A stretch of DNA of 64,000 nt, taken from contig NZ_QTQI01000008.1 of NCBI RefSeq assembly GCF_003853705.1, positions 124,001 to 188,000 on the forward strand. Reading direction: 5' to 3'. This DNA is from Burkholderia sp. Bp8992. GTDB lineage: Bacteria > Pseudomonadota > Gammaproteobacteria > Burkholderiales > Burkholderiaceae. The position numbers and the translations under genes are program-made. Below are positions 1-64,000 of the stretch, in pieces. Numbering within the stretch: position 1 is the first letter of the stretch; every line of letters starts with the position of its first letter. The notes under the pieces are model-generated. The model ran no database searches and was not told the origin of the DNA. It saw nothing but the letters and a program-made list of their open reading frames with translations.

Positions 1-252
1 TACGTTGTAGCTCGGCACGTCGGTGCGGATGTCGAGATCCTCGCCGAGCGCGTCGACCCGGAACGCGCCCGGTTCGCCGACGCCCAGCAGCGGGCAGGCC
101 TTCGGGTTCGCCTGGCAGAAACGCAGGAAATCGTGCGCGTACGCGTCGGGCAGGATCGCGAGGTTCGCTTGCGCGAACGGGCCGCAATGGCCGGCGGTCG
201 GGCCGCGGAACGCGCCGCGGCGCACGGACTGGCGGAATTCGGAAGGCGTCAT
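1..252 (-). CDS. DUF1445 / UPF0317 putative hydro-lyase (N-terminal part, cut by window edge)
   Basis: The minus-strand frame starts at the ATG at 252 (protein begins MTPSEFRQ) and runs off the left edge without a stop. The first ~84 residues show the family's conserved blocks: an RxGxxxGPTAGH-like stretch, then [25 protein letters not shown] and a DIRTDVP block. These match the DUF1445 family (putative hydro-lyases; one relative is a mitochondrial D-glutamate cyclase). The substrate cannot be deduced. It diverges from the LysR gene at 459, the usual arrangement for a regulator and its target, so the LysR protein may control it. Family assignment is confident; function is not. Confidence 0.8.
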
Positions 253-458
253 GATGAGTCGTCGCAGATCGGGATGTCGTCGGGATGACGGTGGTGTGTC
301 ATCGGATATGGCGAAGAATAGAAAGGAAAAAATTTTGACGCCAACGAGTTTTTTTGCGTCTGTTGTATAGAATTTCTTAACGGATCCGCGGGTTTTCCCC
401 GGTCCCGTTCATTTTTCGTCGCCGGCAAGCTGCGCATCCACTGCTCGCCCGATCCGCC
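253..458. promoter_or_regulatory. Divergent promoter region, DUF1445 gene / LysR gene
   Basis: This stretch is clearly richer in A and T than its surroundings. It contains the short palindrome AGAATTTCT (369-377), a plausible LysR-type binding core. It must hold the promoters of both divergent genes, but no -35/-10 pair stands out. Confidence 0.4.
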
Positions 459-1391
459 ATGAACACGCGTTTTCTAGAAACCTTCGTCACGCTCGCGAAG
501 CTGCGCAATTTCCGGACGACGGCGGCCGCGCTGCACGCGACGCCGGCCGCGATCTCGCAGCGCCTGAAGGCGCTCGAGGACGAATTGCAGACGGTGCTCG
601 TCGATCGCGACAGCCGCGAATTCCGGCTCACGCCGAACGGCGAGTACCTGCTCGGCTATGCGAAGGCCGTGGTCGAGGCGACGCAGGAGCTGCAGGCCGC
701 CGCGTCCGGCGAGAGCGCGCTGCGCGGCAAGCTGCGGCTCGGCGTGATCGAAACCGTCGTGCACAGCTGGCTGCCGCACTACATGCGGCGGCTGGCGGCC
801 GACTATCCGCAGCTGGAAATCGACCTGACCGTCGACGTGAGCGTCGTGCTGCAGCGCCGGCTGATGGCCGGCGAGCTCGACCTGATCATCCGCGTCGAGG
901 GCAGCGACGAGGCGTCGGTCGTGTGCGACGCGCTCGCGAACTACCCGGTGCGCTGGATCGCGCGCGCGGGGCTGCTGCCGAACACGCGCACCGGCCTCGC
1001 GCGGCAGGTGCTGCGCCAGCCGATCCTCACGTACGGGCGCGGCACCGCGCCGCATCGCGCGCTGGAAGACATCGTCCGCGCGCTCGCGCATGCGCATGGC
1101 GTGCCGCTGTCGGAAACACGCATCACCGGCTCGCCGTCGATCTCGGTGATCGTCCAGCTGGTGCGCGACGGTTTCGGCGTCGCCGCGATTCCGGTGCTGT
1201 TCGTCGATGCGCTGATCGAAAGCGGCGAAGTCGTCGAGCTGCCGCTGCAGCCGTCGCCGCCGTCGATCGTCGTGTCGATGTCGCGGCGCGCGGACGCGCC
1301 GCGGTTCGTGCACGGCGCGTCGATCGCCGCGCGGGCCGCGTGTCACGAGTACTGCGAAAAGAGCAAGCGGTTGCTGGTCGAAGCGCTTTGA
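459..1391 (+). CDS. LysR-family transcriptional regulator
   Basis: The 310-residue protein has the usual LysR length. The N-terminal winged HTH is at residues ~1-60 (FLETFVTLAKLRNFRTTAAAL, then AISQRLKALEDEL), followed by a periplasmic-binding-like effector domain from ~90 (LRLGVIETVVHSWLP) to ~295. It diverges from the DUF1445 hydro-lyase gene and probably regulates it and itself. The effector is unknown. The ATG at 459 gives the canonical LysR N-terminus a few residues before the HTH. Confidence 0.9.
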   Translation: MNTRFLETFVTLAKLRNFRTTAAALHATPAAISQRLKALEDELQTVLVDRDSREFRLTPNGEYLLGYAKAVVEATQELQAAASGESALRGKLRLGVIETVVHSWLPHYMRRLAADYPQLEIDLTVDVSVVLQRRLMAGELDLIIRVEGSDEASVVCDALANYPVRWIARAGLLPNTRTGLARQVLRQPILTYGRGTAPHRALEDIVRALAHAHGVPLSETRITGSPSISVIVQLVRDGFGVAAIPVLFVDALIESGEVVELPLQPSPPSIVVSMSRRADAPRFVHGASIAARAACHEYCEKSKRLLVEAL

Positions 1392-1545
1392 CGGTGCCGC
1401 GCGGGTCGACGCGCGTTCGACATCGCGGCGGGAATCGCCCACAATCGCCTTCGGCGCGTGGGCACCTTCGCGCCACGCATCGTGAATGACGGCGCGGCCG
1501 ACCGGCATTCATCGCTTCGCATGCCCGTGCTCGACAGAAGGCAAC

Positions 1546-2412
1546 ATGCAGATCCGCTCCGCTTCCACCCGACTGAACCTCGCGCGCGCCGTGATCGTCG
1601 CGCTGTATGTCGCGTCGCTGCTGCTGCCCGTCGCAGCCGAACCGCCTAATGCGGCCGGCGCGGTGAGCTGGTGGCGCGGCTACATGGTGCTCGCGCTCGG
1701 GCCGCTCGCGATCCTCGACCTCCAGTTCGCGTGGCTCGGCAATCCGCTGCTCGTCGTCGCGCTGACCAGGCCGAACCGCACCGTATCCGCGCTGCTCGCC
1801 GCGGCCGTGGCCTTTGCGATCGGGTGGCACACGATACCGACCGACGCGAACTACGAAAAGATCAGCACGTTCGGCGCCGGGTACTACCTGTGGATCGCGG
1901 CGATGATTGGCGGCGCCGCGTTGCCGTGGATCGACGGGCGCCAGCGGAAGGACCGTGTTGCGGCCGAAGCGACGGTCGCTCTCGAAGCGGCAAGCATGCG
2001 CCGCCCGGTACAACCCGATACCGCACCGTCACCGGGCCGCCCGCCCGACCGGCAAAGCGGCTGGACCGTGACGGCGACCGGCACACGCATCGAATCGACC
2101 GACCAGACCGGTGCAACGCACGGGATCGCGCTGTCCGACCTCGGTGCGGTCGTGATCGAAACCAACGACCAGGGGCCGTTCGTGTCGGATGTCTGGTGGC
2201 TCCTGTTCGACACGAACGAGCAGCTCGCGTGCGGATTCCCGCAGGACGCCGAAGGCGCGAAGGCGGCGGTCGACCGGCTGCTCGACCTGCCCGGCATCGA
2301 TCACCGCAAGGTCATCGACGCGCAGACGTCGATCCGGAATGCGACGTTTCCGGTCTGGGCGCGCGCGGGAAGCGAACCAGCCGCGCCGGATGAAACCGGA
2401 GCGACCGCTTGA
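1546..2412 (+). CDS. Hypothetical inner-membrane protein, YXWGXW-like small integral N-terminus with soluble C-terminal domain
   Basis: The protein is 288 residues. I chose the ATG at 1546 because AGAAGG sits just upstream (about 1537-1542) and the protein then starts MQIRSAST. About four hydrophobic segments fill residues ~12-125: one near 15-32, one near 42-60, one near 70-90 and one near 100-120. A hydrophilic C-terminal part of ~150 residues follows, including a stretch that resembles a small beta domain (SDLGAVVIETNDQGPF). I do not recognise the family. It follows the LysR gene by about 150 bp on the same strand and lies convergent to the next gene. Confidence 0.65.
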   Translation: MQIRSASTRLNLARAVIVALYVASLLLPVAAEPPNAAGAVSWWRGYMVLALGPLAILDLQFAWLGNPLLVVALTRPNRTVSALLAAAVAFAIGWHTIPTDANYEKISTFGAGYYLWIAAMIGGAALPWIDGRQRKDRVAAEATVALEAASMRRPVQPDTAPSPGRPPDRQSGWTVTATGTRIESTDQTGATHGIALSDLGAVVIETNDQGPFVSDVWWLLFDTNEQLACGFPQDAEGAKAAVDRLLDLPGIDHRKVIDAQTSIRNATFPVWARAGSEPAAPDETGATA

Positions 2413-2422
2413 CCGGCGACAC

Positions 2423-2749
2423 TCACGCCGATTGCCCCGCATGCGGCTGCGTCAGCTTGCCGTCGCCGTACTCGCGGAGCACCTTCGAAATCACGACGCG
2501 ATAACCGTCCAGCCAGCGCGCGTGCTTCGCTTTCGCTTCGAGATGCGCGGGATGCTGCATCAACTGCTGCAGCGCCGCCTCGGATTCCCAGTAGTAGACG
2601 TTCTGGATCAGCCCCGCTTCGGCGTTCTCCCACGTTTCCTCGCCGAGATAGCCGGGCGTCGCGCGCGCCATGTCGGCGATCTGCCGGTCGAGACGGTGGA
2701 ATTCGTCGTCGTATTGCCCGGCACGGAAAATGAAGGTCGACGCGTACAT
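2423..2749 (-). CDS. Antibiotic-biosynthesis-monooxygenase (ABM)-like small protein
   Basis: The protein is 108 residues. The start at 2749 (MYASTFIF) is favoured by GGAG six bases upstream; an in-frame ATG at 2794 would add 15 unlikely residues. The sequence fits the dimeric alpha+beta barrel of ABM/heme-degrading-like proteins: a beta strand, the helix YDDEFHRLDRQIADMARATPG, the strand block GLIQNVYYWESEAALQQLMQHPAHLEAK, and a Trp-containing helix (HARWLDGYRV). No cofactor is expected in the family. The role is unknown; relatives are often small stress or aromatic-oxidation enzymes. It is convergent with the gene at 1546. Confidence 0.7.
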   Translation of the reverse strand: MYASTFIFRAGQYDDEFHRLDRQIADMARATPGYLGEETWENAEAGLIQNVYYWESEAALQQLMQHPAHLEAKAKHARWLDGYRVVISKVLREYGDGKLTQPHAGQSA

Positions 2750-2827
2750 GCACGCTCCATCGAAGACGGTTGAAAGAGCGCAAGTGTACGGCACGCGCGG
2801 CGTGCCGCGATCGTCATGCGACGGTTG

Positions 2828-3826
2828 TTATGCGGCGAGCGGATCGGCGTCGAGCCGGTCGTCGAGCCGGTCGTCGAGCCATGCGTCGATCCGCGGCGCA
2901 TCTGCATGCGCGCCGGCTGCGGGCGACGGCATCGCCGCGAGCGCGAGTCGTGCGCGCTCGAGCGCCTGCACGAAACCGCGCAGCTCGTGCGTCGCGGGCC
3001 GGTCGTCGGTACGTCGGCGTGCGAGCGCCGCTTCTATGTTTGCGCCGATCAATGCAAGCTGCGCGTCGATGAAGTCGATACACAGCGCGCGGCAATGCGC
3101 GGAAATCGACGCGACGGCCAGCAGCACGGGCACTATCGACACGGTCAGGTAGCCGCCCGGTGCGAGCCGCGACAGCGCGTGACGCACGTCCTGCCCGCCG
3201 TCGGTCAACGACGCGAACACGGCATCGCGCCACACCGCACGCTCGAACGCGAGCGCATGACGATGGGCGTCGAGCGCCGCGCGGTCCGCGACCTGCCCGG
3301 CCGTTACCAGCGGAACCGGAAAGAAAGAGCCGGCGGAGGCCTGCGGCGCTCCCGCTTCGACGATGCAGTTCGCTCCGAGCCATCCCGCATCGTCGCGCCG
3401 CGCAGCGAGCACGCGCGACTGCAACCGGTCCGGCAGCATCGGATCGAGCGGCACCGCGCCGCAGATCGACGGCTTGTTCGCGTGCACGCTGCAGCGGCCG
3501 TCGTCGGCCAGCGCCGCGCAACGGTCGAGCGACGGATAGTCGTAGCCCTGCAGCGTCAGCGCGATCCATTCGCCATTCGCACCGCCGACGCGATGGAACA
3601 GCCGGTCGGCCAGCGCATCGGCTGCCGCGACATCGTCGGCATCGAGCGCGTGCTCGCGTCCGCCCGCGCGCCAGCGCTCGCCGATCCGCCGCTTCGGCAC
3701 GCGACGGATCGTCAGCGCACCGACGAAGCGATGCCGATGCCGGAACAGTTCGCGCAACGACAGCGTCGGCGGGCTGTTGCAGCAGCGTCCGCATGCGCTG
3801 CATGCAAGCAGGTAGCTATCTACCAC
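2828..3826 (-). CDS. YkgJ-type cysteine-cluster protein
   Basis: The protein is 332 residues if translation starts at the GTG at 3826. That start overlaps the stop of the upstream MetQ-like gene (GTGGTAG), implying translational coupling; an in-frame ATG at 3913 lies deep inside that gene. Near the N-terminus is the signature CSACGRCCNSPP, and farther on RCAALADDGRCSVHANKPSICG, together the CxxCxxCC...C...C pattern of the YkgJ/zinc- or iron-binding cysteine-cluster family. The C-terminal half is mostly helical. The end holds a tandem DDRL repeat (WLDDRLDDRLDADP) encoded by a visible direct repeat near 2852-2880. It is the last gene of the sulfatase operon, and no member of the family is known to act on sulfatases. 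Confidence 0.65.
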   Translation of the reverse strand: MVDSYLLACSACGRCCNSPPTLSLRELFRHRHRFVGALTIRRVPKRRIGERWRAGGREHALDADDVAAADALADRLFHRVGGANGEWIALTLQGYDYPSLDRCAALADDGRCSVHANKPSICGAVPLDPMLPDRLQSRVLAARRDDAGWLGANCIVEAGAPQASAGSFFPVPLVTAGQVADRAALDAHRHALAFERAVWRDAVFASLTDGGQDVRHALSRLAPGGYLTVSIVPVLLAVASISAHCRALCIDFIDAQLALIGANIEAALARRRTDDRPATHELRGFVQALERARLALAAMPSPAAGAHADAPRIDAWLDDRLDDRLDADPLAA

Positions 3827-4632
3827 GGCCGCCGCACCGAATCCTGGTAGCGCGTGAGGATGAAACGCGCGACGTCGTCCGAGTGATACGCGGCGACAAG
3901 CTGCGTAACCCATGGCTTCGCGCGATCGGCGTCGCGCACCGTCAGCACGTTCGCATACGGCGAGCGCGCATCCTCGAGGCTGATGCTGTCGCGCGCGGGC
4001 TGCAGCCCGGCGCGGGCGGCGTCGTCGCTGTCGATCGCGACGAACGCGGCCGTATCGAGCGCCGCATACAGACGATCACGGCGCAGCACGACGAATTTCA
4101 GCCCGAGCCGGTTGCCGGTCACGTCGCGCAGCGTCGCGTGCAGGCCGGCCTTTTCGCGCAGCGTCACCAGCGTGTCGTTCTGCAGCAGCACGAGCGCGCG
4201 TGCCATGCCGCGCGGATCGGCGGGAATCGCGACCGTCGCGCCCGGTTGCAACGCGCTCAGGCCTGTCAGCTTGCGCGAGTAAAACGCCATCGGCAGCGTG
4301 ACGGTCGGCGCGACTTCGGACAATGCGTAGCGCTTATGCGTGCGTGTCGCGGCAAGCTGTTGCGCGTCCTCGAAGCTGGCCGCATCGATCCGGCCGTCGG
4401 CAAGCGCCGCGTCGATACGCGATGCATCGTCGAATTCGACGACGTCGATACCCAGTCCGCGCGCAGCGGCGACCCGCTTCACTTCGTCCAGGATCTGCGC
4501 ATGCACGCCGCGCGTCACGCCGACGCGCACCGCCGGTGCAACGGTTTCGGCCGCAACGGCCGCGCCCTGATGCACGACACCGCACGCAGCCAGCAACCAC
4601 ACGGAAGCGAATCGCACGAAGCCCTTCGTCAT
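3820..4632 (-). CDS. MetQ/NlpA-family ABC transporter substrate-binding protein (orphan)
   Basis: The protein is 270 residues. A signal peptide is visible (MTKGFVRFASVWLLAACGVVHQGAA). The Cys in AACG could be a lipobox, but the segment may be cut at AAE instead. The mature domain starts VRVGVTRGVHAQILDEVKRV and has the binding-protein pattern of the methionine/NlpA family (KRYALSEVAPTVTLPMAFYSR, then VAIPADPRGMARALVLLQ). The ATG overlaps the FGE stop in an ATGA (4629-4632), so the genes are translationally coupled. No permease or ATPase lies nearby. It may deliver a sulfur compound released by the sulfatase, or act as a binding protein for a transporter encoded elsewhere; this is inference. 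Confidence 0.75.
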   Translation of the reverse strand: MTKGFVRFASVWLLAACGVVHQGAAVAAETVAPAVRVGVTRGVHAQILDEVKRVAAARGLGIDVVEFDDASRIDAALADGRIDAASFEDAQQLAATRTHKRYALSEVAPTVTLPMAFYSRKLTGLSALQPGATVAIPADPRGMARALVLLQNDTLVTLREKAGLHATLRDVTGNRLGLKFVVLRRDRLYAALDTAAFVAIDSDDAARAGLQPARDSISLEDARSPYANVLTVRDADRAKPWVTQLVAAYHSDDVARFILTRYQDSVRRPW

Positions 4633-5678
4633 GAAGCATCCCTCAGAATCGTGCGAAAGCCGATATGCGACGCACCGAGATCGGCTTCCTGCTGCTCGCG
4701 CGACGACGCGCGGTAGCGTACGCAGTAATCGCGCGAGCACAGGAACGAGCCGCCCTTGATGACCATCGGCGTATCGTGACGGCGCGTCGGCGGCGCGACG
4801 GCCGCCGTGTCGCCGTTCGTGTGCGACTGATGCGGGCCCGTGTACGCGTCCTTCGTCCATTCCCACGCATTGCCGATCATGTCGTAGAGCCGGAAGCCGT
4901 TCGCCGCGTAGCAGCCGACGGGCGCGAGCCCCGCATGACCGTCCTCGGCCGTGTCGAGCACCGGAAACGCGCCCTGCCAGTAATTCGCGGCCGGCTTGCC
5001 CTGCGCATCGCGCGGCGCCGCATCGAGCGATGCATCGTCGCGGCCGGCCTTGCCCGCGTATTCCCATTCCGCCTCGGTCGGCAGGTCACGGCCAAGCCAG
5101 CGCGCATACGCGAGCGCGTCGCGCTGCGTGACGAGCGTGACGGGCAGGTTGCCGAGCCCTTCGACGTCGCTGCCCGGCCCGCGCGGATGACGCCACGACG
5201 CGCCCTTCACCCACGACCACCATGCGAGGTCGCGCGCATTCATCTCGTCGCGCGTCGGCACGTGGAACACCGCCGCGCCGCCCTGCTGCTCGGCCTCGGT
5301 CACGTAGCCGGTCGCCTGCACGAACGCGGCGAACTGCGCAATCGTCACGTCGGTCTGGTCGATCCAGAAGCCGCCGACGCGCGTGCGGCCGTCGCCGACC
5401 GGACGCTCGTCCGCATAGCCGCGCGTGCTGCCGAACACGAACGCGCCGCCGCGCAGGTGCACCATCCCCGCCTGCGGGTCGTCGCGCCACTTCGCCGGCA
5501 GTCCGGAATAACGTTCGCACTGGCGTTCCGAACCGAGCGGCGCAAGCGCGCGGCCGCGATTCAGGTCGTCGAATGCGCCGCCTGGCGGCGCCGCCGAATT
5601 CGCATAGCCCACCGCGAATGCGGCGGCGAACAGCGTGGCGGCAAGCGCCGCGCCGGTCGTCCAGAAGCGGAACCGCAT
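4629..5678 (-). CDS. Formylglycine-generating enzyme (SUMF1/FGE family), exported form
   Basis: The protein is 349 residues. FGE oxidises the active-site Cys of type I sulfatases to formylglycine. The catalytic block near the C-terminus is intact: KGGSFLCSRDYCVRYRASS with Cys314 and Cys319, spaced as in the human pair Cys336/Cys341, followed by the conserved ASHIGFRTI. Upstream are GGAFVFGSTRGYADERP, FWIDQTDVTIAQFAAFV, LPTEAEWEYAGKAG and YDMIGNAWEWTKDAY, all typical of the fold. The N-terminus (residues 1-~28, WTTGAALAATLFAAAFAVGYANSAA) looks like a cleavable signal peptide or membrane anchor, which is odd because modification normally precedes export. It begins 16 bp after the sulfatase stop, its obvious client. 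Confidence 0.93.
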   Translation of the reverse strand: MRFRFWTTGAALAATLFAAAFAVGYANSAAPPGGAFDDLNRGRALAPLGSERQCERYSGLPAKWRDDPQAGMVHLRGGAFVFGSTRGYADERPVGDGRTRVGGFWIDQTDVTIAQFAAFVQATGYVTEAEQQGGAAVFHVPTRDEMNARDLAWWSWVKGASWRHPRGPGSDVEGLGNLPVTLVTQRDALAYARWLGRDLPTEAEWEYAGKAGRDDASLDAAPRDAQGKPAANYWQGAFPVLDTAEDGHAGLAPVGCYAANGFRLYDMIGNAWEWTKDAYTGPHQSHTNGDTAAVAPPTRRHDTPMVIKGGSFLCSRDYCVRYRASSREQQEADLGASHIGFRTILRDAS

Positions 5679-5694
5679 CGTGTCGTCCCCGCGA

Positions 5695-7653
5695 TCAGTA
5701 GTAGCCGCGCGGACGCAGCGGTTCGACGCCGCCGACGTTGCTCATGTAGGTCTTCCACTGGTCGACGAGCGTGCCGATCACCGACGGGTTCTGCGCGGAC
5801 ACGTCGGTCGTCTCGCCGCGATCCGACGCGAGGTCGTACAGCTGCCAGTGACCGTCGAGCGGCCCGAGCGGCGGCTCGGTCCACAATGCCTTCCAGCGGC
5901 CGTCCGCGCTGCGCAGGTAAGCGCGCCCGTACGCTTCGTCGCCGAACGGCGTCGTGTGCACTTCACCCGTCGCGGAACCCGTGAGCACCGGCAGCAGCGA
6001 CTGGCCCGTGACCGGATACACGTAGCGGTTGTTGTAAATCACCTTGCCCTTGTTCTGGTCGACGCCCGTCAGCGTGTTGACGAGCGGCGGCGCCGGCTGC
6101 GACGGCGGCGTGACGCCCGCGACCGCGAGGAACGTCGCCGTGTTGTCGGTCACGTGCGTGAATGTGCGCAGCGTCGGCAACTGCTGCGACTGGCCCGGCA
6201 GCCGCACGATCGTCGGCGTCGACACGCCGCCTTCGGCCGAATAGCCCTTCGTGAGCCGGAACGGCGACGCGCTCACTTCGGCCCAGCGCAGCCCGTACTG
6301 CAAACGCTGCGCGTTCTGCTTGCCGTTGTCGGTGCCGAGCGTCGAATAGATCGGGTCCTGCCCGTTCGCGGTATCGGTCGCCGTCGGGTCCGCGCCGCCG
6401 TCGATCGGCCAGCCTTCCGCGCCGTTGTCCGACTGGAACATGATGAACGTGTTGTCGTATTCGCCGATGTCCTTCAGGTGCTGGATCAGCAGGCCGATGT
6501 TGTAGTCGAGGTTCTCGACCATCCCCGCGTAGATCTCCATGTAGCGCGCCTGCGCACGGCGCTCGGCCGGCGACAGGCTCGCCCACAGCTTGTCGACCTT
6601 GCCGGGGCCGTAGTCGCTGTAGCCGTCCGCGGCCGTATGCACGGCGCTGATGTACTTCGCGTTCGCGGTGCCGTTGTTCGCGGTCGCGGGCGACGCGGCC
6701 GTCGTCTCGGGCAGGCCGTCGAACGGCTTGAAGTCGGCGGGAATCAGGCCGAGCGCCTTCTGCCGCGCGATCCGCGCGTTGCGGATCGCGTCGTAGCCGG
6801 CGTCGTACACGCCCGCGTACTTGTGCAGCCAGGGTTCGGGCACTTGCAGCGGCCAGTGCGGCGAGGTGTACGCCGCGTATGCAAAGAACGGCTTGCCGTC
6901 GCGCTGGTTCGAATCGATGTACGAGATCAGCTTCTGTGTGTAGAAGTCGGTCGAATAGAACACGGCCGGGCTGCCGCCCGTACCGCCCGGCTGCCCGGGC
7001 TGGCCAGGCTGCACGTAGCGGCCGTCTTCCGTGTAGTTCGACGAGCCGGCCGGCTCGTGCGCGAAGTGGTTCGTCGCCGCGCCGCCGAGCAGCACGTAGC
7101 TGCGCTCGAAACCCCACTGGTCGGGCGTCTGCCCGCTGCCCGTCGCGCTGCCGACGATCCCCGAGCCGATGTGCCACTTGCCCGCGATATACGTGTGATA
7201 GCCCGCATCCTTCAATAGTTGTGCGAACGACAGCGCGCGATCGTTCAGGTAGCCCTCGTAGCCGGGCAGCCCGCGCCGCTCGTCGGTCGGCACGCCCATC
7301 GTGCCTTCGCCGACCAGATGGTGATCGGTGCCGGACACCAGCATCGCGCGCGTGATCGCGCAGACGGTGCCCGTGTGGTGGTTCGACAGGATGCGGCCCG
7401 ATGCGACGAGCGCGTCGAGGTTCGGCGTGTTGATTTCGCCGCCGAATGCATGGATGTCGGAATAGCCGAGGTCGTCGGCCATGATGTACAGGATGTTCGG
7501 GCGTTTCGCGGCCTGCGGCGGCGTCGTATTGGCCTGCGGCGGCGGCGAATCGCTGTCGACGCCGCCGCACGAGGCGAGCGATACCGCGCCGGCAATCGCG
7601 GCGCAGACGACACGGAAACGGAAAGCATGCAACGGCGAAGCGGACTTTTTCAT
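5695..7653 (-). CDS. Lipoprotein type I sulfatase (arylsulfatase-like)
   Basis: The protein is 652 residues. The start at 7653 (MKKSASPL) gives a lipoprotein signal with lipobox LASC (Cys29), so the enzyme is probably anchored in the periplasm or outer membrane. Alkaline-phosphatase-superfamily blocks follow: NILYIMADDLGYSDIHAFGG (metal-binding Asp pair), the nucleophile region TGTVCAITRAMLVSGTDHH (Cys98), AGKWHIGSG (Lys and His) and IMFQSDNGAEGW (Asp-Asn metal ligands). It hydrolyses a sulfate ester to release sulfate; the substrate is unknown. The motif reads C-A-I-T-R rather than the canonical C-x-P-x-R. It heads an operon with FGE, a binding protein and a YkgJ protein. Confidence 0.92.
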   Translation of the reverse strand: MKKSASPLHAFRFRVVCAAIAGAVSLASCGGVDSDSPPPQANTTPPQAAKRPNILYIMADDLGYSDIHAFGGEINTPNLDALVASGRILSNHHTGTVCAITRAMLVSGTDHHLVGEGTMGVPTDERRGLPGYEGYLNDRALSFAQLLKDAGYHTYIAGKWHIGSGIVGSATGSGQTPDQWGFERSYVLLGGAATNHFAHEPAGSSNYTEDGRYVQPGQPGQPGGTGGSPAVFYSTDFYTQKLISYIDSNQRDGKPFFAYAAYTSPHWPLQVPEPWLHKYAGVYDAGYDAIRNARIARQKALGLIPADFKPFDGLPETTAASPATANNGTANAKYISAVHTAADGYSDYGPGKVDKLWASLSPAERRAQARYMEIYAGMVENLDYNIGLLIQHLKDIGEYDNTFIMFQSDNGAEGWPIDGGADPTATDTANGQDPIYSTLGTDNGKQNAQRLQYGLRWAEVSASPFRLTKGYSAEGGVSTPTIVRLPGQSQQLPTLRTFTHVTDNTATFLAVAGVTPPSQPAPPLVNTLTGVDQNKGKVIYNNRYVYPVTGQSLLPVLTGSATGEVHTTPFGDEAYGRAYLRSADGRWKALWTEPPLGPLDGHWQLYDLASDRGETTDVSAQNPSVIGTLVDQWKTYMSNVGGVEPLRPRGYY

Positions 7654-7789
7654 TCTTGTTGACGCTCGATCTACGGAATCGGCGATCTTAGCGTCGCCCG
7701 CGCGGCGCCCAAAGTCGGATTCGTCACATGCTAACGGGATGCGGGAATATGCGCTGCGCACCGCTCGGCGCGCAGCGCGCCGCCGTGCG

Positions 7790-8509
7790 TCAGCTGCGCC
7801 CGCCGAGGCTGCCGCCGCCGTCCACCGACAGCACCTGCCCCGTGACGAAGCCGGCTTCGTCGGACAGGAAGAAGGCGATCGCCGCCGCGACGTCGGCGGC
7901 CGTGCCGAGCCGGCGTGCGGGAATCGTCGCGAGCACCATGCGCTCGGCTTCGCTGCCGACCGGCCGCGTCTGGCGGAACAGTTCCGTCTCGATCGGCCCC
8001 GGCGCCACCGCGTTGACGGTCACGCCGTGTTCGGCCAGTTCGAGCGCCCACGTGCGCGTGCAGCCGACCAGCGCGTTCTTCGCGGCGGAATACGCGGTGC
8101 GATCGAGGCTGCCGAAAATCGCCCGGCTGCAGATGTTGACGATGCGCCCGTAGCCGCGCGCCTTCATCGTATCGGCGAAGTGCTGCGTGACCTGGATCGC
8201 AGCCCGCACGTTGAGATCGAACACGGTCTGCAGCGACTGGAAATCGATCTTGCCGAGCGGTTGCGGCAACACGATGCCTGCATTGTTGACGATGCCGTCG
8301 ACATCGTGCCGCTCGCCGATCCGCGCGAGCGTCGCGGCCGTCTGTTCGATGTCGGCAAGATCGCACGCCAGCAATTCGCCGGGGAAGTCGATGCCCTGCG
8401 CATGTCGCGCGAGACCGATGACGCGATGGCCGCGTTGCGCGAGCGTGGCGCTGATCGCGAGGCCGATGCCGCGCGATGCGCCGGTGACGAGAAAAGTGCG
8501 GGATGACAT
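7790..8509 (-). CDS. SDR-family NAD(P)-dependent oxidoreductase
   Basis: The protein is 239 residues, typical of classical short-chain dehydrogenases. The start at 8509 (MSSRTFLV) has AAAGG eight bases upstream; the neighbouring ATG at 8515 would sit too close to that site. The Rossmann motif TGASRGIG is at residues ~8-15, NNAG is at ~75, the catalytic YSAAK is at ~140, and the C-terminal FVTGQVLSVDGGGSLGG is conserved. The substrate is unknown. It is a single gene between the sulfatase operon and a divergent unknown pair. Confidence 0.9.
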   Translation of the reverse strand: MSSRTFLVTGASRGIGLAISATLAQRGHRVIGLARHAQGIDFPGELLACDLADIEQTAATLARIGERHDVDGIVNNAGIVLPQPLGKIDFQSLQTVFDLNVRAAIQVTQHFADTMKARGYGRIVNICSRAIFGSLDRTAYSAAKNALVGCTRTWALELAEHGVTVNAVAPGPIETELFRQTRPVGSEAERMVLATIPARRLGTAADVAAAIAFFLSDEAGFVTGQVLSVDGGGSLGGRS

Positions 8510-8933
8510 GGGCATGCCTTTGACGAGGAATCCGGAGGAAACGGCGCGACGCGCCTGGGGTCGCCCGGCGCGCGCGTGCTCCGGCCGATTGTGCCGCAGT
8601 GACGCGAAACGCGTATGGTCGTCGGCGGCGTTGCGTCGAGCGGTCGCTGCAACGTTCTCCATACCCTTGCCGTCCTTGGCGTAAAAACGTTAGAAAAGGT
8701 CTCAAGACGGTCAAGCAGAGCGGCAAAACTACGTCGATCGCGACAATCGCGGAGGTTGCCGCGACCGGTCGACATGCCGGCATCAACGCTACCCGGCGCG
8801 ATTGGCGGGGATATCACCGGCGCCATCATCTGATCTAAACTCGATCGGTCTGCTCGACAACCTGCTAGAGTTGCTGGTCAATCTGAAGAAAGGGATATGT
8901 AAGAATTGCACGACTTATCCCGAGAAAGTCCAG
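8510..8933. other. Intergenic region with no recognisable gene
   Basis: This is the divergent region between the SDR gene and the two-gene unit starting at 8934. The part nearest 8934 becomes AT-richer. In-frame ATG codons upstream of 8934 (to 8802) exist, but the added residues look non-coding. I found no convincing promoter hexamers or RNA. Confidence 0.4.
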
Positions 8934-9398
8934 ATGTCGAAATGTCCGAGTTTTTCCACAGCCTTCCATGCAAACATGACCGCGTTGCATATGCCCGTTC
9001 CAACAACTCTTTTCGCAACACTGCAAACGTCCATCGTTAGCGTTGCCGCGATGATGGATGTCTTGAAGACATTAGGTGCAAATGCAACGGTCGGTGAACT
9101 GATTGGCGCCACGACGAAGCTGGAAGTCGTCACCATCGGCAGTTCGATTCTCGCCAGCATCTATCTGGGCGCGATCATCGGGAGCTTGATGGTCGCAACG
9201 GATGCGTCATTGGCCTGCGGAGTCGGCAAGCGAGGAATCAATATGTCTTTGGCGGTCGCTCGATGGGGCACACGTTACGGACTCACGGTTCATCCTTTGG
9301 TCATGGCTCAAATTCTGCGCCATCCCGAAGTGCTCACACCGGGCTCGCACAGCTATCTCGGCCTGATGGCGAACACCGCGATCCGGGGTGCGCAATGA
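8934..9398 (+). CDS. Unrecognised hydrophobic, Gly/Ala-rich protein (first of a coupled pair)
   Basis: The protein is 154 residues from the ATG at 8934 (MSKCPSFS), with GAGAAAG about eight bases upstream. I do not recognise it. It has hydrophobic stretches near residues 20-38 (PTTLFATLQTSIVSVAAMM) and 62-85 (a GSSILASIYLGAIIGSLM block with small-residue repeats), and a basic C-terminal segment including VARWGTRYGLTVHPLVMAQILRH. There is no signal peptide. Base composition is noticeably less GC-rich than its neighbours, suggesting transfer. Its stop overlaps the ATG of the next gene (ATGA, 9395-9398). Composition and pairing resemble a membrane-active protein with a partner, but this is only inference. 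Confidence 0.6.
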   Translation: MSKCPSFSTAFHANMTALHMPVPTTLFATLQTSIVSVAAMMDVLKTLGANATVGELIGATTKLEVVTIGSSILASIYLGAIIGSLMVATDASLACGVGKRGINMSLAVARWGTRYGLTVHPLVMAQILRHPEVLTPGSHSYLGLMANTAIRGAQ

Positions 9399-9598
9399 AC
9401 TGGCTTGCAGACCGATTGCTTCTCATCGTCACGGCTTTGATTGTCACGGCCGTAGGCTGGGTGATCATCAGCGCGACAGGCGAATGGTTCCCCACCCTGA
9501 TGACGGTGGCCGCATTCGCTACGCTATGGATCGACAACACGCGGCTGCGCAAGCTGCTCGAACAGAACGGCATCGATCCGCGACGACGCAAGCGCTAG
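9395..9598 (+). CDS. Small two-helix membrane protein (second of the coupled pair)
   Basis: The protein is 67 residues. Two predicted transmembrane segments (LLLIVTALIVTAVGWVIISA and FPTLMTVAAFATLWI) are followed by a strongly basic tail (NTRLRKLL...DPRRRKR). It is translationally coupled to the previous gene by the ATGA overlap. I do not recognise the family. Size, topology and pairing would fit an immunity-like partner or holin-like protein, without direct support for either. Confidence 0.6.
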   Translation: MNWLADRLLLIVTALIVTAVGWVIISATGEWFPTLMTVAAFATLWIDNTRLRKLLEQNGIDPRRRKR

Positions 9599-9720
9599 TC
9601 GCTCGAAAAAAGCGACTTGCTGGCGTTTCCTTACTCAGTTCTGCCGTATATGCGAGATGCGTGCGAGCGCGATGCGCATCCAACCGGATTAGCGCGTCGC
9701 CATCGGGGAATCGGTCGCCG

Positions 9721-10650
9721 TCATCCGCGCTCGCCGTTCGCATCGTCCGACGCCAGCATGCCCGGAATCTCGTCCATCAGCGCATCGATGACCACCCGCA
9801 CCTTCGACGGCACATGGCGCGACGCCGGCCGCACTGCATACACCTCGGCACCCGACACGCTGTTGCTGTCCATCACGAGCGCGAGGCGGCCGTCGCGCAC
9901 ATACGGCGCCATCAGCCAGCACGGCAGCCACGCGAGGCCTGCGCCGGAGGCGGCGGCGTCGGCGATCGCCTGCAGGTCGTCGAACCGCAGCCGGCCGGCC
10001 GCGCGATGCTCGCGCACGGCGCCGTCCGCGCCGATGACCCGCCACGGCGTCGGCTGCCCGCCGCGCGAATACGCGATGCCGACGTGCGACGCAAGCTCGT
10101 CGAGCCCAGACGGCCGCCCGTGACGCGCCAGATACGCGGGCGATGCGCAAATGCCCATGCGCTGCACGCCCAGCTTCCGGCCGACGAGCGCGCTCGTGTC
10201 GGCCAATTCACCGATCCGCACCGCGATGTCGAAGCCGTCGTTCACCAGGTCGGCCACGCGATCGCTGAACGACAGGTCGATTTCGAGCCGCGGATGCCGC
10301 TCGACGAGACGCCGCACGACGGGGGCCACGCATTGGCGCCCGAACAGCACGGGCACGCTGATCCGCACGCGCCCGGCCGGCTCGCGGCGCCCCGCGTCGA
10401 GCGCGGCCTCCGTCTCGCCGAGTTCGGCCAGCAGCCGCCGGCATTGCTCGTAATAAACGAGCCCTTCGTCGGTCAGCCCGAGTTGGCGCGTCGTGCGCTG
10501 CAGCAGCCGCGCGCCGAGACGCTGTTCGAGCCGCGCGACGATCTTCGCGACCGCCGAGCGTGTCATGCCGAGACGCAGCGCCGCCGCCGCGAAGCTGCCC
10601 GACTCCACGACGTCGACGAATTCGGCGACGCCCCTCAACCGCTCGTCCAT
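9721..10650 (-). CDS. LysR-family transcriptional regulator
   Basis: The protein is 309 residues from the ATG at 10650 (MDERLRGVAEFV); the longer frame to 10734 would add residues before the canonical LysR N-terminus. The HTH is in VVESGSFAAAALRLGMTRSA followed by KIVARLEQRLGARLLQRTTR, and a LysR substrate domain begins near residue 90 (GRVRISVPVLFGRQCV). It diverges from the oxidoreductase gene at 10777, its probable target. The CRGP-like subgroup style (RTTRQLGLTDEG) is common among regulators of divergently transcribed oxidoreductases in Burkholderia. Confidence 0.9.
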   Translation of the reverse strand: MDERLRGVAEFVDVVESGSFAAAALRLGMTRSAVAKIVARLEQRLGARLLQRTTRQLGLTDEGLVYYEQCRRLLAELGETEAALDAGRREPAGRVRISVPVLFGRQCVAPVVRRLVERHPRLEIDLSFSDRVADLVNDGFDIAVRIGELADTSALVGRKLGVQRMGICASPAYLARHGRPSGLDELASHVGIAYSRGGQPTPWRVIGADGAVREHRAAGRLRFDDLQAIADAAASGAGLAWLPCWLMAPYVRDGRLALVMDSNSVSGAEVYAVRPASRHVPSKVRVVIDALMDEIPGMLASDDANGERG

Positions 10651-10744
10651 GCAATTCCGCTCCGGTGGGATGACTGGCTTGTGTCCGCGCCGGCGACAAT
10701 CGTTGGCCGAATTCTCGCCAATGCGTCCCCTCACGCAACACTAT

Positions 10745-10760
10745 GATAGTCCTGACTATC
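10745..10760. promoter_or_regulatory. Perfect inverted repeat overlapping the -10 of the oxidoreductase gene
   Basis: GATAGT-CCTG-ACTATC is a perfect 6-4-6 inverted repeat. A good -10 hexamer TATGAT (10742-10747) overlaps its left arm, and the ribosome binding site AAAGGAG follows at 10765-10771. Binding here would occlude the promoter, so it is a likely operator, possibly for the divergent LysR protein. Confidence 0.55.
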
Positions 10761-10776
10761 TCGAAAAGGAGCGGAC

Positions 10777-11796
10777 ATGCATGCATGGCAAGTGAAACCG
10801 GGCGACGGCATTGCCGGGCTCCGGCGCGTCGACGCGACGCAGCGCGCGGTCGGGCCGACCGACGTCGTCGTGAGGATCCATTCGGCCGCGCTGAACTATC
10901 GCGACCTGATGTTCGCGCGCGGCGACTATCTCGGTATCGGCAAGGAAGCGCTGATTCCGGTCGCCGACGGCGCCGGCGAAGTCGTCGAAACCGGCCGCGA
11001 CGTCACGCGCTTCAAGCCGGGCGACCGTGTGATCAACACCTACTTCCCGCACTGGATCGACGGGCCGCCGACGCCGCACAAGGTATCGGGTTCGCCCGGC
11101 GCGCAATTCGACGGCGTGCTCGCCGAACGCTTCGTGTCGGACGAAGCCGCGCTGGCCGCGATTCCCGCGCATCTCGACTACGACGAAGCAGCAACGCTGT
11201 CGTGCGCGGGCGTCACCGCGTGGAACGCGCTGTTCGTCGATGGCGGGCTGGGGCCGGGCGCGACCGTCGTGCTGCTCGGCACCGGCGGTGTGTCGATCAT
11301 CGCGCTGCAGCTCGCGCATGCGGCCGGGCTGCGCACGATCGTGACCTCGTCGAGCGACGCGAAGCTGGAACGCGCCCGCGCACTCGGTGCGGACGCAACG
11401 ATCAACTATCGCACCACGCCCGAGTGGCAGCGCGAGGTGCTGCGGCTCACCGGTGGCGTGGGCGCGGATCTGGTCGTCGAAGTCGGCGGACGCGATACGC
11501 TGCCGCGCTCGGTCGCGGCGACCAGGATGGGCGGCATCGTGTCGGTGATCGGCGGCCTCAGCAGTTTCAGCGGGCCGGAACTGGGGCTGCTGTCGCTGAT
11601 CGGCGGCATCCGCCAGCTGCACGGGCTGATGGTCGGCAGTCGTGCGATGCTCGACGACGTCGTCAGGCTCGTCGAGGCGAAGCGGATCAAGCCGGTGGTC
11701 GATCGCGCGTTCGGCTTCGACGAAGCACCGCAGGCGTATGCGCACCTGCAGTCGGGGCAGCATTTCGGGAAGGTCGTGATTCGCGTCGCGCAATAG
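10777..11796 (+). CDS. Zinc-independent medium-chain NAD(P)-dependent alcohol dehydrogenase / quinone oxidoreductase
   Basis: The protein is 339 residues with AAAGGAG well placed upstream. It has the MDR fold: a GroES-like N-terminal domain (SAALNYRDLMFARGDYLG, where NYRD replaces the catalytic zinc ligands) and a Rossmann domain (VVLLGTGGVSIIALQLAHAAG). The C-terminal HFGKVVIRV is typical of the family. The structural-zinc four-Cys loop is absent. It probably reduces a quinone or an enone/aldehyde; the substrate is unknown. It diverges from a LysR regulator. Confidence 0.88.
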   Translation: MHAWQVKPGDGIAGLRRVDATQRAVGPTDVVVRIHSAALNYRDLMFARGDYLGIGKEALIPVADGAGEVVETGRDVTRFKPGDRVINTYFPHWIDGPPTPHKVSGSPGAQFDGVLAERFVSDEAALAAIPAHLDYDEAATLSCAGVTAWNALFVDGGLGPGATVVLLGTGGVSIIALQLAHAAGLRTIVTSSSDAKLERARALGADATINYRTTPEWQREVLRLTGGVGADLVVEVGGRDTLPRSVAATRMGGIVSVIGGLSSFSGPELGLLSLIGGIRQLHGLMVGSRAMLDDVVRLVEAKRIKPVVDRAFGFDEAPQAYAHLQSGQHFGKVVIRVAQ

Positions 11797-11813
11797 CCGC
11801 CGACCGAATCGGC

Positions 11814-11852
11814 TGCCGCGGCACCGGCCCGCCCCACGCCGGTGCCGCGGCA
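11814..11852. terminator. Bidirectional hairpin between convergent genes
   Basis: A perfect 15-bp stem (TGCCGCGGCACCGGC, 11814-11828, paired with 11838-11852) with a 9-base loop lies between the stops of the oxidoreductase (11796) and the TonB-dependent receptor (11864). There is no T-tract on either side, so termination efficiency is uncertain. Confidence 0.6.
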
Positions 11853-11863
11853 TGCCTCACGCG

Positions 11864-14176
11864 TCAGATCTTCGCGGTGAGCGTGATCCCGACCGTGCGC
11901 GGATCGCCGTACAGCGCCGGATACGCGCCGTACGACGGCAGCAGCTCGAGCTTCTTGTAGACCTTGTTCGTCAGGTTCGTCACGTAGCCCGTCACGATGT
12001 ACTTCTGGTTCGGCGTCGTGTACGACACGTGCGCGTTCAGCACCGTATAGCCGCCTTGCCAAAGCTGCGGCATCGTCTGGCGCGTCGCGCTGAAGTACTC
12101 GTGGCTGCGGTAGTTCACGTCGCCGCCGGCCGTCAGCGTGCCGAACGACACCGGCACGCGATAGTCGAAGCCCGCATTCAGCGTCGTGTGCGGCGAACGC
12201 GCGAACGAGTTGCCGACGGCCGTCGGCACGTAGCGGAACTCGGTGTAGCGCGTGTTCAGCATCCCGAGGTTCGCGAACAGGTACAGGCTGTTGACCGGCT
12301 GCGCCTTCAGCTCCAGCTCGAAGCCGTCCGCGCGCCCCTGCCCCGCATTCGACAGCGTCGACACCGGCGGCCCGCCCAACGGGTTCGGCGCGAGCGCGAA
12401 CACCTGGATGTCGCGATAGTCGTAGTGGAACACGCTCGCGTTGACGATCAGCCGCTTGTCGAACCATTCGCTCTTGATGCCGGCTTCGTAATCGGTCAGG
12501 TACTCCGGCGACACGGTCGACAGCGTGCTTTGCGTATACGCATTGCCGTTGTAGCCGCCCGAACGGAACCCGCGTGCGTAGCGGAAATACGCGCGCACGT
12601 TGTTGCTGAGCGCATATTCGGGCGTGAGATCCCAGGTCGGCGCGCGCCACGTGTTCGTCTGGTTCTGCCGCGCGCTGACCGCGAGCGGCGACGACACCGA
12701 CGACGGCGCCCACCAGCTGTTCGGATCGCTGAACGTCACGTTGCCGGTATCCTGCAGCCCGGTCAGGTTGATGGTCTTGCGCTCGATCGTATAGCGCAGC
12801 CCGCCCGTCACGTTGAAGCGATCGGTGAACCGGTACTTCACGCTGCCGAAGATCGCCGCGCTCTGCGTGTGCTGCGTGAGGTCCGTCAGGTGGTAGTACG
12901 CGGGCGACGGCGAACCCGGTAGCCCGCCGCCGGCGCCCTGCTCGGCCAGTTGCTCGGTAAACAGGTGCGTGCCGACCAGCCAGCTCAGGCGGTCGCCCTG
13001 CGGCGATTCGAGCCGGAATTCCTGCGAGAACTGGCGGCTCGACAGGCGGTCATGCGAACGCGCCGCATCGAACGGCGAATAGTCCTCGTCGTCCTGGTAC
13101 CAGCGATGCAGCCCTTCGAACGCGGTGATCGACGTCAGCGACACCGCCGGGTTGATGCGCCAGTGCGCGGTCAGCGACGTGCCCCACGACGAGATGTGAT
13201 CGCTCGACGGCGCATTGAGCGACACCGTGTACGGATCGCTCGCCCCGACGAAGCCGAACTGGTTCGCGCCGCCGCGTCCCGCGCCTTGCGCGTGCCACGC
13301 ATTGCCGCCGCCCGTGTAGTTGCGGCCGTGGATGTTGAACAGGAAGTCGGTGTCCGACGTCGGCACCGCCAGCACCTGGAAGCGCACCGCGTTGTCGTGG
13401 AAGCCGCCGAAGCGCCCGTGCTGAACGGTGTTCGTGTAGAAGCTGTCGGCATTCTCGTGATACACCGACACGCGCGCGGCCAGCACGTCGTTCTTGCCGA
13501 TCGGGCCGCCGATCGCGGCTTCCGCGAGCCGGCTGTTGTACTGGCCGAGCCCGAGCTTGCCGTAGCCGCTCACGTCGAAGGTCGGCTTCTGCGACGTGAT
13601 GCTGAGCGCGCCGCCGACGGTATTCTTGCCCCACAGCGTGCCCTGCGGCCCGCGCAGCACTTCGATGCGATCGAGGTCGAACAGCGGAAAGCCCTGTCCG
13701 AACACGCTGTTGATGTACACGTCGTCGAAGTACACGCCGATCGGGCTCAGCGACAGGTCCGACGGATCGTTGCTGCCGACGCCGCGCAAGAACCAGCGCG
13801 GCCGTTCGCGGCCCTCGGTCGATTGCCCGGTGAAATTCGGTACGTACTTCGTCACGTCGTTGATCACGCGCAGTTCGTTGTTCTTGATCGCATCGCCGCT
13901 CAACGCGCTCACCGCGACCGGCACGTCCTGGATGCTCTCCTTGCGCCGGCGCGCCGTCACGGTCACCGTGCCGAGGTTCGTTTCGCGTATGGCCGCGCCG
14001 CGGTTCGCCCGTACCGGCTTCGGCGCAGCCGCGGCTGTGTCGTCCGGTGCCTGTTGCGCCGGCTTCGCGTCCGGCGCCGCCGTCGCCGCGCCGTCCTCTG
14101 CCCACGCCGGCAACGATACGGCGCCGCCCGTCAGCAGTCCCCCCAGCGTGGTGACGATGAGTTTTTTCCTGAACAT
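11864..14176 (-). CDS. TonB-dependent outer-membrane receptor
   Basis: The protein is 770 residues from the ATG at 14176 (MFRKKLIVTTLGG), with a signal peptide ending near PAWAED. After a low-complexity Ala/Pro linker comes the TonB-box region and plug (LGTVTVTARRRKESIQDVPVAVSALSG, then VINDVTKYVPNFTGQSTEG and EVLRGPQGTLWGKNTVGGALSITSQKP). The 22-strand barrel fills the rest, ending VGITLTAKI. It imports a bulky or scarce substrate using the TonB-ExbBD encoded 2.5 kb upstream on the same strand. A sigma-54 promoter at 14236-14252 lies directly in front. Context suggests an organosulfur compound rather than a siderophore. Confidence 0.93.
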   Translation of the reverse strand: MFRKKLIVTTLGGLLTGGAVSLPAWAEDGAATAAPDAKPAQQAPDDTAAAAPKPVRANRGAAIRETNLGTVTVTARRRKESIQDVPVAVSALSGDAIKNNELRVINDVTKYVPNFTGQSTEGRERPRWFLRGVGSNDPSDLSLSPIGVYFDDVYINSVFGQGFPLFDLDRIEVLRGPQGTLWGKNTVGGALSITSQKPTFDVSGYGKLGLGQYNSRLAEAAIGGPIGKNDVLAARVSVYHENADSFYTNTVQHGRFGGFHDNAVRFQVLAVPTSDTDFLFNIHGRNYTGGGNAWHAQGAGRGGANQFGFVGASDPYTVSLNAPSSDHISSWGTSLTAHWRINPAVSLTSITAFEGLHRWYQDDEDYSPFDAARSHDRLSSRQFSQEFRLESPQGDRLSWLVGTHLFTEQLAEQGAGGGLPGSPSPAYYHLTDLTQHTQSAAIFGSVKYRFTDRFNVTGGLRYTIERKTINLTGLQDTGNVTFSDPNSWWAPSSVSSPLAVSARQNQTNTWRAPTWDLTPEYALSNNVRAYFRYARGFRSGGYNGNAYTQSTLSTVSPEYLTDYEAGIKSEWFDKRLIVNASVFHYDYRDIQVFALAPNPLGGPPVSTLSNAGQGRADGFELELKAQPVNSLYLFANLGMLNTRYTEFRYVPTAVGNSFARSPHTTLNAGFDYRVPVSFGTLTAGGDVNYRSHEYFSATRQTMPQLWQGGYTVLNAHVSYTTPNQKYIVTGYVTNLTNKVYKKLELLPSYGAYPALYGDPRTVGITLTAKI

Positions 14177-14235
14177 CGATGAGTCATCCTGTTTGATCGG
14201 TTGAACGCACGTGCGACCTGCGCACGGGTTCTCTC

Positions 14236-14252
14236 TTGCAATTCGGATGCCA
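14236..14252 (-). promoter_or_regulatory. Sigma-54 promoter of the TonB-dependent receptor gene
   Basis: On the minus strand the sequence reads TGGCATCCGAATTGCAA. The GG of -24 and the GC of -12 are separated by exactly 10 bases as sigma-54 requires. It lies about 60 bp before the ATG at 14176. Degenerate copies of the island's inverted repeat occur upstream: TGTTGC at 14302-14307, and TGCTTG-TCAC-GCAACA at 14337-14352. Confidence 0.75.
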
Positions 14253-14368
14253 GCATCGACGAGCCCGTCGTACGGGCCTTCCGGCGCACGTGCGGTGCCG
14301 GTGTTGCTGCATGCGCATCTGTGAAGGGAAGCAAACTGCTTGTCACGCAACACCGGCGCCGAAAATCG

Positions 14369-15586
14369 TCAGGACAGCTTGGCAGGTATCTGCTGCGTTG
14401 CCTCACGGCGCCGATGAGCGATCCGCAGCGCGAGCGCAACCAGCACGACGACGGGCAGCCAGCACAGAAACATGGCCTGCAACCCGACGATCGGCACGAG
14501 CGCACTGCCGGCCAGCGGGCCGCAGAACGCACCGGTCATCGACGCGAGGTTGTAGAGGCTCGACACCTGGCTCTTGTCGGCCGGGTGGCGGCCGAGATGC
14601 TGCATGTTGACCAGATGCAGCAGCGACGACCCGGCACACAGCGCGGCGAGCCCTGCGCCGACGATCCAAGCGTCATGCGCGAGGCCGAGCGCGACCAGCC
14701 CGGCCACGCCGCCCGCGAGGCTGAAGGCATGGCAGCGGCGCGCCGTCATCCGCTGCGCGGCATGCCCGAGCCCGAACAGCGCGATCACCGCGACGACGCC
14801 CTGCAGGGTCAGCAGCGCGACGGCGCCCGATTGCGACAACCCGAGAGACTGGATGGCGAGCACGACGGTATAGGTGCCGGCGAGCGAGCGCGTCGCGCTG
14901 TTCACGGCTTCCAGCGCAAGCTGCTCGCGCACATCGCGGCTCCAGGCAAGCGCGAGCAACGCACGCAGGCCGCCGGTTGCGGGTTGCGCGCCGCGCGGCG
15001 GCGGCTGCGCGTCGCCGAGCAGCACCCGGCTGAACCACGCCATGCCCGCGAAGCTCGCCGACGCCGCGCAGAACGTCGCGACCGCGCCATGTGCGCCGAT
15101 CAGCCAGCTCGCGAGCCACGGCCCGGCCATGCCCGTTCCGACCGACATCGCCGCGCGATACCAGCCTGCGCGGGCGAGGCCGATCCGCGCGAGACGCGCG
15201 AGGAACACGCCGTTGATCGAGACGATCCGGAACGGAATGCACAGCCCGATCAGCGCCTGCGTGAGCGCGATCAGCGGCCATGCACCGGTGAACGGCACGA
15301 CGAGATTGAGCAGCATCGGCCCCATGCTCGCGGCGAAATACACGCGCCGCGCGCCGTAGCGCGCGACCAGCAGCCCGGCCGGCAACGTCATCAGCGCGAT
15401 GCCGAGCGGCTCCATCGCGGCGATGATGCCGAGCCGCGCGCTGTCGACGCCGAGCGCGAGCGCATACAGCGTCGTCGCGAGCTGCGCCATGCTGATCGTC
15501 GTGCCGCTGGCGAGCGCGAGCAGCATGAAGCCGCCGGTGAAGCGCTCGCGCCGCCATGCGTCGGCGACGCGCGCCGGCGTACTCAC
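14369..15586 (-). CDS. MFS transporter
   Basis: The protein is 405 residues if started at the GTG at 15586. That start overlaps the stop of the preceding desulfinase-like gene (GTGA, 15583-15586), indicating coupling. About 12 hydrophobic segments are present, with an MFS loop 2-3 motif (AGLLVARYGARRVYF) and a central cytoplasmic loop near residue 205-225. The ligand is unknown. As the last gene of the LLM-TonB operon it may move the organosulfur substrate or the desulfurised product across the inner membrane. Confidence 0.85.
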   Translation of the reverse strand: MSTPARVADAWRRERFTGGFMLLALASGTTISMAQLATTLYALALGVDSARLGIIAAMEPLGIALMTLPAGLLVARYGARRVYFAASMGPMLLNLVVPFTGAWPLIALTQALIGLCIPFRIVSINGVFLARLARIGLARAGWYRAAMSVGTGMAGPWLASWLIGAHGAVATFCAASASFAGMAWFSRVLLGDAQPPPRGAQPATGGLRALLALAWSRDVREQLALEAVNSATRSLAGTYTVVLAIQSLGLSQSGAVALLTLQGVVAVIALFGLGHAAQRMTARRCHAFSLAGGVAGLVALGLAHDAWIVGAGLAALCAGSSLLHLVNMQHLGRHPADKSQVSSLYNLASMTGAFCGPLAGSALVPIVGLQAMFLCWLPVVVLVALALRIAHRRREATQQIPAKLS

Positions 15587-16647
15587 CGCGACAGCGTCGC
15601 GATGCCGTCGAGCGCGCGCCGGTCGATCCACGCACGCACGTCGAAGTCGGCCGGCAGGAACCGCCAGTCGACCAGGAAGCGCTTGAAATCGTCGAGCGCG
15701 GCGATCGACGCTTCGTCGAGATCCGTACGCAGCCGCCGGTGCACGTCGGCGCCGTACGCAAGCCGCAGCCAGTCGTGGCCCGAACCCGTCTCGCGACCGA
15801 GATAGCCGAGCACTTCCTGCTCGTGCTCGCGCGCCCAGCCTTCGACGTCGGTCACGCGCGCAAGGAAGCGGCTGACGATGTCCGGATGGCGCTCGAGCGT
15901 CGACGCATTGACGGTCAGCGGCCGCGGCGAGCCGTTGTTGATGCGGATCTGCGGATCGGGATGAAAGCCGATGTCGACGACCGGCTGCGCGCCGATCAGG
16001 TGCGCGGTTTCCAGCCCGAGCGAGCCCTTCACGTAGATCGCGTCGACGTCGCCGCGCACGAGCGCGGCCGCCTCCGCCGCATAGAGCCGCCGGCTCGACA
16101 GGCTCGCGGGATGGCTGAACGCCGCGTCGCGCGTCGCCGGCGTCGACACCGGCGCGCGCAGGTTCGATGCCGGGACGTCGATCCATTCGACATCGCCGGG
16201 GCCGAGCCCGTCGAGCGACAGCGCGCTGACGAAGCCGCGCAGCGCGGCCGCGCGGAAGATGTCGATGCGCTCGCCGTCGCGCCGCGGCAGGCCGATGCGG
16301 CGCCCGCGCAGGTCCTTCGGTCGCGTCAGGCCGGCTTCCGGCAGCGCGACGATCGCCTGCGCCTCGTCGACCCAGGTCAGCGCGACCACCCGCGTGTCGG
16401 CGCCGGCCGCGCGTGCCCACAGCGCGGGAATGCTGCCGCCCTGCCGGAACGCGTTGTCGAGCGAATGATCGACGTGCGCGTGATGCAGCGCCGCGTGCTG
16501 GCTTTCCTGCAGCGCACGCACGGTGATGCCGTCGCCGGCGAATTCGCTGTCGAGCCAGCCGAGATGCGCGGCGATGCCGAGCGGCGTCGGCACCGGACAG
16601 CGCGTGTACCAGATCGACTGAACGTTGTGTGAAGCCGTGGTGCTCAT
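15583..16647 (-). CDS. DszB-like desulfinase / NMT1-THI5-fold protein, copy A
   Basis: The protein is 354 residues with no signal peptide, so despite its binding-protein fold it should be cytoplasmic. It resembles DszB, the 2-(2-hydroxyphenyl)benzenesulfinate desulfinase that releases sulfite. The N-terminal WYTRCPVPTPLG matches the DszB block around catalytic Cys27 (here Cys17). His58, Arg68 and Gly71 in HVDHSLDNAFRQGG occupy the positions of DszB His60, Arg70 and Gly73 with identical spacing. The middle has LRGRRIGLPRRDGERIDIFRA and AIYVKGSLGLETAHL. The three catalytic positions are therefore present. It sits between exbD (35 bp upstream) and the overlapping MFS gene. Confidence 0.8.
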   Translation of the reverse strand: MSTTASHNVQSIWYTRCPVPTPLGIAAHLGWLDSEFAGDGITVRALQESQHAALHHAHVDHSLDNAFRQGGSIPALWARAAGADTRVVALTWVDEAQAIVALPEAGLTRPKDLRGRRIGLPRRDGERIDIFRAAALRGFVSALSLDGLGPGDVEWIDVPASNLRAPVSTPATRDAAFSHPASLSSRRLYAAEAAALVRGDVDAIYVKGSLGLETAHLIGAQPVVDIGFHPDPQIRINNGSPRPLTVNASTLERHPDIVSRFLARVTDVEGWAREHEQEVLGYLGRETGSGHDWLRLAYGADVHRRLRTDLDEASIAALDDFKRFLVDWRFLPADFDVRAWIDRRALDGIATLSR

Positions 16648-16681
16648 GGATGCGTTCGCAAAGGAAGTCGTGAAAGGCGCG

Positions 16682-17092
16682 TCAGCCGCGCGGCGCGGTC
16701 AGCACCGACAGTCGCGTGATGCCCGCGTGCTCGATCGCGGCCATCAGTTTCGCGACGGTGCCGTACGGCACGTGCTCGTCGGCCTGCAGATCGAGCGCGA
16801 CGTCGGGCCGGCCCGCTTTCAGCGCGGCCAGCTCGGCCGGCACCGTGGCGAGCGCGACCGCGCGCTTGTCGAGATACACGACGCCCTTCGCGTCGACGCT
16901 CACGGTCACGTTCGGCTTGCGGTCGGCCGGCGCGGTGGCGACGGTGTTCGGCAGGTTCACGTGCACCGCGTTGTTCAGCAGCGGCGCGGTGACGATGAAG
17001 GCGACGAGCAGCACGAGCATCACGTCGACGAGCGGCGTGATGTTGATTTCGCTGAGCACGTCGTCGTTGTCGGAAGAGGACGAGAAAGCCAT
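16682..17092 (-). CDS. exbD: ExbD biopolymer transport protein
   Basis: The protein is 136 residues. It has a single N-terminal membrane segment containing the proton-path Asp (INITPLVDVMLVLLVAFIV) and a periplasmic domain ending near LSVLTAPRG. The ATG at 17092 overlaps the ExbB stop by one base. With ExbB and TonB it converts proton-motive force to drive the outer-membrane receptor. Confidence 0.95.
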   Translation of the reverse strand: MAFSSSSDNDDVLSEINITPLVDVMLVLLVAFIVTAPLLNNAVHVNLPNTVATAPADRKPNVTVSVDAKGVVYLDKRAVALATVPAELAALKAGRPDVALDLQADEHVPYGTVAKLMAAIEHAGITRLSVLTAPRG

Positions 17093-17808
17093 TATGCGAA
17101 GGCCTCCTGGCGGGTGTCGCCGGCACGGCGTGCCGGTGCGGCAGCGGGCACGGCCGCCGGCACGCGGAAGCCGGCCTTCTGCGCGAGCGTGACGAAGTCG
17201 GTCGCGAACGCGTCGAGATCGGCCGACGCAGCCTTCACGCGGCGCACGAAGAAGTTGTATGCGAGCACGGCCGGCACCGCGACCGCGATGCCGATCCCGG
17301 TCGCGACGAGCGCCTCGCCGATCGGCCCCGCGACGACGTCGATGCTCGCCGATGCGCTGTGCGTGATCGCGGTCAGCGCGTGGATGATGCCGAACACGGT
17401 GCCGAACAGGCCGACGAACGGCGCGGTGCTGCCGATCGACGCGAGCACCGCGAGCCCCGCTTCCTCGCGCCGGCGCGCGTTGTGGATCTGCTGCCGCAGA
17501 TGGCGTTCGAGCAGGTCGTGACGGCTCCAGCTGTGTTCGAGATCGTGCGCGCTGCTCTCGTCGGCGCGCCGCAGCGCGTCGAAGCCCGTCGCGGCGAGCT
17601 CGCCCACCGGGCTGTTCGCGCCGTCGAGCGCGGCCGCGTCGTGAAAGCTGTTCGCGGCCCAGAACGCGCTGACGTAACGCCGGTTGCGCGCGCTCGAGCG
17701 CAGGCTCTGGATTGCCTTCACGACGATCAGCGTCCATGTGACGACGGAGAAGACGACGAGCAGCCAGAGCGCGCCCTGGACGATGAAGGTGGTCGGGATA
17801 CCGTTCAT
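17092..17808 (-). CDS. exbB: ExbB MotA/TolQ/ExbB proton channel protein
   Basis: The protein is 238 residues from the ATG at 17808 (MNGIPTTFIVQG). Three membrane segments are visible: near residues 8-28, ~125-150 (STAPFVGLFGTVFGIIHAL, the conserved channel signature) and ~160-190 (GEALVATGIGIAVAVPAVLAYNFF). It works with ExbD and TonB. It lies between tonB and exbD in the long minus-strand operon. Confidence 0.95.
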   Translation of the reverse strand: MNGIPTTFIVQGALWLLVVFSVVTWTLIVVKAIQSLRSSARNRRYVSAFWAANSFHDAAALDGANSPVGELAATGFDALRRADESSAHDLEHSWSRHDLLERHLRQQIHNARRREEAGLAVLASIGSTAPFVGLFGTVFGIIHALTAITHSASASIDVVAGPIGEALVATGIGIAVAVPAVLAYNFFVRRVKAASADLDAFATDFVTLAQKAGFRVPAAVPAAAPARRAGDTRQEAFA

Positions 17809-17849
17809 GATGTGAGTTCCTTGAAAAAAGTGGCGGGCGGCCCGGCGGG

Positions 17850-18671
17850 TCAGCCCAGCTTGAAATCGATCGGCACGTTGACCCAGCCGTCGACGGCTTC
17901 GTCGCCGCGCTTCGCGGGCACGAACGTCCAGCGCTTCACGGCGGCCACCGCCGCGTTGTCGAGTACGCGGCGGCCGCTGCTCGTGCGGACGTCGACGGAA
18001 TCGGGCGTGCCGCTCGCGAGCACGTGCACGCGCAGCACGACGCGCCCTTCCCAGCCCTGGTCCTGCGCGAATGCCGGATAGTCGGGCGCCGGGTTGCGCA
18101 GGTACGCCGCGTCGCCGATCGGTGCGGTTTCGCGCACGGGTGCGGCGGGCGTTGGCGCCGGAGCCTGGGCCGCCGGGGCGGCAATGGCCGGCGCCGTCGG
18201 CACGGGTGCGGTGTCGCGCGACGCCTGCGGCACCGCGACCGGTGCGGGCGCCGGATGCGGAACGGCCGCGCGCGGCGTCGGCGGCTTCGGCGAACTCGGC
18301 GCCTGCTTCAACGGCTTCGGCGGCACGACCGGCGGTGGCGGATGCGCGGCTTGCGGCAGCGGCTCGGGCGGCCGCGTCAGCTCCACCGTCATCGGCAGCG
18401 GCCTTGGCGGCTGCACGGGCGGTGCGGCAGGTGCGTGCGCAACCAGCAGCGCGACGCCCGCATGCAGCGCCGCGACGGCGAGCGCAATCGCGCCCGCGCC
18501 GCGCCATCCGCTCGCCGCTGCCGGCCGCGCGTCAGCGTGCGCAGACGGCGCCACCGAAGCTGGCCGCGCAACCACCGCAACTGCAGCAACCGCAGCAGCC
18601 GCGCGCGGCGCAGCACGCGCCGCATGCCGGCGCGCCGGCGGTGCGCCGTATTCGATCGTCAGCCCTGTCAT
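17850..18671 (-). CDS. tonB: TonB energy-transducing protein
   Basis: The protein is 273 residues. An unusually long Ala/Arg-rich cytoplasmic N-terminus (~55 residues) precedes the membrane anchor (AGAIALAVAALHAGVALLVA). A long Pro-rich periplasm-spanning segment follows (PPVQPPRPLPMTVELTRPPEP, PPPPVVPPKPLKQ), then the C-terminal TonB domain (PDYPAFAQDQGWEGRVVLRVHVLASG ... RWTFVPAKRG). It carries energy from ExbBD to the receptor. It is encoded between two desulfinase-like genes, so it is probably dedicated to this uptake system rather than to iron. Confidence 0.93.
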   Translation of the reverse strand: MTGLTIEYGAPPARRHAARAAPRAAAAVAAVAVVARPASVAPSAHADARPAAASGWRGAGAIALAVAALHAGVALLVAHAPAAPPVQPPRPLPMTVELTRPPEPLPQAAHPPPPVVPPKPLKQAPSSPKPPTPRAAVPHPAPAPVAVPQASRDTAPVPTAPAIAAPAAQAPAPTPAAPVRETAPIGDAAYLRNPAPDYPAFAQDQGWEGRVVLRVHVLASGTPDSVDVRTSSGRRVLDNAAVAAVKRWTFVPAKRGDEAVDGWVNVPIDFKLG

Positions 18672-18704
18672 GTTCGCCTCCTTGCAATGACGCGCCGCGG
18701 CGCG

Positions 18705-19751
18705 CTACGCGACCCACGCATGGCGGTGCCGGTCGATCTGCGTGAACGGCGCCGGATCGATCCACGCGCGCGCGTCGAAATCGCGTTCGAGAAACCCCCA
18801 CTCGACGAGGAAATCCTTGAACGCGACCAGGCCGTCGATCGACGTCGGCGCGAGCCCCGTCTCCAGATGGCGATGCACGTCCGCACCGTACGCGTAGCGC
18901 ACCCATTCGTCGGACGCGCGCGTTTCGCGGCCGATATAGGCGACCGTCTCCGCCGGATGGCGCGCAGCCCAGTCGCCCGCGCCGACCACGACCGACAGGA
19001 AGCGGCTCACGAGATCGGGGCGCGTGTCGATCAGCGCGCGGTCGACGGTCAGCGTGCGCGGCGTGCCGTTGCCGATCCGCACCAGCGGATCGGGATGCGC
19101 GCCGAGATCGATGACGACCTGCGCGTCGATCAGGTGCACGGTTTCCAGCCCGGCCACGCCCTTCACGAACACTGCGTCGACGTCGCCGCGCACGAGCGCC
19201 GCGATCTCGATTCCATACTCGTGCGGGCCGCGCGTGAACGACGCGGGCCCGGTGCGGCGCTCGCGCGTGTCGGGCAGGTCGACCCATTCGGCATCGCCGT
19301 GGCCGAGCCCTTCCAGCTCGAGCGCGCTCAGGAAGCCCTTCAGCGCGGCGGCCCGCCAGAAGTCGATGCTGATCGCATGGCGCGGCAACCCGAGCCGCCG
19401 GCCGCGCAGATCCCGCGCGGTGCGAATGCCGCGCTCCGGCAACGTGACGATCGCCTGGAATTCGTTGGTCCACGACAGGCCGATCACGCGCGTATCGGCA
19501 CCGCGTGCCCGCGCCCACAGCGCGGGAATGTTGCCGCCCTGCCGGAACGAGTGCGGCAGGCTGTGATCGAAGTGCGATTCGCGCTTGTCGGCATCGGCCA
19601 TCTCCTGCAGCGAATTCAGCACGATGCCTTCCGGCCCGAACTCCTCGTCGAACCAGCCGCGATGCACGGCGATGCCGAGCGCGGTCGGCACCGGGCAGCG
19701 CGTGTACCAGAGTGCGTCGCAGGCCGTGGCCTGCGCTGCGAGTGTCGTCAT
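18705..19751 (-). CDS. DszB-like desulfinase / NMT1-THI5-fold protein, copy B
   Basis: The protein is 348 residues with no signal peptide. It is a close paralogue of copies A and C. The block LWYTRCPVPTALG supplies Cys19, and HFDHSLPHSFRQGG supplies His60, Arg70 and Gly73, which match DszB His60/Arg70/Gly73 even in numbering. Later blocks include LRGRRLGLPRHAISIDFWRA and AVFVKGVAGLETVHL. It should release sulfite from a sulfinate in the cytoplasm. It follows the SsuD-like monooxygenase by 50 bp, which fits oxygenation followed by desulfination. Confidence 0.8.
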   Translation of the reverse strand: MTTLAAQATACDALWYTRCPVPTALGIAVHRGWFDEEFGPEGIVLNSLQEMADADKRESHFDHSLPHSFRQGGNIPALWARARGADTRVIGLSWTNEFQAIVTLPERGIRTARDLRGRRLGLPRHAISIDFWRAAALKGFLSALELEGLGHGDAEWVDLPDTRERRTGPASFTRGPHEYGIEIAALVRGDVDAVFVKGVAGLETVHLIDAQVVIDLGAHPDPLVRIGNGTPRTLTVDRALIDTRPDLVSRFLSVVVGAGDWAARHPAETVAYIGRETRASDEWVRYAYGADVHRHLETGLAPTSIDGLVAFKDFLVEWGFLERDFDARAWIDPAPFTQIDRHRHAWVA

Positions 19752-19801
19752 GGTGAGTGTCCTTGTCGATGTCGTTGTGACGCGCGGGGAAGCAGCCGCG
19801 C

Positions 19802-20974
19802 TCAGGCGCCGGCCACGCGCAGCGCCGCCTGCGTGCCGCGCGCATTCAGCGCGCCGTCGACGAGCGGCAGCACCTCCTCGCCCACGCGGTACGCCTCTTC
19901 GAGATGCGGGTTGCTCGCGAGGATGAACGTCGACACGCCGATGTCGACGTATTCCGCGAGCCGCTCGGCCACCTGCTCGTGGCTGCCGACGATCACGCAG
20001 CCGGGGCCGCCGCGAATCTGCGACATCCCGGCCCACAGGTTCGGGCCGACGATCAGGTCGTCGAAGTGCTGCGTATTGCCCTGGTGCAGCGCGAACTGGC
20101 GCTTCGCTCCGACCGACTCAGACGATTCGCCGCGCCCGCCGAAGCCGTTGCGCGTCGTGTCGCCCACGGTTGCGAACATCTGCCGCAATTCGGCCCACGC
20201 CTGCTCCTCGGTTTCGCGCGCCAGGATGTCGATGCGCATGCCGAAGCGCAGGTCGCGCTCGGCGTTCTTCCGGTCGAGCGCGCGCCGCGCCGCATCGATC
20301 ACTTCCTTCTGCTTCGCGAGCGGCTCGCCCCAGCTCAGGTGCACGTCGCCGTGCTTCGCGGCGACCGCGAGCGCGGCGTCGCTCGCGCCGGCCAGATAGA
20401 TCCGCGGCGGCTTCTGCCCGCTCAGCGGCGGCAGCAGGCCGCCGGCCTCGACGCGATAGAAGCGGCCGTCGAACGTGAACGGCGCGCCGGCCGCGACGCC
20501 CTTCACGACATCGAGGAATTCGTCGGTGCGCGCGTAGCGGCTGTCGTGGTCGATGAAGTCGCCATACGCGCGCTGGTCGGGCCCGCCGCCGCCCGTGACG
20601 ACGTTCCACTCGACGCGGCCGCGGCTGATCCGCTGCAGGCTCGCGGCCATCTGCGCCGCATAGACGGGATGCACGAAATGCGGCTGCAGCGCGATCAGGA
20701 GCCGCAGCCGGCGCGTCTCGCGCGCCAGCGCGGCCGCGACGACCCACGGCTCCTCGGTGAAGCGGAAGATCGGAATCAGCGCGCCATGGAAGCCGGCGAT
20801 GTCGGCCGCGCGGGCGACCTGCGACAGATAGTCGATATAGCCGAAATCGTCGTCGTCGACTTTCGGCGCGACGCGCGACGCGCGCTGGCGGTTCCATTCG
20901 CCGCGCGTATGCAGATCGTGCGCGCGCCGGCCGTCGCCGTGCATCGGCAGGCGCCACAGAAATTCAACAGCCAT
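19802..20974 (-). CDS. SsuD-like LLM-class flavin-dependent monooxygenase
   Basis: The protein is 390 residues from the ATG at 20974 (MAVEFLWRLPMHGDGR). It aligns over its length with the FMNH2-dependent alkanesulfonate monooxygenase SsuD, sharing LSWGEP, VGPNLWAGMSQIRGG and NPHLEEAYRVGEEVLPLVD. The positions of SsuD active-site residues, compared from memory, differ: Cys54 is Thr (RFTEEPW), His228 is Asp (RIDILARE) and Tyr331 is Asn (ASNPHLEEAYR). Arg226 and Arg297 are kept. The substrate is therefore probably not a simple alkanesulfonate; a sulfone-to-sulfinate reaction would fit the desulfinase-like partners. It is the first gene of the seven-gene minus-strand operon, behind a sigma-54 promoter. 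Confidence 0.88.
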   Translation of the reverse strand: MAVEFLWRLPMHGDGRRAHDLHTRGEWNRQRASRVAPKVDDDDFGYIDYLSQVARAADIAGFHGALIPIFRFTEEPWVVAAALARETRRLRLLIALQPHFVHPVYAAQMAASLQRISRGRVEWNVVTGGGGPDQRAYGDFIDHDSRYARTDEFLDVVKGVAAGAPFTFDGRFYRVEAGGLLPPLSGQKPPRIYLAGASDAALAVAAKHGDVHLSWGEPLAKQKEVIDAARRALDRKNAERDLRFGMRIDILARETEEQAWAELRQMFATVGDTTRNGFGGRGESSESVGAKRQFALHQGNTQHFDDLIVGPNLWAGMSQIRGGPGCVIVGSHEQVAERLAEYVDIGVSTFILASNPHLEEAYRVGEEVLPLVDGALNARGTQAALRVAGA

Positions 20975-21044
20975 CGGGATTCTCCTTGTCGGCCCGTTCG
21001 GATTGCGTGCGGCACCGGCGTGCCGCGCGTATGCAGCGCTGTAA

Positions 21045-21060
21045 AGCACGCGGTATGCCA
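21045..21060 (-). promoter_or_regulatory. Sigma-54 promoter of the LLM-tonB-exbBD operon
   Basis: The minus strand reads TGGCATACCGCGTGCT: the -24 GG and -12 GC are 10 bases apart. The -12 element is GTGCT instead of TTGCT, so it is a weaker match than the divergent promoter. It is about 70 bp before the start codon at 20974. Confidence 0.6.
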
Positions 21061-21208
21061 ACGCACTCGCCGACGCGCGTGCGCAGCCGCCGGCCGGTAT
21101 GCGCGGCGCCTTGCGGGCCGGGCGTCGACGGCCATCGACGCACACACGCCGGCGGGGCCGACGTCACGAAAGCGAACTGTCGCCGTGCTGCTGCACCGAG
21201 CACACCGG

Positions 21209-21254
21209 TGCTGCCCGCGCAACAGCACCCGATGCGACTGTTGCTCACGCAACA
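21209..21254. promoter_or_regulatory. Two activator-site candidates (TGTTGC-N4-GCAACA)
   Basis: Copy 1, TGCTGC-CCGC-GCAACA (21209-21224), has one mismatch between arms. Copy 2, TGTTGC-TCAC-GCAACA (21239-21254), is perfect and extends by one more pair to CTGTTGC/GCAACAG. Their centres are 30 bp apart, three helical turns, so bound dimers would lie on the same face. They sit ~150 bp from one sigma-54 promoter and ~90 bp from the other, the normal range for enhancer-binding proteins. Confidence 0.7.
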
Positions 21255-21329
21255 GCCGATACGCCGGCCGATGCGCGACGCATCTCACGCGATGCCCGCG
21301 CCGCGTGCCGCACGGCCGTTTCCGCTCAC

Positions 21330-21345
21330 TGGCCCGGAACTTGCA
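21330..21345 (+). promoter_or_regulatory. Sigma-54 promoter of the desulfinase-C/ABC operon
   Basis: TGGCCCGGAACTTGCA carries the invariant GG (21331-21332) and GC (21343-21344) separated by 10 bases, with a perfect TTGCA -12 element. It lies ~70 bp upstream of the ATG at 21414. Confidence 0.8.
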
Positions 21346-21413
21346 ACGTGACACGGCCCGCGCGGGCGACACCGCGCATCGACCATGCTTACCCAGACAG
21401 GGGAATCACACAC

Positions 21414-22490
21414 ATGACAGACAGGCCCGATTCGTCATCGGACAAGCAGCAGACGTTCTGGTACGCCCGATCGCCCGTGCCGACGCCGCTCGGCATCGCC
21501 GTGCACCTCGGCTGGCTCAACGGCGAGACGTCGGCCGACGGCGTCGCGATCCGCTCGCCGCGCGGCGCCACGCGGCACGACGTGTCGTCGATCAGCGATC
21601 ACACGCTCGCGCAGTCGTTCCGCCAGGGCGGCAGCATCCCCGCGATGTGGGCACGCTCGAGCGACGCGAACACGCGCGTGATCGGGTTGTCGTGGGTCGA
21701 CGAATCGCAATTGATCCTCGCACGGCCCGAGTCGGGCATCCGCTCGGTGAAGGCGTTGCGCGGGCGCCGGATCGCGATCCCGAGCCGCCCCGACGACCGC
21801 ATCGACATCTTTCGCGCATCGGCGCTGCGCGGCTTCGTCAACGCATTGAGCCTCGACGGACTGACCACGCGCGACGTCGAGCTCGTCGACGTGCGCGCAC
21901 GCACGCTGCAGGCCGTCGGGCCCGCACGCGCGGCAGACCTGTTCGCGTCGCCGCATGGCTTTTCGAGCCGCGCGCTGTACGCAGCCGAGGCCGGTGCGCT
22001 GCTGCGCGGCGAAGTCGACGCGATCTACGTGAAGGGCTCGACGGGCCTCGAGATCGCGCAGTTGATCGGCGCGCACGTCGTGATCGACTTCGGTTTCCAT
22101 CCGGAGCGCTCGATCCGCAACAACAACGGCACGCCGCGCCCGCTGACGGTCAACGCGGACGTGCTCGCGAACCACCCGGACATCGTCGCCGGCTTCCTGA
22201 AGCTCGTGGTCGCCGCCGGCGAATGGGCGAGCACGCATCCCGACGAAACCGCGCACTACGTGGCCGGCGAAACCGCATCGTCGATCGACTGGGTACGCGC
22301 CGCGTACGGCAACCAGCTGCATCGCCACCTCGGCGTCAATCTGGATGACGAATCGGTCGCCGCGCTCGACGAGTTCAAGACGTTCCTGCACGACCACGGC
22401 TTCCTGAAAGCCGACTTCGACGTCGCCGACTGGATCGACCCGCGCCCGCTCGCCGACGTGCTGCGGCCGTCGCTGCAGAAACGCGCGTGA
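21414..22490 (+). CDS. DszB-like paralogue C, lacking the catalytic Cys and His
   Basis: The protein is 358 residues from the ATG at 21414 (MTDRPDSSSDKQQ), without a signal peptide. It is clearly homologous to copies A and B across the whole length. The key block reads FWYARSPVPTPLG, so the catalytic Cys is Ser20. The DszB His60 position is Ile60 (SISDHTLAQSFRQGG), while Arg70 and Gly73 remain. It therefore cannot use the DszB Cys nucleophile. It may bind substrate, act as a sensor or chaperone, or catalyse another reaction. It is the first gene of the plus-strand sigma-54 operon, 31 bp before the ABC binding protein. Confidence 0.8.
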   Translation: MTDRPDSSSDKQQTFWYARSPVPTPLGIAVHLGWLNGETSADGVAIRSPRGATRHDVSSISDHTLAQSFRQGGSIPAMWARSSDANTRVIGLSWVDESQLILARPESGIRSVKALRGRRIAIPSRPDDRIDIFRASALRGFVNALSLDGLTTRDVELVDVRARTLQAVGPARAADLFASPHGFSSRALYAAEAGALLRGEVDAIYVKGSTGLEIAQLIGAHVVIDFGFHPERSIRNNNGTPRPLTVNADVLANHPDIVAGFLKLVVAAGEWASTHPDETAHYVAGETASSIDWVRAAYGNQLHRHLGVNLDDESVAALDEFKTFLHDHGFLKADFDVADWIDPRPLADVLRPSLQKRA

Positions 22491-22521
22491 GCCCCTTTAC
22501 CGTTCACTGCCCGGGACCATC

Positions 22522-23628
22522 ATGAAACACACGCTCTCCCTCGCCTCGCTGCGCCGCCCGCTGCGCGCGCTGCTCGCCGCGCTGCCGCTGGCCGCCGCGT
22601 CGCTCGCGGCACCGGCCGTCCATGCGCAGGACGCGCCCAAGGTCGTGCGCATCGCCGTCGTCGCGTATTCGAGCGGCGGCAAGACGCAATACGCGGGCGC
22701 CTCCGCGCTGATCGACGCCGACAAGTCGCTCGAGAAAGCGCTCGCCGCAAGGCACGTGCAGCTGCAATGGGTGCCCGTGTCGACCGCGGCGGTCGGCACG
22801 CTCGTCAACGAGGCATTCACGAACGGCAGCATCGATTTCGCGGGCTACGGCGACCTGCCGTCGGTCGTCGTCAACGCGTCGGGCACGCACACGCGGCTGA
22901 TCGTGCCGGGCGGCGCCGGCAGCAACACGTATCTCGTCGTGCCCGCCGGCTCGACCGCGAAGTCGATCGTCGACCTGAAGGGCAAGCGCATCGCGCTCAA
23001 TCGCGGCCGGCCGTGGGAAGTCACGTTCGGCAAGCTGCTTGCCGAGAACGGGCTGAAGCTGTCCGACTTCAAGATCTACAACCTCGATCCGCAGGCCGGC
23101 GCGGCGGCCGTCGCGGCCGGTCGCGTCGACGGCTTCTTCACGCTGTCCGACGCGTACTCGCTCGTCGATAAGCAGGTCGGCAAGATCATCTGGTCGACCA
23201 AGACCGCACCCGACGACTGGAAGATGCGCGCGGAACTATGGGCGTCCGACGATTTCGTGCGGCGCTACCCCGACATCACGCAGCTCGTCGCGACCGCCTA
23301 CGTGCGCGCCGCGCACTGGATCTCGCAGCCGCAGAACCGCGATGCGTACGTGAAGATCCTGAGTGCGTCGGGCCAGCCCGAAAGCGTCGTGCGCCGTGAA
23401 TACGCGGACGAATCGACGCCGTGGAAAGAGCAATGGACGCCGCTCTTCACGCCGGCGCTGACCGGCCACTACCGCGACGTCGTCGCGTACAGCCGCCAGG
23501 CCGGCCTGACGTCCGCGCCGGTCGACGTGAACGCGCTGCTCGCGCCGACCTTCGTGTCGACCGCGCTCAAGCAGCTCGGCCTCGACGGTTACTGGCGCGC
23601 CGACGCCGCGCGCGTCGCGAGCCGCTGA
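22522..23628 (+). CDS. ABC transporter periplasmic substrate-binding protein (SsuA/sulfonate-type)
   Basis: The protein is 368 residues with a clear Sec signal peptide (LRALLAALPLAAASLAAPAVHAQDA). The NMT1/SsuA-type domain follows: VRIAVVAYSSGGKTQY, NGSIDFAGYGDLPSVVVNASG, LIVPGGAGSNTYLVVPAGS and SIVDLKGKRIALNRGRPWEVTFGKLL. It is a genuine secreted binding protein, unlike the three DszB-like neighbours that share its fold. It overlaps the first permease by one base (TGATG). The ligand is probably an organosulfur anion, judged from context only. Confidence 0.9.
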   Translation: MKHTLSLASLRRPLRALLAALPLAAASLAAPAVHAQDAPKVVRIAVVAYSSGGKTQYAGASALIDADKSLEKALAARHVQLQWVPVSTAAVGTLVNEAFTNGSIDFAGYGDLPSVVVNASGTHTRLIVPGGAGSNTYLVVPAGSTAKSIVDLKGKRIALNRGRPWEVTFGKLLAENGLKLSDFKIYNLDPQAGAAAVAAGRVDGFFTLSDAYSLVDKQVGKIIWSTKTAPDDWKMRAELWASDDFVRRYPDITQLVATAYVRAAHWISQPQNRDAYVKILSASGQPESVVRREYADESTPWKEQWTPLFTPALTGHYRDVVAYSRQAGLTSAPVDVNALLAPTFVSTALKQLGLDGYWRADAARVASR

Positions 23629-24443
23629 TGGCGGCACGCGCCCTCACGCCGAACGGCTCGCGCGCAGTCCGCCTGCCTGGCGTCGCGCGGCTCGGCGAGC
23701 ATGCGCTGTGGTGGGTCACGCCCGTCGCATTCGCCGCGCTGTGGTGGCTCGCGAGCGCGCAGCGCTGGTTTCCGCCGCAGCTCGTCGTGCCGCCCGAGCG
23801 CCTCGCGGCGACGTTGCGCACGCTGCTCGACACCGGCGAACTGCGCGACAACCTGCTGATCACGCTGCATCGCCTCGTGCTCGGTTTCGCCATCGGCGCA
23901 ACCGGCGGCGCCGCATTCGGCATCCTGCTCGCGCGCAGCCGGCTGTTCGCCGACTATCTGCGGCCGACGTTCGACCTCCTGCGGCAAGTGCCGACGCTCA
24001 CGCTGATCCCGCTGCTGATCCTGCTGATCGGCGTCGACGAGCCGCTGAAGCTCGTCGTGGTCGGCAAGGCCGTGTTCTTCCCGGTCGCGCTGGCCGCGTA
24101 CACGGGCGTACACGATGCGCCGCGCGATCTCGTCGAAATGGCACGTCACTACGGGCTCGGCCGTTTCGCGCTGTTGCGCGACGTGCTGCTGCCGGCCGCG
24201 CTGCCGCCGCTGCTGACGGGCGTGCGAATCGCGCTCGCGCGCGCGTGGCTCGCACTCGTCGCGGTCGAGCTGCTCAGTGCCGACAGCGGGATCGGCCAGA
24301 TGATGGAACTCGCGCGGCAGATGCTGCGGCTCGACGTGGTGCTCGTCGACGTCGCGGTGATCGGGCTGATCGGCTTCGCGCTCGACCGATCGATCGCGCT
24401 CGTGCAGCGCTATGCATTGCGCTGGCAGACACCCTCGCGCTGA
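23628..24443 (+). CDS. ABC transporter permease (SsuC/TauC type), first
   Basis: The protein is 271 residues with about six membrane segments. The EAA loop reads VEMARHYGLGRFALLRDVLLPAALPPLLTGVRI, as in nitrate/sulfonate/taurine permeases. The ATG overlaps the stop of the binding-protein gene. It would pair with the second permease downstream as a heterodimer. Confidence 0.9.
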   Translation: MAARALTPNGSRAVRLPGVARLGEHALWWVTPVAFAALWWLASAQRWFPPQLVVPPERLAATLRTLLDTGELRDNLLITLHRLVLGFAIGATGGAAFGILLARSRLFADYLRPTFDLLRQVPTLTLIPLLILLIGVDEPLKLVVVGKAVFFPVALAAYTGVHDAPRDLVEMARHYGLGRFALLRDVLLPAALPPLLTGVRIALARAWLALVAVELLSADSGIGQMMELARQMLRLDVVLVDVAVIGLIGFALDRSIALVQRYALRWQTPSR

Positions 24444-24465
24444 CCCTGACTGGAACCGCTTCGGC

Positions 24466-25254
24466 ATGACCTTCGCATCCCGCGCTTTCTCGCTCGCCCC
24501 GCTGCGCCGTCGCGCACGCGGCCTCGTCGTGCCGGCCTTGCTGGTTGCCGCGTGGCAAGTCGCGTCGTCCGGCGACGCGGCCCATCAATACGCATTCGTA
24601 CCGCTGCAGCAGGTCGGCGCGGCGCTCGTCGAACTCGCCCGCAGCGGCGAACTCATGACCGATCTCGGCGCGAGCCTGCGCCGCACGACGCTCGGGCTCG
24701 GCTTCGGCGTCGCGTCCGGGCTCGTGTTCGGCGCGGCGATGGCGCGTTCGACGCTCGCACGCAAGCTCGCCGAACCGGCGTTCCAGGCGCTGCGCTACGT
24801 GCCGCTGCTCGGGCTGATTCCGCTACTGAGCCTGTGGGCCGGCACCGGCGAATTCGCGAAGGTGTTCATCATCGCGCTCGCCGCGTTCTATCCGATGACC
24901 ACCGCCAGCTTCGACGGGCTGGGCCGCGTCGATCCGCGCTATGTCGAACTCGCGCAGTCGTATCGGCTGACGCGTGCCGGCCTGTGGCGCGACGTGCTGA
25001 TTCCGGGCGCATTGCCCGACCTGTTCGCGGGCGTGCTGCAGGCCGTGCCGTTCGCGTGGATCACCGCGACCAGCAGCGAGCTGCTGTTCAATACGGGCGC
25101 CGGGGTCGGCAGCCTGATGCAGAACGCGCAGGCCGGCGCGCGCGCCGACGTGCTGCTGGTGTGTGTGCTGGGTGTGACGGCACTGGCCGTCGCGATGAGC
25201 GCGTTATGCGAGCGGGTCGCGCAGCGCGCGCTGCGCTGGCGCGATCACGCCTGA
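24466..25254 (+). CDS. ABC transporter permease (SsuC/TauC type), second
   Basis: The protein is 262 residues from the ATG at 24466 (MTFASRAFS). It has the same fold as the preceding permease with EAA loop VELAQSYRLTRAGLWRDVLIPGALPDLFAGV. The last 10 bases overlap the convergent activator gene. No ATPase gene of this transporter is present anywhere in the window, so an unlinked SsuB-type subunit would be required. Confidence 0.9.
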   Translation: MTFASRAFSLAPLRRRARGLVVPALLVAAWQVASSGDAAHQYAFVPLQQVGAALVELARSGELMTDLGASLRRTTLGLGFGVASGLVFGAAMARSTLARKLAEPAFQALRYVPLLGLIPLLSLWAGTGEFAKVFIIALAAFYPMTTASFDGLGRVDPRYVELAQSYRLTRAGLWRDVLIPGALPDLFAGVLQAVPFAWITATSSELLFNTGAGVGSLMQNAQAGARADVLLVCVLGVTALAVAMSALCERVAQRALRWRDHA

Positions 25255-26363
25255 CGGCGCAGGCGCGCGTCGGCATCGCCCGCGTCGCGCGGCTTCAGGA
25301 TGCCGAGTTGCGCGAGCCGTGCGCGCACGATGTTGCGCGACTGGTCGAGCAGGCGCGACATGCGCAGCTGGTTGTGCTCGCTGTAGTCGAACACGCTGCG
25401 GTAGACGGTGTCCTCGATGTGCTGCCACAGCGCCGGCGTGCCGAGATCCAGCAGCTCGATCACCGCGTGACGCAGCGCCTCGGTTGCTTCGGCGACGTCG
25501 CGCGCGCGGCGCGGCGGTGCGGCGGCCACGCCCGGTGAATCGGCCATGTCGGGCGCAAGCGACAGCGCCGAGAACTGCAGGTCGCCGACGTCGATCGCAC
25601 CGCCCGCGCAGATCAGCACCGCGTGGTGGATCACGTTTTCGAGTTCTCGAATGTTGCCGGGCCACGCGTGCGCGTGCAGCCGGGCGCGCGCGGCGTCGGT
25701 CAGCGTCGGCGCGCTCACGCGCAGCCGCTTCGCGTAGGTGTCGATGAAATGCTCGATCAGCGGCGCGATGTCGCCGGGCCGCTCGCGCAACGGCAGCAGG
25801 CTCAGCTTCACGACGTTGAGCCGGTAGTACAGGTCCTCGCGGAAATTGCCCGCGCGCACCGCGGCTTCGAGATTCACGTTGGTCGCCGCGACGAGCCGCA
25901 CGTCGATCTTCACGGTCTTGCGCGAGCCGACCGGCGTCACCTCGCGCTCCTGCAGCACGCGCAACAGCTTGACCTGTGCGGACAGCGGCAGGTCGCCCAC
26001 TTCATCGAGAAAGAGCGTGCCGCGATTCGCGGATTCGAACCAGCCGGGCTGGCTGTTGATCGCGCCGGTGAACGCGCCGCGTTCGTGGCCGAACAGCTCG
26101 CTTTCGATCAGCGTCTCGGAGAACGCGCCGCAGTTGACCGCGACGAACGGTCCGTCGCGGCGCTCGCTCAGCGAATGCACGAGGCGCGCGATCAGCTCCT
26201 TGCCGGTGCCGCTTTCGCCGGTGACGAGCACCGTCGCATCGCTCGGGGCGACGAGCTGGATGCGTTCGAGCAGCACCCGCGATTTGGGGTCGTCGAACGT
26301 CAGTGCCTTCGCGCGGATCGTGATCGCGTGCGAAGTCGGGTCCGGCAAGCTGAAGATGGCCAT
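25245..26363 (-). CDS. Sigma-54-dependent transcriptional activator without sensor domain (SfnR-like)
   Basis: The protein is 372 residues from the ATG at 26363 (MAIFSLPD); a longer frame to 26429 is less likely. There is almost nothing before the AAA+ domain: Walker A GESGTGKE at ~49-56, the sigma-54 contact loop GAFTGA at ~97-102, Walker B TLFLDEVGD, and an R-finger region. A Fis-type HTH ends the protein (LRMSRLLDQSRNIVRARLAQLGIL). Absence of a regulatory domain matches SfnR of Pseudomonas, which is controlled through its own expression during sulfur limitation. It probably binds TGTTGC-N4-GCAACA and drives the five sigma-54 promoters here. It lies 120 bp behind the aldolase-like gene. Confidence 0.9.
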   Translation of the reverse strand: MAIFSLPDPTSHAITIRAKALTFDDPKSRVLLERIQLVAPSDATVLVTGESGTGKELIARLVHSLSERRDGPFVAVNCGAFSETLIESELFGHERGAFTGAINSQPGWFESANRGTLFLDEVGDLPLSAQVKLLRVLQEREVTPVGSRKTVKIDVRLVAATNVNLEAAVRAGNFREDLYYRLNVVKLSLLPLRERPGDIAPLIEHFIDTYAKRLRVSAPTLTDAARARLHAHAWPGNIRELENVIHHAVLICAGGAIDVGDLQFSALSLAPDMADSPGVAAAPPRRARDVAEATEALRHAVIELLDLGTPALWQHIEDTVYRSVFDYSEHNQLRMSRLLDQSRNIVRARLAQLGILKPRDAGDADARLRRQA

Positions 26364-26452
26364 GGCACGACCGGCGTGTTGAACGGGGAAGGTTCGACGA
26401 TAGCAAGACGCGCGCCGGCCACGAACCAATTCATCGAGCTATCGGTATGACG

Positions 26453-26474
26453 GCGGCCGGATTGCGCCGGCCGC
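26453..26474. terminator. Hairpin between the aldolase-like and activator genes
   Basis: GCGGCCGG (26453-26460) pairs perfectly with CCGGCCGC (26467-26474) across a 6-base loop. It begins ten bases beyond the aldolase stop and has no T-tract, so it could attenuate read-through into the activator gene or stabilise the mRNA end. Confidence 0.45.
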
Positions 26475-26483
26475 AGCAGGGCG

Positions 26484-27164
26484 TCATGCCAGCCCGGTCA
26501 TCTTCCACTGCTGTTCGAGCGCGCCCGGCCCGAAGTCGAGCGAGCCGCCGAGCGGTTCGGCGAGCGCCTGGAAGTACGCGGCTTCCTCGAGGATCAGGAT
26601 GTACTTCGACACGTCGAGGATCGACTTGCCCCAGAACGTCGCACCGCCGTTCGCCTCGATGATCGCCGGCACGTCGGGATCGCGCCGGATCGTATCGACG
26701 ATGAAGCGCGGCTCGCCGGGACGGCGATCGACATAGACCGGGATTTCGCGGGCCCGCGTGTAGCGCGCGGCCGGCGCGTAGCGGATCGGCAGCGGACGAT
26801 GCGCGCTCGCCCATGCGCCGAGGTACGGACCGTGGACGTGAATCACGACGTCGACTTCCGGCGCCTCGCGGAACACGCCCGCGTAGCGCGGGCCGTTGCC
26901 GCCCGCGCGCGCGTCGCCGTGCAGTACGTCGCCGTCGAGCGTCACGACGACGGGCTGGATCTCCTGCGATGCAGCCCACGGGCTCGGTGCGGACAGCGCG
27001 ACGACGAGTTCCGTGCCCGGCACGCGCTGGAACGCCTGGAACGTGTTGGTCGCGGACAGCGTGCGCGTTTCCTTCAGCACACGCTCGGCCTGCGTGAATT
27101 CGCGCGTCGCGCGCTCGACGAATGCCACGAGTTCGCCGCTGTCAATGGCTTGGGTGACGGACAT
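26484..27164 (-). CDS. Class II aldolase/adducin-family protein, altered metal site
   Basis: The protein is 226 residues. The zinc-binding HxH is present (VVIHVHGPYLGAW, His109/His111). The third His of the family, normally in an N-H-G motif, is replaced: the sequence is AIIEANGGATFWG with Gly173. Activity as a normal retro-aldolase is therefore doubtful. It is transcribed from a sigma-54 promoter at 27236-27251 and is followed by the activator gene, so it belongs to the sulfur regulon. Its role could be handling the carbon skeleton after C-S cleavage, but nothing in the sequence shows that. Confidence 0.8.
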   Translation of the reverse strand: MSVTQAIDSGELVAFVERATREFTQAERVLKETRTLSATNTFQAFQRVPGTELVVALSAPSPWAASQEIQPVVVTLDGDVLHGDARAGGNGPRYAGVFREAPEVDVVIHVHGPYLGAWASAHRPLPIRYAPAARYTRAREIPVYVDRRPGEPRFIVDTIRRDPDVPAIIEANGGATFWGKSILDVSKYILILEEAAYFQALAEPLGGSLDFGPGALEQQWKMTGLA

Positions 27165-27235
27165 GAAGACGGTTTCCTTGATCGGGTGGACGGATGGACT
27201 CGCGTCGCAACGCAGCGACGCACGACCACCGGATC

Positions 27236-27251
27236 AGCAGCAATCGTGCCA
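27236..27251 (-). promoter_or_regulatory. Sigma-54 promoter of the aldolase-activator operon
   Basis: The minus strand reads TGGCACGATTGCTGCT. The -24 element TGGCACG is the exact consensus, and GG and GC are 10 bases apart. It lies about 75 bp upstream of the ATG at 27164. If the activator gene is cotranscribed, the activator would amplify its own expression. Confidence 0.7.
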
Positions 27252-27336
27252 GCCGGCGATGCAGGCGGCACAGGCCGGCCGACGCAGCGCGGGCGCGCCC
27301 GGACGACACGCGCGGTGCCGACCGGACGCGTGCGTC

Positions 27337-27352
27337 TGTTGCGGGAGCAACA
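27337..27352. promoter_or_regulatory. Activator-site candidate TGTTGC-GGGA-GCAACA
   Basis: This is a perfect 6-4-6 inverted repeat with arms identical to the site at 21239-21254, but a different 4-base spacer. It is nearly equidistant (~90-110 bp) from the two divergent sigma-54 promoters around it. Confidence 0.75.
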
Positions 27353-27461
27353 ACGTGCCGGCCGGGATTGCTGCACGACGCGCAGCCGGTGCGCGTGCAC
27401 GCCCCGCGCCGCACCGATCGATTGCCCGCCACGCCGCGTGCGGCGTATGCAACGAGCACGC

Positions 27462-27477
27462 TGGTTCGAAACTTGCA
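27462..27477 (+). promoter_or_regulatory. Sigma-54 promoter of the lipase-like gene
   Basis: TGGTTCGAAACTTGCA has GG (27463-27464) and GC (27475-27476) 10 bases apart and a perfect TTGCA. It lies ~65 bp before the ATG at 27543. Confidence 0.75.
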
Positions 27478-27542
27478 TCGTGGTCGGCCCGCGCCGGCCC
27501 TGCATGGCTGGCTCATTCGCTCTCACCGACCTCCTTCCGATC

Positions 27543-28826
27543 ATGACGCTCCTTCCCCTGCGCGGCCTCGCCGCACGCACGCTGCTCGCATCGGCGCTCG
27601 CCGTGCCTTCCGTCGTTTCGCACGCGGCTTCACCCGGCCGTGTTCCCGCACCCGATCCGTTGCAGGGCGACGGCCGCGTGTCCGCGTTCTACACATGGGA
27701 TCGCGACATTCCGGCCACGCCAGGCGCGCTGCTGCGTTCCGAACCGCTGCCCGCGACGCTCGGGCTCGCGAGCGCCGCGCGGCAACTGCGCATCCTGTAT
27801 GCATCGACCGACGGTGTCGGCGGCCACACGCCGATCGCCGTGTCGGGCGCGCTGTTCGTGCCGCGCGGCACGCCGCCGGCCGGCGGCTGGCCGATCGTCG
27901 CATGGGCGCACGGCACGTTCGGGATGGCCGACATCTGCGCGCCGTCCTGGTTCGGCCGATCGTATCGCGACGTGCGCTACCTGAATGCGTGGCTTCAGCA
28001 AGGGTTCGCGGTCGTGGCGACCGACTACCAGGGCCTCGGCACCCCCGGCCCGAACCCGCAGCTCAACAATCGTTCGAACAGCTACACGTTGCTCGACAGC
28101 GTGCGCGCGGTGCTCGGCGGCGTGCCGGGCCTCGCGAACGAAGTCGTGCTCGTCGGCCAGTCGCAAGGCGGCTCGGCCGTGATCGCGGCAGCCGGCTACG
28201 CGCCCGCCTATGCGCCCGAACTCGCGATCCGTGCGACCGTCGCGACCGGCACGATCTACAACGCTTCACGCGCCACGCTCGCATCGCTGCCGAAGTTCGA
28301 GACGACGTACCGGCGCGATCCCGAGCGCGTCGATCCGACGCTCGCGTACCAGTTCTATTCGGTGCTGTCCGCGCAGCAGGTCGACCCGTCGGTGCGCGCC
28401 GACGACGTGCTGACCGAGCGCGCGCTGCCGATTCTCGAACAGGCGCGTATCAGCTGCCTTGCATCGCTCGAGGACGACGCGGCACTTGCCCACCTCACGC
28501 ACGCGAGCACCGTGAAGCCGGGCGGCGATGCGCGGCTGCAGGCATGGTGGGACGACTTCCTGAAATACCCGACGCTGAAGATCGCCACGCCCGTCTTCAT
28601 CGGCGCGGGCGCCGACGACGGGCTGGCGCCGCTCGAACTCGCGCTCGCGAAGGATGCGTGCGCGGCCGGCACGACCGTCGAGGCGCACCTGTATGCCGGC
28701 CGCGAGCATAACGGCACCGTGAACGCATCGCTCGCCGATTCGATTCCGTTCGTGAAGCGCGTGCTGGCCGGCGAGACGATTCGCCCGGTCTGCTCGCCGG
28801 TCGCGCAGCAGGCCGTGTCGCAATAG
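27543..28826 (+). CDS. Secreted lipase / alpha-beta hydrolase (LIP family-like)
   Basis: The protein is 427 residues from the ATG at 27543; an alternative ATG at 27504 would add 13 residues before the signal peptide. The signal peptide is LRGLAARTLLASALAVPSVVSHA. The nucleophile elbow is VLVGQSQGGSAV, with an oxyanion-region WAHGTFG and a late Asp/His pair near GADDGLAPLE and AGREHNGTV. It resembles secretory lipases of the LIP family. It is expressed from its own sigma-54 promoter, so it probably frees the sulfur substrate from an ester outside the cytoplasm; this role is inference. Confidence 0.85.
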   Translation: MTLLPLRGLAARTLLASALAVPSVVSHAASPGRVPAPDPLQGDGRVSAFYTWDRDIPATPGALLRSEPLPATLGLASAARQLRILYASTDGVGGHTPIAVSGALFVPRGTPPAGGWPIVAWAHGTFGMADICAPSWFGRSYRDVRYLNAWLQQGFAVVATDYQGLGTPGPNPQLNNRSNSYTLLDSVRAVLGGVPGLANEVVLVGQSQGGSAVIAAAGYAPAYAPELAIRATVATGTIYNASRATLASLPKFETTYRRDPERVDPTLAYQFYSVLSAQQVDPSVRADDVLTERALPILEQARISCLASLEDDAALAHLTHASTVKPGGDARLQAWWDDFLKYPTLKIATPVFIGAGADDGLAPLELALAKDACAAGTTVEAHLYAGREHNGTVNASLADSIPFVKRVLAGETIRPVCSPVAQQAVSQ

Positions 28827-28877
28827 CCGGCTTCCGGCGCTTTGCACCACGGCGCGAATGCTTGTGCAAATCCGTTA

Positions 28878-28907
28878 TTGGATCGCGCCGCCGCGCATTT
28901 TTATACT
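28878..28907 (+). promoter_or_regulatory. Sigma-70 promoter of groES-groEL
   Basis: TTGGAT (28878-28883) and TATACT (28902-28907) are separated by 18 bases, directly upstream of the CIRCE element. No heat-shock sigma-32 promoter of the CCCCAT type is visible here. Confidence 0.6.
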
Positions 28908-28909
28908 CG

Positions 28910-28936
28910 TCAGCACTCTCTGTTAAAGAGTGCCAG
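28910..28936. promoter_or_regulatory. CIRCE operator (HrcA site)
   Basis: TCAGCACTC-N9-GAGTGCCAG preserves the GCACTC...GAGTGC core (28913-28918 and 28928-28933) with the 9-base spacer of CIRCE. It lies just after the -10 element, so HrcA would repress this chaperonin operon until heat or misfolding stress. Confidence 0.88.
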
Positions 28937-28968
28937 CCCAATCCGACAGATCAGCACAGGACGAAAAG

Positions 28969-29259
28969 ATGAGCCTACGCCCCTTGCACGACCGCGTGAT
29001 CGTGAAGCGTCTCGACCAGGAAACCACCACCGCGTCGGGCATCGTGATCCCCGACAGCGCCGCCGAAAAGCCCGACCAGGGCGAAGTGATTGCCGTCGGC
29101 CCCGGCCGCAAGGATGCGGACGGCCAGCGCATCGTGCCCGACCTGCAGGTCGGCGAGCGCGTGCTGTTCGGCAAATACGCCGGGCAAGCCGTCAAAGTGG
29201 ACGGCAACGAGTTTCTCGTGCTGCGCGAGGAAGACATCGTCGCGGTCGTCAATCAATAA
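28969..29259 (+). CDS. groES: GroES co-chaperonin
   Basis: The protein is 96 residues, the full family length: [18 protein letters not shown], the mobile-loop region [14 protein letters not shown], and the conserved [18 protein letters not shown] and [13 protein letters not shown]. It caps the GroEL ring. It is 12 bp upstream of groEL. This copy sits among accessory genes, so it is probably an additional chaperonin set. Confidence 0.97.
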
Positions 29260-30912
<1,653 letters not shown>

Positions 30913-30969
30913 GGCCGGCCTGCGCGCGTCGGTTCGCCGGCGTGCGTACGGTCTCCTGCAGGAACAGGG

Positions 30970-31005
30970 AACGCGTGGCGACGGAAGTCGTCACGCGTTT
31001 TTCTT
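30970..31005 (+). terminator. Intrinsic terminator after groEL
   Basis: AACGCGTGGCGAC and GTCGTCACGCGTT form a 12-13 bp stem with one G-T pair around a GAA loop, followed by TTTTTC. It is 58 bp past the groEL stop. Confidence 0.8.
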
Positions 31006-31082
31006 TGGGATCGACCGTATGCGGGGCCGTTACCGCGCTCGGGTAAGATGAAAGCCCGTCCACCCGCGCCGCCGGCCACGCC

Positions 31083-31697
31083 ATGTCAACCACCCTCAAC
31101 ACCTTGCTTCCGCTCGCCGGCGTCCTGCTGCTGAGCGTTGCCAGCCCGGGCCCGAACTTCGTGATCGTCACGGCGACCGCCGTCGTGTCGCGCCGCGCGG
31201 GCGTGATGACGGGGCTCGGCCTCGCTGCCGCGTCCGGCACCTGGGCCGCGATCGCGATCGCCGGGTTGAGCCTGCTCGTGACGCACGTCGCATGGGTCCA
31301 CACCGCGCTGCGGCTCGCAGGCGCTGCGTACCTGATCTGGCTCGGCCTGAAAATGATCGTGACCGCACGCAAGCCGCTGCCCGTTTCCGCGCCGGCTGCT
31401 GCGTCCGACTGGAACGCAGCGAAAAAGGGCTACGTCGTCAGCATGACGAACCCGAAATCCGTCGCGTTCTACGGCAGTATCTTCGCGCTGATGGTGCCAG
31501 CCCATGCGCCGGCGTGGCTCGATCTCGTGGTCGTCGTACTGTCGGTCTCGATCTCGGCCGCGTGGTATTGCGCGATGGCGCTGCTCGCGTCGCATCCTTC
31601 CGTGCGTGGGTTGCTGGTCCGGCGCAAGGCCGTGCTCGATACGACGGCCGGCCTGCTGCTGATGGGGGTGGGCGGTCGGATGCTGGCCGGACGTTGA
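31083..31697 (+). CDS. LysE-family translocator (amino-acid exporter)
   Basis: The protein is 204 residues with about six hydrophobic segments. The family signature is in segment 1-2 (PLAGVLLLSVASPGPNFVIVTATAV) followed by SRRAGVMTGLGLAAASGTWA. It exports an amino acid or derivative; the substrate is not deducible. It is a single gene after the groEL terminator. Confidence 0.9.
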   Translation: MSTTLNTLLPLAGVLLLSVASPGPNFVIVTATAVVSRRAGVMTGLGLAAASGTWAAIAIAGLSLLVTHVAWVHTALRLAGAAYLIWLGLKMIVTARKPLPVSAPAAASDWNAAKKGYVVSMTNPKSVAFYGSIFALMVPAHAPAWLDLVVVVLSVSISAAWYCAMALLASHPSVRGLLVRRKAVLDTTAGLLLMGVGGRMLAGR

Positions 31698-32243
31698 TCC
31701 GCCGCACGCCCCCGCTTCCGTCGAATCCTCTCCGCTCGTCGTCAAACCAGCCGTGCAAACCATTGTCGACGACGGAGGATCGTCGTGAGGCAGCGGTGCT
31801 ACACGTTCCGGTGCCCACCCCGCCGCACCAGCGCGCATCCCTGGCAGTGCACGTAACGGGCCATTCGCACGCCTTTACGACCTTTTTACTTGCGCCCGCG
31901 AATACGTTCACTAGAATGGGTTCGCCATCCACCACCGAGCACGCGACATGCGCATCCGAAGTCCTCGTCCTCCGAGTTGCTTCTCTGCCTGACGGGCAGG
32001 ACGCCTGCGTCTCGCTTTCCCCGAGCCACCGTCCTGCCACCTGGCGGACGGTGCGCGCCGTAGTCATTCCCGTGCATGCCTGAACACGATGTCGATGCGC
32101 CCATCGCGCATCGCAACGCGTGTGCTGGATCGTGTGCACGCGGCACATCCCGTGTAACGACGCATCATCGACCCGCCGATCCAATCCATTTATTTTGCAT
32201 ACCTGATTTCATTCACGGAAATTTCCGATACCGGAGCCCGGTC
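31698..32243. other. Intergenic region with hairpin potential, no gene seen
   Basis: About 545 bp with no convincing ORF. Two GC-rich hairpins can be drawn: CTGCC-N5-GGCAG near 31986-32000, and CGTCC-T-GCCA-CC-TGGC-GGACG near 32031-32051. Neither is followed by a T-tract. The stretch near 32190-32230 is AT-richer and probably holds the promoter of the gene at 32244. Confidence 0.35.
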
Positions 32244-32615
32244 ATGTTCGAGATCGACAAGCAGTACACACGCGAATTCATCCACAGCGCCTGCGGCGGG
32301 AGCAAGCAGGGATTCCTGCCGACGAAGAACGGCAAGGTCGTGGCCGCCTGCCTGCGCACGGACCTCAACCCGCACGCACCCGACGTGATCCTCTGCGACG
32401 GCAGCGCGTCTGCGCGCTCGGCCGGCAGGACGCTCGCCGCGCAACGCGATGCGATTCCGGTATTCATCAGGATGGCAACCGATGCCTACCGCTTCGTCGG
32501 CCGGTACGTCGTCAGCGAATCGCTCACGGCACCGCTCGACTGCGCACCTTACGTGCGCAACAGCGGCTTCACGGCCGCGCAGATCTCGCGCGTGCTCAAG
32601 CTCAAACGCACCTGA
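32244..32615 (+). CDS. Small protein with a nuclease-associated-type N-terminal domain (unrecognised function)
   Basis: The protein is 123 residues from the ATG at 32244 (MFEIDKQYTREFIHS), with GGAG nine bases upstream. Its pattern FEIDKQYTR ... GGSKQGFLPTKNGKVVAACLR-DLNPHAPDVILCDG ... VFIRMATDAYRFVGRYVV resembles a PUA/SRA-like domain sometimes found in front of HNH nucleases. Here it stands alone, with no nuclease domain and a Lys-rich end (ISRVLKLKRT). I cannot assign a function; it could be DNA- or modified-base-binding. Confidence 0.55.
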   Translation: MFEIDKQYTREFIHSACGGSKQGFLPTKNGKVVAACLRTDLNPHAPDVILCDGSASARSAGRTLAAQRDAIPVFIRMATDAYRFVGRYVVSESLTAPLDCAPYVRNSGFTAAQISRVLKLKRT

Positions 32616-32678
32616 CACGCTTGCACGGCACGGCGCGCGCCGTGCCGTGCCGTGGTCCTCTTTCATACAGGAGCAATC

Positions 32679-32897
32679 ATGCTTGGCCTGACGTTCTGGA
32701 AACATGTGATCGGTGCGCGAACCGATGCAAACCGCGACAACAGGACGATCGCGCACGACCGGCACCGCCGGGTGTCGAGAACGCTCGTATTGACCAGCGC
32801 CGCGGTGGCATTCGCGGCGATCGCGTTCGGTGCGCCGGTCGTCGGCATTTCGGTCTTTCTGCTGACGACACTGCCGTTCGTGCTGTCGGGTACCTGA
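32679..32897 (+). CDS. Small membrane protein
   Basis: The protein is 72 residues. The start at 32679 has a good ribosome site (CAGGAG, 32668-32673). A basic N-terminal half (RTDANRDNRTIAHDRHRRVSR) is followed by about two short membrane segments (LVLTSAAVAFAAIAFGAPVV and ISVFLLTTLPFVL). I do not recognise it. It lies 63 bp after the previous small gene on the same strand. Confidence 0.55.
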   Translation: MLGLTFWKHVIGARTDANRDNRTIAHDRHRRVSRTLVLTSAAVAFAAIAFGAPVVGISVFLLTTLPFVLSGT

Positions 32898-33029
32898 GGG
32901 CACACGTGTCGGGCCCGGTTCCATCGACGATCGATACGAAATTTTAATACCGGGCCCCCGTGTCTCTGACACCGTCTTTACGCGGCTTTGTCTAGGATTT
33001 CCCTGTCATCCCGACACGGAGAGATCCGC

Positions 33030-33551
33030 ATGCAAACGCAGCAGGCCGCCGTCGGCGGCCAACCCGACCTTCCCCACCAACGCGGCGGCACACCGTTCGC
33101 GACCCGGCTGGCCGACGCCTGTCCGCCCGAGCACATCCTGCTCGACGTGCCGGTGGAAAGCGCGATCCAGTTGTTCGATCTCGTCGCGCGCCATATCGAG
33201 CGCAGCAGCAGGGTGCCTGCGGAACGGATCCGGACCGAACTCGTCAAGCGCGAGCAGCTCGGCTCGACCGGCCTCGGCCAGGGCGTCGCGATTCCGCATG
33301 CGCGGGTCGACGGGCTCGACACGGCCGTCGCACTGTTCGTTCGCGCGCTATACCCGTTCGCGTTCAATGCGCCGGACCGCAAGCCCGTGCACGAATTCAT
33401 CGTGCTGGTCCTGCCGCAAGCGGACGACCGCGCGCATCTCGAACTGCTCGCCGACGCGGCGCGGTGCTTCAGCGAACGTCCGTTCCGGCAGGCGTCGCGC
33501 GATGCGCGCACGCCCGACGAGATTCACCGGCTGATGCAACGTACGCACTGA
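33030..33551 (+). CDS. PTS EIIA domain protein (nitrogen-PTS / PtsN-like)
   Basis: The protein is 173 residues from the ATG at 33030, with ACGGAGAG upstream. The phosphorylation site is in GQGVAIPHARVDG (His90), and the fold is EIIA of the fructose/Ntr type (LVKREQLGSTGLGQ, then VHEFIVLVLPQADDRAHLELLADAA). It has a ~35-residue N-terminal extension before the usual start (HILLDVPVESAIQLF). It is probably regulatory rather than sugar-transporting because no EIIB or EIIC is nearby. The next gene is 48 bp downstream. Confidence 0.85.
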   Translation: MQTQQAAVGGQPDLPHQRGGTPFATRLADACPPEHILLDVPVESAIQLFDLVARHIERSSRVPAERIRTELVKREQLGSTGLGQGVAIPHARVDGLDTAVALFVRALYPFAFNAPDRKPVHEFIVLVLPQADDRAHLELLADAARCFSERPFRQASRDARTPDEIHRLMQRTH

Positions 33552-33599
33552 CGCCGCACCGCGCGGCGACAGGCACTCCCTTCACTCTTTCGGATTCCC

Positions 33600-34493
33600 A
33601 TGTTCCCAGACCCTGAAAGTCCCACTCTCACGTCGCGGCGCGTCGCCGGCCTGGCCCGCTCGCTGCCGTTCATGCAGGCGCTGCACGGCCAGACCGTCGT
33701 CATCGTCGACGGCGGCGCCGCGAACGATGCGCGCACCCGCGCCACCTTCGCGCAGGATGTCGCACTGCTCGCACTCACCGGCGTTCGTCCGATCGTCGTC
33801 CAGGCCGGGCCGGCCGCGACCGATACGCAATCGGTTCACACCGCGCACGCCGCGATGGCCGCCGTCAATCACGAACTGGTGCGCCTGATCGGCAGTCACG
33901 GTGCCAAGGCGATCGGCATCGACGGTCACGACGGCGGCCTGCTGGTCGCCAGCGCGGAACCCGACCGCACCCGCACGAGCGCGGTCGCACGATTCGACGG
34001 CGCCGCGCTGAATGCATTTCTGGAAAACGGACTGGTGCCCGTCGTGATGCCGGTCGCACCGGACGACGCGGGCCACGACCATCTGCTGCGCCCGGAACGC
34101 GTCGGCAGCCTGTTGGCGCAACGCACGGGCGCCGTCACGCTGGTGATGATGGTCGACAGCACATTGCTGCACGAACTCGGCGAGCTTGCAGGGTTGTACG
34201 GCATCACGGAACTCGAGCAATGGCTTGCCGAACATCCGGCCGCCGATGCGGCGCCTTGCGTGCGGGAAGCGCTCGATGCGCTCGCGCACGGCGTACAGAA
34301 CGTCCACCTCGCCGATCTCGGGCAACCCGAATCGCTGATCGACGAACTGCTGACGGAGGAAGGATCCGGCGTGGTGTTCTGCCGGCGCGGCAACACCGAC
34401 CTGCTGTCGGAAACGCGCCGCTACTTCGCCGATTCCGCGTGCGTGCTGCGCGACGGATTCAGCGTCGAGAAGAAGCCGGTCGTGCGGTTCTGA
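33600..34493 (+). CDS. Acetylglutamate kinase-like protein (orphan ArgB paralogue)
   Basis: The protein is 297 residues, the usual ArgB length. The amino-acid-kinase fold is recognisable (FMQALHGQTVVIVDGGAANDA, VALLALTGVRPIVVQAGP, NGLVPVVMPVAPDD) and it ends like ArgB (HLADLGQPESLIDELLTEEGSGVVF). Several catalytic glycines and lysines of true ArgB look altered: VVIVDGGAA replaces the VVKYGGNA phosphate loop, so the key Lys is missing. It may be catalytically inactive or act on another substrate. It is not in an arginine operon; it follows the EIIA gene. Confidence 0.7.
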   Translation: MFPDPESPTLTSRRVAGLARSLPFMQALHGQTVVIVDGGAANDARTRATFAQDVALLALTGVRPIVVQAGPAATDTQSVHTAHAAMAAVNHELVRLIGSHGAKAIGIDGHDGGLLVASAEPDRTRTSAVARFDGAALNAFLENGLVPVVMPVAPDDAGHDHLLRPERVGSLLAQRTGAVTLVMMVDSTLLHELGELAGLYGITELEQWLAEHPAADAAPCVREALDALAHGVQNVHLADLGQPESLIDELLTEEGSGVVFCRRGNTDLLSETRRYFADSACVLRDGFSVEKKPVVRF

Positions 34494-34505
34494 CCGGGTA
34501 GCAGG

Positions 34506-34543
34506 AAAACGCTTGCGGCGACCCGCGAGGGCCGCCGCAAGCG
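34506..34543 (-). terminator. Terminator after the cysteine desulfurase gene
   Basis: CGCTTGCGGCG (34510-34520) pairs with CGCCGCAAGCG (34533-34543). On the minus strand the hairpin is followed by TTTTCC. It lies between convergent genes ending at 34493 and 34557. Confidence 0.75.
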
Positions 34544-34556
34544 GACAACATCGCCA

Positions 34557-36566
34557 TCAACGCCGCGTGGCGAGCCGCTTCACGACACGCACCAGCGCAT
34601 CGACTTCGTCACACGTGTTGTAGAACGCGAGCGACGGCCGCACCGTGGCCTCGAGCCCGAAGCGCCGCAAGATCGGCTGCGCGCAGTGATGCCCCGAGCG
34701 CACCGCGATGCCCTCTTCGTTCAGCGCCTGCCCGACTTCCTCGGTTTCATAGCCCTTCAGCACGAACGACAGCACGCTCGCCTTGTCGCGCGCGGTGCCG
34801 ACGAGCCGCACGCCCGGCACCGGCGCGAGTACGCTCGTTGCATACGCAAGCAGATCGTGCTCGTAGCGCGCGATGTTCTCGATGCCGACGCGGTTCACGT
34901 AGTCGAGCGCGGCGCCGAGCCCCACGGCATCCGCAATGTTGCCGGTGCCGGCTTCGAAGCGGTTCGGCGGCGGCTGGAACACCGTGCGCTCGAACGTCAC
35001 GTCCGCGATCATGTTGCCGCCGCCCTGCCAGGGCGGCATGTCGTCGAGGATCGCGCGCTTGCCGTACACGACGCCGATCCCGGTCGGCCCGTAGATCTTG
35101 TGCCCGGAGAACACGAAGAAATCCGCATCGAGCGCCTGCACGTCGACGCGCATGTGCGAGATCGACTGCGCACCGTCGACGAGCGCCTTCGCGCCCGCGC
35201 GATGCGCGAGATCGACGATCTCCTTCACCGGCACGACCGTGCCGAGCGCATTCGACACCTGCGTGACCGACACGATCTTCGTGCGGTCGTTCAGCAGCTT
35301 CCGGTATTCGTCGAGCAAAACCTGCCCCGAATCGTCGACCGGAATCACGCGCAGCTTCGCGCCTTTGAGCGCAGCAAGCTGCTGCCACGGCACGATGTTC
35401 GCGTGATGCTCGAGATTCGACACGATGATCTCGTCGCCTTCGCCGACGTTCTGCACGCCCCACGACTTCGCGATCAGGTTGATCGCCTCGGTCGTGCCGC
35501 GCACGAACACGATCTCGTCCGGCGACGATGCGCCGATGAAGCGCTGCACCGTTTCCCGTGCATGCTCGTACGCATCCGTCGCGCGGCCGGCCAACGCGTG
35601 CGCCGCGCGGTGAATGTTCGAGTTCTCGTGCGCATAGAAATACGCGAGACGATCGATCACGGCCTGCGGCTTGTGCGTCGTCGCCGCGTTGTCGAACCAG
35701 ACGAGCTGCTTGCCGTTCACGCGCTCCTGCAGGATCGGGAAATCGCGGCGGATCGCATTGACGTCGAACGGCGGGTGCGCGCCGCGATACAGCTGGCCTT
35801 GCGGCTCGGCTGCGTGCGTGGCGTGCGAGTCGTCGATGAAGTAACGCGGCACGTCGGCGCCGGATGCGCGCGACACCGGCACGTCGCGATGCACGGCGAG
35901 CAGTTCGCGCAGCGCATCGTCGCCCGGCAGCCCGAACGCTTCCGGCGATGCCAGCCCGTTCGACGGCACGACGATGTCCTGCGGCGTCGCCTGCCAGCCT
36001 TGCAGCGAACCGTCGGTGAAGTAGTACGGCGACGCCTTCGCCGCGCTTTCCGGTGCCGGCGCATTCACCTGCGGCACGCCGAGCGCCGCGCCGCCGACAC
36101 GCGGTTCGAGCGCGGGCGCGATCGACACGGCGTTGTCGGGCAGCCCGTTCTGCGCGGCCGCATGCGGCGCGAGCGCGGGTGCGCGGTTGCCGAGCGACAG
36201 CACGTGCGTCGGCGCGGACGGCGCGAGGTTCGCGCCGGGCACCTTGCCCTGCGGCAGCGCGAGCCCCGGCACGCCGGTACCCGCGCCGCCCGGGCCCGCG
36301 AGCGGCGAACCGCCCGGCACCGGGTTACTCACCGACGCGAGGATCGGCGCGGCCGCCGGCAATGCCGACGGCACGCCGCCGACCGCGCCGCTGCCGGCCG
36401 ACAGCCCGGGCGCGGTGGCCTGCCCGGGCGGCGTCGCGAAGAACTCGGACGCGAGCCGCGCGAGCGTCGCCGGGTCCGGCAACCCTGCCGGCAGCGGCGC
36501 GTGCGGCAGCGCGTGCGCGTCGCCGCCGGCCAGGCCGGGATTAACGGTAGGTGTCGGGATAGTCAT
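34557..36566 (-). CDS. Family 2A encapsulin cargo: SufS-like cysteine desulfurase with disordered cargo-loading domain
   Basis: The protein is 669 residues. The first ~265 are a Pro/Ala/Gly-rich, disordered extension typical of family 2A encapsulin cargo, with short motifs DPATLARLASEFF (~31-44), YYFTDGSLQGWQATPQDIVVP and RYFIDD. The type II cysteine desulfurase follows: LVWFDNAATTHKPQAV, the PLP lysine in SGHKIYGPTGIGVVYG, and catalytic Cys628 in RSGHHCAQP. It converts cysteine to alanine plus sulfur, and in this family the sulfur collects in the shell. The ATG at 36566 overlaps the shell gene by 26 bp. Confidence 0.93.
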   Translation of the reverse strand: MTIPTPTVNPGLAGGDAHALPHAPLPAGLPDPATLARLASEFFATPPGQATAPGLSAGSGAVGGVPSALPAAAPILASVSNPVPGGSPLAGPGGAGTGVPGLALPQGKVPGANLAPSAPTHVLSLGNRAPALAPHAAAQNGLPDNAVSIAPALEPRVGGAALGVPQVNAPAPESAAKASPYYFTDGSLQGWQATPQDIVVPSNGLASPEAFGLPGDDALRELLAVHRDVPVSRASGADVPRYFIDDSHATHAAEPQGQLYRGAHPPFDVNAIRRDFPILQERVNGKQLVWFDNAATTHKPQAVIDRLAYFYAHENSNIHRAAHALAGRATDAYEHARETVQRFIGASSPDEIVFVRGTTEAINLIAKSWGVQNVGEGDEIIVSNLEHHANIVPWQQLAALKGAKLRVIPVDDSGQVLLDEYRKLLNDRTKIVSVTQVSNALGTVVPVKEIVDLAHRAGAKALVDGAQSISHMRVDVQALDADFFVFSGHKIYGPTGIGVVYGKRAILDDMPPWQGGGNMIADVTFERTVFQPPPNRFEAGTGNIADAVGLGAALDYVNRVGIENIARYEHDLLAYATSVLAPVPGVRLVGTARDKASVLSFVLKGYETEEVGQALNEEGIAVRSGHHCAQPILRRFGLEATVRPSLAFYNTCDEVDALVRVVKRLATRR

Positions 36567-37473
36567 GGAACTTGGCGATTTCGACGTCATCGAGGACAGC
36601 CAGCGCATCCGGCGAATGGACCGCGAGCGAGCAATACAGCGAGATCAGGTACGACGCGATCGCCTGGTTGTTGATCCCCATGAAGCGCACCGACAGGCCC
36701 GGCCCCTGCTCGCCCGCGACGCCCGGCTGATACAGGCCGACGACGCCCTGGCGCTTGTCGCCGACGCGCAGCAGCAGGATCTTGGTCTTGCCGTCCGCAA
36801 CGGGCACCTTGTCCGACGGAATCAGCGGAATGCCGCGCCACGTGAGGAACTGCGAGCCGAACAGGCTGACCGTCGGCGGCGGCACGCCGCGCCGCGTGCA
36901 CTCGCGGCCGAACGCGGCGATCGCGAGCGGATGCGTGAGGAAGAATGCCGGCTCCTTCCACACCTTCGTCAGCAGTTCGTCGAGATCGTCCGGCGTCGGT
37001 GCGCCCGTCAGCGGGAAGATCCGCTGTTCGTCGGTCACGTTCGCGAGCAAGCCGTAGTCGGGGTTGTTGATCAGCTGGCTTTCCTGCAGCTCCTTGATCG
37101 TCTCGATCGTCAGGCGCAGCTGTTCCTTGATCTGGTCATGAGGACTGCTGTACAGGTCGGAGATCCGCGTATGCACGTCGAGCACCGTGCTGACCGCATT
37201 CAGGAAGTACTCGCGCGGCTGTTCCTCGTACGGCACGAAGGTCTGCGGCAGCACGCTTTCGTCCTCGAGCTGCGTGCACGCGGCGCGCACGGCTTCCGGG
37301 TTCTTCACCTGGTTCAGCCGATAGATGCCGGCCTCGACCGGCACCCACTGCAGCAGATGGGTCAGCCAGCGCGGCGTGATCGTGGAAAGCTGGGGGACGG
37401 TCTTGGTAGCGTTCGCTAGTTGGCGGGCGGCGTGATCGCTCAGCGCGGCCGTGCCGCTTGCAACGGTCGACAT
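36541..37473 (-). CDS. srpI: Family 2A encapsulin shell protein (SrpI-like)
   Basis: The protein is 310 residues, the usual size. It has the HK97-type phage-capsid fold of SrpI-like family 2A shells: N-arm LSDHAARQLANATKTVPQLSTITPRWL, then PQTFVPYEEQPREYFLNAVSTVLDVHTRISDLYSSPHDQ, FLTHPLAIAAFGRECTRRGVPP, FLTWRGIPLIPSDK and LSVRFMGINNQAIASYLISLY. It should self-assemble into a ~T=1 compartment enclosing the desulfurase encoded directly after it. It has its own upstream region (37474-37609) with the 13-bp element shared with the rhodanese promoter. Confidence 0.95.
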   Translation of the reverse strand: MSTVASGTAALSDHAARQLANATKTVPQLSTITPRWLTHLLQWVPVEAGIYRLNQVKNPEAVRAACTQLEDESVLPQTFVPYEEQPREYFLNAVSTVLDVHTRISDLYSSPHDQIKEQLRLTIETIKELQESQLINNPDYGLLANVTDEQRIFPLTGAPTPDDLDELLTKVWKEPAFFLTHPLAIAAFGRECTRRGVPPPTVSLFGSQFLTWRGIPLIPSDKVPVADGKTKILLLRVGDKRQGVVGLYQPGVAGEQGPGLSVRFMGINNQAIASYLISLYCSLAVHSPDALAVLDDVEIAKFHDYPDTYR

Positions 37474-37560
37474 GTGTGGCTCCGGGTTCTTAAGATGAAA
37501 AACGGGATTGCTTATGACGCTGGGTGATTATCGGAAGCACGCGCCTGCCGGCTCAACATG

Positions 37561-37573
37561 CTATAGCCGTCAG
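37561..37573 (-). promoter_or_regulatory. Promoter element of the encapsulin gene (13-bp motif, copy 1)
   Basis: On the minus strand CTGACGGCTATAG, with TATAGC as a plausible -10, lies 88 bp before the shell ATG. The same 13 bases occur in front of the rhodanese gene at 39355-39367. There is no recognisable -35 in either copy. Confidence 0.55.
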
Positions 37574-37609
37574 GTCATGCAACCGAAAGGGAAATGTCGC
37601 GAAGCGGCC

Positions 37610-37831
37610 TCAGGTGACGTACGCGCCCGGCAGCAGCGTCGAGATCGACACGTCGAAAGCGCGCGCGATCTTGTCGGCCGTGACGATCGACGCGATCGCC
37701 TCGCCGCGCTCGATCTCGCCGACATACGAGCGGTTCAGCCCCGCATGCTCGGCCAGCTGCTCCTGCGACCACGTGCGCGCTTCGCGCAGCTTGCGCACGT
37801 TGGCGCCGAAGTGATGGATGAGGTCGCTCAT
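37610..37831 (-). CDS. Small XRE-family transcriptional regulator
   Basis: The protein is 73 residues, essentially one Cro/CI-type HTH: FGANVRKLREARTWSQEQLAEHAGLNRSYVGEIERGE, then TADKIARAFDVSISTLL. It starts 8 bp after the CysE gene and precedes the encapsulin promoter region. It probably autoregulates the locus, the shared 13-bp element being its candidate site. Confidence 0.9.
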   Translation of the reverse strand: MSDLIHHFGANVRKLREARTWSQEQLAEHAGLNRSYVGEIERGEAIASIVTADKIARAFDVSISTLLPGAYVT

Positions 37832-37839
37832 CGCGCCTC

Positions 37840-38781
37840 CTAGGCGACGCGCGCCGCTGCACGCGGCACGGCGTTCGCTTCGCTGCGCAGCACGGCCTGC
37901 GTGACGTTTTCGCCGGCCGGCACGTCCTGCGTGAGCCACACGTTGCCGCCGATCACCGCGCCGCGCCCGATCGTCACGCGGCCGAGGATCGTTGCGCCCG
38001 CATAGATCACGACGTCGTCCTCGACGATCGGATGGCGTGCGAGCCCTTTCTCCAGATGGCCGGCCGCATCGCGCGGGAAGCGCTTCGCGCCGAGCGTGAC
38101 GGCCTGGTACACGCGCACGCGCTCGCCGATGATCGCCGTCTCGCCGATCACGACGCCCGTGCCGTGGTCGATGAAGAAACCCGCGCCGATGCGTGCGCCC
38201 GGATGAATGTCGATGCCCGTTTCCGCATGCGCCTGCTCGGCGATGATCCGCGCGAGCAACGGCAGCCCGAGCCCGTACAGCTCGTGCGCGAGCCGGTGGT
38301 GGATCATCGCGAGGATGCCCGGGTAGCACAGCAGCACCTCGTCGACGCTGCCGGCCGCCGGATCGCCGTGGAACGCGGCCAGCACGTCGCTGTCGAGCAG
38401 CCGGCGGATCTCGGGCAACCGCGCGGCGAAGGCCTGCACGGCTTTCGACGCGACTTCGTCGAGGTTGTCGGGCGGCGGCCCGTCGGCATTACGCTGGCGC
38501 GCCGCATAGCGCAACTCGAGCGTCACTTGCGTGAGCAGCGCATTCAGCGCCGCGTCGAGCGCATGGGCCACGTGGAAGTTCTCGCTCTCCTGCCGCAAAT
38601 CGGGCGGCCCGAGACGCATCGGGAACAGCACGCCCTTCAGCGCGCCGATGATCTGCGCAAGCGCCTCGCGCGCCGGCAGGTCGCGCCCGCCCGGTTCGAG
38701 CGAGCGCCGCTGCTTCTCGCGCCATGCGCGGCGCACCGTCTGCAGCGATTGAACGATGTCGTCGATGTCGAATGCGGCCAT
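37840..38781 (-). CDS. cysE: Serine O-acetyltransferase (EpsC/CysE type)
   Basis: The protein is 313 residues from the ATG at 38781 (MAAFDIDDIV). The C-terminal left-handed beta helix is complete: GIDIHPGARIGAGFFIDHGTGVVIGE, RVYQAVTLGAKRFP, HPIVEDDVVIYAGATILGRV, IGRGAVIGGNVWLTQDVP. The helical N-terminal domain is of the long EpsC type. It makes O-acetylserine, the acceptor for sulfide in cysteine synthesis. Here it can feed the desulfurase with cysteine. It is 29 bp after the rhodanese gene. Confidence 0.93.
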   Translation of the reverse strand: MAAFDIDDIVQSLQTVRRAWREKQRRSLEPGGRDLPAREALAQIIGALKGVLFPMRLGPPDLRQESENFHVAHALDAALNALLTQVTLELRYAARQRNADGPPPDNLDEVASKAVQAFAARLPEIRRLLDSDVLAAFHGDPAAGSVDEVLLCYPGILAMIHHRLAHELYGLGLPLLARIIAEQAHAETGIDIHPGARIGAGFFIDHGTGVVIGETAIIGERVRVYQAVTLGAKRFPRDAAGHLEKGLARHPIVEDDVVIYAGATILGRVTIGRGAVIGGNVWLTQDVPAGENVTQAVLRSEANAVPRAAARVA

Positions 38782-38810
38782 GCTGCTGTTCTCCCCGTAA
38801 CGGCCGTGAA

Positions 38811-39281
38811 TCAGTCCTGCGCCCACGGCAGGCCGCGGAAGCGCCAACCGTTCTGGCCACCGCGATGCTGCCGCTCGTCGAGGTCGCCCTCGAACCCTTC
38901 GAGCACGTTGAATACTTGCGTGAAACCGCCCTTCGTCGCGGCCTCGGCCGCCTGTGCCGAGCGGTTGCCGCTGCGGCACAGCAACAGCACGACGGCCTCC
39001 TTGCCGGTCTTCGCTTCCAGCTCGCGCACGAAGCGCGGATTGCGCGTCAGGCTCGTGCCGGTCGCCCACGGTACGTGCAGCGACTCCGGCACGTGGCCGA
39101 CGAATTTCCGTTCTTCCGCCGTGCGTACGTCCACCAGCAATGCGTCTCCCGCCGAGAACAGCGCCCACGCGGCTTCCGGCGCAACGCCGCCCGCATAAGG
39201 CGTACCGGCCTCCGCTGCCGCCGCGCGCGCGTCTTCAAGCGCCTGCTGTGCAGCGGTTCGTTCTTGCAGTTCAACCGTCAT
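38811..39281 (-). CDS. Rhodanese-like sulfurtransferase
   Basis: The protein is 156 residues from the ATG at 39281 (MTVELQERTAAQ). It is a single rhodanese domain with DALLVDVRTAEERKFVGHVP and the active-site loop LLCRSGNRS (Cys102). It ends in an unusual basic/Gly segment, DERQHRGGQNGWRFRGLPW, seen in rhodaneses of encapsulin and sulfur-handling operons. It probably carries persulfide sulfur to or from the system. It is the first gene of the minus-strand locus. Confidence 0.92.
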   Translation of the reverse strand: MTVELQERTAAQQALEDARAAAAEAGTPYAGGVAPEAAWALFSAGDALLVDVRTAEERKFVGHVPESLHVPWATGTSLTRNPRFVRELEAKTGKEAVVLLLCRSGNRSAQAAEAATKGGFTQVFNVLEGFEGDLDERQHRGGQNGWRFRGLPWAQD

Positions 39282-39659
39282 GACACTTCCTTGTTTTCGT
39301 AGATTCGTATGAACAAAAACACCGGGAATGCGGCTGTTGCAGCTTGCGTGCTGTCTATAGCCGTCAGCACCACTATGCGAGTGCGGTCGGGGAAGCTGAA
39401 CCAATAAAAATTCATTTCCTAATCAGCGCCGCGGGGAATGCAATAGCAGACGCGCGCTATTGGGGCGCGGTCGCTGGCGGGTGGGAAAGGCGGGAGGGGG
39501 CCGTTCGATGGCATGCATCGAAGGGAGTTGAAAGGAAAGGGGGCGAGATGATCAACCCGGCGCGAGCCGCGTTGCCATGGAATCCGAAATGGAATGTCCA
39601 GGCAGGCATGGGCAGGCGCGAATGGCGCGTGCATCGCCGATGCACACGCCGTCAGCCCG
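39282..39659. other. Upstream region of the rhodanese-cysE-encapsulin locus
   Basis: No gene is seen. The part nearest the rhodanese is AT-richer and includes an AT-rich run (AATAAAAATTCATTTCC, about 39405-39421), a possible CysB-like activator region. The 13-bp promoter motif is at 39355-39367. Confidence 0.5.
39355..39367 (-). promoter_or_regulatory. Promoter element of the rhodanese operon (13-bp motif, copy 2)
   Basis: The minus strand reads CTGACGGCTATAG, continuing to TATAGA, 74 bp before the rhodanese ATG. It is identical over 13 bases to 37561-37573 and at a similar distance from its start codon. Confidence 0.55.
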
Positions 39660-41060
39660 TCACGGCACCGGATCGACCGGCACGATCGGCACGCCACGCG
39701 CCTCGATATCGCGCCCTGCGAGCAGACACAGATCCTCGCGATGATGCGTGGCCACCACCTGCACGCCCACCGGCGTGCCGTTCGCGAGCGACGTCGTGAC
39801 AGCCAGCCCCGGCAGCCCCATCGCGGGCAGCGCGCGCAACGTGAGCTGCGCTTCCCACACGCGGTCGAAGCCGTCCAGCCCTTGACGGTCGAGATCATCG
39901 GCGAACGGCAATTCCGATGAAACGGGCAGCAGCAACACCGGATACTCGTCGAGAAACAGTCGCCATTGCCGCGTCAGCGTCGTGCGCCGAACGAGCGCGC
40001 GGCTGATCACGTCGGCCGGCAGGTCGCGCACCTTCCCGCGCACGGCGGCAATCACCGCGGCCGCACCCGGATCGCCATCCTGCTCGACCGCATTCGCCAA
40101 CGCATCGAACCCGTCACCGAGCCACAGTTGTTCCTGCAACAGCGCGGCCTCCCGCATCGGCGGCGTATCGTCGACCTCGTCGACGGTCCAGCCTGCATCG
40201 ACCAGCCGGCGCGCGGCGTCGCGCAACGCGGCCTCGACTTCGGGCACGACCTCCAGGCCGCGCGGGCGCACGCACAGCGCCGCGCGCTTCGGCACCTCGC
40301 GGCCGTCGAACGGCACGGCCGCGTTCCATGGATCGCGCGGATCCGGCGCAGCGAACGCGCGCAGCGCGAGCGACAGATCGTCGATCGTGCGCGCGATCGG
40401 CCCCGCCGTCGACATCAGCTGCGCACCGATCGCGCGCTCGGGCGACGACGCATTGAACGCCGGCACGCGGCCGAGCGACGGCCGGATCCCGTGCACGCCG
40501 CACGCATAAGCCGGGTAACGCACCGAGCCGCCGATGTCCGTACCGACCGCAAGCGGGCCGATCCCGGCAGCTACTGCGGCGGCCGCACCGCCACTCGATC
40601 CGCCCGGCGTCAGCGACGCGTTGCGCGGATTGCGCGTGCGGCCGTGCACGCGATTCGACGTGAACCAGCGCAATGCGAACGCCGGCGAATTGGTACGGCC
40701 GAGCAGGACCCCGCCGGCCTTCCGGATGTTGGCGACCACCGGGCTGTCGGCGTGCGCAATCAGGTTTTCCTGCAGGCGGGTGCCGTTGGTCGTCGCGAAT
40801 CCTGCCTGATCGATGTTGATCTTCACGGTGACGGGCACGCCCGCGAGCGGCCCCGGATCGTCGCCGCGCGCGATCGCGCGATCGACTTCGTCGGCCTGCC
40901 GCCGCACGTCGTCGGGGCGGTGTTCGACCACTGCATTGATCGCCGGATTCACCGCATCGAGACGATCGAGCACGGCGTCCGCCACGTCGCGCGCAGACAC
41001 GTCACGCTGACGCACGCGTTTCGCGAGTTCGGTTGCCGACAGTTGCCAGAGTTCGGTCAT
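39660..41060 (-). CDS. Amidase (amidase-signature family)
   Basis: The protein is 466 residues from the ATG at 41060 (MTELWQLSATEL). The Ser-cisSer-Lys triad regions are present: GVPVTVKINIDQAG (Lys), TPGGSSGGAAAAVAAG (cis-Ser) and GTDIGGSVRYPAYACG (nucleophile Ser). It hydrolyses a carboxamide; the substrate is unknown. It lies 77 bp after the secreted hydrolase gene (41137-41928), on the same strand. Confidence 0.93.
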   Translation of the reverse strand: MTELWQLSATELAKRVRQRDVSARDVADAVLDRLDAVNPAINAVVEHRPDDVRRQADEVDRAIARGDDPGPLAGVPVTVKINIDQAGFATTNGTRLQENLIAHADSPVVANIRKAGGVLLGRTNSPAFALRWFTSNRVHGRTRNPRNASLTPGGSSGGAAAAVAAGIGPLAVGTDIGGSVRYPAYACGVHGIRPSLGRVPAFNASSPERAIGAQLMSTAGPIARTIDDLSLALRAFAAPDPRDPWNAAVPFDGREVPKRAALCVRPRGLEVVPEVEAALRDAARRLVDAGWTVDEVDDTPPMREAALLQEQLWLGDGFDALANAVEQDGDPGAAAVIAAVRGKVRDLPADVISRALVRRTTLTRQWRLFLDEYPVLLLPVSSELPFADDLDRQGLDGFDRVWEAQLTLRALPAMGLPGLAVTTSLANGTPVGVQVVATHHREDLCLLAGRDIEARGVPIVPVDPVP

Positions 41061-41136
41061 GACTTCTCCTGGTGGAAAGGCATCACAAACGCTCACGGCG
41101 CCGCGCTTCCTCGCGAAGCCACGGCACCGCATTCAC

Positions 41137-41928
41137 TCACTGCGTATCCTGCTTCGCGCGTTCGGCCGCCGCGATGATCGCGTCGGCCACGGCCTTCGGC
41201 TGGCTCAGCATCGCGACATGGCTGCTGTTCACGCGAGCAACCGTCGCGCCAATCCGCTTCGCCATCGCTTCCTGCAGCTTCGGGTCGATCATCTTGTCCT
41301 GCGTCGCGACGACGAACGTCGACGGCTTCGCGTGCCACGCGGCCTGCGTGACCTTCTCCGAGATGCAACCGCCATACCACGGCCCCTGGGTCGCCGCAAC
41401 GAGGCGCTGCTGCGCAGGCGGCAGGTCCGGCGCGAAATCCTGCGCGATCGCCTTGTCCGACAGGCGCGTGAAACCGCCCGCGTCCTTGCGCAGTTCACCG
41501 GCCCAGGCCGGCGCGGGCAGCCCTTGCGTGACGTCGGCGATCGACTGGCCGTTGTCGGGCGCGAACGCCGCGACGTACACGAGCGACTTCACCTTGTCGT
41601 CGTTGCCCGCATCGCTGATCACGACGCCGGCCCACGAATGGCCGACCAGCACGACCGGCCCCTTCTGCTCGTCGATCGTGCGCTTCGTCGCGGCAGCATC
41701 GTCGGCGAGCGAGCTCAGCGGATTTTGCACCGACACCACGTGCAGCCCGCGCGCCTCGAGCAGCGGAATCACGCGGTTCCAGCTCGACCCGTCGGCGAAC
41801 GCGCCGTGCACGAGCACGACGTTCGTGCCCTTCAGGTCCTCCTTCGGCGCGGCCTGCGCCGCGGCTGCACCGAACAGTCCGCCGATCACCACGGCGGATA
41901 CCAGGACGCGTTTCATCAAACCGGCCAT
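41137..41928 (-). CDS. Secreted alpha/beta hydrolase
   Basis: The protein is 263 residues. Three consecutive ATGs are present (41934, 41931, 41928); the third is best spaced (7 bases) from AGGAG. The signal peptide is MKRVLVSAVVIGGLFGAAAAQAAP. Catalytic elements are the oxyanion VLVHGAFADGSSW, nucleophile VGHSWAGVV, an Asp near ATQDKMIDP and His in NSSHVAML. It is similar to small esterases of the plant hydroxynitrile-lyase-like type (RsbQ/EST). The substrate is unknown. Confidence 0.88.
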   Translation of the reverse strand: MAGLMKRVLVSAVVIGGLFGAAAAQAAPKEDLKGTNVVLVHGAFADGSSWNRVIPLLEARGLHVVSVQNPLSSLADDAAATKRTIDEQKGPVVLVGHSWAGVVISDAGNDDKVKSLVYVAAFAPDNGQSIADVTQGLPAPAWAGELRKDAGGFTRLSDKAIAQDFAPDLPPAQQRLVAATQGPWYGGCISEKVTQAAWHAKPSTFVVATQDKMIDPKLQEAMAKRIGATVARVNSSHVAMLSQPKAVADAIIAAAERAKQDTQ

Positions 41929-42017
41929 CATCATGCTCCTTTCTTTATCGTGTCGTTGAAGTGAAGTGTTGCCTGGGCGGCCGCGCCTGCATGCGGCAGG
42001 CGCGGCGCGGCATGGAA

Positions 42018-42365
42018 TCACGAATGCGCGTACAGGTCGTCGGCGGCGTTGCGTGCGGCGCGCGATTGCGCGGCATCGCGATGGCCGGCCGGCGTCGACG
42101 CATCGGCCACGTTGTCGCCTTGCGACTTCGACGGGCCGTTCTGGTCGGAACGCGCAACTTGCTCGGCGGCCGCGACGGCGTTCTGCGCGGCGGCGATATC
42201 GTCCGGGTAATGCGCTTCGCTGCCGGCCGGGCTGTAGCCGGCCTTCTCGAGACGGACGAGTTCTGCGCGCACGTCGGCACGCGTGAGGCCGTGACCGGTA
42301 TCGGCGAACGACAACGCGGGAGCGACGGCGAGGACGGCAACGGCGAGGATTCGAGCGGCTTTCAT
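42018..42365 (-). CDS. DUF4148 periplasmic protein
   Basis: The protein is 115 residues with a signal peptide (MKAARILAVAVLAVAPALSFAD) and the DUF4148 core LTRADVRAELVRLEKAGYSPAGSEAHYPDDIAAAQ. The C-terminal half is Ala/Asp-rich and probably flexible. This family is abundant in Burkholderia and has no known function. Confidence 0.9.
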   Translation of the reverse strand: MKAARILAVAVLAVAPALSFADTGHGLTRADVRAELVRLEKAGYSPAGSEAHYPDDIAAAQNAVAAAEQVARSDQNGPSKSQGDNVADASTPAGHRDAAQSRAARNAADDLYAHS

Positions 42366-42584
42366 GACAGTTCTCCTGGAAGGAAGTTGGGGTATCGATC
42401 ACCTGGCATCCGGTGCGAACGTCTGGCACCGAACGTTTGCTGCATGTCGACAGTAGAACCCGCCCACGTATCCGGCATGTTTCCGGAACCGGTGCTTTCT
42501 GCATGCCAGTTTTTCAGGAACGGCCGCAGATACAGTGCGATACAAACCCGCTTGCCGATGCGTTTCGCCACACCCCACGCACCA

Positions 42585-42617
42585 TGAAAAAAGGCGTGCC
42601 TCGCAAGGCACGCCTTT
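42585..42617 (-). terminator. Terminator after cytochrome P460 gene
   Basis: AAAGGCGTGCC (42590-42600) pairs perfectly with GGCACGCCTTT (42607-42617) around a 6-base loop. On the minus strand it is followed by TTTTTTC. It begins 28 bp after the stop at 42645. Confidence 0.9.
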
Positions 42618-42644
42618 CCTTCCACTTCACATGGCCCTCGCGCG

Positions 42645-43187
42645 TCAGGGCGCGAGCCGCGTGAACACGTAGTCGTGGTTCTTCACGCGCGCCTGGTGAC
42701 ACGCAAAACACGTCTGATGCTGGCCGATATCGGCCGGCACGCCGTTGATGAAACGCCCGAAGCCCCAGCCGCCCGTCGCTGCATAGCGGCGCGAGTCCTT
42801 CACCATCACCTGCACGGTCGTCGCCTGGCCGGGCACCGTCGCCGGCGCGAACTCGTCGGACTGCTTGCGTTTGTACGCGAGCTTCACGAGGATCGTGCCG
42901 TCCGGGAACGGCAGCGTTGCCTGTTCGAGCGCGCGAATCGCAACGGGGTTGCCGAGCACCACGCGCAATTCATCCAGCGGCACGGCTTCCTCGGCCGGCG
43001 CGACCATTTCCCACTTCCGGTAGCCGGGCGGGATCGTCACGCCGTAGATCGGCGATGCGGCTGCAGCCGGCTTCGGCTGCTCCGCAAACGCGGCCGGGCC
43101 GCTGGCCGACAACGCGCCGCCCAGCAACACGCCTGCGACGAGCGCACGGCGCGCACCGCGCCGCCACACCCCCATGCGTGCCCGCAT
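42645..43187 (-). CDS. Cytochrome P460-family protein
   Basis: The protein is 180 residues. The ATG at 43187 overlaps the stop of the upstream gene by one base (TGATG). The signal peptide is RRALVAGVLLGGALSASGPAAFA. The P460 domain is IPPGYRKWEMVAPA, LRVVLGNPVAIRALEQATLPFPDGTILVKLAYKR, GGWGFGRF and the single haem site TCFACHQARVKNHDYVFTRLAP (Cys160-x-x-Cys163-His164). Relatives oxidise hydroxylamine or bind NO. The partner gene encodes a Tat-exported hydrolase. Confidence 0.92.
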   Translation of the reverse strand: MRARMGVWRRGARRALVAGVLLGGALSASGPAAFAEQPKPAAAASPIYGVTIPPGYRKWEMVAPAEEAVPLDELRVVLGNPVAIRALEQATLPFPDGTILVKLAYKRKQSDEFAPATVPGQATTVQVMVKDSRRYAATGGWGFGRFINGVPADIGQHQTCFACHQARVKNHDYVFTRLAP

Positions 43188-44230
43188 CACAGATGCTCCA
43201 CTTGCAGGATCGCGTCGGCGAACGCCTGCGGCGCTTCCTGCGGCAGGTTGTGGCCAATGCCGCCGGAGATCGTCCGGTGCTGGTACTTGCCCGTGAACTT
43301 CTTCGCATACGCGGCCGGTTCCGGATGCGGCGCGCCGTTCGCGTCGCCTTCCATCGTGATCGTCGGCACGGTGATCGCGGGCCCGGCCGCCAGGCGCCGC
43401 TCGATGTCGTCGTACTGCGCCTCGCCCTTCGCGAGCCCGAGGCGCCAGCGATAGTTGTGGATCACGACGGCCACGTGATCGGGGTTCTGGAACGACGCGG
43501 CCGAGCGCGCATAGGTTTCGTCGGAGAACTGCCACTTCGGCGACGCGAGCTGCCAGATCAGCTTGTTGAACGCATCGCGGTTCGCGGCGTAGCCGAGTTC
43601 GCCGCGCTCGGTCGTGAAGTAGAACTGATACCACCACTGGAATTCGGCCTGCGGCGGCAGCGGCTTGGCGTTTGCCGCCTGGCTGCCGATCAGGTAGCCG
43701 CTCACCGACACCAGCGCCTTCACGCGCTGCGGCCACAGCGCCGCGATGATGTCGGCCGTGCGTGCGCCCCAGTCGTAGCCGCCGAACACGGCGCTGTCGA
43801 TCTTCAGCGCATCCATCAGCGCGACGATGTCGACGGCCGTCACGGCCTGCTGGCCGTTGCGCACCGTGTCGGCCGAGCGGAACGTCGTCGAGCCGTAGCC
43901 GCGCAGGTACGGCACGATCACGCGATAGCCGGCCTTGACGAGCAGCGGCGCGACTTCCGCGTAGCTATGGATGTCGTACGGCCAGCCGTGCAGCAGGAAC
44001 ACGACGGGGCCTTTCTTCGGGCCGAGATCGGCATACCCGACGTTGAGCACGCCCGCGTCGATCTGGTGGATCGTGCCCAGCGACGCGACGCCGGCCGCGC
44101 GCTTCGCAGTCGAGGCATCGGGGGCCGACTGCGCATGCGCGAGCGCGCTGAACCCACGGTCGGCAAGGCTCAGGCTCGCCAGCGTCGAGCCCAGGATCAG
44201 GCGGCGGCGGGTATTCACGGTATCAGGCAT
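43187..44230 (-). CDS. Tat-exported alpha/beta hydrolase (epoxide hydrolase / haloalkane dehalogenase-like)
   Basis: The protein is 347 residues from the ATG at 44230. The N-terminus holds a twin-arginine signal (NTRRRLILGSTLASLSLADRG). The hydrolase domain has VVFLLHGWPYDIHSY (oxyanion HGWP), nucleophile Asp in FGGYDWGARTADI and His in SGGIGHNLPQEAP, which is the epoxide-hydrolase pattern (Asp rather than Ser). It is coupled to cytochrome P460 by a one-base overlap. The substrate is unknown. Confidence 0.9.
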   Translation of the reverse strand: MPDTVNTRRRLILGSTLASLSLADRGFSALAHAQSAPDASTAKRAAGVASLGTIHQIDAGVLNVGYADLGPKKGPVVFLLHGWPYDIHSYAEVAPLLVKAGYRVIVPYLRGYGSTTFRSADTVRNGQQAVTAVDIVALMDALKIDSAVFGGYDWGARTADIIAALWPQRVKALVSVSGYLIGSQAANAKPLPPQAEFQWWYQFYFTTERGELGYAANRDAFNKLIWQLASPKWQFSDETYARSAASFQNPDHVAVVIHNYRWRLGLAKGEAQYDDIERRLAAGPAITVPTITMEGDANGAPHPEPAAYAKKFTGKYQHRTISGGIGHNLPQEAPQAFADAILQVEHL

Positions 44231-44509
44231 GACTCGTTCTCCAGTGTCGATCGCTAAGGAAGGGGCCCGCGCACGTGCGGGCAGTCCGGTTTCGCCGTTC
44301 GCAGCGGCGGCGCATGGCACCGCGCCGCCGTGTGAATCGCTTCACCGGATTTATATCCGAACCATCTGGAGGCTTTGTATCCCAACGTATCCAGGTGCGA
44401 ACACGACACACGGCGATTCAAAAATCGTGCGGGAAACGCGTATCGGCGGTGGGCCGCATGACGGTCGGCCCGCAATCGACGTTCGAACCACACCGACGCG
44501 CGAATCCGT

Positions 44510-44764
44510 TCACGCCTTCCGATCCGGCAGGATATGCGCACGAATCGATCGCCCCCGCCACGAAATGTGGTCGATCCGCGCGCGCAGCGTGTAGAGCCCC
44601 ACCGACGACAGCGTACTGAACCTGAGCAGCGCGATGGGGTCGCCGATCCCGGCCGGCACGCGTTCGATCGAATCGAACAGCGGGAATCCATGCCGCGTCA
44701 GGAACGCGCCGACCTCGTCGTCGCGTGCGTGTTCTTCGACATTGACCAGCAACAGTTCGGCCAT
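44510..44764 (-). CDS. Small hypothetical protein at the end of the acetate operon
   Basis: The protein is 84 residues (MAELLLVNVEEHARDDEVGAFLTRHGFPL...), starting 34 bp after the acetate kinase stop. It appears to be a soluble alpha/beta protein with no recognised family. Its position in the operon suggests a helper or regulator of the pathway. Confidence 0.6.
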   Translation of the reverse strand: MAELLLVNVEEHARDDEVGAFLTRHGFPLFDSIERVPAGIGDPIALLRFSTLSSVGLYTLRARIDHISWRGRSIRAHILPDRKA

Positions 44765-44797
44765 GACGGCTCCTTTCGTTGTGTGTTCGTCCGTCCG

Positions 44798-45976
44798 TCA
44801 GCGGATCAACCGGCGCGTATGGTGCGCGATCATCAGTTCTTCGTTGGTCGGGATCACCCACGCCGGTACGCGGCTCGACGCCGTCGTGACGAGCGGCCCG
44901 CCCGTGCTGTTCGCTTCGACGTCGATCTCGACGCCGAGCCACGCCGCACGGCGCATCACGCCTTCGCGAATCGCCTGCGCATGCTCGCCGATCCCCGCCG
45001 TGAAGACGATGGCGTCGATGCCCTCCATGGCGGCGGCAAGCGACCCGAGTTCGCGCGCGATGCGGTAGACGTACAGCTCGATCGCGAAGCGCGCATGCGG
45101 ATCGTCGCTCGCGAGCAAGGTCCGCATGTCGCTCGAGATGCCGGATACGCCGAGCAGTCCGGCGCGCCGATAAAGCAGATCCTCGACCGCGCGCACGTCC
45201 ATCCCGAGTTGTTCCATCAGGAAGAGCACGACGCCCGGATCCAGGTTGCCGCACCGCGTGCCCATCGGCAGTCCGTCGACCGCCGTGAACCCCATCGTGC
45301 TCGCGACGCTCTTGCCTGCAACGAGCGCACACATGCTCGCGCCGTTGCCGAGATGCGCGACGACCGTGCGCCCGCGCGCCGCCCGTGGCGCGACGTCGGG
45401 CAGCACGCTCGCGATGTACTCGTACGAGAGCCCGTGGAAACCGTAGCGGCGCACACCCTGGCTGGTGATCGACTCGGGCAGCGCGAACGCCTGGGACACC
45501 GCGGGCTGCGTGCAGTGGAACGCCGTGTCGAAGCAGGCGACCTGCTCGATACCGGGCTGCACCGCTTCGAGGATCCGAATCGGCGTGAGGTTGTGCGGTT
45601 GATGCAACGGCGCGAGCGGCGTGAGCTTTTCCAGCTCGGCCACGATCTCGGGCGTGACGCGCACCGGGCCGCTGAAGCGCTGCCCGCCATGCACGACACG
45701 ATGGCCCACCGCCGCGAGCCGGTGCCCTTCCTGGTGGGCCTCCAGGAACGCGGCGATCTGCGCGAGCCCCTCTTGATGGCCGAACGTGTCGCCGCCGGCC
45801 CATTGCTGCTCGTGACGCTCCGCGTGATGGTCGACGGCGCTGAAGTGCGCGGTGGCCGTATAGAGACCATCGACCTGACCGTGCACGATCAGCCCGAGCG
45901 TATCGCGCTGCACGTCGAACGCGGAAAACTTGATGCTCGACGAGCCGGCATTCAGCACCAGGATCACGTCTGCCAT
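44798..45976 (-). CDS. ackA: Acetate kinase
   Basis: The protein is 392 residues, the normal family length, from the ATG at 45976 (MADVILVLNAGSSSIKFSAF). Signature 1 (VLNAGSSSIKF), the middle GFHGLSYEYIASVLP, VAHLGNGASMCA, and the late VFTAGIGEHAQAIREG are all present. It makes ATP and acetate from acetyl phosphate. It lies 4 bp after the phosphotransacetylase gene, so the pair forms the Pta-Ack route. Confidence 0.96.
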   Translation of the reverse strand: MADVILVLNAGSSSIKFSAFDVQRDTLGLIVHGQVDGLYTATAHFSAVDHHAERHEQQWAGGDTFGHQEGLAQIAAFLEAHQEGHRLAAVGHRVVHGGQRFSGPVRVTPEIVAELEKLTPLAPLHQPHNLTPIRILEAVQPGIEQVACFDTAFHCTQPAVSQAFALPESITSQGVRRYGFHGLSYEYIASVLPDVAPRAARGRTVVAHLGNGASMCALVAGKSVASTMGFTAVDGLPMGTRCGNLDPGVVLFLMEQLGMDVRAVEDLLYRRAGLLGVSGISSDMRTLLASDDPHARFAIELYVYRIARELGSLAAAMEGIDAIVFTAGIGEHAQAIREGVMRRAAWLGVEIDVEANSTGGPLVTTASSRVPAWVIPTNEELMIAHHTRRLIR

Positions 45977-45980
45977 GGCG

Positions 45981-46919
45981 TCACCCCGCGCGGCTGGCCG
46001 CTTCACGCTGGCCGTTCGCGACAAGCATCGCGACCGCGCATGAAGCGAGCCGGGTAATCAACGAATCGGCACGACTCGTCAGGATGATCGGCACGCGCGC
46101 GCCGAGCACGATCCCGGCCGCGTCCGCGCCGGCCAGGAAAGACAGGCTCTTGGCGAGCATGTTGCCCGCTTCGAGGTCCGGCACCATCAGCACGTTCGCG
46201 TGCCCGGCCACCGGCGAATCGATCTGCTTGATGCGTGCGGCCTCGGGATCGATCGCGTTGTCGAGCGCGAGCGGGCCGTCGACGAGCGCGCCGGTAATCT
46301 GCCGCCGATCCACCATCTTGCACAGCGCGGCGGCTTCGAGCGTCGACGGCACTTTCGGGTTGACCGTCTCCATGGCGGAGAGAATCGCCACGTAGACCTG
46401 CGGAAATGCCAGCGCATGTGCCAGATCGATCGCGTTCTGCAGGATGTCGGCTTTTTCCTCGAGCGTCGGCGCGATATTGATCGCCGCGTCGGTCACGATC
46501 AGCGGATCGGCATGCGCGGGCACGTCCATCACGAAGCAATGGCTGATGCGCCGGCCGGTGCGCAATCCGGCATCGTGCCGCACCACTTCGGCCATGAGCT
46601 CGTCGGTGTGCAGGCTGCCCTTCATCAGCGCGGAAGCCCGGCCATCGCGGACGAGCCGCACCGCGGCCGCCGCCGATGCCTCGCTGTACGGCGCATCGAC
46701 GATCTCGTGATCGCTGATCGACAGCCCGAACCCCGCGGCGGTCGCTTCGATCCGTGCACGCGGGCCGACCAGGATCGGTTCGATCAGCCGCTTGCGCGCC
46801 GCCTCCAGCGCCCCCTCGAGCGAGCTTCGATCGCACGGGTGGACGACGGCAGTCGGCATCGGCGCCAGCGCCTCGCAGTGTTCGATGAGACGGCGGTATT
46901 TCTCGTGTCTGGTTTCCAT
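45981..46919 (-). CDS. pta: Phosphate acetyltransferase (PTA/PTB family)
   Basis: The protein is 312 residues from the ATG at 46919 (METRHEKYRRLIEHC). It belongs to the short phosphate acetyl/butyryl transferase family: PTAVVHPCDRSSLEGALEAA, SALMKGSLHTDELMAEVV, VTDAAINIAPTLEEKADILQNAIDLA and VPDLEAGNMLAKSL. It converts acyl-CoA to acyl phosphate. Its exact acyl preference (acetyl or butyryl) is not visible in the sequence. It lies between the PHB-polymerase-like gene and ackA. Confidence 0.93.
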   Translation of the reverse strand: METRHEKYRRLIEHCEALAPMPTAVVHPCDRSSLEGALEAARKRLIEPILVGPRARIEATAAGFGLSISDHEIVDAPYSEASAAAAVRLVRDGRASALMKGSLHTDELMAEVVRHDAGLRTGRRISHCFVMDVPAHADPLIVTDAAINIAPTLEEKADILQNAIDLAHALAFPQVYVAILSAMETVNPKVPSTLEAAALCKMVDRRQITGALVDGPLALDNAIDPEAARIKQIDSPVAGHANVLMVPDLEAGNMLAKSLSFLAGADAAGIVLGARVPIILTSRADSLITRLASCAVAMLVANGQREAASRAG

Positions 46920-46938
46920 CGCGGTTCCTTGCTGTCCG

Positions 46939-49287
46939 TCACTGCACACGATCGAGTGCTGCTACCGGCCCCGTGGCCGGCCGTATTGCAGGAGGCGCAC
47001 CCAGCACCGCGCGGATCCGTTGCAGGGCCGCCCACTGTGGCTCGCTCACCGACGCGCTTTGCACGCGCGGATCGCCCAGCAGCTTGTCCAGCAGCGTCAG
47101 CAGCCGCAGGCGATCCTCCGGCCGGGCCAGCAGCGCCGGCAGCGTGGCGACGGCCTGGTGCGGCGCGTAGGTCGCGATGAGCTCCTGCTCGCCATAGATG
47201 CGGCGCCACTGGTCGGGCGGCAGGTCCGGCAGATACTCGGCGTAGGCTTCGGCGAGTTCACGCTCGGTCGCGAGCTGCGCCAGCGGAAGCGGTTCGCCGC
47301 TACGTTCGAGCAGGAATGCCGCGCGCGCCACCGCCTCGGTGTAGCCACCCTGGTCGATCGATGCGAGCGCATCCTTCACGAACGGCAGGTCGCGAGGGTC
47401 CGTCACGACCGGCGAAGCCGCGTGACGATCGTGATACTGCTCCGCGAAATGAAGCATGAACGGCTGCGTGTACAGCGAGAAGAACAGCGACTCGGTACTT
47501 GCATCGCGGATCGCGCGGAAAAAATCGAGCGACGCGCTGACGATGTCCGAGCCGCGGCGTTCGAGCTTGCGCCACGGCTCGATATCGTCGGCCGGCTGAC
47601 GCTGGGCCTTGACCGTGTCGGCAGCCGGCTTCAGCCAGCCAAGCCAGGGATTCAGGTCCGAAAACGCCCAGCGCTGAAAGCGCAGCGGATGAAAATCGCG
47701 CAACAGGCGGGCCGTGGTTTCGTTCGACGCCTGCTGCACGAACGGCTGCAAGAACAGTTCATAGGCGCGCTGCGTGAATTCGGACAGCTCGGCGACGGCC
47801 TCGAACGCCTGTTCGTCCTTGCGCCCGAAGCGGTTGAAGTGCTGCGCGATCTCTTCGAGACGGTGCTCGGCGAAGGTGACGTCGTAGGCGACCTTCCCGT
47901 CGGCGCCTTTCACCTCCTCGATCGACATCGCATAGAGGCCGGGTGGCAGCGTCTCGACCGCATCCAGCACGCTGACGATCTGTGCGTGCTCCTTCTTGGC
48001 GACCTTGCCCGACACGAAGATGCCGAGATGCCCCACGTCCTCTTCCATCAACCCGATGATGACCTGCCCGCGCAACTTGATCTCCTCGGTGCTGCCGTAG
48101 ATGTCCGCGACCCAGTTGAATGCCTGCTGCGGCGGCGTGATGTTGTCGCCCATCGACGCGAACAGGATGATCGGCGAGCGGATCTCGCGCAGGTCGAACG
48201 CCTTGCCCGTGCCGTCGCGCACCTCGCCGGACCAGAGCTTGTTGCCGATGAACAGGTTGCGCGTGATCCATTCGATCTCCTCGCGGTTCATCAGGTAGTA
48301 ACCGCCCCACCAGCGCTCGAACTCGAGGAAGCGCGGCGGCTCGGTGTCGATGTTGTCGTACACGTGGTAATACTTGTCCCACAACGTGTTCGCCGGGTTC
48401 AGGTTCTCGAAGTTCTGCACGAGATAGGCGCCGTCGAACTTGCCGTTGCCCAGGTCCGACGCGAGCGATGCGAGCCAGGTACCGCCGAGCAGGCCGCCGG
48501 CATAGCGCATCGGATTGTCGCCGGGCCCCTCGCTCCACGCACCGCTCCAGTACGACATCGGGGCGCCGTTGATCACGATCGGGCCCGTATCGTCCGCCGA
48601 CGAGCTCGCGAGCATCATCGCGGCCCAGCCGCCCTGGCAGTTGCCGACGATCGCCGGCTTGAGGCTGTCCGGATGCAGTTCCCGCACCTTCCGGACGAAC
48701 GCCTGTTCCGCCGCACACACGTCGAGCAACGTCTGGCCGGGCTCGGGCTCCTGGAAAAACACGACGAAGTACACGGGATGGCCCGCGCGCAACGCCACAC
48801 CCACTTGCGAATCGTCCTTGAAGCCGCCGATGCCGGGGCCGTGCCCCGCGCGCGGATCGATGATCAGGTAAGGCCGCTTCGCGGCATCGACGATCACGCC
48901 GTCCGGCGGCTGGATGTGAACGAGCGCGTAATTGACGGGCTGCGCGAACTGCCGGCCGTCGAGCACGACCTCGTAGTCGAAATGCAGCACCGGCTTGAGC
49001 CCCCGGGCCGTGCGCTCGACGTATTGCGTGCCGCGCTCGCGCAGCGTGTCCCAGAACAGCAGCGAGCGCTGCACGGCGTCGACCGCGTAATGCCATGCGC
49101 TCAGCGGCGAGAAAGGCGTGCCGACGAGAGCGGCACCCGGGTCGCGACTGTCGCGATCGCTGCCGTCGAGTGCTTCGCCCAGCCGCTTCCCGTACTGTTC
49201 GATCGCGTGCTGCGTGCGCTTTTGCAGCACATGGACAATCTCCGCGGCGATCTCGTGACTGCGCGCCAGTTGCGTGGCAGCATCCAT
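46939..49287 (-). CDS. DUF3141 poly(3-hydroxybutyrate) polymerase-like protein
   Basis: The protein is 782 residues from the ATG at 49287 (MDAATQLARSHEI). The central alpha/beta-hydrolase domain has GNCQGGWAAMMLAS, in which a Cys sits at the nucleophile position as in PhaC polymerases (GxCxG). PYLIIDPRAGHGPGIGGF, FFQEPEPGQTLLDVC and EEDVGHLGIFVSGKVAKKEH support the DUF3141 assignment. It carries an additional ~350-residue C-terminal helical domain. It may polymerise or turn over hydroxyalkanoates under oxygen limitation, alongside Pta-Ack and FabI. Confidence 0.9.
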   Translation of the reverse strand: MDAATQLARSHEIAAEIVHVLQKRTQHAIEQYGKRLGEALDGSDRDSRDPGAALVGTPFSPLSAWHYAVDAVQRSLLFWDTLRERGTQYVERTARGLKPVLHFDYEVVLDGRQFAQPVNYALVHIQPPDGVIVDAAKRPYLIIDPRAGHGPGIGGFKDDSQVGVALRAGHPVYFVVFFQEPEPGQTLLDVCAAEQAFVRKVRELHPDSLKPAIVGNCQGGWAAMMLASSSADDTGPIVINGAPMSYWSGAWSEGPGDNPMRYAGGLLGGTWLASLASDLGNGKFDGAYLVQNFENLNPANTLWDKYYHVYDNIDTEPPRFLEFERWWGGYYLMNREEIEWITRNLFIGNKLWSGEVRDGTGKAFDLREIRSPIILFASMGDNITPPQQAFNWVADIYGSTEEIKLRGQVIIGLMEEDVGHLGIFVSGKVAKKEHAQIVSVLDAVETLPPGLYAMSIEEVKGADGKVAYDVTFAEHRLEEIAQHFNRFGRKDEQAFEAVAELSEFTQRAYELFLQPFVQQASNETTARLLRDFHPLRFQRWAFSDLNPWLGWLKPAADTVKAQRQPADDIEPWRKLERRGSDIVSASLDFFRAIRDASTESLFFSLYTQPFMLHFAEQYHDRHAASPVVTDPRDLPFVKDALASIDQGGYTEAVARAAFLLERSGEPLPLAQLATERELAEAYAEYLPDLPPDQWRRIYGEQELIATYAPHQAVATLPALLARPEDRLRLLTLLDKLLGDPRVQSASVSEPQWAALQRIRAVLGAPPAIRPATGPVAALDRVQ

Positions 49288-49348
49288 AACACTGTTCTCC
49301 AGAGGGGCAAGGTGAATCTCGACGCATTCCGGGAGCGGCCGCCTCGCG

Positions 49349-50158
49349 TCAGCCGAGCATGTGCATCCCCGCGTCGATGTAGTGAACGCCGCCGGTCATC
49401 GCGCGGGCGGCGTCGCTGGCAAGAAAGGTGCACAACGCGCCGACATCGTCGATGTCGAGCGGCCGGCGCAATGGCGCACGCCGGGCGGTGTCGTCGAGCA
49501 GGCGATCGAAGTTCGGCAGCCCGGAGGCCGCCCGCGTGGGCAATGCGCCGGGCGAGACCGCATGCACGCGAATGCCTGCCGGCCCAAGCTCGACGGCCAG
49601 GTAGCGAACGGCGGCTTCCAGCGCCGCCTTGACCGGCCCCATCACGCCGTACTCGGCGATCACCTGGTCGGCGCCGATGTAGGTCATCGCCATCAGGCTG
49701 CCGCCGGAGGTCATCAACGGCTCGGCAAGTTTCGCCATCCTGATGAACGAATGGCAGGAGGTGTCCATCGCGAGCGCGAACCCTTCCGGCGAACTGTCGA
49801 CAACCCGCGCGTGCAGATCGGCCCTGGGTGCATAAGCAACGGCATGCAGCAGGAAATCGAGGCTGCCCCACTGCTCGCCGATCGTGTCGAAGACCTCGCG
49901 CATCTGGTCGGCGCGACTCACGTCGACGGGCATCGCAATCGCCGGCTCCAGTTGTTCCAGCAGCGGCTCGACGTACGGCAACGCGCGGTCGGATTGCCAG
50001 GTCACGGCCAGCTCGGCACCCGCGGCGCGAAAGGCGCGCGCGCATCCCCAGGCGATACTCTGCTCGTTCGCCAGTCCGACGACGATTCCCCTCTTGCCTT
50101 CAAGCAACCGCGTGCCATTGCAAGACACACGCGACTCGCGCACGTCGTTGTTCGTCAT
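49349..50158 (-). CDS. fabI: Enoyl-ACP reductase FabI
   Basis: The protein is 269 residues. The NADH motif is GIVVGLANEQSIAWGCARAFRAAGA and the active-site Tyr and Lys lie in IAEYGVMGPVKAALEAA (Tyr-x6-Lys). The C-terminal DDVGALCTFLASDAARAMTGGVHYIDAGMHMLG is typical. It reduces enoyl-ACP in fatty-acid synthesis. It is the first gene of the operon behind the ANR box, and probably a second FabI in addition to the housekeeping one. Confidence 0.92.
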   Translation of the reverse strand: MTNNDVRESRVSCNGTRLLEGKRGIVVGLANEQSIAWGCARAFRAAGAELAVTWQSDRALPYVEPLLEQLEPAIAMPVDVSRADQMREVFDTIGEQWGSLDFLLHAVAYAPRADLHARVVDSSPEGFALAMDTSCHSFIRMAKLAEPLMTSGGSLMAMTYIGADQVIAEYGVMGPVKAALEAAVRYLAVELGPAGIRVHAVSPGALPTRAASGLPNFDRLLDDTARRAPLRRPLDIDDVGALCTFLASDAARAMTGGVHYIDAGMHMLG

Positions 50159-50252
50159 CGCGAAACCTCGGGTCGTATTTTTGAATTGGTCTTTCCGTCG
50201 CGAATCATTGTATTGAGGGTTTAATTACGCCCGATCATTCATGCGACATATT

Positions 50253-50266
50253 TTGATTTTTATCAA
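50253..50266. promoter_or_regulatory. FNR/ANR box of the fabI-phb-pta-ackA operon
   Basis: TTGAT-TTTT-ATCAA is a perfect inverted repeat identical to the FNR/ANR consensus half-sites. Its centre is about 100 bp before the fabI ATG, consistent with a class II activator site at -41. It implies oxygen-limitation control of the operon. Confidence 0.88.
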
Positions 50267-50416
50267 AATCGCTTTTGAATCAGATAATTACGGCGAAATG
50301 TTTCAACGCGGGATGGCGCATTTCATCGATATGTCATTCAATCGTGTGCGAAAGCGCGTGGTGCTTCCGCAGACAGCGATCATTCATGTCACCGCTGTTT
50401 TCGCCGTAAAACAGAA

Positions 50417-50455
50417 ACGAACGCAAGCCGCCTGACTGCGCGGGCCTGCGTTCGT
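50417..50455 (-). terminator. Terminator of the RND efflux operon
   Basis: ACGAACGCA (50417-50425) pairs with TGCGTTCGT (50447-50455), the stem extending through GCC/GGC. On the minus strand it is followed by a T-rich tract (TTCTGTTTT). It is ~50 bp past the stop at 50508. Confidence 0.6.
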
Positions 50456-50507
50456 CGATGTCATGCCTCCGGCTGGTTGCGTCCGGGCCGCGCCCGGACA
50501 TCCCCGG

Positions 50508-51989
50508 CTATCTGAATGCGATCGGCTGATCTGCCGGACGCGGCATCTCGCCACGATGCTGGATCCATCCGCCCCCTAGCGCACGGTACAGGTCGACCAG
50601 GTTCGTCCAGCGCGCCAGACGCGCATTGATCAGCGACTGCTGCGCCGCGTACAGGTCGGTTTGTGCGGTCAACACCGACAGGTAGCTGTCGGCACCGCTC
50701 TTGTAGCGCAGGTCCGACAGGTCGAAACGTCGCTGCTGCGCGTGCTCGTTGCGCTCGAGCGCCGCGATCTGCTGGTCGTACGTGCCGCGTGCGGCGAGGC
50801 CATCCGCCACTTCGCGGAACGCCGACTGGATCGCCTTCTCGTAGTTGGCGATCTCGATGCGCTTCTGCACGTGCGCGAGATCGAGGTTCGCGATGTTCGA
50901 GCCGCCTTCGAAGATCGGCAGCGCGATGTTCGGCGCGAACGACCACGCCGCCGTGCCGGCCTTGAACAGACCGCCCAACGTCGGGCTCGCGGTGCCGAAC
51001 GCGGCCGTCAGCGAGATCTTCGGGAAGAACGCCGCGCGGGCCGCACCGATGTTCGCGTTCGCGGCCAGCAGCGCCTGCTCGGCCTGCATCACGTCCGGAC
51101 GACGCGTCAGCAGGTCCGACGGCAAACCGGCCGGCACGTCCGGGAGCAGGTTCTGCGCATCGAGCGACAAGCCCGGCGGCAAGTCTTCCGGCAGCGGTTC
51201 GCCGACCAGTTGCACCAGCGCATTCAGCGCCTGTGCGCGTGCACGCGCCTGTGCCTGCTGGTTCGCGAGCGCCGTTTCGACGACCGTCTGCGCCTGACGC
51301 AAGTCGAGTTCCGTGCCGGTGCCGTTGTCGAACTGCAGCTTCGTCAGGCCATACGATGCCCGCGCGGTCTTCAGCGTGTTCTCCGTGACCTGCAGCAGAT
51401 CGTCGGTCGACAGCAGCGTCAGGTATTGATCGGCCACCTGCGACACCAGCGAGATTTCCGATGCCTGCCGTGCGTATGCAGTCGACAGGTATTGTGCAAG
51501 CGCCTGGTCCTTCAGGCTCTGCACGCGGCCGAACAGGTCGAGCTCCCACGATGCCGAAAGGCCGACGTCATAGGTGCGCGAGATGATCGCCTGGCTGGTC
51601 GGCGAGACACCCTGCGGATAGCGCTGAATGTTTCCCGTCGCCATACCGTCCAGCGTCGGAAACAGTGCCGCGCGCGTGATCTGGTACTGCGCGCGCGCCG
51701 CCTCGATATTCAGCACCGCCACACGTAGATCGCGATTGTTCGACAGCGCGATCTCGATCAGCCGCTGCAGGCGCGGATCGGCGAAGAATTCGCGCCAGCC
51801 GATGGCGGTCGCCGCCTGGCCGTTCGCGCTGCGCGCACCCGCTGCGGCGCCCGGCTGCGTCGCATAGACGCCGCCGGACGGGTACGCCTGCGCGACGGGT
51901 GCGTCGGGCCGCGTGTAGTGCGGCGCCATCGTGCAGCCCGCGGCGAAGAGCGCGGCCGCCGCAACCGCCGCCATGCGAATTCGACTCAT
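50508..51989 (-). CDS. RND efflux outer-membrane lipoprotein (NodT family)
   Basis: The protein is 493 residues from the ATG at 51989, supported by GGGAG seven bases upstream; an in-frame ATG at 52040 overlaps the pump stop (ATGA). The signal is MAAVAAAALFAAGCTMAP with a lipobox Cys. OEP-family repeats are WREFFADPRLQRLIEIALSNNRDLRVAVLNIEAARAQY and RPDVMQAEQALLAANANIGAARAAFFPKISL. It forms the outer-membrane channel of the tripartite pump. Confidence 0.95.
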   Translation of the reverse strand: MSRIRMAAVAAAALFAAGCTMAPHYTRPDAPVAQAYPSGGVYATQPGAAAGARSANGQAATAIGWREFFADPRLQRLIEIALSNNRDLRVAVLNIEAARAQYQITRAALFPTLDGMATGNIQRYPQGVSPTSQAIISRTYDVGLSASWELDLFGRVQSLKDQALAQYLSTAYARQASEISLVSQVADQYLTLLSTDDLLQVTENTLKTARASYGLTKLQFDNGTGTELDLRQAQTVVETALANQQAQARARAQALNALVQLVGEPLPEDLPPGLSLDAQNLLPDVPAGLPSDLLTRRPDVMQAEQALLAANANIGAARAAFFPKISLTAAFGTASPTLGGLFKAGTAAWSFAPNIALPIFEGGSNIANLDLAHVQKRIEIANYEKAIQSAFREVADGLAARGTYDQQIAALERNEHAQQRRFDLSDLRYKSGADSYLSVLTAQTDLYAAQQSLINARLARWTNLVDLYRALGGGWIQHRGEMPRPADQPIAFR

Positions 51990-52036
51990 GTTGCTCCCGT
52001 TGCGCACCGCCGCGGCACGCGTTTCAGATTGCACGC

Positions 52037-55000
52037 TCATACGGCCTCCAGCACGCGAGCGCGCTCGCTGGTCGCCGCCTCGCGATGACGCTTCGCGATC
52101 AGCGTGTACACGGTCGGCAGCACGAACAGCGTGAACAGCGTACCGACCAGCATGCCGGTCGACACCGTGATCCCGATCGCGAAGCGGCTGGCCGCACCCG
52201 CGCCGCGCGCGAAAATCAGCGGCACGAGCCCGGCGACCATCGCGGCCGTCGTCATCAGGATCGGCCGCAGCCGTACCGCGGCTGCGTGCTCGATCGCCGC
52301 GCGCCGGTCGAGGTGCTGCGTGCGTTGCAGCTCGTTCGCGAAGCTCACCATCAGGATCCCGTGCTTGGAAATCAGGCCGATCAGGGTCACGAGCCCGATC
52401 TGCGTATAGATGTTCAGCGTCGCGAAGCCGAGGTACAGCGGCACCAGCGCACCGCACACCGACAGCGGCACCGACACGAGGATCACCAGCGGATCGCGCA
52501 GGCTCTCGAACTGTGCGGCAAGCACCAGGAAGATGACGACGAGCGCGAACACGAACGTGACCGTCAGCCGATTGCCCTCCTGCACGTATTGCCGCGATTC
52601 ACCGAGCCAGTCGATGTCATAGCCGGCCGGCAGCGGCTGCTTCTGCAGAAACTCGACCGCTTGTCCCATCGTCACGCCGGGCGCGGCCACCGCCGACAGG
52701 GTCGCCGAGTTCAACTGGTTGAACTGCGTGAGTGCGTTCGCCTGGCTGCCGTTCGACACGCGCACGACGGTCGACAGCGCCACCATCTTGCCGCCGCGCG
52801 TTTTCACGTAGTAGCGGTTCAGCATCTCCGACGACAGGCGCTCCGCGCGCGCGACCTGCGGAATCACGTCGTACGAGCGGCCGTTGTGGTCGAAGCGGTT
52901 CACGTAGTTCTCGCCCACGAGCACCGCGAGCGTATCGGCGATGTCCTTCATCGTCACGCCGAGCGCATTCGCCTGGTTGCGGTCGATCGTCACGCCGACC
53001 GCGCGGCTGTCGAACGTCAGATCGCTGTCGACCACCGCGAACAGCCCGCTCTTCGACGCGGCGGCCTTCAGTTTGTCCATCGTCGCGAAGATGTCCTTGA
53101 AGTCCGTGGGCGCGCGCAGCACCATCTGGATCGGCAGGCCGCCGCTCGACGCGGGCAGCGACGGCAACAGGAACGTGAACACCTGGTCGCCGGCGATCGC
53201 GTTCGCGCGCGCCTGCACGAGCGCCTGCAGGTCGGCCGCACCGCGTGTGCGCTTCGACCAGTCGACGAGGTTCACGCCGGCAAAGCCGAGATTGGCCCCG
53301 CCGACGCCGTTCAGCACGAAGCTCGTATCCGCTTCGGGCAACGAGCGGAACACCTTCTCGACCTGCGGCGCGTAGCGTTCGAGGTAGTCGAGGTTCGCAT
53401 ACTGCGGCGCCTTCACCTGCAGCATGATCGAGCCCTGGTCCTCCTGCGGCGCCAGTTCCCGCTTCACGCCGCTGAACAGCACGCCGATACCCAGCAGCAC
53501 GCCCGCGCCGAACACCAGCACCGCCGGCCGTGCCGCGAGGCTCGCGTGCAGCAGGCGGCGGTACCCGTGCGTGACGCGCGACAGCGTGTGTTCGATCGCC
53601 CGCGCGACGCGGCCCTCCGACATCCGGCTGTCGAGCAGCAGCGAGCTCAGCATCGGCGAAAGCGTCAGCGCGATCACCGCGGACACGCACACCGCCCCTG
53701 CGAGCGTGAAAGCGAATTCGCGGAACAGCGAGCCGGTCAGCCCGCCCATCAGCCCGATCGGCGCATACACCGCAATGAGCGTGATGGTCATCACGATCAC
53801 CGGCGACGCGATCTCGCGCGCGCCGAGCAGCGCCGCGCGCGCGGGCGGCTCGCCGGATTCGATGTGCCGGTGAATGTTCTCGACCACGACGATCGCGTCG
53901 TCGACGACCAGACCGATCGCCAGCACCATCGCGAGCAGCGTGAGCAGGTTCAGCGAGAAGCCTGCGGCCAGCATCAGCGTGGCGGAGCCGACGAGCGCGA
54001 GCGGAATCGTCACGACCGGGATCACGACCGCGCGGAACGAGCCGAGGAACAGGAAGATCACGACCACGACGATCGCGATCGCCTCGATGATCGTCTCGCG
54101 CACCTCGTCGATCGACGCGTTGACGAAGCGCGCGACGTCGAACACGTCGCCGATCCTGATGCTGGCCGGCTTGCTGCGCTCCATCGTCGGCAGCAGCGCC
54201 TGGACGCCGCGCACGATGTCGAGCGGGTTGCCCGACGGCGTCGCGTTGATCGCGATGTTGACGGCGCGGTGCCCGTTCATCAGCGCGCTCGCGTTGTATT
54301 GCTGGCTGCCCAGCTCGATCGTCGCGACGTCGCGCAAGCGCACGAAGCTGCCGTTCGCAGCCGATTTCACGACGAGGTTGCCGAACGCACCGACGTCGGT
54401 CAGGTCGGTGTTCGCGGAAATGTCGGCAACGGTCAGCGCGCCCTTCAACTGGCCCGGTGCGGCCTGGACGTTGTTCGCCTTCAGCGCGGCCGCGACATCG
54501 GCGGCCGACAGCCCGTGCGCGGCGAGCCGCGACGCGTCGAGCCAGACCCGCATCGCGAGATTCTGCCCGCCGACGATTTCGGCCGACGCGACGCCCGGCA
54601 CCGTGGTGACCAGCGGCTGCGCGACCCGGACCACGTAGTCGGTGATCTCGGGGATCGACAACGTATCGCTCGAGAAGCCGAGATACATGACGGCCGTGGG
54701 CGCGTCGGTCAGCTTGGTGATCACGGAGTCGTACGCGCCCTCGGGCATCTTGTACTTGACCTCCTGCACCTTCGCCATGATTTCCGTCATCGCGCGGTCG
54801 GCGTTCGCATTCAGGCGCAGCCGCGCCTTCACGACGCTCTTGCCCTGCGTCGACGTGGAGGTCAGATACTCGATGCCGTCCGCGGTCGCGATCGACTGTG
54901 CGATCGGCGTCGTCACGAAACCCTGCATCAACGCCTGCGACGCACCGGGATAGGCCGTCTCGACGCTGATCGTCGCGCTCTCCAGCATCGGATACTGGCG

Positions 55001-55123
55001 CACCGGCAGCGCGCCGAGCGAGCGCAGGCCCACCAGCAGGATCAGCAGGCTGCAGACGAGCGACAGCACCGGCCGCCGCACGAAGATGTCGGTGAAACGC
55101 GCGCCTTGCGTGGTCTGGCTCAT
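52037..55123 (-). CDS. RND efflux inner-membrane transporter (HAE1 type)
   Basis: The protein is 1028 residues, typical of HAE1 pumps, from the ATG at 55123 (MSQTTQGARFTDIFV). The N-terminal RPVLSLVCSLLILLVGLRSLGALPVRQYP and the TM4 proton-relay motif VLAIGLVVDDAIVVVENIHRH are present, with a second half repeating the pattern. The start overlaps the adaptor stop (ATGA), so MFP and pump are coupled. The size pattern 365/1028/493 resembles MexH-MexI-OpmD. The substrate is unknown. Confidence 0.95.
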   Translation of the reverse strand: MSQTTQGARFTDIFVRRPVLSLVCSLLILLVGLRSLGALPVRQYPMLESATISVETAYPGASQALMQGFVTTPIAQSIATADGIEYLTSTSTQGKSVVKARLRLNANADRAMTEIMAKVQEVKYKMPEGAYDSVITKLTDAPTAVMYLGFSSDTLSIPEITDYVVRVAQPLVTTVPGVASAEIVGGQNLAMRVWLDASRLAAHGLSAADVAAALKANNVQAAPGQLKGALTVADISANTDLTDVGAFGNLVVKSAANGSFVRLRDVATIELGSQQYNASALMNGHRAVNIAINATPSGNPLDIVRGVQALLPTMERSKPASIRIGDVFDVARFVNASIDEVRETIIEAIAIVVVVIFLFLGSFRAVVIPVVTIPLALVGSATLMLAAGFSLNLLTLLAMVLAIGLVVDDAIVVVENIHRHIESGEPPARAALLGAREIASPVIVMTITLIAVYAPIGLMGGLTGSLFREFAFTLAGAVCVSAVIALTLSPMLSSLLLDSRMSEGRVARAIEHTLSRVTHGYRRLLHASLAARPAVLVFGAGVLLGIGVLFSGVKRELAPQEDQGSIMLQVKAPQYANLDYLERYAPQVEKVFRSLPEADTSFVLNGVGGANLGFAGVNLVDWSKRTRGAADLQALVQARANAIAGDQVFTFLLPSLPASSGGLPIQMVLRAPTDFKDIFATMDKLKAAASKSGLFAVVDSDLTFDSRAVGVTIDRNQANALGVTMKDIADTLAVLVGENYVNRFDHNGRSYDVIPQVARAERLSSEMLNRYYVKTRGGKMVALSTVVRVSNGSQANALTQFNQLNSATLSAVAAPGVTMGQAVEFLQKQPLPAGYDIDWLGESRQYVQEGNRLTVTFVFALVVIFLVLAAQFESLRDPLVILVSVPLSVCGALVPLYLGFATLNIYTQIGLVTLIGLISKHGILMVSFANELQRTQHLDRRAAIEHAAAVRLRPILMTTAAMVAGLVPLIFARGAGAASRFAIGITVSTGMLVGTLFTLFVLPTVYTLIAKRHREAATSERARVLEAV

Positions 55124-56217
55124 CGCACCGTCTCCCGTTGCGTGGACGCATCGGCCAGCACCTGCACCTTCGCGCCCGGCGCAACGCGCAACTGCCCCGT
55201 CGTCACGACCACGTCGCCCGCGCGCAGCCCGTCGTCGATGACGATGCGGCCACGCTCGCGCGCACCGGTCCGCACCTGGCGCACGCGCGCAATGCCGACA
55301 CCGTGCCCGTCGCGCTGCTCGACCACGACCACGGTGTCGCCCGCCTGCGAGGTCTGCACCGCGGTATCCGGCACGCTGATCACCGCGTCGCGCCCCGGCA
55401 GCGCCAGGTGCGCGTCGATATACATCCCCGGGCGCAGCAACTGGCCGGTGTTGGCCACGGTGGCCTGCACGGTGATGTTGCGGGTCTCGTCGCCGACCTG
55501 CGGCTCGATCGCGGTCACGCGCCCTTCGAAGGCCCGGCCCGGATACGCATCCGCCGTCACGCGCACGGTCTGGCCGAGCGCCACGCGGCTCAATGCCTTC
55601 TGCGGCACCGTGAAGTTCGCGTGCAACTCGTCGAGATCGGTGAGCGTCGCGATCGCATCGCCCGAGTTCAGGTACTGCCCGAGGTTGACGCGGCGCAGGC
55701 CGATCACGCCGGAAAACGGCGCGCGGATCAACTTCTGCGTAATGACCGCCTGGGTCTCGCGGATATCGGCGCGCGCGGCGTCGAGCTCGTAGCGGCGTGC
55801 GTCGAATGCCGCCTTCGGCTCGGCCCCGTTCGGCACGAGCTGCTCGGCGCGTGCGAACTGCCGGCGCGTATAGTCGGCCTTCGCCTGCAGCCCGGCGAGC
55901 TTCGCCTGTTCGGGCGCGTCGTAAAGCTGCACGAGCGTTTGCCCGGCACTCACGCGCGAGCCCGCGACGAACTGGATGCCGACGATGCGGCCCGCGACTT
56001 CCGGCGCGATCGTCACCTGCCGCACCGCTTCGAGCGAGCCGACCGCATCGAGCGTCGGCGCCGTCGCCTGCGGATTCACGACGACGGTCTCGACCGGCAA
56101 TGGCGCCGGTGGCGGTGCAGGCCGATCGGCGGCCGATACACGTTCGGTGCGCCACAGGAACAACGCGCCGAACAGGACAATCAACACGCCTGCGGTAAAA
56201 AACATTGAGCGTCTCAC
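55120..56217 (-). CDS. RND efflux periplasmic adaptor (MFP) protein
   Basis: The protein is 365 residues with a GTG start at 56217. GGGGAG seven bases upstream decides it over the ATG at 56205. An N-terminal anchor (SMFFTAGVLIVLFGALFLW) is followed by the lipoyl/barrel-sandwich block TIAPEVAGRIVGIQFVAGSRVSAGQTLVQLYD and the beta-barrel region (VTAIEPQVGDETRNITVQATVAN). It is the first gene of the efflux operon and joins pump to channel. Confidence 0.93.
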   Translation of the reverse strand: MRRSMFFTAGVLIVLFGALFLWRTERVSAADRPAPPPAPLPVETVVVNPQATAPTLDAVGSLEAVRQVTIAPEVAGRIVGIQFVAGSRVSAGQTLVQLYDAPEQAKLAGLQAKADYTRRQFARAEQLVPNGAEPKAAFDARRYELDAARADIRETQAVITQKLIRAPFSGVIGLRRVNLGQYLNSGDAIATLTDLDELHANFTVPQKALSRVALGQTVRVTADAYPGRAFEGRVTAIEPQVGDETRNITVQATVANTGQLLRPGMYIDAHLALPGRDAVISVPDTAVQTSQAGDTVVVVEQRDGHGVGIARVRQVRTGARERGRIVIDDGLRAGDVVVTTGQLRVAPGAKVQVLADASTQRETVR

Positions 56218-56323
56218 TGATATCTCCCCAATGAATCAGTCATGACGTCAGTTTGTGTGGAGCGGCCCGGCCGGGATGTCAATTTTTTGAATCCCTGTTT
56301 AAATATTTCGCATGCCTGACACG

Positions 56324-56362
56324 AAAAAAAACCGCATGCCCGGGACGAACGGGACATGCGGT
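56324..56362 (-). terminator. Strong terminator after the DoxX gene
   Basis: ACCGCATG (56331-56338) pairs with CATGCGGT (56355-56362), with CCC/GGG extending the stem. On the minus strand the hairpin is followed by TTTTTTTT. It separates the DoxX/MFS operon from the downstream efflux operon. Confidence 0.9.
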
Positions 56363-56383
56363 GAAAAGACACCCGCCACGAAG

Positions 56384-56818
56384 TCAGATGGTCGCGGCAG
56401 GCGAACGCGACGCATGAAGGGTCCATGCGCGCGCATACGGGTGTGACATGGCCAACAGGACGGCACCGAACAGCAGCAATGGATTGGTACTGACCGCCCC
56501 GCACATCAGGAACAGCACCGACATCGCCGCCGCGCCGGCAACGCCCCATGCGGTTGCGATGCCGAGCAGGATCGACAGCCCTGCCGCCAGTTCGAGCCAG
56601 GGCACGGCCAGGTTGACCGCGGCGACGTGCGGCAGCGCCACGTGTCCGATCGCGCTGGTCAGCGCGAGCCGCACGGCTTCAGGCGCCGCCGTGGATCGCG
56701 CGACGGCAGCTGTCAGGAACGGCTCCGCATCGAAGTGCCCGACGATCTTCGTCAGGCCGGCCCAGATCCAGAATGCGCCCAGTACGAGCCGCAGCACGAG
56801 TGCGACGGCGGTCTTCAT
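56384..56818 (-). CDS. DoxX-family membrane protein
   Basis: The protein is 144 residues from the ATG at 56818 (MKTAVALVLRLVLGAFWIWAG). It has four membrane segments and the DoxX pattern GAFWIWAGLTKIVGHF ... PWLELAAGLSILLG. Its ATG overlaps the MFS stop (ATGA). DoxX proteins accompany oxidoreductases; MexG of the MexGHI-OpmD pump also belongs to this family, which may be relevant because an RND operon follows. Confidence 0.88.
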   Translation of the reverse strand: MKTAVALVLRLVLGAFWIWAGLTKIVGHFDAEPFLTAAVARSTAAPEAVRLALTSAIGHVALPHVAAVNLAVPWLELAAGLSILLGIATAWGVAGAAAMSVLFLMCGAVSTNPLLLFGAVLLAMSHPYARAWTLHASRSPAATI

Positions 56819-58005
56819 CGCGCCACCTGCGGATGCAGGCGATGCAGCTGCCTGAAACCGATCATGGTCACGCCCAGCAAACACGCGAACATGATGGCAA
56901 TCGCCGCGTTCGTCTCCATGGGCAATGCGCTGACGACCCCCGACACGATGGAGCCGAGCGCCAGCATCAGGCACCCCTGCAGGCTCGCGGCGGCGCCCGC
57001 GCGGCCCGGGAACAGGGCCATCGAGCGCGCCATCGCGTTGGAGAAGATGAAGCCCTGCGCAAACGCGATCAGCATGATCCCGCCGAGTGCGGTCACCAGG
57101 ATCAGTTCACCGCCGCTCGACGCCACGCAGGCCACCCCGAGCGCAAAGGTCGCAATGCCGCCGCGCATCAGCTGCTCGCCGCTGTAGCGCCGGATCAGGC
57201 TGCGGTTCAGCGTCGTGCCGCCGAGGTAGCACAGCCCGACGCCGAGCGCGGTCGACCCGAAGTACGACGCGGAATGCCCGAGGCGGAACTGCACGATGTA
57301 CGGCCCGATCACGTTCCACATCAGGAACGCCGAGAAGCTCATCCCGAGCAACGCGACGGCCGACTGGAACTGCGGATCGGACAGGATCTCGCGATAGCCC
57401 GCGATGGTTTGCCGCGGCGTGCGCCGCAACTCCGGCCGCAGCGTCTCGCGCAGGCCCGCGAACGCGAACGACAGCACGACGAGCCCGTAGCCGCAGTAGA
57501 CGACGAAGTTCCAGCGCCAGCCGGCCCACTCCTGAACGTGTCCGCCGATATACGGCGCGATCACGGGGCCGAGCCCGAACGCCAGGCTGAGGTAGACGAT
57601 CGCGACGCGGAAGCGGTCGCCCTTGAGCCGGTCGACCAGCACGGCGCGCGCGACGACCTGGCATGAGCCGATCGCGAAGCCCTGGATCGCGCGTCCTGCC
57701 ATCAGCACCTCGAACGACGGCGCGACGACCGCGATCGCACTACCGGCGATGAACAGCGCAAGGCCGAAGAGTACCGACGGGCGTCGGCCCCACCAGTCGG
57801 CCAGCATGCCGAATGCGAGCTGGCCGATCGCATAGAACACGAGCGTGATCGTGATCGTGTTCTGCATCATGCTCGGCATGACGTTGAGTTCTCGACCGAT
57901 GGCCGGGATGCTCGGCGAATAGAGGTCGATCGCGATCCCGCCGACGCTGTTGATCAGCGGCGCCAGGAACACGAGGAAGTTTTCGTATCTGTTTGAGTCG
58001 GACAT
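56815..58005 (-). CDS. MFS transporter, Bcr/CflA drug-resistance type
   Basis: The protein is 396 residues with 12 membrane segments, matching DHA1 Bcr/CflA exporters (LINSVGGIAIDLYSPSIPAIGRELNV, YAIGQLAFGMLADWWGRRPSVL). It is probably the export step of the biosynthetic operon. The gene starts 57 bp after the hemolysin-family gene and overlaps DoxX at its end. Confidence 0.92.
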   Translation of the reverse strand: MSDSNRYENFLVFLAPLINSVGGIAIDLYSPSIPAIGRELNVMPSMMQNTITITLVFYAIGQLAFGMLADWWGRRPSVLFGLALFIAGSAIAVVAPSFEVLMAGRAIQGFAIGSCQVVARAVLVDRLKGDRFRVAIVYLSLAFGLGPVIAPYIGGHVQEWAGWRWNFVVYCGYGLVVLSFAFAGLRETLRPELRRTPRQTIAGYREILSDPQFQSAVALLGMSFSAFLMWNVIGPYIVQFRLGHSASYFGSTALGVGLCYLGGTTLNRSLIRRYSGEQLMRGGIATFALGVACVASSGGELILVTALGGIMLIAFAQGFIFSNAMARSMALFPGRAGAAASLQGCLMLALGSIVSGVVSALPMETNAAIAIMFACLLGVTMIGFRQLHRLHPQVAR

Positions 58006-58062
58006 GGGGACGTTCCTGAAATGACGGGACAGGCCGACGCGAGTGCGTGCGGCCCGTCGGGA

Positions 58063-58689
58063 TCAGTGACCGTTTGCGATGCATTCAACCTGCCTCAGCG
58101 GCATACGTGCCGGCGGCGGATCGTCGAGCGGGCTCCACATCGGCAAATCGTTGCGCCTGGCCATGTCGTCGATCTTCACCATGATGACGCGCGGCGCGTT
58201 GTCGTAGTACGTACCCCAGTCGACATGTCTGTCACGTACCCGGCTCACGCAGGCGCGGCCGAGGTCGTCATAGGCGATCTGCAACGACTGCACGATGTGA
58301 CGCACCCGCTCCGTCGCCGTCATCAGCACGTACCGGTAGTGATGCTGGGCCAGTGTGCGGAACACGTTCGCGATCAGGTAGCGCCCCGCGCCCTTCGAGC
58401 CGAACGACGAGAACTGCCCGAGCTCGACCAGCTCCGCACGCGACAGCCCGTAAAGGCTCGTCAGCGATTCGTCGAGGTAGTGCTCGGAGAACAGCGGGGC
58501 GCTGTCGCCCCAGCTGAGCCCCAGGCATGCGTAGCCGGGCAACGTCATCGCGCGGTCGGTCAGGCACCAGAACTGGTCCGGGCGAGGCTCCGGCCGCGCG
58601 CCGTGCGCCTGGTAGTAGTGCTGCGAGACCGCGAGCTGCATCTCGCGATAGGCGCCCTGGCCCGGATGAAAGCTTCGTACGATGTGCAC
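58063..58689 (-). CDS. Thermostable hemolysin-family protein
   Basis: The protein is 208 residues from the GTG at 58689 (VHIVRSFHPGQGAYREMQLAVSQHYYQAHGARPEP), chosen because GGGAG lies six bases upstream; an ATG at 58728 lies inside the preceding gene. It carries family blocks PDQFWCLTDRAMTLPGYACLGLSWGDSAPLFSEHYLDESL, VELGQFSSFGSKGAGRYLIANVFRTL and RYVLMTATERVRHIVQSL. The name derives from a Vibrio hemolysin; the core looks like a GNAT-type acyltransferase, and I suspect it transfers an acyl group made by the neighbouring AMP-ligase. The role is inferred. Confidence 0.75.
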   Translation of the reverse strand: MHIVRSFHPGQGAYREMQLAVSQHYYQAHGARPEPRPDQFWCLTDRAMTLPGYACLGLSWGDSAPLFSEHYLDESLTSLYGLSRAELVELGQFSSFGSKGAGRYLIANVFRTLAQHHYRYVLMTATERVRHIVQSLQIAYDDLGRACVSRVRDRHVDWGTYYDNAPRVIMVKIDDMARRNDLPMWSPLDDPPPARMPLRQVECIANGH

Positions 58690-58702
58690 GTTCGGCTCCC
58701 GG

Positions 58703-60178
58703 TCAGTACAGCGACGCCGCATGATCACGCTCGATCAGCTGACGGCGCGGCCGCCCGGTGACCGTGTAGTAATCCTTGCGGAAACGCTCGATGTCCGTCA
58801 CGACCCGGACCCGCCGCACGCGCGCGAAATCCGCCAGCCGCGGTTCGAGCCGCGCCATCTCGTCGCGCACCGCCGCTTCGCCGTGCTCGGACAGCACGAT
58901 CGCCGCAGGCTCCTCGCGCCCTTCGCCGAACACCACGATGTCGTCGATCAGCGCGCTTTCCTTGTAGACCGTCTCCACCCATTCCGGCGAGATGTTGCGC
59001 GCCGTCGACAGGATGATCACGTGCTTCTTGCGGCCGGTGATGTACAGGAAACCATCGACGATCTCCGCGATGTCGCCGGTGTGCAGGTAGCCGTCGGTGA
59101 GTTCGCACGACGTATCGTCCGAGTTGTAGTAGCCCGCGCAGAGCGTCGGCGTGCGCACGCGCAGCTCGCCGTCGACGATCACCGGCACGATCCCGTCGAG
59201 CAGCGTGCCGGCCGAGCCGATGCGGCGCTGCCCCGGATAGTTCAGCGAGATGATCGAACTGTTCTCGCTGAGCCCGTAGGCCTCGTAGACCTGGACGCCG
59301 TGCTTGTCCAGCGATTCGAGCACGGTGGCCGGAATCTTCGCGCCGCCCGTGATGATGTGCGGATTGCGGCGGCCGAACAGTTGCGTCGTACTGGTCGAGT
59401 CCAGCAATGCGTCGGCCTCCTCGAGCAGCTTCGGCGGCAGGTACAGGAAATTCGGATCGACGCGGGCGATCAGGTCCAGGTAGTCGCGCGCATTGCCGCT
59501 GCGTGCGCCGTACTCGGCGTAGTTCGCGGGCATCAGCGTCAGCGAGCCGCCGGACAGCACCGGCAGGAACACGCCGAGCACCTGTTCGATCAGCAGGCTC
59601 ATCGGCACGATCGACAGGTAGTCGAGCGGGCCGGCCGGCACACGCTTCAGCACGTTCGTCACGAGCAGGCCGACGGCCTCGTCGCGGATCTTCACGCCCT
59701 TCGGCTTCGACGTCGTACCGGACGTATGGATGATCCCGCAGATGCCCGGCTCGATCCGCTCGCCGGTGGGTGCACCCGCCGCAGGCCATCCGTCGTGCTC
59801 GCTCGCGGCGTTGATGCATGAGATGCCGGGCAGGATCGAACCGATGCGTGCGGCGGTTTTCGCATCCTGCGCGAAAATCGCGGTTGCCTTGTGCAGCAGG
59901 CTGCCGATCTGCTCGTCGGAGAACTCGATCGGCACCGGCAACAACACGGCCTTCACGCGGAAGATCGCGAGCATCGTCGCCACCCACGTGTAGCTGGAGC
60001 GCGCGGCAATACCGAACACGAGACCGCTGCAATCGCCGTATACATCTTCCAGCTTGCCGGCGATCCGCGTCACGTCCGCGCGCAGTTCGTCCAGCGAGTA
60101 TTCACGGCCGTCCATTTCCCGCACGACAATGCGGTTCGGTGCTTCGGCGAAATGACGTTCGATGAGTGCGCTGATCAT
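58703..60178 (-). CDS. AMP-dependent synthetase/ligase
   Basis: The protein is 491 residues. ANL-family core motifs are present: P-loop IIHTSGTTSKPKGVKI, the A5 region YEAYGLSENSSI, HTGDIAEI, TGRKKHVIILS, and a C-terminal Lys region RFRKDYYTVTGRP. It activates a carboxylic acid as acyl-AMP; the acceptor (CoA or an amine) is unknown. The ATG overlaps the TauD stop (ATGA, 60175-60178). Confidence 0.93.
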   Translation of the reverse strand: MISALIERHFAEAPNRIVVREMDGREYSLDELRADVTRIAGKLEDVYGDCSGLVFGIAARSSYTWVATMLAIFRVKAVLLPVPIEFSDEQIGSLLHKATAIFAQDAKTAARIGSILPGISCINAASEHDGWPAAGAPTGERIEPGICGIIHTSGTTSKPKGVKIRDEAVGLLVTNVLKRVPAGPLDYLSIVPMSLLIEQVLGVFLPVLSGGSLTLMPANYAEYGARSGNARDYLDLIARVDPNFLYLPPKLLEEADALLDSTSTTQLFGRRNPHIITGGAKIPATVLESLDKHGVQVYEAYGLSENSSIISLNYPGQRRIGSAGTLLDGIVPVIVDGELRVRTPTLCAGYYNSDDTSCELTDGYLHTGDIAEIVDGFLYITGRKKHVIILSTARNISPEWVETVYKESALIDDIVVFGEGREEPAAIVLSEHGEAAVRDEMARLEPRLADFARVRRVRVVTDIERFRKDYYTVTGRPRRQLIERDHAASLY

Positions 60179-61104
60179 GCAATTGCTCCCTTGCGATAGC
60201 TTTGTGCACCGAAGATGCGGCGCCCCGTGTCCGCGAGACGGCGGCGGCCGTGCATCACGCGGCTGTTGTCGATCGCGACGATGTCGCCCTTGTTCCAGAA
60301 CAGGTCATACGTATAACGGGCGGTCACGTCCTTGATTTCGTCCCACACCTCGAAATCGATGTCGGTGCCGTCGGCCCACGTGATCAGCGGCGGCTCGTAG
60401 TTCACGCTCGGGCCGAGCAGCGAGTTGCAGAACGCGCGACGGCCGGAGAAGCAGCTGGCGGTGATCGCATCGGTCACGCGCTCGGACGACACGAGAAACG
60501 GGTCGAGGCGGCGATAGTGCTGGCCTCGCACGCGCTGGTTGACGATCTCGAGATGCGAGTCGTTCACCTCGTGCGCCGGCACCTGCAGCTCGACGCTCAG
60601 GAAGCGTTGCACGTTCGGCCAGGGAATACGGCGCGAATACTTGATCTGGCGTTGCTCGAACAGGCGACGCACGGCCGGCGTCAGTTCGTGCAGCACGCGC
60701 TGCCCGTCGCAGATCGTCGTCTCGGAGCCGACGCGAGCCGGCTCGAGGCAGTAGAACCATTGCAGGTCGGGCGTGAACGGCAGGTTGCCGTTCTCACGGT
60801 GCAGGCCCATTTCGAGCTCGCCGGCATCGATTTCCGCGGTGTTTTCCGTCGAGGTCTTGCGCGCCGGATCGAACGTGACGCGCGCCGAATGCTGGCTGAC
60901 GAAGCGGTTGAAATCGTCGAGCGTATCCGCGAAATTGCGATAGATCACGACACCCGAATGGGCGAGCTGCTCGTACAACTGGTCGGTATCGACAAGGTCG
61001 ATCGCCTTTTGACCGGGCTCGAGGCTTTCGATCAACTCGAAGCCGAAACGCGGCAACGGTTTGTGCTGAACCTGCGCGGTGACTACGTCAACAACATCCA
61101 TCAT
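60175..61104 (-). CDS. TauD/TfdA-family Fe(II)/2-oxoglutarate-dependent oxygenase
   Basis: The protein is 309 residues from the first of two ATGs (61104, 61101). Metal ligands are H-x-E in MGLHRENGNLPF and the distal His in DNSRVMHGRRRL, with an Arg after it (RRIFGAQ) to bind 2-oxoglutarate. The H-x-E pair is like clavaminate-synthase-type enzymes rather than TauD H-x-D. It is the first gene of the operon and probably hydroxylates, desaturates or otherwise oxidises an amino-acid- or acyl-type substrate. Confidence 0.9.
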   Translation of the reverse strand: MMDVVDVVTAQVQHKPLPRFGFELIESLEPGQKAIDLVDTDQLYEQLAHSGVVIYRNFADTLDDFNRFVSQHSARVTFDPARKTSTENTAEIDAGELEMGLHRENGNLPFTPDLQWFYCLEPARVGSETTICDGQRVLHELTPAVRRLFEQRQIKYSRRIPWPNVQRFLSVELQVPAHEVNDSHLEIVNQRVRGQHYRRLDPFLVSSERVTDAITASCFSGRRAFCNSLLGPSVNYEPPLITWADGTDIDFEVWDEIKDVTARYTYDLFWNKGDIVAIDNSRVMHGRRRLADTGRRIFGAQSYRKGAIA

Positions 61105-61312
61105 GGTTGCCTCTCAGTGTGGTTAGTTTTGCGTTCGAAGCACGGCTTCGTCGAACACTGACCAATCTACCGACACGGCTGGGCACACCGTTTTAAAAAT
61201 TAAATGGTGGATGTAAATTTTGTTTAGGGTACTGCAAGGAAACCCGGCTTTGCTTCCTCACCGGCAATAAACCGGACGGCGGCAATCGCCGGCCGGAGCG
61301 GGCCGATTGCGG
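61105..61312. promoter_or_regulatory. Promoter region of the TauD operon
   Basis: This AT-rich leader of about 200 bp (AAATTAAATGG near 61197-61207, TTTTGTTTAG near 61217-61226) lies between the LysR gene and the TauD gene, both on the minus strand. It is the natural site for LysR binding, although no clean T-N11-A palindrome stands out. Confidence 0.4.
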
Positions 61313-62290
61313 CTATGCGGGCAACTCCCCCGGCTCGAGCGCGTTGGCGCTCGCGAGATCCTTGAACAGCGTGCGCATGGTGCGGATGTCGGGGTTCTTT
61401 TCCATCGGCGTCGCCCAGATCACGTCCAGCGTGAAGGTCGGGAAGCCGAGCGGCACCTCGCAGATCTGCGCGGTCGACGGAATCGACAGGTACGGGATCA
61501 GCCGCCGCGGCAACGTCAAGGCAACCGGCAGCCGCGAGACGATGTTCACGCAGGCCTGATACGTGTTGGCGCGCGCGACGATACTGCGCGAGCGGCCGAG
61601 CTTCTCGAGCCAGCCGTCGATCATGTTGCGCTCGGATACCCACGGCGTCGGGAACACGTGGTCCATGTCGCAGAATTCGTCGAGCGAGACGCGCGTCGAC
61701 GGCGCGAGCTTGCGCGACGCGGTCAGACACACAAAGGTGTCGGAAAGGACCGATTCCCATTGCAGGTCGGGATGCAGCCGGTGATAGCCGGGACCGAAGC
61801 CGATCGCGAAATCGATTTCTCCGGCTAGCAGCCGCTCTACCGGCAGTTCGCGGCCGAGGCGGTCGACGATCAGCGAGGTTTCGCGGCCGCGCTTCATGAA
61901 CGACTCGAGCACGCCCGGCAGCAGCAGCAGCTCGAAGTACTCCGGCGCGCAGACGCGCATCACGCGGCGGGTCGTTGCGACCACCTGGTCGTCATCCATG
62001 TCGGCGCAGTGGTTCACCGCATCGATCACGTTTCGCAGATAGGGCTCGATCGCCTCGGCCTTGGCCGTCGCGACGAGGCTGCCGTGATCGACATCGAAGA
62101 GCACGTCGTGGAAGCAATTGCGCAACCGCTTCAGGCAATAGCTGACGGTGGGCTGGCTGATGCTCATGACCTCGGCGGTGCGGCGGGCGCTTTTGTGTTC
62201 GTACAGACACAGAAACACCATCACGTCTTGCAGATCGAGTTGGCGCAATACGTTGCTGTTGAGCACGATTTTCCTCGTTGTTGTTGTCAT
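61313..62290 (-). CDS. LysR-family transcriptional regulator (LeuO/NodD-like branch)
   Basis: The protein is 325 residues. The HTH sits at ~20-60 (LDLQDVMVFLCLYEHKSARRTAEVMSISQPTVSYCLKRLR). The effector domain starts near 110 (RRVMRVCAPEYFELLLLP). It lies directly upstream of the TauD operon on the same strand and is the likely regulator of that pathway. Confidence 0.92.
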   Translation of the reverse strand: MTTTTRKIVLNSNVLRQLDLQDVMVFLCLYEHKSARRTAEVMSISQPTVSYCLKRLRNCFHDVLFDVDHGSLVATAKAEAIEPYLRNVIDAVNHCADMDDDQVVATTRRVMRVCAPEYFELLLLPGVLESFMKRGRETSLIVDRLGRELPVERLLAGEIDFAIGFGPGYHRLHPDLQWESVLSDTFVCLTASRKLAPSTRVSLDEFCDMDHVFPTPWVSERNMIDGWLEKLGRSRSIVARANTYQACVNIVSRLPVALTLPRRLIPYLSIPSTAQICEVPLGFPTFTLDVIWATPMEKNPDIRTMRTLFKDLASANALEPGELPA

Positions 62291-62357
62291 TGGACTGTTT
62301 CCCGGTACCGCGCAATACCCCGGTCATGCCGCGGCGATCGTCGATCGCCCTGTTCCG

Positions 62358-62894
62358 TCACGCCTGGTCGGCGTCGTCCTGCGGCAGCGCCTCTCCCGGC
62401 AAGGCGAGCAGCGCCTGCTTCAAGAGCGCCGCAAGCATCGTCCGGTCATCGGCCTCGAGCCCGCCGAGCAGCAGATTCTGCGTATCCACGTGCACGTGCA
62501 CGGCCCGATCGATCAGCTGGAGGCCTGCCGGCGTCAACCGCACGGTAAGGCCGCGGCCATCCTGCGGATTCGGCACACGCTCGACGAGGTCGGCCTGCTC
62601 CAGGCGCATCAACCGGTTGGTGATCGCGCCGGACGTGATCATGAGCGAGCGATAAAGTTGCGTCGGCGACAGCTCGTAAGGCTTGCCGGCACGCCGAAGC
62701 GTCGCCAGCACGTCGAATTCGCCTTCCTTGAATCCAAACGGCGACAGCGCCTCCGTCCGCGCCTTCTCGCAGTGCTTCGTCAGCCGCGCGAGCCGGCCGA
62801 AGATCTCCATCGACGCGACGTCGAGCTCGGGGCGTTCGTGGCGCCATTGAGCCACCACACGGTCGACATGATCCTCCTTGGCCCACGCAATCAT
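62358..62894 (-). CDS. MarR-family transcriptional regulator
   Basis: The protein is 178 residues from the ATG at 62894 (MIAWAKEDHVDRVV). It is a winged-helix MarR: KEGEFDVLATLRRAGKPYELSPTQLYRSLMITSGAITNRLMRLEQADLVERVPNPQDGRGLTVRLT. It diverges from the hydrolase at 63003, and the palindrome at 62944-62961 is its probable operator. Confidence 0.92.
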   Translation of the reverse strand: MIAWAKEDHVDRVVAQWRHERPELDVASMEIFGRLARLTKHCEKARTEALSPFGFKEGEFDVLATLRRAGKPYELSPTQLYRSLMITSGAITNRLMRLEQADLVERVPNPQDGRGLTVRLTPAGLQLIDRAVHVHVDTQNLLLGGLEADDRTMLAALLKQALLALPGEALPQDDADQA

Positions 62895-62943
62895 GAATGT
62901 CCTCGCATTTGAAGGGGTTCTCGGTGAGTGCTTGTCATCAATA

Positions 62944-62961
62944 TATCTCAATATTAAGATA
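62944..62961. promoter_or_regulatory. MarR-type palindromic operator
   Basis: TATCTCAATATTAAGATA is an 18-bp palindrome with one mismatched pair (positions 6 and 13). It is typical of MarR/EmrR-like AT-rich operators and lies about midway between the two divergent start codons. Confidence 0.8.
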
Positions 62962-63002
62962 ATCGCGAGAGCGCATGTTGGGCGCGACTACGGAGCAGAC
63001 CC

Positions 63003-63836
63003 ATGACAAAACTATCATTCGGAGACCATGATCTCTACTACGCTGATGTCGGCAGTGGTACGCCTGTCGTGTTGATTCACGATCTAGGCAGTTGCGGGCG
63101 CGCATGGGCGCGCCAGATGTCGTTCCTGCGTCAGGCCGGTTTTCGCGTGATCGTGCCGGACCTTCCCGGTCACGGCGCGTCGTCCTATCCGGATCGCACG
63201 CTCGACATTCAGGCGTTCGCCGGCGGCCTGGAATGCCTGCTGGATCATCTCGGGCTCGAAAGCGCGAACCTGGTCGGCCTGTCGCTCGGCGGAGCCATTG
63301 CACTATCGGTGGCGATCGACGCGCCGTCGCGTGTCGGCAAGCTGATTGTCTGCAACGGATTCTCGAGCCTGGTTGCCGACGATGTCGCGCGCCGGTTCGA
63401 ACTCTGGAAGGCAAGGTTCCAGCGCGGCGACGGCGCGACGCGCTGGTTCGAGGAAATGTGGCCGTTATTGGTGAGCGCCGACTACGCTCAAACGGAAGAT
63501 GGCGAGATCGCTTATCAGATCGGCCATGCCCATGCGGCAGGAACCGATCCGGCGTTCCTCGCCCGACTTTGCGCGGGAATCGCGAATTACGACGTGCGGA
63601 GAAGACTGAACCTCGTCCGCAGCGAGACGCTGGTTCTGCAAAGCGACGACGATGGCGTTCATCCGGCGATCGAGGGCCAGCGGCTTGCCGCCATGATCCC
63701 GGGGGCACGATTCGGTGCACTGCCGGGAAGCGGGCATCATCCGAATCTCGACAGCGCCAGGACATTCAACTGGACGCTCTTGCGCTTCCTGTCGGATCAC
63801 AATGAGCTGGATGCCGCCCCTGTTGCATCTCATTGA
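63003..63836 (+). CDS. Alpha/beta hydrolase (3-oxoadipate enol-lactonase-like)
   Basis: The protein is 277 residues. Oxyanion region VVLIHDLGSCGRAW, nucleophile LVGLSLGGAIAL, an Asp in LVLQSDDDGVHP and His in GSGHHPNLDS form a complete triad. It resembles PcaD-like lactonases and peroxidase-like hydrolases. It is probably derepressed when the divergent MarR protein binds an aromatic or lipophilic ligand. Confidence 0.9.
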   Translation: MTKLSFGDHDLYYADVGSGTPVVLIHDLGSCGRAWARQMSFLRQAGFRVIVPDLPGHGASSYPDRTLDIQAFAGGLECLLDHLGLESANLVGLSLGGAIALSVAIDAPSRVGKLIVCNGFSSLVADDVARRFELWKARFQRGDGATRWFEEMWPLLVSADYAQTEDGEIAYQIGHAHAAGTDPAFLARLCAGIANYDVRRRLNLVRSETLVLQSDDDGVHPAIEGQRLAAMIPGARFGALPGSGHHPNLDSARTFNWTLLRFLSDHNELDAAPVASH

Positions 63837-63941
63837 GACGGTTGCCGCGGCCCATCCGATACTCGACACCACGCGTCACACCCACGAAAGCGAACGCCGG
63901 CCGCATGACCGCCAGCCTGCGTTCGCTCGCCCGTCTCGCGC

Positions 63942-64000
63942 TTACACGCGCCGCAACGGCCGGAACCCGGCACGCACTTCACGCGCAAACAATTCCGGCT
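63942..64000 (-). CDS. C-terminal end of a gene cut by the right edge
   Basis: The minus strand entering from 64000 reads ...PELFAREVRAGFRPLRRV then stop (TAA at 63942-63944). Only 18 residues are visible, so the family cannot be named. It would be convergent with the hydrolase at 63003. Confidence 0.4.
   Translation of the reverse strand, partial: PELFAREVRAGFRPLRRV

Follow-up and report, generated by a model that had tools for sequence, protein, structure and literature searches.

Several described systems offer points of comparison for a sulfur-related locus found in Burkholderia sp. Bp8992. SfnR of Pseudomonas is a CysB-controlled sigma-54 activator of sfnFG and sfnA. The sulfate-ester system of Pseudomonas putida S-313 relies on the TonB receptor SftP, on sulfatase chemistry and on a different regulator. 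In NrtC/CmpC, a C-terminal regulatory domain is fused to an ATPase. Like SfnR, the locus examined here encodes a sensorless sigma-54 activator of organosulfur genes, and like the S-313 system it has a TonB receptor serving, in our reading, an organosulfur compound. The alkanesulfonate proteins SsuD, SsuA and SsuC represent the families nearest to its monooxygenase, binding protein and permeases, and DszB, the 2'-hydroxybiphenyl-2-sulfinate desulfinase of the 4S pathway, those nearest to three of its products. A literature search for such a cluster, or for inactive DszB paralogues, found no description; subscription papers were mostly beyond its reach and prior publication is possible.

The locus, referred to below as the island, was analysed within a window of 64,000 nt, i.e., the whole stretch of DNA considered, and all coordinates are positions in this window. 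Five units are predicted: the TonB receptor; LLM-dszB2-tonB-exbB-exbD-dszB1-mfs; dszB3 followed by the substrate-binding protein (SBP) and two permeases; aldolase-activator; and lipase. Their features are as follows.

11864–14176, minus: TonB-dependent receptor (Pfam plug and beta-barrel)
14237–14252, minus: -24/-12 site of the receptor (all 16 columns invariant among the 9 rows with the site; lost in L041)
14305–14352: two operator-like sites before the receptor, at 14305 and 14337 (motif-model ranks)
14369–15586, minus: MFS transporter, likely exporter or importer, GTG start (PF07690)
15583–16647, minus: dszB1, desulfinase-like, Cys-His-Arg kept (DszB 2de2, E 2.2e-17; residues)
16682–17092, minus: exbD (PF02472)
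17092–17808, minus: exbB (PF01618)
17850–18671, minus: tonB (PF03544)
18705–19751, minus: dszB2, desulfinase-like, Cys-His-Arg kept (DszB 2de2, E 2.1e-14; residues; no match in Pfam and NCBIfam searches)
19802–20974, minus: LLM flavin monooxygenase nearest SsuD (PDB 7jv3, E 2e-79; SsuD score)
21045–21060, minus: -24/-12 site of the llm operon (14/16 columns invariant)
21209–21254: paired operator, one mismatch at 21209 and perfect at 21239
21330–21345, plus: -24/-12 site of the dszB3 operon (15/16 columns invariant)
21414–22490, plus: dszB3, probable pseudo-desulfinase (active-site residues replaced; Arg70 and RXGG kept)
22522–23628, plus: periplasmic binding protein, SsuA-like (family score)
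23628–24443, plus: ABC permease 1 (PF00528)
24466–25254, plus: ABC permease 2 (PF00528)
25245–26363, minus: sensorless sigma-54 activator (PF00158 from residue 24; own clade)
26364–26483, minus: conserved block before the activator, candidate separate promoter (40-column invariant run)
26484–27164, minus: class II aldolase-like protein (PF00596)
27236–27251, minus: -24/-12 site of the aldolase-activator operon (16/16 columns invariant)
27337–27377: perfect operator at 27337 and conserved half-site near 27366 (match and conservation)
27462–27477, plus: -24/-12 site of the lipase (13/16 columns invariant)
27543–28826, plus: secretory lipase-like hydrolase (PF03583)

All five -24/-12 sites proposed in the initial annotation are present with the exact GG-N10-GC spacing, four of them where they had been placed and that of the receptor one nucleotide away from the position first given, 14236. 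The -12 GC lies 63 (receptor), 73 (llm), 71 (dszB3), 74 (aldolase) and 68 nt (lipase) upstream of the start codon. Twelve Burkholderia sequences were compared (the window and 11 loci), and the llm, dszB3, aldolase and lipase sites are kept in every one of them; elsewhere in the same two intergenic gaps (llm/dszB3 and aldolase/lipase), 33% and 22% of the columns are invariant. The receptor is present in 10 of the 12 rows, the remaining two stopping at a contig edge, and its promoter is kept in 9 of these 10, where its fully invariant columns compare with 54% for comparison columns. In L041, the promoter is lost and the receptor lies 83 bp behind dszB2, which was counted in favour of the regulon. 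When the five 150-nt slots were submitted to single-base shuffling, with a threshold of 9/12 consensus positions, at most 3 of the 5 slots were filled, by 3 of 20,000 shuffles. Besides, in ten related loci, nine of them outside named Burkholderia, 31 of 35 slots hold such promoters, against 1.6 expected; start codons are approximate in this count, several sites lying 11 nt or less from the start assumed, and the match of the L126 receptor reaches 39% only. In the window taken as a whole, the loose consensus shows no enrichment, with 19 matches vs 16.3 expected. The signal beyond chance resides in placement and conservation, not in the frequency of the loose consensus.

The TGTTGC-N4-GCAACA repeats are as claimed at first, perfect at 21239 and 27337 and with one mismatch at 21209, but this inventory had overlooked the pair before the receptor. 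In a motif model built from the other three sites, 14305 comes ninth and 14337 seventh of 63,985. Sites at 25951, 40126 and 28363 outrank both in the same model. The spacing of the receptor sites is 31–32 bp in the 9 rows retaining both, and that of 21209 and 21239 is 30 bp in 12/12 sequences. Near matches (up to three mismatches) number 43 in the window vs 24.6, a count equalled by none of 100 shuffles, and some of them lie inside coding sequence. In the genomes of ten relatives, 17 of 20 distinct perfect CTGTTGC-N4-GCAACA sites fall within the island, the reversed-pattern control giving 2. A wider regulon defined by one-mismatch operators was considered and rejected, the excess over the reversed control being modest (115 vs 84 per strand summed over four genomes; match/control G001 40/28, G009 28/19, G010 20/25 and G019 27/12). 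The background level of loose promoters and this modest excess of one-mismatch palindromes would fit chance matches in GC-rich DNA. That the promoters and palindromes as a whole have such an origin is nevertheless extremely improbable in view of their placement, their conservation, the confinement of perfect sites and their occurrence in other genera; for the promoters, placement, conservation and cross-genus occurrence led us to discard chance.

The activator is a 372-aa protein in which the PF00158 sigma-54 interaction domain (239 bits) starts at residue 24, and a sensor-domain search returned no match, in agreement with its initial description as sensorless. None of the Pfam HTH models scored; the alignment of the ends points to a C-terminal HTH. 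The likeness to SfnR first put forward holds as an analogy only. Indeed, the sfnG-linked activator is a separate Burkholderia paralogue, with 58–62% identity to that of the island; SfnR neighbourhoods being compared by the position of sfnG, sfnG scored above the cut-off 1.2–2.5 kb from this paralogue and not at the island in 5/5 Burkholderia genomes compared. In a quick tree search on 40 activators chosen by hand from search matches, the island activator belongs to a clade of dszB-cluster members only (13/13 rows, SH-aLRT 99), apart from the sfnG-linked activators, one of whose six rows (L157) comes from a genome without sfnG over the cut-off. Six cluster-linked activators fall outside this clade. 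An operator shared with SfnR loci was also considered and dismissed, four sfnG-linked loci containing no TGTTGC-N4-GCAACA site at 11/12 or better. As judged from these comparisons, the island activator is a sister of SfnR and not SfnR itself, with a different operator and a controlled set that adds TonB uptake and DszB-like genes. The regulon as a whole looks like a sister system to that of SfnR.

The activator gene lies inside one of the controlled units, so that positive feedback is possible. However, a single self-amplifying regulon, as initially proposed, is probably too simple, the activator having its own conserved block upstream, although the view of one regulon stands. The 120-bp aldolase-activator gap contains 40 consecutive invariant columns in 12/12 sequences and no operator-like site was found in it, which together suggest a separate ignition of the activator. 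By-eye inspection upstream of the activator established no CysB-type box. A sixth -24/-12 site before this gene (26402, CGGCGCGCGTCTTGCT) was rejected, with its weak consensus, a gap devoid of operator-like palindromes and a GC lost in L040.

Regarding uptake and oxidation, the TonB receptor is nearest to siderophore receptors, below the subfamily cut-off (172 of 223.5 bits). The LLM monooxygenase also scores below curated cut-offs, with 314.5 of 518.2 bits for SsuD and 155.4 of 382.95 for SfnG. For the ABC operon described initially, genes for an SBP and two permeases were identified, and none for an ATPase. A strict motif (Walker A and signature), which variants could escape, gave no ATPase in the window and in 0/14 Burkholderia/Paraburkholderia loci, L031 and L040 lying outside the scan, whereas it was found in 20/25 other loci. 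No flavin reductase appeared among the family matches of the island genes. Compared with Ssu, the island thus has sub-threshold scores and lacks ATPase and flavin reductase genes, while it adds a TonB receptor and sigma-54 control. The siderophore-like receptor, even under its cut-off, and the inclusion of a class II aldolase and a lipase could also point to a genuine regulon devoted to another nutrient or signal, such as iron or a plant compound. We consider this quite unlikely, since DszB-like, SsuA-like, SsuC-like and SsuD-like proteins occur together in one regulon and the nearest named relative of the activator adjoins sfnG.

DszB1, DszB2 and DszB3 all match DszB by sequence and carry the RXGG motif. 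Equivalents of the catalytic Cys27 and His60, and of the Arg, are present in DszB1 and DszB2, one DszB1 orthologue (L038) having Leu at the His60 position. The island differs from the DszB precedent by its several paralogues per cluster and by a DszB3 without Cys and His. In DszB3, Ala, Ser and Ile stand at the positions of Ser25, Cys27 and His60, Arg70 and RXGG being retained. The gene at 21414–22490, first called a desulfinase, is probably not one, since Ser replaces the equivalent of Cys27 and Ile that of His60. In a fold comparison limited to DszB3 (VIA-align), the nearest structure was the DszB C27S-sulfinate complex, with about 24% identity across the structural match. According to the accessible part of a published study, the C27S mutant of DszB is inactive yet still binds substrate (PMC6100217). 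Both points argue for a non-catalytic DszB3, and this apparently inactive protein may bind the organosulfur compound instead of cutting it. The Cys-to-Ser substitution of DszB3 is the one that crystallographers introduced to lock DszB onto its sulfinate.

A quick tree search was run on 200 DszB matches and the three window proteins, reduced to 90 rows (88% identity cut, 280-residue minimum). The DszB3 clade is entirely Cys-less, and the family tree shows at least five changes of the Cys. Contigs were also scanned with two patterns, a neutral one and a seed in which the key position had to be Cys or Ser; of 512 confirmed stretches the best 80 were retained, corresponding to 71 loci. Of 53 long loci with at least two DszB copies, 32 combine Cys and Cys-less forms. 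This mixture, the strong purifying selection on DszB3 (dN/dS 0.06–0.11) and the His retained by clade members in Massilia, Duganella and Herbaspirillum would fit a DszB3 that has remained an enzyme but uses a different mechanism or substrate, or one that serves DszB1/DszB2 as a structural partner. The reported inactivation of DszB by C27S (PMC6100217, accessible part) and the alteration of three active-site positions in Burkholderia and Paraburkholderia make this doubtful. Somewhat unlikely too is a purely transport-related function, with no role in transcription, in which DszB3 would be a cytoplasmic subunit of binding-protein fold gating the SBP-permease pair. Such a fold beside an ABC importer recalls the C-terminal domains of NrtC/CmpC, although DszB3 is a separate, DszB-derived protein without fusion. 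A bolder proposal, which we advance tentatively, is that DszB3 acts as a natural substrate trap turned sensor, reporting a pathway intermediate to the sensorless activator or to the importer. The Cys loss in one paralogue recurring over the tree, enzyme-derived sulfinate sensing would then be a repeated design.

Taken together, we favour, with a probability of about 0.72, a dedicated organosulfur-scavenging regulon with one activator and five units, in which DszB1 and DszB2 would release sulfite and DszB3 would be non-catalytic. Gene families, promoter and operator motifs, conservation and catalytic-residue loss, all read from the sequence, are its basis. It draws on promoter placement and conservation, the island-confined operators, the receptor operators predicted blind and the filled slots of related loci, as well as on the activator clade restricted to dszB-cluster members, the residues kept in DszB1/DszB2 and the proximity of the LLM protein to SsuD. 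Against it were weighed the background-level loose promoters, the modest one-mismatch excess, the missing ATPase and flavin reductase, the LLM scores below the SsuD/SfnG cut-offs, the Leu of L038 and the six activators outside the clade. The single regulon with one sensorless activator and genes for uptake and desulfurization, as first proposed, is supported, whereas the labels desulfinase for 21414–22490 and ABC operon are not.

Promoter use, activator binding, starvation control, substrate flow and the role of DszB3 may be inferred as follows. The activator, whose expression a starvation signal probably initiates at its own promoter and the aldolase promoter then amplifies, would bind paired TGTTGC-N4-GCAACA-type sites and switch on the five units. 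The receptor, with its own TonB-ExbBD, would bring the organosulfur compound into the periplasm, from which the SBP-permease pair would carry it inwards with an ATPase borrowed from elsewhere. The SsuD-like monooxygenase would then oxidise it towards a sulfinate, from which DszB1 and DszB2 would release sulfite, and what is left of the compound may be exported by the MFS protein. DszB3 would bind the sulfinate or a like ligand, with a role in regulation, transport or trapping.

On the basis of sequence, and with support across genera, this analysis delineates a sigma-54 operator and regulon for apparent organosulfur scavenging in Burkholderia and related bacteria. A recurrent class of Cys-less desulfinase paralogues emerges as well, of which one, encoded beside Cys-bearing copies, is under strong purifying selection. 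Should DszB3 sense or trap the sulfinate, this would explain how a sensorless activator can be coupled to its pathway, and a genetically encoded sulfinate sensor would be at hand.

The putative sigma-54 organosulfur island (11864..28826) holds 15 genes, with the TonB receptor at one end and the lipase at the other, arranged as five units:

Unit 1: TonB-dependent receptor
Unit 2: LLM monooxygenase-dszB2-tonB-exbB-exbD-dszB1-MFS, including the desulfinase-like dszB2 (18705..19751, minus strand) and dszB1 (15583..16647, minus strand)
Unit 3: dszB3-SBP-permease-permease, including the probable pseudo-desulfinase gene dszB3 (21414..22490, plus strand; Ser and Ile at the Cys27 and His60 equivalents)
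Unit 4: aldolase-activator, including the sigma-54 activator (25245..26363, minus strand)
Unit 5: lipase

The groES gene (28969-29259) directly follows the island and also adjoins the lipase in relatives covering that end. The five -24/-12 sites (GG-N10-GC; 14237, 21045, 21330, 27236 and 27462) proposed in the initial annotation were confirmed in the sequence. The number of such matches is ordinary for the window, and what stands out is their position. Indeed, the -12 GC lies 63-74 nt upstream of all five start codons, and 20,000 shuffles of the five upstream slots filled three at most. Two further -24/-12-like matches lie near each other elsewhere in the window, at 41236-41251 and 41364-41379, both on the minus strand. 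When the three control regions were aligned, the promoters appeared as invariant islands. The same arrangement was observed across genera in ten dszB3-clade loci (L091-L096, L110, L111, L115, L126; only L111 named Burkholderia), where 31 of 35 upstream slots contained GG-N10-GC at 9/12 or better, for a shuffle expectation of 1.58. L094 and L096 account for the four empty slots, at the receptor and the aldolase in each; their receptors carry an 11/12 site just inside the start codon used, this start being approximate. The Burkholderia locus L041, devoid of MFS, dszB1, exbB, exbD and tonB, has its receptor 83 bp behind dszB2 and has lost the receptor promoter together with its upstream operator-like sites; this locus is a natural experiment.

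The palindrome TGTTGC-N4-GCAACA was likewise found as described: 21239 and 27337 match it exactly, and 21209 departs from it at a single position. A scan of ten whole genomes (about 82 Mb) gave 20 distinct exact matches to CTGTTGC-N4-GCAACA, of which 17 fell inside the island and three outside (G001:C1:3037249, G014:C4:1517515, G014:C6:1356733), the reversed-pattern control giving two sites; one-mismatch palindromes showed a modest excess over control only. A motif model was built from the sites at 21209, 21239 and 27337 as they occur in the window and 11 Burkholderia loci. With the receptor sites withheld from training, it ranked them (14337 and 14305) 7th and 9th of 63,985, below three sites outside any promoter; these three (25951, 40126 and 28363, ranked 4th to 6th) all lie away from the three control regions, with 25951 and 28363 intragenic. 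Upstream of llm, L094 (7677-7722) and L096 (7663-7708) each carry a pair of palindromes at a distance of 30 bp; three of these four read TGGTGC-N4-GCACCA, a form that suggests a drifted operator. The distant cluster of Methylovorus (L117; activator at 67% identity) has two perfect TGTTGC-N4-GCAACA (3214 and 16958), each with a weaker partner at 32-33 bp.

The activator is sensorless, as initially annotated: its AAA+ domain starts at residue 24, and the domain search gave no sensor hit. It is distinct from SfnR, as sfnG adjoins a separate paralogue of 58-62% identity, at 1.2-2.5 kb in 5/5 Burkholderia genomes compared (G001, G009, G010, G019, G021); sfnG exceeded the curated cut-off in 7/8 genomes. 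A phylogeny of 40 activators chosen by hand placed it in a clade whose 13 rows all came from dszB clusters; six other cluster-linked activators fell outside (L098, L102, L129, L133, L137, L153).

The aldolase-activator gap (26364-26483) is more conserved than the other gaps, with 40 consecutive invariant columns in 12/12 Burkholderia sequences, and it holds no operator-like palindrome. In the eight loci of other genera with a readable upstream region (L096, L098, L102, L115, L117, L126, L129, L133), the activator upstream region is unlike the island promoters. This operator-free invariant block and these distinct upstream regions point to the gap as a candidate separate promoter. A starvation-responsive promoter of its own would start the activator, the aldolase promoter then supplying feedback on it. 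CysB reportedly controls SfnR. In P. aeruginosa, SfnR1 and Msu proteins are reported to increase under sulfur starvation (PMC12581299).

Least certain in the mechanism is the proposed chemistry, because the LLM protein scored under the cut-off of SsuD, its nearest family, no flavin reductase was found among family matches of island genes, and the ATPase motif was found in 0/14 Burkholderia and Paraburkholderia loci; it occurs in 20/25 loci of other genera. In Pseudomonas-family clusters (L074-L077, L135, L136, L142, L144, L145), a Cys-bearing DszB copy lies beside a Ser-bearing one, in a clade distinct from DszB3. Gly or Arg replaces Cys in further copies from Duganella (L119, L122, L130) and Massilia (L129, L133).

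DszB3 is present in 21/65 Burkholderia genomes, stop-free in all 21, and activator orthologues of at least 94% identity occur in 11/61 relatives' genomes. Among the matches listed, the closest named ones to dszB1 (93-99% identity) are from Burkholderia cepacia-complex species such as B. arboris, B. cenocepacia, B. seminalis, B. metallica and B. lata, which places the window in Burkholderia. Clusters sharing part of the gene set are present in Paraburkholderia, Massilia, Duganella, Jeongeupia, Herbaspirillum, Methylovorus, Sphingomonas and Pseudomonas, and DszB-like genes are uncommon across the phylum (7/398 sampled genomes, E 1e-30). A 4.3-kb 'Rudaea' MAG contig (L099), with genes 78-86% like those of the window, as in Paraburkholderia, is possibly mis-binned.

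Literature searches, with most subscription journals outside their coverage, returned no published description of such a regulon. Sigma-54 control of organosulfur genes by an SfnR-like activator is already known as a type of regulon; what would be new here is the operator, the gene set and the pseudo-desulfinase.
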